Virus record (IMG/VR): IMGVR_UViG_3300023180_000390
Span: 1 to 24,188 of that record
Strand: one strand, 5' to 3'
DNA length: 24,188 nucleotides
From: a virus
Below are positions 1 to 24,188 of this stretch, piece after piece. Numbering within the stretch: the first letter of the stretch is position 1; each line of letters opens with the position of its first letter. Position numbers and translations under genes: made by a program. The notes under the pieces were generated by a model. The model did no database searches. It saw nothing but the letters and a program-made list of their open reading frames with translations, and had not been told where the DNA came from.

Positions 1-1
1 T

Positions 2-82
2 GAGATTACTGTTACCTTTACTATTGTGGGATTAGAAGTTCCACGTCAACAATTCTCATATATCCTAGAGGCAACAAGATAA
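2..82 (+). CDS. 25: gp25-like baseplate wedge protein, C-terminal end only
   Basis: This is the 3' end of a gene that begins before the window. The 26 visible codons end at TAA, one base before the gp6 start. The residues (EITVTFTIVGLEV, then FSYILEATR) fit the last beta-strand and terminal helix/strand of the gp25/lysozyme-like baseplate family, where T4 gp25 ends in a similar 'VEIRFSV ... IKLQLASSNR' pattern. In T4, gp25 is the small wedge protein that contacts gp6 and gp53 and helps couple the baseplate to sheath contraction. Its position directly before gp6 supports the call, although in T4 gene 25 lies in a different cluster. The catalytic-like N-terminal part is not visible. Confidence rests on a short C-terminal resemblance plus context. 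Confidence 0.75.
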   Translation, partial: EITVTFTIVGLEVPRQQFSYILEATR

Positions 83-83
83 T

Positions 84-1946
84 ATGCCTTTTACAAAGTT
101 TACAAATCTAGATTTTGATCAGATAAAAACGTCCATCAAGGATTATCTCCGTGCAAATTCAACTTTCACGGATTTTGACTTTGAGGGATCTAACTTTTCT
201 GTCCTAATCGATACGCTTGCATATAATACCTATATTACTGCATTCAACTCGAACATGATTGTCAATGAATCCTTTTTGGATTCGGCAACGTTAAGAGAGA
301 ATGTAGTTTCTTTAGCGCGAAATGTTGGATATGTTCCTCGTTCTAGAAGTGCCGCAAAGGCAACTGTGTCCTTCAATATTGCATCTTCAAGCACTTCGGC
401 ACAAATAGTACTTAAAGCGGGTTTAGTGTGTGTTGGAGCGGTTGACAACACCTCATACACATTCTCAGTACCAGAAGACATTACTAGAAATAATGTAAAT
501 GGGGTTGCTTCATTTGATAATATTGAAGTTTATCAGGGAATTTACCTCACCAAAGAATTCGTAGTCGATAATTCAACCAATCAAAGATTTATTTTAAATA
601 ATCCAAATATTGATACGAGCACGATTGTTGTTAAGGTTGGCACTCGTGAATATAGGCAAGTTGATAATATCTTTAAAATAGACTCTAATTCAGAAATATA
701 TTTGTTGCAAGAAATTGCCGATGAAAAGTATGAATTGTTATTTGGTGATGGTATTCTTGGAAAGAAAATAGAATCTGGAACGACCGTTAAAGTCAGTTAT
801 ATTACGACTGATGGTGAAGATGGAAATGGACCTTCACTGTTCTCATATTCTGGAACCACGACTGACAGTAGCGATATACTTGTAACCCCATCGGGAACGG
901 TATCTGTAAGCACCGTCAACCGTGCTTCTGGTGGCAGTAGCATAGAATCTATACAATCAATCAAATACTTTGCTCCTAGGGTATATTCCTCACAATATCG
1001 TGCTGTGACTGCAAGAGATTATGAGGCGATTATTCAAAAAATTTATCCAAATACCGAATCAGTTTCTGTTGTTGGTGGTGAAGAATTAGATCCACCACAA
1101 TTTGGTAAAGTCTTATTGAGTATTAAACCAAAAAATGGTACGTCAATCTCAGATTTTACAAAAACTCAAATTCTAAATGATCTCAAACAATATTCTGTTT
1201 CTGGAATTAATCAGGAAATTATAGATCTCAAACTACTGTATGTTGAGATTGATAGTGATGTCTTTTATGATTCTTCCAAAGTTAGCAATATTCAACAGTT
1301 AAATTCTAGAGTTGTTTCTTCTTTAGATACTTATTCACAATCCGTAGATCTCAACAAATTTGGGGGGAGATTCAAATACAGTAAGGTGTTACAAGTCATC
1401 GACAATGTTGATACTTCAATTACATCAAATATCACTCGTGTAAAAATGAGAAGGAATATTAATTGTATTATTAATACCTTTGCACAGTATGAGATTTGTT
1501 TTGGAAATAGATTCCATAAAACAATAGGTTCTTACAATATTAAGAGTACTGGTTTTAAGATTGCTGGAGAACCAGACACTGTATATTTTGTTGATGTTCC
1601 ATCAGAAAATAGTGACATTGGCATTCTTTCTATTGTAAAACCAACATTAGATCCAAATGAATATGAGATTGTTAAGAAGTCTATTGGAACTGTAGATTAT
1701 ATCAATGGAGAGATCATAGTTAATACTATTAATATCATTTCAACCTCTTTAGAAGACAACGTAATTGAGATTCAAGCATACCCAGAATCAAATGATGTAA
1801 TTGGTCTCAAAGACCTATATTTGGTCTTTGATGTCTCCAAAAGCACTATAAATATGGTTAAGGATACTATAGCATCCGGAGAGCAAATTTCTGGAGTTGA
1901 TTTCCCAGTAAGGTCAAGTTATTCAAACGGAAAATTAACGAGGTAA
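84..1946 (+). CDS. 6: Baseplate wedge protein gp6
   Basis: A 620-residue homologue of T4 gp6 (660 residues), the wedge protein that dimerises to form the continuous ring of the inner baseplate. The N-terminus carries the family signature: DFEGS at residues 32-36, LIDTLAYNT at 41-49, ESFLDSATLR at 62-71, and GYVPRSRSAA at 82-91, matching T4's DFEGS/LLAYNT/GYLPTSKSAA series. A mid-region FGDG at 220-223 is followed by a TTDGEDGNG loop. The VTARDYEAII block at 308-317 is typical of gp6/baseplate J-like proteins, where T4 has VTATDYDTFV. The start is one base after the gp25-like stop, so translation is probably coupled; the only nearby purine run is AGAGG at 67-71, 12 bases upstream and weak. The C-terminal third (about 440-620) is less conserved. 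The last 100 bases also hold a late-promoter-like element. Confidence 0.95.
   Translation: MPFTKFTNLDFDQIKTSIKDYLRANSTFTDFDFEGSNFSVLIDTLAYNTYITAFNSNMIVNESFLDSATLRENVVSLARNVGYVPRSRSAAKATVSFNIASSSTSAQIVLKAGLVCVGAVDNTSYTFSVPEDITRNNVNGVASFDNIEVYQGIYLTKEFVVDNSTNQRFILNNPNIDTSTIVVKVGTREYRQVDNIFKIDSNSEIYLLQEIADEKYELLFGDGILGKKIESGTTVKVSYITTDGEDGNGPSLFSYSGTTTDSSDILVTPSGTVSVSTVNRASGGSSIESIQSIKYFAPRVYSSQYRAVTARDYEAIIQKIYPNTESVSVVGGEELDPPQFGKVLLSIKPKNGTSISDFTKTQILNDLKQYSVSGINQEIIDLKLLYVEIDSDVFYDSSKVSNIQQLNSRVVSSLDTYSQSVDLNKFGGRFKYSKVLQVIDNVDTSITSNITRVKMRRNINCIINTFAQYEICFGNRFHKTIGSYNIKSTGFKIAGEPDTVYFVDVPSENSDIGILSIVKPTLDPNEYEIVKKSIGTVDYINGEIIVNTINIISTSLEDNVIEIQAYPESNDVIGLKDLYLVFDVSKSTINMVKDTIASGEQISGVDFPVRSSYSNGKLTR
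1847..1854 (+). promoter_or_regulatory. Putative T4-type late promoter (TATAAATA) inside gp6
   Basis: An exact copy of TATAAATA, the T4 late promoter -10 element recognised by the gp55-type late sigma factor (no -35 element is needed). It lies within the gp6 coding sequence. Transcription from here would begin around 1860, giving a leader of roughly 95 bases before the giant gp7-like gene. An 8-base AT-only motif is expected a few times by chance in AT-rich DNA of this length, so only its position before the giant gene supports function. Confidence 0.4.
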
Positions 1947-1947
1947 T

Positions 1948-1953
1948 AAGGAG
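1948..1953 (+). promoter_or_regulatory. Ribosome binding site AAGGAG for the gp7-like gene
   Basis: A strong Shine-Dalgarno match, AAGGAG, just after the gp6 stop codon (1944-1946). Only two bases separate it from the ATG at 1956, shorter than the usual 5-9. No other in-frame ATG follows within the conserved N-terminal block, so the start at 1956 is retained. Confidence 0.6.
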
Positions 1954-1955
1954 AT

Positions 1956-4900
1956 ATGATTACAACTGGTTTTGACGCTAGAGTAAAAGTTCAACAAATT
2001 ATTGAGAATCAGTTACCAGAATTCTTACTCAGCGAATCCCCCAAGTCTGTAGACTTTTTAAAGCAGTATTATGTCTCCCAGGAATATCAGGGAGGACCAA
2101 TTGATATTGCAGAGAATTTAGATCAATATTTAAATTTAAATAACCTTTCTCCAGAGGTTATAACTGGCACTACGACACTAACCAGTTCGGTCTCCGAATC
2201 CGATGATGTAATTTATGTTGAGTCGACCAAAGGTTTTCCCAAACAGTATGGTCTATTCAAGATTGATAATGAAATTATAACATATACTGGGATTACAAAT
2301 AATAGTTTTACTGGATGTATACGTGGTTTTAGTGGTGTTACAAACTATAGGAACGAAACCAATCCAGAAGAATTAGTTTTTTCTACATCAGATGCAGCAT
2401 CTCACTCTAATGAATCTAATGTAGAAAATCTAAGTGCTCTATTTTTAAAAGAATTCTACAAAAAATTAAAATATCTTCTTGCTCCTGGATTTGAAGATGT
2501 TGATTTTGTATCTGAACTTGATGTAAACAATTTTATAAAAAGTGCTCGCAGTTTTTATCTTTCTAAAGGAACTGATGAATCATTTAGAATTCTTTTCAAT
2601 GTCTTATATGGTGTTACACCAAAAGTTATAAACCTTGAAGATTTTCTCTTAAAGTCATCTGATGCGGAATTTATCAGAAGAGAAATATTAGTTACAGAAA
2701 GAATCTCTGGCGATCCACTAAGATTGGTCGGTCAGATGATTAGAAATATTGATGATTCTGCTACTGGACCAGTTTCCGAAGTTGAGATTATAACAAGAAA
2801 CAAAAAAACTTTTTATAAAATTCAACTTTTTTCTGGATATGATGAAAAGAGTCTAATTGAAGGAACTTTTAAAATTACTCCAAGTTCTATAGTCTCTGAT
2901 AATGTTTCTATTGGATCTTCGGTAATTACTGTTGATAGTACAATTGGATTCCCAGAATCAGGAAACCTTGTCTCTGGATCCAATACTATTACATATACCG
3001 ATAAAAGTATTAATCAATTCTTTGGTTGCCAGGGAGTTGACACATCAATAAATCCTTCTGATAACATCAGATCGGATAAAATCATTTATGGATACGAAAA
3101 TGGAGATCCATCAAAGAGAGTCGAACTAAGAGTTACGGGTGTTCTTTCTGATATTGAAAGTCCAGAAAAATTCAATCTTCTTTTAGAAGGTGATAATATT
3201 TCGGTTAAAAACCTTGGTGATAAAGTAGAAAATAATAATGAAAATAATAAGCAGTTCTCATTCAATAGTTGGATCTATAATGTAAGATCTCGTTATGAAG
3301 TAAATTCATTTAACAATAACCAATTAACTTTATTCGAACAACCAGATATCTCCAGTTTAAAGGTTGGTGATACTGTTGATGTTTTAGATAGAAACTCCGA
3401 GAATATCGTTGTTGCAGATGCAGTTGTAACTGCAATAAATTCTAAACTAGTAGAAATTAATAAAAACATTACCGGAGTTGTCTCAAATAGAAGACTGAGT
3501 ATCAGGAGAAAGTATGCTTATGCTACATCATCAAATACTCCATTAAGAGTTCCTAATATTATTTCAAATGTTCAGAACACATATAATGAAGATGATAAAT
3601 TTATCTATGTTGCATCAAATTCATTACCAGATTATCAGATAAAGAAAAAACTTTCTACTGCGAATATTTCAATAACAGCGTCTTCAAATCTGGATAATAT
3701 TTTCCAAAATTATAATGGACTAACAGATTTATACTCCGTACTATCATTCAACGATGATGTTCCATTTGTAACTGGAGACGCAATCATATATCATGGGGAT
3801 CAAGATGCTTTCCCAGAGTTAGTCTTAGGCAATACCTATTATGTTGAAGTTCTAGAAGAATCTGGAAGAAAGAATAAAATTCGTCTTTATAATGCGAGAT
3901 CTTTTATTTCTTCCCAAAATTATGTTGAATTTGGCAAATATGAAGTAGTATCAAATCACAATTTCACTATTTTACAGCATTATAATAAAACTCTAGTACC
4001 CAAAAAATCACTATCAAAATTCCCACTAGATCCAAATATTAAAACAGAAACTAATGTTCCAACTGAAGTTGGTGTAGTTGGTAAGTTAATTAATGGTGTT
4101 GATATTATTAATTACAAATCAAATGATAGAATTTACTATGGTCCTATAGATTCTTTGAAAATTTACAATAGTGGAGATGATTATGATGTAATTAATCCAC
4201 CATCAATTGTAATTTCTGGACCTGTTGGATTTGGAACAACTGCCGAAGCACAAGCAGTTGTTAGTGGATCCGTAAAGAGTGTAATTGTAGACCCTCAGAA
4301 TTTTAACATTAATAGAGTTTTGTCTGTTACTGTTACTGGAGGAAATGGTAATGGTGCTAAGTTACAGCATGTTCTTTCAAAGCAATTCAGAGAAATTGAA
4401 TTTAATGGAACACAAGTTGGTTTAGCAGCAACTGGTGGAGTTGATATTAGTAATGAAACAATAACGTTCCTTGAGAGGCACAATTTGCAGGATGGGGAAA
4501 AGATTGTCTATAATCCTGCAGGAAATCAACCATTAGGTATTGGATCATTTAAGTTCTCAAATACGGATCAAGGAAGATATTTGGTTAATGGTGCAACGTA
4601 CTATCCACAAGTTATAAACACTAGAGCAATTCACTTATATGAAACTGAAGAAGACTACTTAGCTGGAATCAATACGGTCGGTTTTACTACAATTAATACT
4701 GGTGGAACTCACAGGTTTAGATTATTTGACGCTAAGGATGTAATTTCTGAAATTAGAGTTATTGATCCAGGAAGTGGATATGAAAACAGAAGGTTGAGAG
4801 TGAAGACTTCTGGAATATCTACAGAGTACAACAAGATTGTATTTAATAATCATGGATTCAAAGATGGAGATTTGGTAAATTACTCTTATGAAACTTCAGA

Positions 4901-7900
4901 AATTGTAGGTTTAACATCATCAAAACAGTATAGGGTTATAAAACTAAATGATTCTGACTTCCAGTTGGCAGATGCTGGATCAGTCGGTGCCGCAACAACA
5001 GACTTTGAGCGAAGGAAGTTTGTAAAATTTGAGTCGACTGGAAGTGGATACCAGGAATTTTCATATCCTCCAGTACAGATTATCATCGATGCAGAATTTA
5101 CTGGATCATCAATTGGTACAATTACTGCAACTCCTCAAGTAAGGGGTCAAATTGTTGATGCATACTTGTATGATGGTGGAACCAACTATGGTTCAAATAT
5201 TTTAAATTTCCACAAAAAACCATCACTTTCCATTAGAAACGGTGTAGGTGCAGAATTAAAACCAATTATAAAATCTGGTTCTATCGTTGCCGTTGAAGTT
5301 CAAAATGGTGGAAAATATTATAATGCTGCTCCAGACCTTGTAGTAAATGGAAATGGTTCTGGGTGCAAGTTGAGAGCGGTTGTAATTGATGGAACTATCA
5401 AAGATGTCATTATTATTAATAGAGGTGTAAATTATGAAGATAAAAATACTTCTATTTCTGTAATTCCACCAGGAAAAAATGCTGTAATTGAACCAAATGT
5501 AAGATATTTAAGTGTAAATAATCTTGGAAAATTTTCCGATGAAATTTTATCTGAGTATGAAGATAATCTTTCTTATGGTGTAGTTGGATATTCTACTGAA
5601 AGAGAGGGTAATTCATTCTCAGATCCAAATCCAGATACAGGACACTCCAAGGTTATTGGATGGGCTTATGATGGAAATCCAATTTATGGACCATATGGTT
5701 ATTCGGATCCAGAAGATAATAATTCTTCAATTGTTGCCCTGAAAACTGGATATAATGAATCAATATCAAATGTATACAATAGACCATCCACATCAGTATT
5801 CCCACTGGGATTCTTTTCGGACGATTACAAATATGTGAATAACGGTGATCTGGATGAGCACAATGGAAGATTTGCAAAAACTCCAGAATATCCAGAAGGC
5901 GTTTATGCATATTATGTTGGTGTTGCAACTGCTGCACCCACTGGTAAATTAGTACCAAAATTCCCATATTTTATTGGTAATACTTTCAGATCTACTCCAG
6001 CAGAGAATATCGTAGATCAATCATTTGATTTTAACAATTCATCATTAGTTAGAAATACTTTCCCATATAGAACTAATCAAAAATATTCTGGTAGTGACTT
6101 TATAGTAGAATCTAATGAATTCTTTAATCAAATTACAACAGTAGAATCTGTTTCTGAGGGTGGAATTGAGACAGTAACTGTACTGAATCCTGGTCAAGAC
6201 TACAAAATTGGTAACCTGGTTACATTTGAAAATGAAGGAACTAATGGCGGCGGTGCTTCTGCAGAAGTTAGTAAATTGGAAGGTTACAATATTAGCAAAA
6301 TTGAGACAACATATGATGATTTTGAGAGTTCTGTTGTAACTTGGCAAGATAAACAAACATTAAGAGTTTATACTCCAAGTTTCCATTCATTTTCTTCTGG
6401 GGATAACATTTCGATATCTGGAGTTTCTACGTTCTTAAATGGTCTAGTAGACTCTCACAAAATTGGAATTTCTTCGGAAAGATCTTCTTTAGCTGAAGAT
6501 ATTCCAGCAAATGTTGGGGTTGTAACAGATATTTACGTTTCTTCAATTGGTTTAAACGTTGGATCTGGTACGACAATTGGAATTGGAACAGAATTATTCT
6601 CGGTTCTTAATAGATTTGATTCTGATAATATCTTGAGAGTTAGAAGAGGTAATGCTACCATTTCACATAGTTCTGGAGATATTGTAGATTACTTTACTGA
6701 TTCATTCACTATTTCTCTATCAAGTGAATATTTTGAATCAACAAAGAATAAAAAAACATACTTTAATCCAAAGCAATCGGTTGGAGTTGGTATTAATACT
6801 GGAACCGAAACTTCTACAAGTTTCTATATTGGCAATACGTTAAAAACGGTTTCTATTCCAGTACAAAGCATTTATATTCCAAATCATTCATTTAGGAATA
6901 ACCAAAAACTATTACTATCAATACCACAATCCGCAAATGCACTAACTGCTTCTGATACTTCTTCTGGATCAACTTTTGATCTACCAAATTCTGGATCAAG
7001 TCAATATGTTTATGTAATTAATAAATCCAAAGATTTTATTGGTTTAACGACTCAAGTTGGTTTAACTTCAACTTCTGGCGGTCTTTTCTTCACTGCTAAT
7101 GGATCTGATAATTATGAATATAGTTTAGATACTACATATCCAGAATTAACTTGTACTGCTAGAAGAATCAAAGCAAAAGTTTCTATATCAACAGATCATG
7201 GTCTAGAAGACAGGGATAAAATTAATCTAACAGTAAAACCAAAACAAACAGTTGGTGTTGGATCTTCAGATTTGATTAGGATTAAGTATAATGCTTCAAA
7301 TAAAAAATTACTTGTAAATACCGTAGGATTCTCATCATCTAAGGTAGATATCACCACCGACAAGATTTATATTGGGGATCACAATCTTTCATCTGGACAA
7401 AAGGTTTTTTATGATTCTTCCGATCTTGTTGCAAGTGGTTTAACAACAGGTAGTTATTTTGTATATAAGGTTGATAGTAATAATATTAAACTTGCAGAAA
7501 CTTATAATGACGTTTTTGCAAATCCTCCAGTTATTGTAAGTATTGGAAACAGTGGAGGTTCAGGTCAGGAACTGAGTCTCATTAATCCACAACTAAAAAT
7601 AACTAATAACAATAATATTTCCATTAATCTTCCAGATTCTTCTCTGGATGGATATAAATTTAAACTTTATTACGATCAGGATTTGAATAGTGAATTTGTT
7701 TCAACAGGAAGCACAAGTTCTTTTAATCTTCAAGGAAGTTCTTCAAATTCAATTACTATCAACCATGATGATTCATTGCCAACAAAACTTTATTACTCTT
7801 TTGAAAAAGATGGTATTTTAATTGAACCAGATATTGATGTTAAAAATTACTCAGAAATTTTATATGTCGATAGTTTTTATAATGGAGAATATGAAGTTTT

Positions 7901-10900
7901 TGGAATTGGAAATACCACATTCAACATATCTTTAAATGAGATTCCAGAAAGACTTTCATACCAATCTTCAGATTGTGAAGTCATAGAATATGATACTTCT
8001 TCACTCAATGCATCTGGACCAATTAAAAATATTAATATAATATCTTCTGGATTTAACTATAAAGTTCTACCAAGAATTGTAGGTTTAAGCACTGGATCTG
8101 CAGTTAGTGTTGGATCAAACGCGGTATTGAGGGCAAATACAAAGGATATTGGTAAAATTAACGAATATAGAATTATTAATGAAGGATTTGATTATTCTTC
8201 TGATAAGACTTTAAGACCTCAAGCAGAAATTCCAACTTTATTAACATTAACTGGATCCCAAAAAATTGAGAACATTGATGTAGTTGATGGTGGAAAAAAT
8301 TACATTTCTGCTCCATCACTAATTATTATTAACATGTATGACCGCACTTTAGTTGATAGTGGTCTTCTTGTTGCAAATTTCAAAGGAAATACTATTGTTT
8401 CTGTAGATGTTGTCGAAGAACCAAAAGGTCTGGATGATGTTGAACACAGAATATTTACAATTAATAATAGTAATGGTATTCAGGTTGAGAGAATTTTATC
8501 TTACAGTAATGGTATAGTAGAATGTGAACTAAGTACACCACCAATTGATGGATTTATTAATCCACCATTTAAATCTGGGGATAGAATATTTGTAGAAGGA
8601 ATCAAAAAGCAAGATTTTACAGATGCTTTAGGAAATGTAACTTCTCCAGGAACAGGTTTTAATTCCGCAGATAATGGATACAACTTCTTCGAAGTTACCG
8701 AATATACAAATTCAAATCCAGCGATATTAAAATATAATATTGGAGAGTTTACTGAAAATGCAGGAACTGCTGTAACCATTCAAACGACATCATTTAATTC
8801 AATCATAAAAGAACAAAACTATCCAGTTTTCAGAATAACAAGAGTTCCAAGTCTCTTCTTTGATGGAGAACTTTTGCGCGTAAATGATACAGCGACAGAC
8901 TTAGAAGTAAAAACAGTTAAGAAGAACTTTATCAAAGTTACTGGCGACTATAAGATAGAAATTGGTGATCAGATAAAAGGAGTTAACTCTGGCAACTATG
9001 CAATTATTGATAATATCTATAGAAATGAAAATAGATTCACTATAGACTATTCCAATAAAAAAGAATTTGATTGGAAGGATGATACTGGAAAACTAAATCT
9101 TGATCTTCAGGTATTACCAAATAATGACTACTATCAGAATCTCTCTTACACAATTAAGAGTACTATTGAATATGAAGAGATGCGTGATAAAGTCAACCAG
9201 TTAGTTCACCCAACTGGATTGAAAAACTTTGCAGATACTGAAATTCTCTCTAAAGCAGATGTTTCTATCGCATCTTCAATATCACTATTACCAGTTCTTG
9301 ATTTTGTCTCCGAAAGAAGAGTCGATACTATTAATAATTTTGACCTAGCATTGGATTATGATCCAACGCAAGATTCTTCTAGATTCATTATATTTAAAAA
9401 TAAAAAACTAGCTGATTATATTGAATGTAGATCAAACAGAGTTCTACAAATTGACGATATTAGTGGTAGATTTTCTAGTTCAGAATTCAATAAAGAAACA
9501 TTTACGGATACAATTGAATATCCAATTACTGACTTTTATTCTAAATTCCTCGTTCAAGTTATGGATGAGGAAAAGAGAAGCACTCAGGTTAGTGAAGTTG
9601 TAGTTTTAAACGATTATCAGGGTACATTTACTTTAAACAAAATTGATCTATTCACAGATGAAAAAATAGGAGATTTTTCTGGAGATTTTGGATCTGTTGG
9701 AGATCCAATTTTAAGATTCACTCCTATCAATCCAAATGATTTTAACTATAATCTCAAAATTTACAGAGAGTCATTTACTAGTGATCCATTTACAATTGGT
9801 ATTGGATTCACTGAAATTGGTTTTACAAGACTATCTGCAATAACGGAAAATGTAGGTCCATCTTCTGGAAATGGTCTTCTTGGTGTAAGCACAACTGTTT
9901 TCCAAGCACAGTCGGCACTTTATGATACTGTATATGCATTTGCACACGTTGTTGATACCGTTACAAATGAATCAAATTACTTTGAAATAGCAGGTCATTA
10001 TGACGGGCAGGACACTTATCTTTCAGAGTTCTACTTTGATACCAAAAAAACCTCAGTATCTGGAAATTATATTGGAACGTTTGGGTTAAATGTGGATGGT
10101 GGAGTTATTTCACTTTCCTTTGAAAATGAAAATAGTAACAATAACGTAAGAGTTAAAACAAAAGTTGTTGGTATTGGTTCAACTTCTGCTGGAGTTGGAA
10201 CATACAGATATACTGTTGATGGGCAGATTGATGGTACTGAAAGAACTGCAAGACTTGATTCTCAATATTCTATTACCTCTGGCATTTCAACCATTATTAC
10301 TTTTGATAGTATTTTAGATTCTACTTTAAAATCTATCATTAAAGTTTCTGTTGGTTCTACAGTTGCTTTACATAATTTATTAGTTGTTGCCGATCAGACA
10401 AGAACAAATATTCAACATTCACCATTCATATCCGTTGGTTCTCAGACTGGAATTGGAACTTTTGGTTCTGAAATGGTCGGTACTGATGTTGTTGTTAAGT
10501 TCTATCCAGATTCTGATTATTCTTCTGATGACATTACAGTCCAATCTTTCAACCAATTTATTTACACGGATATTGATGAATTTAACGTTCCCGAAGATTT
10601 TACTTATGGCAACGCGGTAGAAAACATAACAAATGCATTCTATGGATCTATTAATGAGTTTGGTAAAGATAAACTCGATTTTGATTTGAATTATAATAGA
10701 ATTCCTATCTTTGAAAAAACATTTAACCCAAATAATTCTAGTGTTTTAGATAGAGCAACTGGAATTTTCTCAATCGATAACCATTTCTTTGAAACTGGTG
10801 AGGAGTTAATTTATACTCCAAACTCAACTTTAATTGGTATTGATGGAGAACCAATGGGTATTGGAGAAACTATCGTTTCTGGTTCAACATTTACTGGAGA

Positions 10901-13900
10901 CTTTATTGTTGGTTTCTCTTCGATTACGGGTATTGCTAATACAACAGGAATTACCACAAATTCATTGATATTTGGTCCATCGGTTCCTTCAAGTACTACG
11001 GAAGTTATTGGAATTTCTACAAATTATACATTCTTCATCGGTCAGGTTATTGGTGGTGGATCCACAGTAATTACTGGGGTAGGAAACACTTCAATTCTCA
11101 CCGTTGGTGCTGGCATATTCTCTGGAGATAATACTGGTTTTGGAACCATCACATCTATTGGAATCAATTCGATTACTTCAACAGAGACGATTCCAGGTGG
11201 ATCGGATATAATTTACTACTCGACAGATGAATCTTATGCTATAGAGTTGGATGGAGTTTCTACTGCATCTACAATGAGGCAATCGTACTCCACAGGAATA
11301 ACGACTGATATCTGCCCAACAACAGTATATGCAATTAGATTATCTAAAGATCAGTTTAAGTTATCTGGAACTGCTGGAGGAAGTGGTATTGGTTTAACTT
11401 TCACTTCTATTGGAAGTGGAAATCGCCATGAACTTGAGATGAAGAAGAAACTTGAAAAAACTCTAATTACAATTGATGGAGTAACACAATATCCTTTAAT
11501 GTATACTCCACTGACCTATACTTTAGAGAATAACAGTGCTACCATTGGTGCAGGTATAACCTTCCTCTCTCTTTCTGGAATTTCTTCAATTAAACCAAAA
11601 GATATTCTCAAGATAGATGATGAATTCTTAAATATCAAAAACGTTGGACTAGGAACAACTAATGTTGGTCCTATTGATGGAACTGGAGATGTACCAGTTA
11701 TTGAGGTTTCTAGAGGATTTGTTGGTTCTTCAGCAACTACACACTCTAATGGAAGTGTTGTTAGAATTTATAAGGGTGCATATAACATAGTTGGAAATAA
11801 AATTCACTTTACCGAGGCACCAGATGGTAAAGGTAATAATAATAGATTAAACTCAAGTAATCTTGCACTACCTAAATCGTCATTCAATGGAAGAGTTTAT
11901 TTACGTAAAGATTATACTGATAATAAAATTTATGATGATATTTCATTAGAGTTCAATGGAATTGGAAGAACCTTTACAGTATATAAAGAGGGTCAAAATA
12001 CAACTGGTTTAGAGGCTGGTAGCAATCTAGTCTTTATTAATGATATATTCCAGACTCCAGATACCCCAAATAATGCTGGTAATAATTACTTCTTTGAAGA
12101 AACAGAGTCAACTGGAATTTCTAGCGTAACATTTACTGGTATTAAGAGACCTAATACGGATGATACTATCATTATTGAATCTGATGTAAATCAAAACCAA
12201 TTACCACGAGGTGGCGTTGTTATATCTATCGCACAGACTGGTGGATTGGGTTATGCTCCACCAATTGGAGCAAAACTCAGAGCAGAAACCACTGGAGGTG
12301 TGATTACAAATATTGTCGGAGTTCCAACTTACGGACAAGCATATCAAATTAGTACATCAGTTTACAATCAAAATACTGGTATACTTGAAGTTACAACATC
12401 ATCACCACATAAATTTACTGGATCTGAAAATGATGTTTACTTAGAAAACTTAGAGTTTTCATGTGATTCGGCACATGCTGGAGTTACTACTACGATTTTC
12501 CCAGATGGAACACTTGGCAACGTATTTCCTGTTGTGGGAGTTGTTTCAGCAACAACATTTAATGTCAACATTGGTGTAAGTACCATAGCACATAGTTATG
12601 TTGGACAGGGAACAGCATATCAATATTACAGCAAACTAACCTTTGGATCTGGATATTATAATAATGTTTCTATTGGAGTTTCAAACGTATACTATCCACA
12701 TAGATTTGTCTCTGCTGGTATTAATTCAATTACAGACGATACAACAGCAACTCACACAGCAACTGATGCGGATTATGATCCAGTAACTGGTATTCTTGTT
12801 CTCACAATAGACAATCATGGTTTAACAACATCTAATACTATTGAATTTGACGATAATTCACTATCCTTTAGGTGCTCTAGTGATAATTATCAAACGGTAA
12901 GAACTTACCCAAGACCTACAGATCCAGTTTCTGGTATTTCAACCACAATTCTATCTACAACAACTAATACAATAACAGTTAATATTGGTGAAACTGGAGG
13001 AACAGGAGCACAAATTGATGTTTCTGTTGGAGCTGGTGGAACACTAATTCCATCAATTGTTGATGGGGGACAAGGATATGGTGATATTGTTTTTGATATC
13101 AATGATCCATCATATGAAAATCTTCCTGTAATAGGTGTTTCCCGTCTAGGACTTGGCAATACAACTCAAACTGGTATTGGATTGTCAATGACTCTTGAAG
13201 TTGGTCCAAGTTATGCAGCAACTGGCATTGGATCAACATACTTCCAAATTCGCTCATATGAAATTACAAAACCAGGATATTCATATAGGGTTGGTGATGT
13301 CTTTAAAGTTGTTGGGTTGGTAACTGATTCCAGATTATCTTCTCCAATTGAAGAACTTCAGTTTACAGTTACTGATGTATTTGAAGATTCATTTGCTTCT
13401 TGGCAATTGGGTGAATTTGATTTTATTGATAGTATTTCTTCACTGCAAGATGGGAACAGAACCAGATTCCCACTTTATAAGAACAGCCAGTTGTTGAGTT
13501 TCCAAAAAAATACCTCTGACGTTGATTCGGCATTAATTGATTTGGATTCGATTCTTTTAATCTATGTGAATGGGGTAATGCAAGAGCCAGTAGTTTCATA
13601 TGAATTTACTGGTGGAACTACATTTAGATTCAAAGAAGCACCAAAATCAAGTGATAAAATTGACATCTTCTTCTATAGAGGAACAAGAGATGAAGACAGT
13701 ATCGAAGTTAATGTTAATGAAACGATAAAACCTGGAGATGACGTTCAGATTTTAAAGAATGATGACATTCCACAAACTGTAGGACAGGATTCAAGGATTG
13801 TTTCTGAGATATTCTCTGCCGATATAATCAGAACAGGTATATATCTTGGTGATGGTATTGATGACACAAACTACAAACCAATTGATTGGTCTAAGCAAAA

Positions 13901-15161
13901 GAGAGATCTTCTATTAAATGACAACGTTCAGTCTAAAGTAAGAGATTCTTTAGAGGGAATGGTGTTCCCAACAGGAAAAGTCATACAAGATTTCTCTTCT
14001 ACAGATCTTGAAATATTCCTGGATAATTCGCAATTCTTCAACTATGAAGAAAATGAATCTAGTATTGGAATTCAAGATTTCTCTTCAATATTAATTCAAG
14101 GTGGTAATGATCCAGTTTCAGCTGCATTTACAGCAAATGTCTCTGCTGGCGGATCAATTTCTTCAGTCACAGTTCTTGATGGTGGATCTGGATATGATCC
14201 AGGATCTGTTATTGATCTAATAATTGCAAATCCAATAGGTGGAATCGGAACTATATTCAAATATGATGTTAAGAGAAGACCAGGAGTTCTTGGAATTGGG
14301 TCTGATGTTATTATCGGTATTGATACTTCATCGATTTCTGTCGGTCAAGCAATTAGATCTATTCCTAATGTTTTAGATACTACAGTTACAGTAACTGGTA
14401 TTTCTAGTGGTTCTGATGGATCTGTATCATTGAGTAAAAATGCATCAAATACCACAGTCCTTACTAGATCTTTTGATTTTGGTAGATATCAAGATCAGTC
14501 AGTTGCAATTGGATCTGCATTTGTTTCCAATTCTGGTATTGTAACTTTGACCTCTATTTCTAATGCTGGAGCTGGTTATACAGTTTCCCATCCACCCGAT
14601 ATAACAGTTTCTTCACCAAATTATGCAAGTGAATTGATTACTGGAATTAGATTTGTTGAAGGATTTAGTGGAATTATCACTGGAATAACAACAAATACTG
14701 GAACTGGAGGAAATCCACTATCCTTAACTTTCCATGTTTTATATGATTCTGTATCAGATATTAATTCATTAATCGAAAATTATCCAATTTATGTTTTTGA
14801 CACTCATGTTGGAAATGGAGTAACATCTATCGATAGTGGTGATTCTACATTAGTTGGTATTGGAACTACATTTGCAGACAATATCTACAAGATTCACTCT
14901 ATCACTAGAGATAATCTAACTGGCATTATAACTAGCAATATTCTTTCAACTACAGATGTTACTGGTATTCATACAATGCCTGGTAGTGTATGTGGAAGAT
15001 TCTCTTGGGGAAGACTCTCTGGTTTTGAGAGAACGTCTTCATCTATTGGTGTTGCCGTTTCTGGATACACAGTTAATCCTGGTCTTACTACCTTCCCAAC
15101 ACTACAGAGACGTGGTTATGGACTTAGAGATACTGGTGCCCTAAGAAAAGACCTTGGGTAA
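1956..15161 (+). CDS. 7: Giant gp7-like baseplate wedge protein with large modular insertions
   Basis: A single uninterrupted 4401-residue frame, about four times the length of T4 gp7 (1032). It carries pieces of the T4 gp7 C-terminal wedge domain: SKGTDESFRILFNVLYG at 203-219 (T4 STKGIEASYKFLFKVLYN), LVGQ at 257-260 with the following beta region to about 315 (T4 LVGQTIYTATG), then, some 2,000 residues later, W2373-DDTGKLN, DYYQNLSY at 2391-2398 and LVHPTG at 2416-2421 (T4 FVHPVG). The N-terminal half of T4 gp7 is not seen. Between the blocks lie repeated beta-rich modules and a YHYH-like domain (1229-1345). After them come about 1,960 more residues with further modules. No signal peptide or transmembrane segment is evident. 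Role inferred: wedge core plus peripheral baseplate surface. Starts 9 bases after gp6 and shares a late operon with gp8. Confidence 0.85.
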   Translation: MITTGFDARVKVQQIIENQLPEFLLSESPKSVDFLKQYYVSQEYQGGPIDIAENLDQYLNLNNLSPEVITGTTTLTSSVSESDDVIYVESTKGFPKQYGLFKIDNEIITYTGITNNSFTGCIRGFSGVTNYRNETNPEELVFSTSDAASHSNESNVENLSALFLKEFYKKLKYLLAPGFEDVDFVSELDVNNFIKSARSFYLSKGTDESFRILFNVLYGVTPKVINLEDFLLKSSDAEFIRREILVTERISGDPLRLVGQMIRNIDDSATGPVSEVEIITRNKKTFYKIQLFSGYDEKSLIEGTFKITPSSIVSDNVSIGSSVITVDSTIGFPESGNLVSGSNTITYTDKSINQFFGCQGVDTSINPSDNIRSDKIIYGYENGDPSKRVELRVTGVLSDIESPEKFNLLLEGDNISVKNLGDKVENNNENNKQFSFNSWIYNVRSRYEVNSFNNNQLTLFEQPDISSLKVGDTVDVLDRNSENIVVADAVVTAINSKLVEINKNITGVVSNRRLSIRRKYAYATSSNTPLRVPNIISNVQNTYNEDDKFIYVASNSLPDYQIKKKLSTANISITASSNLDNIFQNYNGLTDLYSVLSFNDDVPFVTGDAIIYHGDQDAFPELVLGNTYYVEVLEESGRKNKIRLYNARSFISSQNYVEFGKYEVVSNHNFTILQHYNKTLVPKKSLSKFPLDPNIKTETNVPTEVGVVGKLINGVDIINYKSNDRIYYGPIDSLKIYNSGDDYDVINPPSIVISGPVGFGTTAEAQAVVSGSVKSVIVDPQNFNINRVLSVTVTGGNGNGAKLQHVLSKQFREIEFNGTQVGLAATGGVDISNETITFLERHNLQDGEKIVYNPAGNQPLGIGSFKFSNTDQGRYLVNGATYYPQVINTRAIHLYETEEDYLAGINTVGFTTINTGGTHRFRLFDAKDVISEIRVIDPGSGYENRRLRVKTSGISTEYNKIVFNNHGFKDGDLVNYSYETSEIVGLTSSKQYRVIKLNDSDFQLADAGSVGAATTDFERRKFVKFESTGSGYQEFSYPPVQIIIDAEFTGSSIGTITATPQVRGQIVDAYLYDGGTNYGSNILNFHKKPSLSIRNGVGAELKPIIKSGSIVAVEVQNGGKYYNAAPDLVVNGNGSGCKLRAVVIDGTIKDVIIINRGVNYEDKNTSISVIPPGKNAVIEPNVRYLSVNNLGKFSDEILSEYEDNLSYGVVGYSTEREGNSFSDPNPDTGHSKVIGWAYDGNPIYGPYGYSDPEDNNSSIVALKTGYNESISNVYNRPSTSVFPLGFFSDDYKYVNNGDLDEHNGRFAKTPEYPEGVYAYYVGVATAAPTGKLVPKFPYFIGNTFRSTPAENIVDQSFDFNNSSLVRNTFPYRTNQKYSGSDFIVESNEFFNQITTVESVSEGGIETVTVLNPGQDYKIGNLVTFENEGTNGGGASAEVSKLEGYNISKIETTYDDFESSVVTWQDKQTLRVYTPSFHSFSSGDNISISGVSTFLNGLVDSHKIGISSERSSLAEDIPANVGVVTDIYVSSIGLNVGSGTTIGIGTELFSVLNRFDSDNILRVRRGNATISHSSGDIVDYFTDSFTISLSSEYFESTKNKKTYFNPKQSVGVGINTGTETSTSFYIGNTLKTVSIPVQSIYIPNHSFRNNQKLLLSIPQSANALTASDTSSGSTFDLPNSGSSQYVYVINKSKDFIGLTTQVGLTSTSGGLFFTANGSDNYEYSLDTTYPELTCTARRIKAKVSISTDHGLEDRDKINLTVKPKQTVGVGSSDLIRIKYNASNKKLLVNTVGFSSSKVDITTDKIYIGDHNLSSGQKVFYDSSDLVASGLTTGSYFVYKVDSNNIKLAETYNDVFANPPVIVSIGNSGGSGQELSLINPQLKITNNNNISINLPDSSLDGYKFKLYYDQDLNSEFVSTGSTSSFNLQGSSSNSITINHDDSLPTKLYYSFEKDGILIEPDIDVKNYSEILYVDSFYNGEYEVFGIGNTTFNISLNEIPERLSYQSSDCEVIEYDTSSLNASGPIKNINIISSGFNYKVLPRIVGLSTGSAVSVGSNAVLRANTKDIGKINEYRIINEGFDYSSDKTLRPQAEIPTLLTLTGSQKIENIDVVDGGKNYISAPSLIIINMYDRTLVDSGLLVANFKGNTIVSVDVVEEPKGLDDVEHRIFTINNSNGIQVERILSYSNGIVECELSTPPIDGFINPPFKSGDRIFVEGIKKQDFTDALGNVTSPGTGFNSADNGYNFFEVTEYTNSNPAILKYNIGEFTENAGTAVTIQTTSFNSIIKEQNYPVFRITRVPSLFFDGELLRVNDTATDLEVKTVKKNFIKVTGDYKIEIGDQIKGVNSGNYAIIDNIYRNENRFTIDYSNKKEFDWKDDTGKLNLDLQVLPNNDYYQNLSYTIKSTIEYEEMRDKVNQLVHPTGLKNFADTEILSKADVSIASSISLLPVLDFVSERRVDTINNFDLALDYDPTQDSSRFIIFKNKKLADYIECRSNRVLQIDDISGRFSSSEFNKETFTDTIEYPITDFYSKFLVQVMDEEKRSTQVSEVVVLNDYQGTFTLNKIDLFTDEKIGDFSGDFGSVGDPILRFTPINPNDFNYNLKIYRESFTSDPFTIGIGFTEIGFTRLSAITENVGPSSGNGLLGVSTTVFQAQSALYDTVYAFAHVVDTVTNESNYFEIAGHYDGQDTYLSEFYFDTKKTSVSGNYIGTFGLNVDGGVISLSFENENSNNNVRVKTKVVGIGSTSAGVGTYRYTVDGQIDGTERTARLDSQYSITSGISTIITFDSILDSTLKSIIKVSVGSTVALHNLLVVADQTRTNIQHSPFISVGSQTGIGTFGSEMVGTDVVVKFYPDSDYSSDDITVQSFNQFIYTDIDEFNVPEDFTYGNAVENITNAFYGSINEFGKDKLDFDLNYNRIPIFEKTFNPNNSSVLDRATGIFSIDNHFFETGEELIYTPNSTLIGIDGEPMGIGETIVSGSTFTGDFIVGFSSITGIANTTGITTNSLIFGPSVPSSTTEVIGISTNYTFFIGQVIGGGSTVITGVGNTSILTVGAGIFSGDNTGFGTITSIGINSITSTETIPGGSDIIYYSTDESYAIELDGVSTASTMRQSYSTGITTDICPTTVYAIRLSKDQFKLSGTAGGSGIGLTFTSIGSGNRHELEMKKKLEKTLITIDGVTQYPLMYTPLTYTLENNSATIGAGITFLSLSGISSIKPKDILKIDDEFLNIKNVGLGTTNVGPIDGTGDVPVIEVSRGFVGSSATTHSNGSVVRIYKGAYNIVGNKIHFTEAPDGKGNNNRLNSSNLALPKSSFNGRVYLRKDYTDNKIYDDISLEFNGIGRTFTVYKEGQNTTGLEAGSNLVFINDIFQTPDTPNNAGNNYFFEETESTGISSVTFTGIKRPNTDDTIIIESDVNQNQLPRGGVVISIAQTGGLGYAPPIGAKLRAETTGGVITNIVGVPTYGQAYQISTSVYNQNTGILEVTTSSPHKFTGSENDVYLENLEFSCDSAHAGVTTTIFPDGTLGNVFPVVGVVSATTFNVNIGVSTIAHSYVGQGTAYQYYSKLTFGSGYYNNVSIGVSNVYYPHRFVSAGINSITDDTTATHTATDADYDPVTGILVLTIDNHGLTTSNTIEFDDNSLSFRCSSDNYQTVRTYPRPTDPVSGISTTILSTTTNTITVNIGETGGTGAQIDVSVGAGGTLIPSIVDGGQGYGDIVFDINDPSYENLPVIGVSRLGLGNTTQTGIGLSMTLEVGPSYAATGIGSTYFQIRSYEITKPGYSYRVGDVFKVVGLVTDSRLSSPIEELQFTVTDVFEDSFASWQLGEFDFIDSISSLQDGNRTRFPLYKNSQLLSFQKNTSDVDSALIDLDSILLIYVNGVMQEPVVSYEFTGGTTFRFKEAPKSSDKIDIFFYRGTRDEDSIEVNVNETIKPGDDVQILKNDDIPQTVGQDSRIVSEIFSADIIRTGIYLGDGIDDTNYKPIDWSKQKRDLLLNDNVQSKVRDSLEGMVFPTGKVIQDFSSTDLEIFLDNSQFFNYEENESSIGIQDFSSILIQGGNDPVSAAFTANVSAGGSISSVTVLDGGSGYDPGSVIDLIIANPIGGIGTIFKYDVKRRPGVLGIGSDVIIGIDTSSISVGQAIRSIPNVLDTTVTVTGISSGSDGSVSLSKNASNTTVLTRSFDFGRYQDQSVAIGSAFVSNSGIVTLTSISNAGAGYTVSHPPDITVSSPNYASELITGIRFVEGFSGIITGITTNTGTGGNPLSLTFHVLYDSVSDINSLIENYPIYVFDTHVGNGVTSIDSGDSTLVGIGTTFADNIYKIHSITRDNLTGIITSNILSTTDVTGIHTMPGSVCGRFSWGRLSGFERTSSSIGVAVSGYTVNPGLTTFPTLQRRGYGLRDTGALRKDLG
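2517..2900 (+). other. gp7 conserved wedge block 1 (residues ~188-315)
   Basis: This part of the giant protein aligns by eye with the T4 gp7 C-terminal region: NNFIKSARSFYLSKGTDES, then FRILFNVLYG, then L257-V-G-Q, and a beta segment KKTFYKIQLFSGYDEKSLIEG corresponding to T4's GKLQWTVTIHNLLGRLIAG. In T4 the same protein continues to the HPVG block within about 150 residues of the KVLYN motif; here it is interrupted. Confidence 0.75.
4170..5435 (+). repeat. Cluster of six 'GxGY' protein repeat modules in the gp7-like protein
   Basis: Six copies of a pattern roughly [VI]-x-[VI]-x-(D/N)-x-G-x-x-Y, followed by a Pro/Gly-rich turn and another strand. The core residues are SGDDY (739-743), PGSGY (938-942), TGSGY (1028-1032), GGTNY (1074-1078), GGKYY (1118-1122) and RGVNY (1156-1160). 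The last three are spaced about 40 residues apart, suggesting a regular beta-solenoid or tandem small beta-domain. More copies occur at 1412-1416, 2031-2035, 2112-2116, 3429-3433, 3704-3708, 4076-4080 and 4204-4208 of the same protein. Confidence 0.75.
5640..5993 (+). other. YHYH-like domain within the gp7-like protein
   Basis: Residues about 1229-1346 match the YHYH family pattern in order: GWAYDGNPIYGP (1235-1246), a PLGFFSDDYKY segment, DLDEHNGRF (1298-1306), TPEYPEGVYAYY ending at 1320, and FPYFIGNTF (1336-1344). The namesake Tyr-His-Tyr-His is YAYY here (1317-1320), so both histidines are lost. The domain function is not established. It sits between two GxGY repeat clusters as an insert in the wedge protein, consistent with a surface or binding module. 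Confidence 0.8.
9069..9290 (+). other. gp7 conserved wedge block 2 (residues ~2372-2445)
   Basis: WKDDTGKLN, DYYQNLSYTIKS (2391-2402), EEMRDKVNQLVHPTGLKNF and ADTEI form a continuous conserved block. It corresponds to the T4 gp7 stretch SYYVMKIKSNLPSSRWK followed by FVHPVG. Variants of 'YYQ-SY-I-S ... LVHP-G' are widespread in tail and baseplate proteins of marine phages. This is where the gp7 wedge core resumes after the long insertion. Confidence 0.75.
12375..12575 (+). repeat. Cys/FPDG module, copy 1 of a diverged internal duplication
   Basis: Residues 3474-3540 of the giant protein: TGILEVTTSSPHKF, then LEFSC (Cys3503), TTIFPDG, and FNVNIG at the end. It is one residue shorter than copy 2 and keeps the same order of landmarks. 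At DNA level the copies have diverged, so the duplication is old or reached by modular exchange. Confidence 0.65.
12786..12989 (+). repeat. Cys/YPRPTDP module, copy 2 of a diverged internal duplication
   Basis: Residues 3611-3678: TGILVLTIDNHGL, LSFRCSSDNYQTV (Cys3640), TYPRPTDP, and ITVNIG at the end. A 'CxxD...YPR..DP...VNVG' module is, from memory, common in large tail proteins of marine T4-like phages. Copy 1 lies 137 residues upstream in the same protein. Confidence 0.65.
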
Positions 15162-15192
15162 TTAATTATAAATATAGAAAAAAGCTCTCAAG
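15162..15192 (+). other. Only intergenic gap in the window (31 bases)
   Basis: An AT-rich spacer between the giant gp7-like gene and gp8. It holds the late promoter element and no recognisable hairpin terminator. Everywhere else, genes abut within 9 bases or overlap. Confidence 0.8.
15167..15174 (+). promoter_or_regulatory. T4-type late promoter (TATAAATA) before gp8
   Basis: An exact TATAAATA in the only intergenic gap, correctly oriented for gp8. With T4 late promoter geometry, transcription would start around 15179-15182, leaving a leader of only about 11-14 bases before the gp8 ATG at 15193. The leader has no clear Shine-Dalgarno sequence. Placement in the sole gap makes this the better of the two late-promoter candidates. 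Confidence 0.7.
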
Positions 15193-16749
15193 ATGGCGGC
15201 AATTGTAACAGATCAGTTTAGAATATTAAATGCAGGGAACTTTGTAGATTCTGTTAGTGACCCTAATAATTCTTATTATGTATTTTTAAGTCTACCCAAT
15301 CCAAATGCTGTTGGATTTGGAAGGTCTACAACTTGGGATTCTAATACTCCAAATCCTGTTGATAATCTAAACTACTTAAATCATGTAAAAGATACAATGA
15401 TTTTTGGTAAGAAAATTACCGCTAATGATGTTCGTAGATTGGTGAGAAGAGTTGATTGGAGGCAGGGCACTGTTTATGAAATGTATCGCCATGATTACAG
15501 TGTAAGTAATACTTCTCCACAAACAAATTCGACTAGATTATATGATTCAAATTACTATGTAATTAATAGCGACTACAGAGTTTATATTTGTATTGACAAT
15601 GGTGCATCTTCTGCAAATCCAGCAGGAAACTTTTCACAAGATGAACCAACATTTATTGATTTAGAGCCAACAAGAGCTGGTGAAAGTGGTGATGGATACG
15701 TTTGGAAATATCTATTTACAGTTTCTCCAAGTGATATTATTAAATTTGATTCTATTGAATATATTCCCGTTCCCAACAATTGGGATACAACCACCGATGC
15801 ACAGATACAGGCGGTTAGAGAAAATGGGGATTCTTTAGTAAATGAAAACCAAATTAAAAAAGTTTATATTCAAAATCAGGGTGCTGGATATAACACAACC
15901 GATACTGAGTTAGATATTTTGGGAGATGGTGAAGGTGGAAGAGTTGTTGTTGATGTAACAGGTGGTAAGATTACTGATGTTACCGTTTCATCTGGTGGAA
16001 AAAATTATTCTTATGGAAGAGTTGACCTCTCAACTATTAATAGTGGAGCAACAGAATTTGCACATTTGATCCCCATTATTCCTCCATCCAGAGGGCATGG
16101 ATATAATCTTTATGAAGAACTTGGAACTGATAGAGTTTTAATTTATTCCCGATTTGATGACTCGACTAAAGATTTTCCTTTAGATACCAGATTCGCACAG
16201 ATTGGCATCATCAAAAACCCAACAAGAATTGGATCCGCATCTTCTATTTTCTCCGAAAATCAATTTTCAAATCTGAATGGATTAAAGTTAACTTCGGTTT
16301 CAAATCCATCCGATGCTGTTCCTGGCACAAGAATTTATCAAACAGTAACAGGTGTTGGTACAGCAACTGGATACATTGCTTCATATGATACTGAAACAAG
16401 TGTTCTAAAGTATTTTTCCGATAGATCTCTTTACTTTAATCAGAGTTCTTATGATCAAAAAGATTCCAGAAATCTTATTAATGAGGCAACAAAAGTTGAT
16501 TTTAGTATAAGTGGAGGAACGATTACTTCAACTAATAACTTTAGTGGAGCAATTGATTCTACCTTTACTGGTATAACAACAACAGTTACATCAACTAAGA
16601 GAGTCAATCTTGCAACAGAATTCAATAACGGCATATCTCTTCCTGAAATAAATAAAGGATCAGGGGAAATTATTTACGTTGATAATAGACCCAGAGTTTC
16701 TAGAAACCCTCGTCAAAAAGAAGATATTAAAATCATACTGGAATTCTAA
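15193..16749 (+). CDS. 8: Baseplate wedge protein gp8
   Basis: A 518-residue homologue of T4 gp8 (334 residues), the dimeric wedge protein that binds gp7, gp10 and gp6. Clear family landmarks: IVTDQFRILNAGNF near the N-terminus (T4 IVTSKFRTEKMLNF), RRVDW (T4 RRDW), GDGYVWKYLF at 166-175 (T4 GDGYVWEYLF), EYIPVPNNW at 189-197, a QIGIIKNPT segment (T4 QISIITNP), and the C-terminal GEIIYVDNRP at 491-500 before KEDIKIILEF (T4 GEMIYMENRP ... EEINILFTF). The extra length is mostly two inserts: about 100 residues after position 197 containing two GxGY modules, and about 150 residues before the C-terminal signature. It sits behind a late promoter, and the next gene starts two bases after its stop. The ATG at 15193 lacks a good ribosome binding site but matches the conserved N-terminus. 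Confidence 0.95.
   Translation: MAAIVTDQFRILNAGNFVDSVSDPNNSYYVFLSLPNPNAVGFGRSTTWDSNTPNPVDNLNYLNHVKDTMIFGKKITANDVRRLVRRVDWRQGTVYEMYRHDYSVSNTSPQTNSTRLYDSNYYVINSDYRVYICIDNGASSANPAGNFSQDEPTFIDLEPTRAGESGDGYVWKYLFTVSPSDIIKFDSIEYIPVPNNWDTTTDAQIQAVRENGDSLVNENQIKKVYIQNQGAGYNTTDTELDILGDGEGGRVVVDVTGGKITDVTVSSGGKNYSYGRVDLSTINSGATEFAHLIPIIPPSRGHGYNLYEELGTDRVLIYSRFDDSTKDFPLDTRFAQIGIIKNPTRIGSASSIFSENQFSNLNGLKLTSVSNPSDAVPGTRIYQTVTGVGTATGYIASYDTETSVLKYFSDRSLYFNQSSYDQKDSRNLINEATKVDFSISGGTITSTNNFSGAIDSTFTGITTTVTSTKRVNLATEFNNGISLPEINKGSGEIIYVDNRPRVSRNPRQKEDIKIILEF
15871..16008 (+). repeat. Two GxGY modules inserted in gp8
   Basis: Residues 227-272 of gp8 contain QNQGAGY (227-233) and ITDVTVSSGGKNY (260-272), the same repeat seen many times in the upstream giant protein. 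T4 gp8 lacks this segment between its EYI-VP motif and its NP motif. The two cores are 40 residues apart. Confidence 0.75.
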
Positions 16750-16751
16750 AG

Positions 16752-19700
16752 ATGTCACAAAAAACCAATTTAAACGTATCACCTTATTATGACGATTTTG
16801 ACCCAAATAAAAATTTTTATAGGGTTCTCTTCAAACCAGGTTTTCCAGTTCAATCAAGAGAATTAACTACTTTACAGTCAATTCTACAAAATCAAATAGA
16901 AACTTTTGGGAGCCACATCTTTAAAGATGGTTCTGTAGTAATTCCAGGAAATATTTCATATAATTCAGAGTATTATGCGGTTAAAATAAACCCAACACAT
17001 GTGGGATTGAGTGTTGGTTTATATTTAAATGAGTTAGTTGGTAAAAAAATAAAAGGTCAGACTTCTGGTCTAGTTGCAATAGTACAAAAAGTATTATTAA
17101 ATACTGAATCCGAAACTGAAGATTATACTTTATACGTCAAATATATTTCTTCAGACTCTTCTTTCCAAATTTCCCAGTTCAGAGATAGTGAGACTCTGAT
17201 TCTTCAAGAAAACTTAGTATATGGAAACACCACCATTGCTTCTGGAGATACATTTGCAACCCTAATAAATCAGGATGCTACCTCTACGGCGTCTGCAGTT
17301 TCCATTTCCAATGGAGTTTATTTCATTAGAGGTCACTTTGTAAGCGTTAGTGATGATACTCTAATCCTAGACCAATATACAAATACACCATCATATAGGG
17401 TTGGTCTATATGTTTCAGAATCTTTAGTAGATGCAAAAGAAGATAATACTTTATATGATAATGCAAGAGGATTTTCTAATTATGCAGCACCAGGTGCAGA
17501 TAGATTAAAAATATCTGCATCTTTAACTAAAAAGAGATTAGATGATTTAGACGATAAAAATTTTATTGAAGTTTTAAGAATTTCAAATGGTGTTGTTAAA
17601 AAAATTCAAGATTCAAACACATATTCATTAATTAAAGAGTATATTGCGGAAAGAACTTATGAAGAATCTGGAAATTATTCTGTAGATCCTTTTGAAGTTG
17701 ATGTTGAAGATTCTTTAAATGATGGTTTGAATTCTAGTGGAGTATTTTTCTCAAATCAATTAACAGACCAAGGAAACACTCCATCAGAAAATCTTTTAGC
17801 ACTTAAGGTTTCTCCTGGTAAGGCATATGTTAGAGGATTCGATGTAGAGAAGAGTGTTTCGACAATATTAGATATAGAAAAACCAAGAGATACCATAGAA
17901 GTTAGCAATTCTGCAGTCCCATTTGAGATGGGGAGTTTGCTAAAAGTTAATAGAGTTAGTGGAACCCCAGTTGTTGGTATAGATAACAATCACGTCATTT
18001 ATCTAAACAATCAAAGAAAAAATTCATCAATTGTTGGGACAGGAGAAACTATCGGTAAGGCAAGAGTTTACTCTTTCTCTTCACCAAATGAATATGAAAA
18101 TGATGCAGACAATTGGGACTTGTATCTCTATGATATTCAAACATACACTAAAATCACATTAAATCAGGCATTAACTTCTGGAGAGTGCCCTGAAACATCC
18201 TTTATCAAAGGAATGAGTAGTGGTGCTTCTGGATATGTTGTAGGAACACCTTCAGGAAATGATATTAACGTTCAACAAACTTCTGGCACTTTTACTGTAG
18301 GTGAGCAGTTATTAATTAATGGAAGCACTTCATACTCAAGAACTGTTTCTGCAGTAAAGGTTTTTGGAACACAAGATATTAAATCTGTCTTCCAAGATGC
18401 TGCAGAGGTTGGGTTATCGACTTCATTTGTCGCAGACACTTTCTTACAAACTAAAATTGCAAAGAACTTTACAAATACAGATTCTTTAGAAATTAGTGCA
18501 ACAGGTGTAGCAACTTGCGCTGGAAAGAATTTTGTAGGAATCAAGAGTGATACTATCATTAAGTATCAACTTTCTGGAAATACTTTAGAAACTTTTAATA
18601 GAGTCGAATCTGTTTCTAATGATGGTCTAACGATGACACTTGTTGCAGTTCCTACTGTATCTGGTGTTTGCAATGGTGCTTTACCAACATCAACAGTAAC
18701 AACAACTTTCTCATTGGGAGTCCCAAGTATTCAGAATGAAGAAAATTCATTCTTATATGCGAAAATCAATTCTAAAAACGTTTCTGATGTAAATCTTTCA
18801 TCTTCGGATCTAACCGTAAGAAGACAGGTTACAGGAAAATCAACATCATCTGCAGGTACACTTGCGATAAATCTATCAGATGTTGGCATCACTAGTGCTT
18901 ATTTCCAACCATACAATAATGAGAGGTATTCGATTTTTTATGATGATGGATCTGTAGATCAATTATCAAGTGATAAAGTATCTCTAAGTAGCAATTCAAC
19001 CGTTGTTACCTTTACTGGTCTCACCCCAAATGAGTCAAACGTTGTTGTTAATGCAACTGTTAAGAAAAATTCAATTACAAACAAACAAAAATTATACATT
19101 AGAAGTAATAGAGTAGACGTTACACAAACTGTTTCTGGAGTTTCAACTGCTATCAGTGGTTTAACATCTACCACAAATTATGGTCTAAGAGTTGAAGATG
19201 AGGAAATCTCTTTAAACGTTCCAGATGCAGTTAAAGTTCTTGCAGTATATGAATCTGTAAATAACGGACAAGTTGTATTAGATAAACTAACATTCACATC
19301 AGGTCTAGGATTAGATACTGAATCGATTCTTGGCGAAAAGATAGTTGGATCTACAAGTGGAGCAATTGCCCAGATAGTAACCAGAGTATCTTCAACCGAA
19401 ATTGAATTTGTTTATTTGAACTCTAATACATTTGTTGCAAATGAGACAGTAAAATTTGAAGAGTCTGGAATTTCTGGTGCAGTAACTACAGTTTTAAAAG
19501 GAACTTATACTAATAAAACATCAGACTATGTTCTAGATAAAGGACAAAAAGAACAATATTATGATTACTCCAGAATTGTTAGAAAAACTGGTGCCTCGGT
19601 TCCATCTAAGAGACTGGTTATTTTCTTTGATTATTATGAAGTTCCAACTAATGATGCTGGAGATCTTTACACAGTCAAGAGTTATGGAGAACAGAGATAT

Positions 19701-22700
19701 AAGAATGATATTCCTGTTTTGAAATCTGGTTATAGAGCTTCTGACGTATTGGATTTCAGACCTAGAGTTGCAGATTTTAATAGCACAACAACATCTCCAT
19801 TTGCATTCTCAAGTAGAAATTTTGCTTCTGCAGGTTCAAATCCAACGTTGGTTGTTTCTCCAAATGAAACTTCCAATGTAACTTATTCATATTATCTCCC
19901 AAGAATAGATAAAATTTCTCTCAACAAAAATGGAAACATAGTTATTACAAAAGGTGTTTCTGCAGATAGTCCAAAAGAACCAACGACCATTGAAGAGTCA
20001 ATGGATCTTGCTAGAATAGAATATCCTGCATATTTGTATGATGTCAATGATGTAAAAGTATATCTCTTCGATAATAGAAGATATACAATGAGAGATATTG
20101 GAAAATTAGAAGATAGAATTTCTAATGTTGAAAAACTTGCATCACTGACTCTTCTAGAACTCAATACAAAAACGTTACAAATACAAGATGCTGATGGTTT
20201 AAGTAGATTCAAGTCTGGATTTTTTGTAGACAACTTTGATGGTACTGATTTTATTAATATAGACAATCCTGATGCTAAAATTTGCATCGATACAAATAAT
20301 GATGACAATGAAATGAGATCTGATGTTTCATCATATTCTCTCAAATCTCAAGTGTCACCATCTGCATCTTTGAATGCAAATACAGAAGATTTCTCATCAA
20401 ATTTTGCACTGCAAGATTCTAATGTTAAAAAGACTGGAGATCTGGTAACTTTAAATTATAGTGAAGTTGCATGGACTAACCTATCTCAAGGATTTGCGAC
20501 AAAAGAACAGGAAATTAATCCTTTTGGAGTTGCAAATTATAATGGATTTGTAAAACTTACCCCAGCATCAGATACTTGGGTTAGAACACTTAATAGTGAA
20601 AATGGCATTGTTAGAACTCAAAGTAATTGGGAAAATACTTATATTGGAAACTTAAATCCAAGTTCTTCTCCAAACGGGAAATTTAGATCAAGAAATGTTG
20701 AATTTAGATCTAGTGGTTTAAAACCAGCAACAAATTATTATTCGTTCTTTGGAGGAAGTTCAAATATTGATATTATTCCAAAACTATTGAAAATTACAAT
20801 GGTTAGTGGAGTCTTTGAATCTGGAGAAACTGTCTATGGATATATCAATGGAAGAAAAGTTGCAGCATTTAGAGTTGCTAACTCCAATCATAAATCAGGA
20901 AAGTATAACCTACCATCAACCACATTCTCAGAGAATCCATACTCACCATCTACAACTATAAATTCATATTCTTCATCATCAACTGTTTTAAATATTGATA
21001 CTTATTCATTAGCAGATAATGCTGATGGAAGATTTTATGGATATGCTCCATCTGGTATGAGACTAGTTGGTAATACTAGCTCGGCACAAGCAACAGTTCA
21101 AGCACAAACTCTTACAACCGATTCTGTTGGTGACCTGATTGGATGCTTCTTTATCAGAAACCCACTTCAGAATCCAGCACCACCAGTTTCTTTGAAAGTT
21201 GGTTCAAAATCGTTTAAACTTTCATCAAGTTCAACAAATTCATCTGCAACTAATGTTTCATTTACTGAAACAACATTCTACGGAAGTGGAATTGTCGATT
21301 CCTCAACTTATACCGAAAGTTTAATCGTTAGAAAATCTCCCCCAGCACTTCCATTAAATGCTTTAAGAAGAGATCCTCTAGCACAGACATTTAGAACAGA
21401 CAATGAAGGTGGATTCTTAACTGCCGTTGACTTGTATTTTAGTGGAAAAGATTCTACAGAAAAATTATTTGTTGAAATTAGAGAAACTGACATTGGAGGA
21501 ACTCCAAAGGATAAATTAATTCAAGACTTTGCAAGAATTGAAGTTCTACCATCAGATATTACGGTATCTAGCGATGGTCAAACAGCAACAAAACTAAATT
21601 TCCCATCCCCAATTTACTTGCAACCAAATAAGCAATATGCTCTTGCGGTTTCATGTCCTTCTTCTGATGATTACAAAGTTTGGATTGCAGAATCAAATAA
21701 AGCAACAGTTACCACTCAATCATATCCAAATGCCGAGCAGGTAATTTACTCCAACCAATATATTGGTGGTAATCTATTCAAACCACAAAATGGTTCGATC
21801 TGGAATTCAAGTTTGCTAGAAGATCTCAAGTTTAAGTTCTATAAGGCAAACTTTACCTCTACTAGTGGAACAGTATTCTTCCACAATCCAACCTTATCTA
21901 TTGGAAGTACACATTCAGAAGTTGATGCCAATCTGCCAATCTTAATTAATAATCCAATTAAGACTCTACCAAGAAAACTCAATGTTGGTATAGTTACATC
22001 TTTTGGACTCAATACATTATTCCAAAATGGTTTAAAGGTTGCAGAAGGAGACACTTACGGATACATTGAGTCTGTTGGAGGTAATATTGGCGTTGTTACT
22101 AGCACAAAAGTTGGTGCTGGATATTCCAATGGCACATATTCAGGTGTACCTCTTTATAGTATTACTGGAAATGGAAGTGGAGCAACAGCGAATCTAACAA
22201 TTGTTAGCAATCAGTTGGCATCCATTTCGATTGCAAATACTGGTACTGGATACAGAACTGGCGATTTGCTTGGTATCACCACAAGTGCTATGACAAAGGG
22301 AAGTGGTGCTACGGTTACGGTACAATCAGTACCAAATATTGATAAACTATACTTAACTAACGTTTCTGGAGAAGAATTTGGTTCTAACCAAACTTTGTCT
22401 TACTATGAGGGAGATACTCAGATTTCTCTAGCAGGAACAGCAACACGAGGTTCATCGACTATTCCAAGTGATCTTTACAGTGGTAATGTATTTGAAGTTA
22501 TTCACTATAATCATGGTATGCACTCAAACTCTAATATTGTCAATATTAATGGAGTAGCACCAAACACTTCTGGCGAACCTCTAACTGCAAGTATCATATC
22601 TTCTAATACAACAATATCTGTTGCCAATACATCAAACTTTACAACTTTTGAGGGTGTAAATGTTTCTGGATCCAATCCAGGTTATATTATTGTAAATGAA

Positions 22701-23813
22701 GAAATTATTTCATACACTTCTGTTTCATCAAATGCATTAAACATTGGTGAAAGAGGTATTGATGAATCGGTCATTAGAAATCATGCTGTTGGAGATCTAA
22801 TTTACAAATATGAACTCAATGGAGTTTCTCTAACAAGAATTAACAATTCACATACTATGCCTTCAAATGGAACTTTGAGTTCTGCAAGAGGAATCGATAG
22901 TTATCATTTACAATTTGATAGATCAGACAAATCTTCCGGTGACTCTCAACTATCATTTACTGATGCTAGTATTCTTGGTGGATCGAATTGTAGAGCAACT
23001 CAGAATATTCAGTTCAATGAGATTATTCCACAATTCAATGTAATTTCCCCAGAAAATACAACAGTTTCTTCTACATTGAGAACTATTTCTGGAACTAGTG
23101 CTGGTGGATCTGAAACTTCATTTATCGATCAAGGTTATGAAAATGTGACTTTGAATCAAGTAAATCAATTGAATACTCCAAGAATTATATGTTCTAGAGT
23201 AAATGAATCAAATTATCTTTCTTCTCTACCTAGAAGCAAGTCCTTGACTTTTGCAGTAAGGATGCAAACCAATAACATTAATGTTTCTCCTGTTATTGAT
23301 TTGACGGAAGCTGCAACATTCATCTTAAATCGAAATAGACTGAATCGTCCAATTTTAGACTATGCAAAGGATCCAAGATCAAATCAATTATCAGACGATC
23401 CTCACGCATCTGTTTATATTTCAAATAGAATAAATCTTCTCAAACCAGCATCCTCTCTGAAAGTTATTCTCACCGCATATAGAAATGCATCCAGTGATTT
23501 TAGAGTTCTTTATCAACTTTTCAGAGCAGATTCGAGTGAAATTAGTCAAACCTATGAATTATTCCCTGGATATTCAAACCTAACCGATACTGATGGAGAT
23601 GGAATTGGCGATACTGTTATAGATGTGAATCTAAATGATGGATCCTCAGATGTCTTTGTAAATGCAAGCAATGATGATCAATTCCTAGAATATCAGTATA
23701 CTGCCGATGAACTTGAACAGTTTACTGGATTTGCAATTAAGATTGTTATGAATGGAACTAATGAGGCATATGCTCCTAGGTTCCGTGATTTGAGAGCAAT
23801 CGCACTAGCATAA
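16752..23813 (+). CDS. Giant DUF4815-type tail/baseplate structural protein
   Basis: A 2353-residue virion structural protein. The N-terminus (YYDDFDPNKNFYRVLFKPG at 12-30, QSRELTTLQ at 34-42, FGSHIFKDGSVVIPG at 52-66) is the DUF4815 signature of marine T4-like phage tail proteins. Later landmarks: GxTSGA-like modules at 102-106, 487-492 and 866-871; a VLDFRPRV block near residue 1000; MRDIGKLEDRI (1113-1123), then GLSRFKSGFFVDNF (1149-1162); DPLAQTF with GGFLTAVDLYF (1541-1563), a fibre-like beta domain; NGSIW (1680-1684); two GxGY modules (1788-1834); one HG-module (His1921); a calcium-loop-like DTDGDGIGD (2279-2287); and a conserved-looking tail ending RFRDLRAIALA. It begins two bases after gp8, where T4 has gp9-gp12, so a peripheral baseplate or fibre role is likely; equivalence to any one T4 protein is not established. 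No signal peptide or membrane segment. Confidence 0.85.
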   Translation: MSQKTNLNVSPYYDDFDPNKNFYRVLFKPGFPVQSRELTTLQSILQNQIETFGSHIFKDGSVVIPGNISYNSEYYAVKINPTHVGLSVGLYLNELVGKKIKGQTSGLVAIVQKVLLNTESETEDYTLYVKYISSDSSFQISQFRDSETLILQENLVYGNTTIASGDTFATLINQDATSTASAVSISNGVYFIRGHFVSVSDDTLILDQYTNTPSYRVGLYVSESLVDAKEDNTLYDNARGFSNYAAPGADRLKISASLTKKRLDDLDDKNFIEVLRISNGVVKKIQDSNTYSLIKEYIAERTYEESGNYSVDPFEVDVEDSLNDGLNSSGVFFSNQLTDQGNTPSENLLALKVSPGKAYVRGFDVEKSVSTILDIEKPRDTIEVSNSAVPFEMGSLLKVNRVSGTPVVGIDNNHVIYLNNQRKNSSIVGTGETIGKARVYSFSSPNEYENDADNWDLYLYDIQTYTKITLNQALTSGECPETSFIKGMSSGASGYVVGTPSGNDINVQQTSGTFTVGEQLLINGSTSYSRTVSAVKVFGTQDIKSVFQDAAEVGLSTSFVADTFLQTKIAKNFTNTDSLEISATGVATCAGKNFVGIKSDTIIKYQLSGNTLETFNRVESVSNDGLTMTLVAVPTVSGVCNGALPTSTVTTTFSLGVPSIQNEENSFLYAKINSKNVSDVNLSSSDLTVRRQVTGKSTSSAGTLAINLSDVGITSAYFQPYNNERYSIFYDDGSVDQLSSDKVSLSSNSTVVTFTGLTPNESNVVVNATVKKNSITNKQKLYIRSNRVDVTQTVSGVSTAISGLTSTTNYGLRVEDEEISLNVPDAVKVLAVYESVNNGQVVLDKLTFTSGLGLDTESILGEKIVGSTSGAIAQIVTRVSSTEIEFVYLNSNTFVANETVKFEESGISGAVTTVLKGTYTNKTSDYVLDKGQKEQYYDYSRIVRKTGASVPSKRLVIFFDYYEVPTNDAGDLYTVKSYGEQRYKNDIPVLKSGYRASDVLDFRPRVADFNSTTTSPFAFSSRNFASAGSNPTLVVSPNETSNVTYSYYLPRIDKISLNKNGNIVITKGVSADSPKEPTTIEESMDLARIEYPAYLYDVNDVKVYLFDNRRYTMRDIGKLEDRISNVEKLASLTLLELNTKTLQIQDADGLSRFKSGFFVDNFDGTDFINIDNPDAKICIDTNNDDNEMRSDVSSYSLKSQVSPSASLNANTEDFSSNFALQDSNVKKTGDLVTLNYSEVAWTNLSQGFATKEQEINPFGVANYNGFVKLTPASDTWVRTLNSENGIVRTQSNWENTYIGNLNPSSSPNGKFRSRNVEFRSSGLKPATNYYSFFGGSSNIDIIPKLLKITMVSGVFESGETVYGYINGRKVAAFRVANSNHKSGKYNLPSTTFSENPYSPSTTINSYSSSSTVLNIDTYSLADNADGRFYGYAPSGMRLVGNTSSAQATVQAQTLTTDSVGDLIGCFFIRNPLQNPAPPVSLKVGSKSFKLSSSSTNSSATNVSFTETTFYGSGIVDSSTYTESLIVRKSPPALPLNALRRDPLAQTFRTDNEGGFLTAVDLYFSGKDSTEKLFVEIRETDIGGTPKDKLIQDFARIEVLPSDITVSSDGQTATKLNFPSPIYLQPNKQYALAVSCPSSDDYKVWIAESNKATVTTQSYPNAEQVIYSNQYIGGNLFKPQNGSIWNSSLLEDLKFKFYKANFTSTSGTVFFHNPTLSIGSTHSEVDANLPILINNPIKTLPRKLNVGIVTSFGLNTLFQNGLKVAEGDTYGYIESVGGNIGVVTSTKVGAGYSNGTYSGVPLYSITGNGSGATANLTIVSNQLASISIANTGTGYRTGDLLGITTSAMTKGSGATVTVQSVPNIDKLYLTNVSGEEFGSNQTLSYYEGDTQISLAGTATRGSSTIPSDLYSGNVFEVIHYNHGMHSNSNIVNINGVAPNTSGEPLTASIISSNTTISVANTSNFTTFEGVNVSGSNPGYIIVNEEIISYTSVSSNALNIGERGIDESVIRNHAVGDLIYKYELNGVSLTRINNSHTMPSNGTLSSARGIDSYHLQFDRSDKSSGDSQLSFTDASILGGSNCRATQNIQFNEIIPQFNVISPENTTVSSTLRTISGTSAGGSETSFIDQGYENVTLNQVNQLNTPRIICSRVNESNYLSSLPRSKSLTFAVRMQTNNINVSPVIDLTEAATFILNRNRLNRPILDYAKDPRSNQLSDDPHASVYISNRINLLKPASSLKVILTAYRNASSDFRVLYQLFRADSSEISQTYELFPGYSNLTDTDGDGIGDTVIDVNLNDGSSDVFVNASNDDQFLEYQYTADELEQFTGFAIKIVMNGTNEAYAPRFRDLRAIALA
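22110..22253 (+). repeat. Two GxGY modules in the DUF4815-type protein
   Basis: VGAGY (1787-1791) and TGTGY (1830-1834), spaced 43 residues apart. Each follows a short hydrophobic strand and is followed by a Gly-rich turn (ITGNGSGATANL, then TKGSGATVTV). This is the same module and nearly the same spacing as in the gp7-like protein and gp8. Confidence 0.75.
23586..23612 (+). other. Calcium-loop-like motif DTDGDGIGD in the DUF4815-type protein
   Basis: Residues 2279-2287 fit the DxDxDGxxD calcium-binding loop found in EF-hand, dockerin and thrombospondin type 3 repeats. It is a single copy near the C-terminus, followed by VIDVNLNDGSSD, which is also rich in acidic residues. Metal binding is inferred from the motif alone. 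Confidence 0.5.
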
Positions 23814-24016
23814 TGATTCCAATTGAAGGACATAATAATCTCTTTAGAGATGAATTGTCAGGTGCTATAGTTAATTCTGATACTATTGAATATAATCAAT
23901 ATATTAGAATGAAAAAAGAACGTCAGAGGCAAAAGGATGAAATTGCTGAATTGAAATCTGACGTTCAGCAAATCAAAAATCTACTTATGGAGTTAATTAA
24001 TGAAAATCGATCCTAG
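23813..24016 (+). CDS. Small conserved-looking protein with C-terminal coiled coil
   Basis: A 67-residue protein. Its ATG overlaps the last base of the preceding stop codon (TAATG), which implies coupled translation; there is no strong ribosome binding site. The N-terminal half (IEGHNNLFRDELSGAIVN, residues 4-21, with an acidic/aromatic run to Tyr30) resembles, from memory, a small protein often found among T4-like cyanophage structural genes, but I cannot name a function. The C-terminal half is a highly charged helix with a regular heptad series Ile44, Leu47, Val51, Ile54, Leu58, Leu61, consistent with a short dimeric or trimeric coiled coil. Being in the late structural cluster suggests a virion component or assembly factor; this is inference. 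Confidence 0.75.
   Translation: MIPIEGHNNLFRDELSGAIVNSDTIEYNQYIRMKKERQRQKDEIAELKSDVQQIKNLLMELINENRS
23989..23992 (+). promoter_or_regulatory. Ribosome binding site GGAG for the last gene
   Basis: GGAG lies inside the preceding coding sequence, seven bases before the ATG at 24000. It supports independent initiation at that ATG despite the 17-base overlap. Confidence 0.6.
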
Positions 24017-24182
24017 TGAAATAGAGTTAGAAAATCTAACTAAAAGTTTTGAATATCATAAACTTTCATCGGAGGTTGATAAATGTAATGATATTGATTT
24101 GCTAAAAAATATTGCAAAAGCATATATTAAACTTTATTTTAAACAACAAGAAGTAGTTACTGCTATTGGACTTGGTTCCTAG
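24000..24182 (+). CDS. Small helical hypothetical protein
   Basis: A complete 60-residue protein, out of frame with and overlapping the previous gene by 17 bases, with a good GGAG ribosome binding site. The sequence is predicted helical by eye: FEYHKLSSEVDKCNDIDLLKNIAK, then AYIKLYFKQQEVVTAIGLG. A single Cys29 is followed by an acidic run. The 'E-D-C-D ... L-NIAK...KLYFKQQE' pattern resembles, from memory, small uncharacterised proteins of T4-like cyanophages. No enzymatic motif, signal peptide or membrane segment is visible. The two small proteins could act together, since they are translationally linked, but nothing in the sequence shows a partner. Confidence 0.7.
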   Translation: MKIDPSEIELENLTKSFEYHKLSSEVDKCNDIDLLKNIAKAYIKLYFKQQEVVTAIGLGS

Positions 24183-24188
24183 AAAATT

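What the first reader, a model, noticed from the sequence alone, without database searches (positions are those of the whole stretch)
4170..22253. The same GxGY repeat module occurs in three adjacent baseplate proteins
A module of the form hydrophobic strand, then [DNS]-x-G-x-[GN]-Y, then a turn, appears about 13 times in the gp7-like protein, twice in gp8 (229-233, 268-272) and twice in the DUF4815-type protein (1787-1791, 1830-1834). Where copies are tandem, spacing is about 38-43 residues in all three. This suggests a mobile structural unit shared between interacting wedge components. It could form matching surfaces, a polysaccharide-binding array or simple spacers.
Basis: seen in the sequence. 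Interest (0 to 1): 0.8.

Follow-up and report, generated by a model that had tools for sequence, protein, structure and literature searches.

The report
Plug-in beta domain on phage virions
A short beta-strand repeat with the signature GxGY is reused in several outer parts of a marine T4-like phage, and it looks like the same kind of add-on domain that in phage T4 juts from the tail and holds folded tail fibres, so it is probably an exchangeable surface patch rather than a chance motif.

Summary
The GxGY module is real. In gp7 the strict motif occurs 10 times against 0.8 expected; homologues back 8 gp7 sites, not 13. gp8 has one pair; the DUF4815-type protein one supported copy.

It is not confined to three wedge proteins. 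The profile also hits neck gp14, fibre, hub and other structural families and tandem arrays in bacterial proteins. No Pfam or NCBIfam model reached its cut-off over it.

Separate predictions give gp7 and gp8 the same strand pattern: 10+12-residue hairpin, GxxY, short strand. T4 gp8 has no room for the gp8 unit, whose best match is domain I of T4 sheath gp18 (Z 6.2). That domain carries GSNY and GKNY 41 residues apart; a T4 mutation that inhibits fibre retraction appears to hit the first glycine of GSNY. The profile also falls, weakly, on the inserted Ig-like domain D3* of tailspike Dpo31.

Best reading: two modules form one inserted accessory beta domain, a docking or adhesion surface. Fold link likely; homology to gp18 suggestive; function inferred.

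The parts
1956..15161 (+). gp7-like baseplate wedge protein, 4401 aa, host of most copies
   Evidence: phrog_2885 baseplate wedge subunit, 3648 bits
4146..4250 (+). GxGY module, gp7 731-765 (GDDY)
   Evidence: profile E 6.3e-7, a seed copy; 22 of 28 covering homologous ORFs
5217..5477 (+). gp7 1088-1174: modelled two-module unit holding GKYY 1119 and GVNY 1157
   Evidence: block pLDDT 84-94 over model 91-170; strands 95-104, 107-118, 125-129, 133-142, 145-156, 164-168; profile E 3.8e-6 at 1110; homologues 45/47 and 8/47
6165..6263 (+). GxGY module, gp7 1404-1436 (GQDYKIGN)
   Evidence: profile E 4.3e-9, a seed copy; 44 of 49 homologous ORFs
8022..8123 (+). GxGY module, gp7 2023-2056 (GFNY)
   Evidence: profile E 0.016; 7 of 51 homologous ORFs
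8265..8333 (+). GxGY module, gp7 2104-2126 (GKNY)
   Evidence: profile E 1 in the window, but 22 of 52 homologous ORFs at E<0.01
14157..14252 (+). GxGY module, gp7 4068-4099 (GSGYDPG)
   Evidence: profile E 1.7e-4, a seed copy; 43 of 77 homologous ORFs
14541..14621 (+). GxGY module, gp7 4196-4222 (GAGY)
   Evidence: profile E 0.068; 19 of 73 homologous ORFs
15193..16749 (+). gp8 baseplate wedge protein, 518 aa
   Evidence: phrog_438 524.7 bits, Pfam Phage-Gp8; whole model matches T4 gp8 1n7z Z 13.1
15853..16023 (+). two-module unit in gp8, 221-277 (GAGY 230, GKNY 269), for which T4 gp8 has no room
   Evidence: profile E 1.4e-9, a seed copy; hhalign P 1.8e-9 at 221-274; T4 gp8 alignment; model 222-297 matches T4 gp18 99-187, Z 6.2
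16752..23813 (+). DUF4815-type virion structural protein, 2353 aa
   Evidence: PF16075 E 1.2e-64, phrog_358
22089..22187 (+). possible first copy in the DUF4815 protein, about 1780-1812 (GAGY 1788)
   Evidence: motif only; a seed copy without a hit in the final profile
22221..22307 (+). GxGY module in the DUF4815 protein, 1824-1852 (GTGYRTGD)
   Evidence: profile E 5.7e-5, a seed copy; 9 of 44 homologous ORFs

Best explanation
The GxGY repeat is half of a small beta domain. Each repeat gives a two-stranded hairpin, the GxGY turn at the end of its second long strand, and a short strand; two consecutive repeats, about 38-45 residues apart, pack into one six-stranded beta barrel or Ig-like sandwich. 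This domain is inserted into, or appended to, conserved virion proteins (gp7, gp8, gp14, the DUF4815 protein, fibres, tailspikes) without being part of their assembly core. It is of the same kind as domain I of the T4 sheath protein gp18 and domain D3* of the marine tailspike Dpo31. It most likely works as an exposed accessory surface that docks fibres or neighbouring parts, or weakly binds cell-surface glycans. Shown here by computation: the recurrence, the shared strand pattern in the gp7 and gp8 models, the extra unit in gp8 relative to T4, and the coincidence of motif and place in gp18 and Dpo31. Inferred: the pairing of repeats, common descent with gp18 domain I, surface exposure in this phage, and the docking or binding role.
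For: The profile (0 decoys at E<0.1 in its last round) finds the module in gp7, gp8, DUF4815 and gp14; 20 two-copy segments match 16 PHROG families, 15 with structural labels and 1 unknown (labels also). Strand patterns agree: gp7 133-142/145-156/164-168 (model numbering) and gp8 247-256/259-270/275-277, GxxY at the end of the second long strand in both. Of the 50 rows shown for the gp8 model, the four that cover the insert alone are all gp18 chains (three T4 entries, one Klebsiella phage), Z 5.6-6.2, rmsd 2.7-3.0 over 72-74 residues; T4 gp18 99-176 also appears for the gp7 model, Z 3.0. T4 gp18 98-188 holds GSNY 107 and GKNY 148; the first GxxY is kept in 11 of 11 gp18 fragments. A 67-column module profile, trained without gp18, scores 7 of 11 gp18 fragments above the best of 7003 reversed proteins (8.1 bits): 21.1 and 19.1 for two Aeromonas phages, T4's 14.2 as a fragment (9.3 in whole gp18); the other 12 T4 proteins tested reach at most 3.0. 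Profile-profile P 7e-4; 0 of 300 column shuffles reach that score; of 108 T4 windows the two best are those over gp18 domain I. The T4 review (section 12) says domain I is an insertion, protrudes, binds the baseplate and retracted fibres, and that G106S, S175F and A178V inhibit retraction; all three letters fit only if numbering omits the first Met, which makes G106 the first G of GSNY. The two profile stretches in Dpo31, 435-505 (whole-sequence E 0.0045), lie in D3*, 434-536, an inserted protruding Ig-like domain.
Against: Structural matches are modest: gp8 insert Z 6.2, gp7 unit Z 3.0 with T-cell-receptor Ig domains above it at 4.1; plain Foldseek of the gp7 model against PDB found nothing below E 0.67. 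Four of 11 gp18 fragments do not beat the best decoy (8.1, 7.4, 2.6, 1.8 bits); smaller profile comparisons of gp18 with the viral alignment gave only 1.4% and 4.6% probability and the widest 26%; one shuffle came close, 22.0 against 22.6. The second GxxY of gp18 is in T4 only, not in the other 10 fragments. In Dpo31 the two stretches overlap and are weak singly (E 6.5 and 0.044), and a wider profile gave E 0.13, below one antibody light chain at 0.081. Arrays show no two-repeat periodicity in sequence: copies two apart were more alike than neighbours in 21 of 49 arrays. I found no functional data for the cyanophage copies.
Confidence: 0.6

Rival explanations
1. Matched interface: copies in gp7, gp8 and the DUF4815 protein pack against each other and tie wedge parts together.
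For: Three adjacent wedge genes carry it; the gp8 copy is found in 82 of 83 homologous ORFs.
Against: It is also in the neck protein gp14, in fibre families, in a tailspike and in bacterial proteins; in T4 the wedge proteins gp6-gp11 score at most 3 bits with the module profile.
Confidence: 0.1
2. Glycan-binding modules: copies are weak carbohydrate binders that hold the phage on the cyanobacterial surface.
For: Dpo31 authors report distant similarity of D3* to sugar-binding Ig-like domains, Z 2.9 and 2.8; one bacterial protein with 12 copies also has a beta-1,3-glucanase (GH64) and a dockerin.
Against: In T4 the reported partners of gp18 domain I are tail fibres and baseplate; no binding was tested; only 1 of 8 bacterial proteins scanned had a carbohydrate enzyme.
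Confidence: 0.3
3. Common Ig-like or beta arrangement reached independently: the GxGY turn is a recurring solution and the link to gp18 domain I is convergence.
For: Z values below 8 can reflect a common arrangement (note); gp18 profile probability only 26%; 4 of 11 gp18 fragments do not beat the decoys; second motif not conserved in gp18.
Against: Motif position, spacing of 41 in T4, fold match and inserted placement agree; 0 of 300 column shuffles.
Confidence: 0.25
4. Chance motif in flexible glycine-rich loops.
For: The motif count in the DUF4815 protein alone is not above chance (294 of 1000 shuffles).
Against: 10 against 0.8 in gp7; no decoy hits at E<0.1 in the last profile round; confident local fold in gp7.
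Confidence: 0.02

Closest known systems
Domain I (residues 98-188) of T4 tail sheath protein gp18 (PDB 3FO8, 3FOA)
   Same: Best structural match of the gp8 unit; GxxY motifs 41 residues apart at the matching place; inserted domain that protrudes in T4
   Different: In the sheath, not in wedge or neck; its GxxY runs into GD, as in DUF4815 1831 but not in most window copies; second motif only in T4; has a helix
Domain D3* (434-536) of tailspike Dpo31 of marine phage Carin-1 (PDB 28LX, 8CK1)
   Same: GAGY and GSGY found there by the viral module profile, 435-505; inserted, protruding, Ig-like
   Different: In a podovirus depolymerase; authors report distant similarity to sugar-binding Ig-like domains, and gp18 is not mentioned in the text
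Phage accessory Ig-like domains, including 'additional domains' of tail sheath proteins (PMC9230969)
   Same: Beta-sandwich add-ons of virion proteins, proposed there to aid adhesion or stability (passages)
   Different: No Pfam Ig-type model matched these modules at its cut-off or among the weak hits; half-domain repeat with its own GxGY signature

Membership tests
T4 gp18 domain I | six-stranded beta-barrel fold, gp8 unit | tested here: inconclusive
   Z 6.2, rmsd 2.7, 73 residues to 3fo8; the insert-only rows shown are all gp18; below the Z 8 guide
T4 gp18 domain I | same fold, gp7 unit | tested here: inconclusive
   3fo8 99-176 at Z 3.0, T-cell-receptor Ig domains at 4.1
T4 gp18 domain I | conserved GxxY near the start of the domain | tested here: met
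   GxxY in 11 of 11 gp18 fragments and in the gp7 and gp8 units
T4 gp18 domain I | sequence homology by profile | tested here: inconclusive
   P 7e-4, probability 26%, 0 of 300 shuffles; 7 of 11 gp18 fragments above the best decoy, 4 not; narrower profile 1.4-4.6%
T4 gp18 domain I | inserted in a host protein whose relatives lack it | tested here: met
   Between EYI(V/P)VP and the next aligned block T4 gp8 has 17 residues where window gp8 has about 79; the exact edges are uncertain, since hhalign aligned only 2-194. P-SSM4 gp14 has 0 copies, 13 other gp14 ORFs 1-4
T4 gp18 domain I | protrudes from the virion, binds fibres and baseplate | not testable with these tools
   known for T4 only
Dpo31 D3* | sequence profile falls on D3* 434-536 | tested here: met
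   two overlapping stretches 435-505, whole-sequence E 0.0045, singly 6.5 and 0.044; E 0.13 with the wider profile
Dpo31 D3* | same fold as the gp7 and gp8 units | not tested
   no pairwise superposition was available; not among the rows shown
Pfam or NCBIfam curated families | a curated model covering the module at its cut-off | tested here: not met
   none over the modules; six families with one member each, best E 0.011

The most novel reading that the evidence does not exclude
The GxGY unit is an unnamed, widely shared extracellular half-domain that T4-like phages plug into almost any outer virion protein (neck, wedge, hub, fibre, sheath), that also occurs as long arrays in bacteria and an archaeon, and whose first described function is the fibre-docking patch of T4 gp18. 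The T4 retraction mutation G106S would then be a lesion of the signature turn itself.
Probability: 0.4. Interest if true: 0.65.

Novelty: new variant of a known kind. Interest (0 to 1): 0.5.

Why it matters
It would join a repeat family without a curated model to two solved structures and a mutant phenotype, give a testable function to the large expansions of cyanophage gp7, gp8 and gp14, and let annotators separate the conserved core of these very large proteins from exchangeable surface units.

Tried and rejected
Chance motif: rejected for gp7 and gp8 by shuffles and decoys. Wedge-only matching surfaces: rejected as the general explanation by gp14, fibre, tailspike and bacterial copies. Two-repeat periodicity in long arrays: looked for, not found (21 of 49 arrays); 41 of 51 arrays of at least 4 copies have an even count, but many come from one phage family and the cut-off at 4 biases this. 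The first profile iteration had a faulty redundancy filter that counted shared gaps; it was rerun and only that was used. A gp14-based search of PDB hit only the gp14 core, outside the repeats; a four-copy gp14 stretch hit nothing. Other Ig-like or jelly-roll folds are not excluded by the lists. Literature: searches showed me no paper that names this repeat or links gp18 domain I with gp8, gp14 or Dpo31; I saw their listings (6-20 titles each, two searches empty), and the library holds open-licence papers only, so this is no proof of absence. Papers seen: PMC3004832 (section 12 and passages), PMC9230969 (passages), PMC13317679 (passages and the discussion section); all others only as search listings.

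Rows left out: A1 used 20 of the 53 segments; A2 35 of 42 relatives listed plus the window; A3 51 of 72 plus the window; A4 51 of 69 segments plus 3 window copies; all picked for diversity. The gp18 alignment used T4 and 10 further records of 1377 found. Homologue counts include overlapping and near-identical contigs.
Full report
What the window is. A 24,188-base virus record with four long genes in a row: gp6 (84-1946), a 4401-residue gp7-like wedge protein, gp8 and a DUF4815-type virion protein. Relatives of gp8 are mostly cyanophages: 550 records in the phage collection, all below 60% identity; it is a cyanomyovirus-like phage.

Is the observation there? Yes, at the stated residues. The strict motif occurs 10, 3, 1 and 0 times in gp7, gp8, DUF4815 and gp6, with shuffle means of 0.82, 0.10, 0.35 and 0.05. 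The DUF4815 count alone is not above chance. A profile seeded with 8 window copies and iterated over 705 ORFs of 85 sequences gave 244 hits at E<1e-3 and none at E<0.1 among 1410 reversed or shuffled decoys in the last round; one decoy passed 0.1 in round 3. It gives E<1e-3 for gp7 731, 1110, 1404 and 4068, gp8 221 and DUF4815 1824; seed copies are favoured, so the control that counts is the decoys and the hits in homologues. Mapping those to the window supports 8 gp7 sites, two of them (1148, 2023) in only 8 of 47 and 7 of 51 ORFs.

How far it spreads. In related loci the same profile finds up to four tandem copies in neck protein gp14 (13 of 14 gp14 ORFs with 1-4 copies at E<0.1, none in P-SSM4; several ORFs are cut by the locus end), a 1443-residue P-SSM4 protein and its YadA-like protein. 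S-T4 gp14 matches, through its repeats, gp7, gp8, hub-lysozyme, fibre, other structural and some unknown PHROGs; twenty two-copy segments matched 16 PHROGs, 15 with structural labels and one unknown. In three complete cyanophage genomes the two-copy profile hit 15 ORFs: 10 carry virion-type annotations (counting the VriC protein, a relative of the DUF4815 protein), and 5 are annotated hypothetical, of which two are relatives of wedge proteins and three are unknown; none is annotated metabolic. The pattern was made to find consensus copies, so these numbers show presence in many phyla, not frequency. Of eight such proteins scanned, one has a GH64 glucanase with dockerin and others fn3 or multicopper oxidase domains; no Pfam family reached its cut-off over the arrays, with two sub-threshold overlaps (FLgD_tudor in L112, Tafi-CsgC in L150).

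Structure. The gp7 1003-1232 model is poor overall (pLDDT 61.5), but blocks over 91-170 score 84-94 and show two hairpin-plus-short-strand units. The gp8 model (65.6 overall, 76-85 over 221-280) shows the second unit with identical long-strand lengths and spacing, 10-2-12. DUF4815 was not modelled. The gp8 model matches T4 gp8 (Z 13.1), and each of the four rows shown that cover only 221-298 is a T4-type gp18, residues 98-188, Z 5.6-6.2. By the first aligned residues (gp8 222 with gp18 99), GAGY 230 falls on gp18 107, the G of GSNY; the tool gives only range ends, so this is an inference. For gp7 the list is led by T-cell-receptor Ig domains (Z 4.1), with gp18 99-176 at 3.0, and the range starts (109 with 99) again place GKYY on GSNY. 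Foldseek alone gave no convincing PDB hit (best E 0.67). BFVD matches of the gp7 model include wedge, neck and other structural proteins.

Link to T4. T4 gp18 reads TISTPGSNYAVGDKITV ... DGKIKKINIPTGKNY within 102-151. Of 13 T4 structural proteins only gp18 scores above 3.0 bits with the module profile. gp18 fragments score 21.1, 19.1, 14.6, 14.3, 14.2 (T4), 10.9, 10.8, 8.1, 7.4, 2.6 and 1.8 bits in their best stretch, T4's whole gp18 9.3, against 8.1 for the best of 7003 reversed proteins: 7 of 11 exceed it and 4 do not. In the 11 aligned fragments the first GxxY is invariant and followed by [VI]GD or VDD; the second is present only in T4. Profile-profile comparison with the widest alignment gives P 7e-4, probability 26%, with 0 of 300 column shuffles as good (best 22.0 against 22.6), and the best two of 108 T4 windows are those over domain I; with the viral alignment alone the probability was 1.4% and 4.6%. 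[quoted passage not shown] With the first Met counted, 106 is P and 178 is L; without it all three letters fit, so G106 is G107 of GSNY.

Second structural link. The viral two-copy profile finds Dpo31/Dpo36 of marine phage Carin-1 in two overlapping stretches over 435-505 (whole-sequence E 0.0045; singly 6.5 and 0.044). [quoted passage not shown] The wider profile with bacterial rows scored it at only E 0.13, one antibody light chain being better. The agreement of place carries more weight than the score.

Most likely working. Two modules make one compact accessory beta domain that is inserted or appended outside the conserved core: in gp8 it sits where T4 gp8 has only 17 residues between aligned blocks (edges uncertain); in gp14 it follows the T4-like core and varies in number. 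By analogy with gp18 domain I and D3*, it offers an exposed surface for fibre or neighbour docking or weak adhesion. The recurrence and the shared strand pattern are shown computationally; common descent with gp18 is likely but not proven; the role is inference. The pair rule rests on gp8, gp7 1110/1148, gp18 and Dpo31; long arrays gave no support for it.

Novelty. Accessory Ig-like domains of phages are known; PMC9230969 discusses such additional domains in sheath proteins and possible adhesion (passages). What seems new is the GxGY family itself, its spread and the link of gp18 domain I with wedge, neck and tailspike copies; the searches listed under Tried and rejected showed no such statement in the open-licence library.

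None of this moved the odds by more than their own uncertainty, so they are unchanged.

Noticed in passing
window 5637-5927 (gp7 1228-1324): A YHYH domain (PF14240, E 7.7e-26) sits inside gp7, about 54 residues after the modelled GxGY pair; the P-SSM4 1443-residue protein also joins YHYH and GxGY modules.
   Followed up: no
window gp7 about residues 70-131, 306-372, 1529-1593, 3218-3269 and DUF4815 about 1910-1975: A possible second shared module, with IDNEIITYTG...FTGCxRG in its clearest copy. A rough profile made from these five stretches also hits gp7 of S-T4 and ACG-2014f and a P-SSM4 protein, with no decoys at E<1e-3; its seed alignment was poor and the window hits are by construction.
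   Followed up: partly
L142, L144, L150, L160, L176, L183, L217: Proteins from genome contigs, one archaeal (L176, a Methanoperedens MAG; the title of L217 was not shown), with 6-15 GxGY copies; L142 also has a GH64 glucanase and a dockerin.
   Followed up: partly
gp14 ORFs of L082, L083, L084, L013 and ten other loci: Copy number of the module in gp14 varies from 0 (P-SSM4, L084) to 4 between cyanophages; some ORFs are cut by the locus end.
   Followed up: partly
L082 20001-21563: The deposited S-T4 gp8 gene (20331-21563) starts 330 bases after the start of the match to window gp8 (20001-21560), so the annotated start is probably too late.
   Followed up: no

Follow-up and report, generated by a model that had tools for sequence, protein, structure and literature searches.

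Which protein forms the baseplate periphery of a T4-like virus whose gp8 gene is not followed by recognizable counterparts of T4 genes 9 to 12? This question is raised by a 24,188-bp virus contig that was analysed in its entirety (hereafter, the window; GC content 33.5%). A sequence-only reading of this DNA had noted a single 2,353-residue open reading frame behind gp8, followed by two very small genes, and had proposed that the encoded giant protein, together with the enlarged gp7, makes up the outer baseplate in place of gp9-gp12, possibly with the receptor-binding role built in.

Gene order behind gp8

The genes of the window described here are all located on the plus strand. A gp6 homologue, a baseplate wedge protein of 620 aa (84..1946; Pfam Gp6-like_1st, 3.8e-18, and Gp6_C-III, 1.3e-6; phrog_219; hhalign probability to T4 gp6 of 99.9%), is followed by a 4,401-aa baseplate wedge/arm protein with a YHYH domain in the gp7 slot (1956..15161; phrog_2885, baseplate wedge subunit, E=0; Pfam YHYH, 7.7e-26) and by a 518-aa gp8 homologue, also a wedge protein (15193..16749; Pfam Phage-Gp8, 1.4e-12; T4 gp8 structure 1n7z, 2.2e-5; hhalign, 97.2%). 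The gene for the 2,353-aa giant has an ATG start three bases past the end of gp8 and occupies positions 16752..23813, exactly as originally read. The two very small genes behind it are real as well: they encode, in overlapping frames, a coiled-coil virion protein of 67 aa in which an RDxxSGAI motif is conserved (23813..24016; phrog_473, virion structural protein, 2.8e-20), which is the positional counterpart of A511 gp107, and a 60-aa conserved protein (24000..24182; phrog_27081, 2e-28), the last gene of the contig, which ends six bases before position 24188 and is found in the same place in most relatives. As originally noted, the window contains no gp9-gp12 homologue.

The comparison with relatives was based on the best 80 loci in the viral contig collection, with gp8 relatives at 58-94% identity. 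In all 73 related loci that extend beyond gp8, the next gene encodes a DUF4815 giant, and 44 full-length copies of 2,217-2,543 aa, the window included, were aligned; misassembly or chance is therefore excluded as the source of this arrangement. The same slot is occupied by this gene in the isolates P-SSM2, S-SRM01, S-T4, S-CAM7, ACG-2014f, Sf-CH5, S-RIM2, S-RIM50 and P-HM1, where it is annotated under diverse names, namely VrlC/VriC, T4-GC 109, 'virion structural protein' and even 'gp9'. The best-matching isolate phages show 43-47% full-length identity to the giant, and the DUF4815 domain was found in 14 of 15 records, T4 being devoid of it. VrlC/T4-GC 109 of cyanomyoviruses and pelagimyophages (PSSM2_113 of P-SSM2, S-SRM01) is the same gene in the same slot and differs from the giant of the window, which comes from an uncultured virus, by sequence divergence only. 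Two loci (L053 and L060) encode DUF4815 proteins that are ~190 aa longer (2,539-2,543 aa); the additional residues are located downstream of residue 1495. In S-SKS1 (NC_020851), the DUF4815 gene is split into unannotated frames of 286 and 2,169 aa, with intact copies in other relatives.

Family and domain architecture of the giant protein

DUF4815 (PF16075) is the sole significant Pfam family in the giant (219 bits against a cut-off of 30; 1.2e-64), which belongs to phrog_358 (E=0). The single good match among solved structures is chain 9euf_0 and its kin (phmmer, 7.9e-39), that is, the tripod protein of Staphylococcus phage 812, with the similarity extending over four colinear stretches (residues 6-85, 181-393, 1042-1281 and 1539-1710 of the giant against 4-82, 72-255, 397-609 and 790-951 of the chain, respectively). 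In profile comparisons, the giant family matches both the tripod protein of phage 812 and Listeria phage A511 gp106 with a probability of 99.9%. Judging from these similarities, the giant is a baseplate protein of the DUF4815/VrlC tripod/pyramid family, homologous to both the phage 812 tripod and A511 gp106.

The gene neighborhoods agree with this assignment. According to reviews and record annotation, from which our statements on the phage 812 and A511 baseplates are taken, the phage 812 record (KJ206563.2) includes gp119, a 1,152-aa protein named tripod protein, in the order wedge, arm scaffold, arm segment, tripod, small ORF and RBP1, with two receptor-binding proteins in all. The gene order in A511 is the same and ends in gp106, gp107 and gp108, so that gp106 (1,151 aa; profile match of 99.9% for the core and 99.2% for the N-terminal part) comes before a small protein of 73 aa and gp108, a separate receptor-binding protein. 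In the window and its relatives, the giant holds the slot of the tripod family, directly after the gp8/arm segment gene and before a small protein. The position and movement of A511 gp106 are known from cryo-EM and, for the cyanophage proteins, are predicted by homology. The VrlC/VriC protein of Ackermannviridae (Salmonella phage aagejoakim, 1,612 aa), although shorter, matches the giant over nearly its full length (100%, E 1e-120); these phages likewise lack the gp9-gp12 periphery, and both this loss and the link of VriC to A511 and phage 812 have been published (PMC11721090), but receptor recognition in Ackermannviridae is performed by a branched tailspike complex.

The giant contains the domains of the tripod in the same order: the N-terminal part, the core with the first beta-sandwich and the C-terminal beta-sandwich. 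The N-terminal part (residues 1-390; 16752..17921) matches tripod residues 4-82 and 72-255 in phmmer and aligns with residues 3-254 in hhalign (giant residues 5-392; 99.4%, E 5e-22). The core (residues 1046-1716; 19887..21899) aligns with residues 397-951 (hhalign, 99.9%, E 3e-36) and contains the first carbohydrate-binding-module-like beta-sandwich (residues 1539-1710; 21366..21881; phmmer to tripod 790-951; profile search, 2.9e-34), the predicted fold of which superimposes on 9euj_G with a Z score of 16.1 and an rmsd of 3.2 over 149 residues. The C-terminal beta-sandwich (residues 2195-2353; 23334..23810) is the equivalent of the tripod/VrlC C-terminal domain on the evidence of fold alignment and of the match of residues 1463-1612 of the Ackermannviridae VrlC to giant residues 2165-2354 (94.7%). 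Two structure models of the giant were built from 35-sequence alignments. The one that covers residues 1495-2353 (pLDDT 79.7) aligns, over model residues 26..859, with residues 679..1151 of 9euf_0 (Z 15.3, rmsd 4.4 over 347 residues). This alignment begins at the first sandwich and reaches the extreme C-terminus, so that the last 160 residues correspond to the final domain of the tripod itself. In fold comparison, tripod chains score Z 15-16 against the C-terminal third of the giant, clearly higher than unrelated chains. Both carbohydrate-binding-module (CBM)-like folds of the tripod homologues have equivalents in the giant, which is a complete tripod protein with two enlarged regions.

Both regions are predicted to be all-beta. 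The tripod of phage 812, a phage with a Gram-positive host, has 1,152 aa compared to 2,353 aa in the giant and lacks the ~500 and ~470 additional residues of these two expansions, respectively. Expansion 1 (residues 391-1045; 17922..19886; AlphaFold model, pLDDT 89.8, pTM 0.87) comprises ~650 residues compared to ~140 at that site in the tripod. It has no PDB match at E<=0.001 in Foldseek; the best structural alignments reach Z 6.9, within the noise range, and residues ~779-964 align weakly with tripod residues 240-405 (Z 6.6). Expansion 2 (residues 1717-2194; 21900..23333; AlphaFold model) comprises ~480 residues, with very little at that site in the tripod, and includes a small beta domain (~1939-2030) that matches 8jov_1 (Z 10.1, rmsd 1.7, 78 residues) and belongs to a type widespread among phage tail proteins. 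The two expansions together exceed 1,000 residues, neither is clearly related in its entirety to a solved structure, and both could perform functions other than the tripod role. No T4 gp9-gp12 chain is among the fold-search matches listed for the two models; this absence alone carries no weight against a relationship.

gp9-gp12 and the baseplate periphery

T4 gp9-gp12 share with the giant the relative position between gp8 and gp13 but show no sequence similarity to it by Pfam, PHROGs or hhalign. No gp9/10, GP11 or gp12 Pfam domain was detected in the giant at E<=1, nor were the middle, collar and receptor-binding domains of gp12 found by Pfam or hhalign; in hhalign, the giant family profile matches T4 gp9, gp10, gp11, gp12 and wac with probabilities of only 0.1-0.7%, compared to 99.9% for the tripod and A511 gp106. 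These values argue against the original suggestion of a stand-in for, or a fusion of, gp9-gp12. Residues 1530-1700, which had been singled out for comparison with gp10-gp12, largely coincide with the stretch 1539-1710 that matches tripod residues 790-951 instead, the family profile staying below 1% against gp10-gp12. The giant is also unlike RBP1 and RBP2 of phage 812 and A511 gp108 in profile comparison.

Homologues of gp9-gp12 elsewhere in the genome were looked for in the relatives. The GP11 domain was identified in T4 only, among 22 records that included T4 as the positive control, and full-length gp10, likewise, in T4 only among the records examined. The T4_gp9_10_N domain is missing in all 7 complete P-SSM2/S-T4-like relatives; T4, S-RIM2 and S-RIM50 are positive. 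Likeness to gp12 in the relatives is limited to collar-type modules, located elsewhere, in ~1,960-aa fibres and some short ORFs. The proposed outer baseplate without parts of the T4 gp10-gp12 type is supported, and gp11 and gp9/10_N are both absent from the seven complete relatives. S-RIM2 and S-RIM50, members of another clade, retain a gp9/10_N protein between gp7 and gp8. In S-RIM50 (L088, 8551-14434) and S-RIM2 (L089, 56-6439), there are two extra genes between gp7 and gp8, for the gp9/10_N protein and for a 1,547-1,713-aa protein, the S-RIM50 copy of which contains YHYH and matches the gp7 and gp8 PHROGs. The S-RIM50 protein annotated as 'gp9' (YP_009302179) does not speak against the original observation: this entry is the DUF4815 protein itself, and the true gp9/10_N protein is encoded nearby (YP_009302176). 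In the literature, wac, g10, g11, g12, g34, g35 and g37 have been listed as absent from cyanomyoviruses, with g9 among the shared genes (2010 review; PMC2984593), and gp7, gp10 and gp12 have been assigned to the non-cyanophage core (Sullivan 2010; PMC3037559).

Taken together, these observations make it probable that the giant, a tripod/pyramid-family protein lengthened by two all-beta expansions, is part of the outer baseplate and represents a different solution to the gp9-gp12 periphery rather than a fusion. The directly supported part comprises the homology, the colinear domain order and the slot in the series gp6, gp7, gp8, tripod and small coiled-coil protein, with a fibre next in the relatives. 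The outer baseplate of this cyanophage-like virus would then be of the tripod type, an already known, non-T4 type, with the giant as an enlarged relative. In the literature searched, with most subscription journals outside it, no explicit tripod assignment with a domain map and the two expansions was found. The T4 map is the wrong guide beyond gp8. For the baseplate part of abundant marine phages from which the T4 genes were already described as absent in 2010, 9euf and related entries offer a structural template.

A further function could be added to the tripod role without excluding it: in the P-SSM2/S-T4-like clade, the protein might also be a hub or socket for fibre docking, with the expansions (residues 391-1045 and 1717-2194) doing the connector work of gp9 and gp10/gp11 and holding the long and short fibres. 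Both expansions are large and conserved, and gp9/10_N is absent from the examined members of this clade while being present in S-RIM2 and S-RIM50. However, giants of similar length occur in S-RIM2 and S-RIM50, which keep the gp9/10_N protein, and we regard such a hub as possible but rather doubtful.

Host contact, fibres and the gp7 slot

In the closest relatives (L007, L010, L012, L008 and L015), the giant is followed by proteins of ~67, ~60 and ~75 aa and then by one of 540 to >750 aa, so that a separate fibre-like gene of 540-760 aa starts 0.54-0.69 kb past the giant. In L007, L008 and L015, the contig or locus stops before this long protein is complete; in L010 and L012, it belongs to the fibre-like family phrog_15769 and is followed by an ~81-aa protein and gp13. 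In some other relatives, the proteins in the fibre slot carry an N-terminal Mtd_N domain, and in others this place is taken by a gene for L-shaped-fibre assembly, in some cases accompanied by a fibre. Complete relatives possess separate fibre clusters, for example, elsewhere in the genome of P-SSM2. The receptor-binding gene of the virus analysed here is probably located just past the window end, and since the closest relatives encode a separate fibre that starts within 0.7 kb behind the giant, primary receptor binding need not be a function of the giant itself.

These fibres weaken the original suggestion that receptor binding is built into the giant, and they bear on the broader possibility that it is a functional replacement or fusion of gp9-gp12 with the primary receptor-binding function included. 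Such a protein would fit the slot and the missing gp10-gp12 of the relatives, and the two CBM-like folds could touch host glycans; yet, apart from the separate fibre genes downstream and elsewhere and the dissimilarity to gp9-gp12 in Pfam and hhalign, the giant is conserved end to end. Among six near relatives, mean identity stays at 51-92% throughout when the protein is divided into full 50-residue blocks, no hypervariable tip is seen, and because conservation is so even, primary receptor binding by the giant is disfavoured. We consider this replacement unlikely. By analogy, a secondary role in surface contact is possible, given that the Bacillus-phage homologues carry two C-terminal CBM folds (PMC11406892) with equivalents in the giant.

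As an enlarged tripod-family protein, the giant would assemble, probably as trimers, on arms built from gp8 and the giant protein of the gp7 slot, resulting in a double-layered baseplate. In A511, trimers of gp106 are the pyramids of such a baseplate and turn to the cell after the separate receptor-binding protein gp108 has bound (review; PMC9863714). Similarly, separate fibres would recognize the host first, after which the giant would turn towards the cell and its carbohydrate-binding-like tips would press on the cell surface, helping to trigger sheath contraction; the tripod protein would thus take the place of the T4 gp9-gp12 periphery. Trimerization, a double layer and reorientation are extrapolated here from phages that infect Gram-positive bacteria, and neither the literature searched nor the PDB matches included a virion structure of a marine T4-like cyanomyovirus; the double layer predicted from tripod homology is directly testable. 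The 67-aa protein aligns with A511 gp107 over 18 residues (hhalign, 64%, E 6e-5). Its RDxxSGAI motif is weakly common to A511 gp107 (YRDPHSGAL) and a 52-aa ORF of phage 812 (VRDPYSQA), both of which are encoded in the corresponding place behind the tripod gene, and the protein is possibly a conserved tripod partner or chaperone across phage families.

The evidence for homology of the entire arm consists of gene order and weak PHROG matches, in which the phage 812 wedge and arm-segment proteins hit the cyanophage gp6 and gp8 PHROGs (9.6e-6 and 3.2e-5, respectively); when profiles were compared, gp8 did not match the arm segment of phage 812, nor did the N-terminus of gp7 match the arm scaffold. 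In a 2020 paper, VrlC was among the five proteins shared by every genome in the comparison, was linked to a predicted two-layered baseplate and, in pelagimyophages and cyanomyophages, was said to replace T4 gp7 (PMC7029224); this published inference is very unlikely to apply here because a different giant already fills the gp7 slot between gp6 and gp8 in the window, P-SSM2, S-SRM01 and P-HM1, and precedes gp8 in S-T4, the one in the window shares a short element with T4 gp7, and VrlC comes after gp8, as the tripod comes after the arm segment in phage 812. The shared element is the only similarity to T4 gp7 and consists of 31 residues (194-224 against 728-758; 39%, E 3e-4). A regular-expression search for one beta module shared by the giants found nothing; many G-x-G-Y motifs are present in the gp7-slot giant and also occur in gp8 and the DUF4815 giant. 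In P-HM1 (L091, 25313-32590), a second gene annotated as gp7, encoding ~2,425 aa, is located downstream of the DUF4815 gene.
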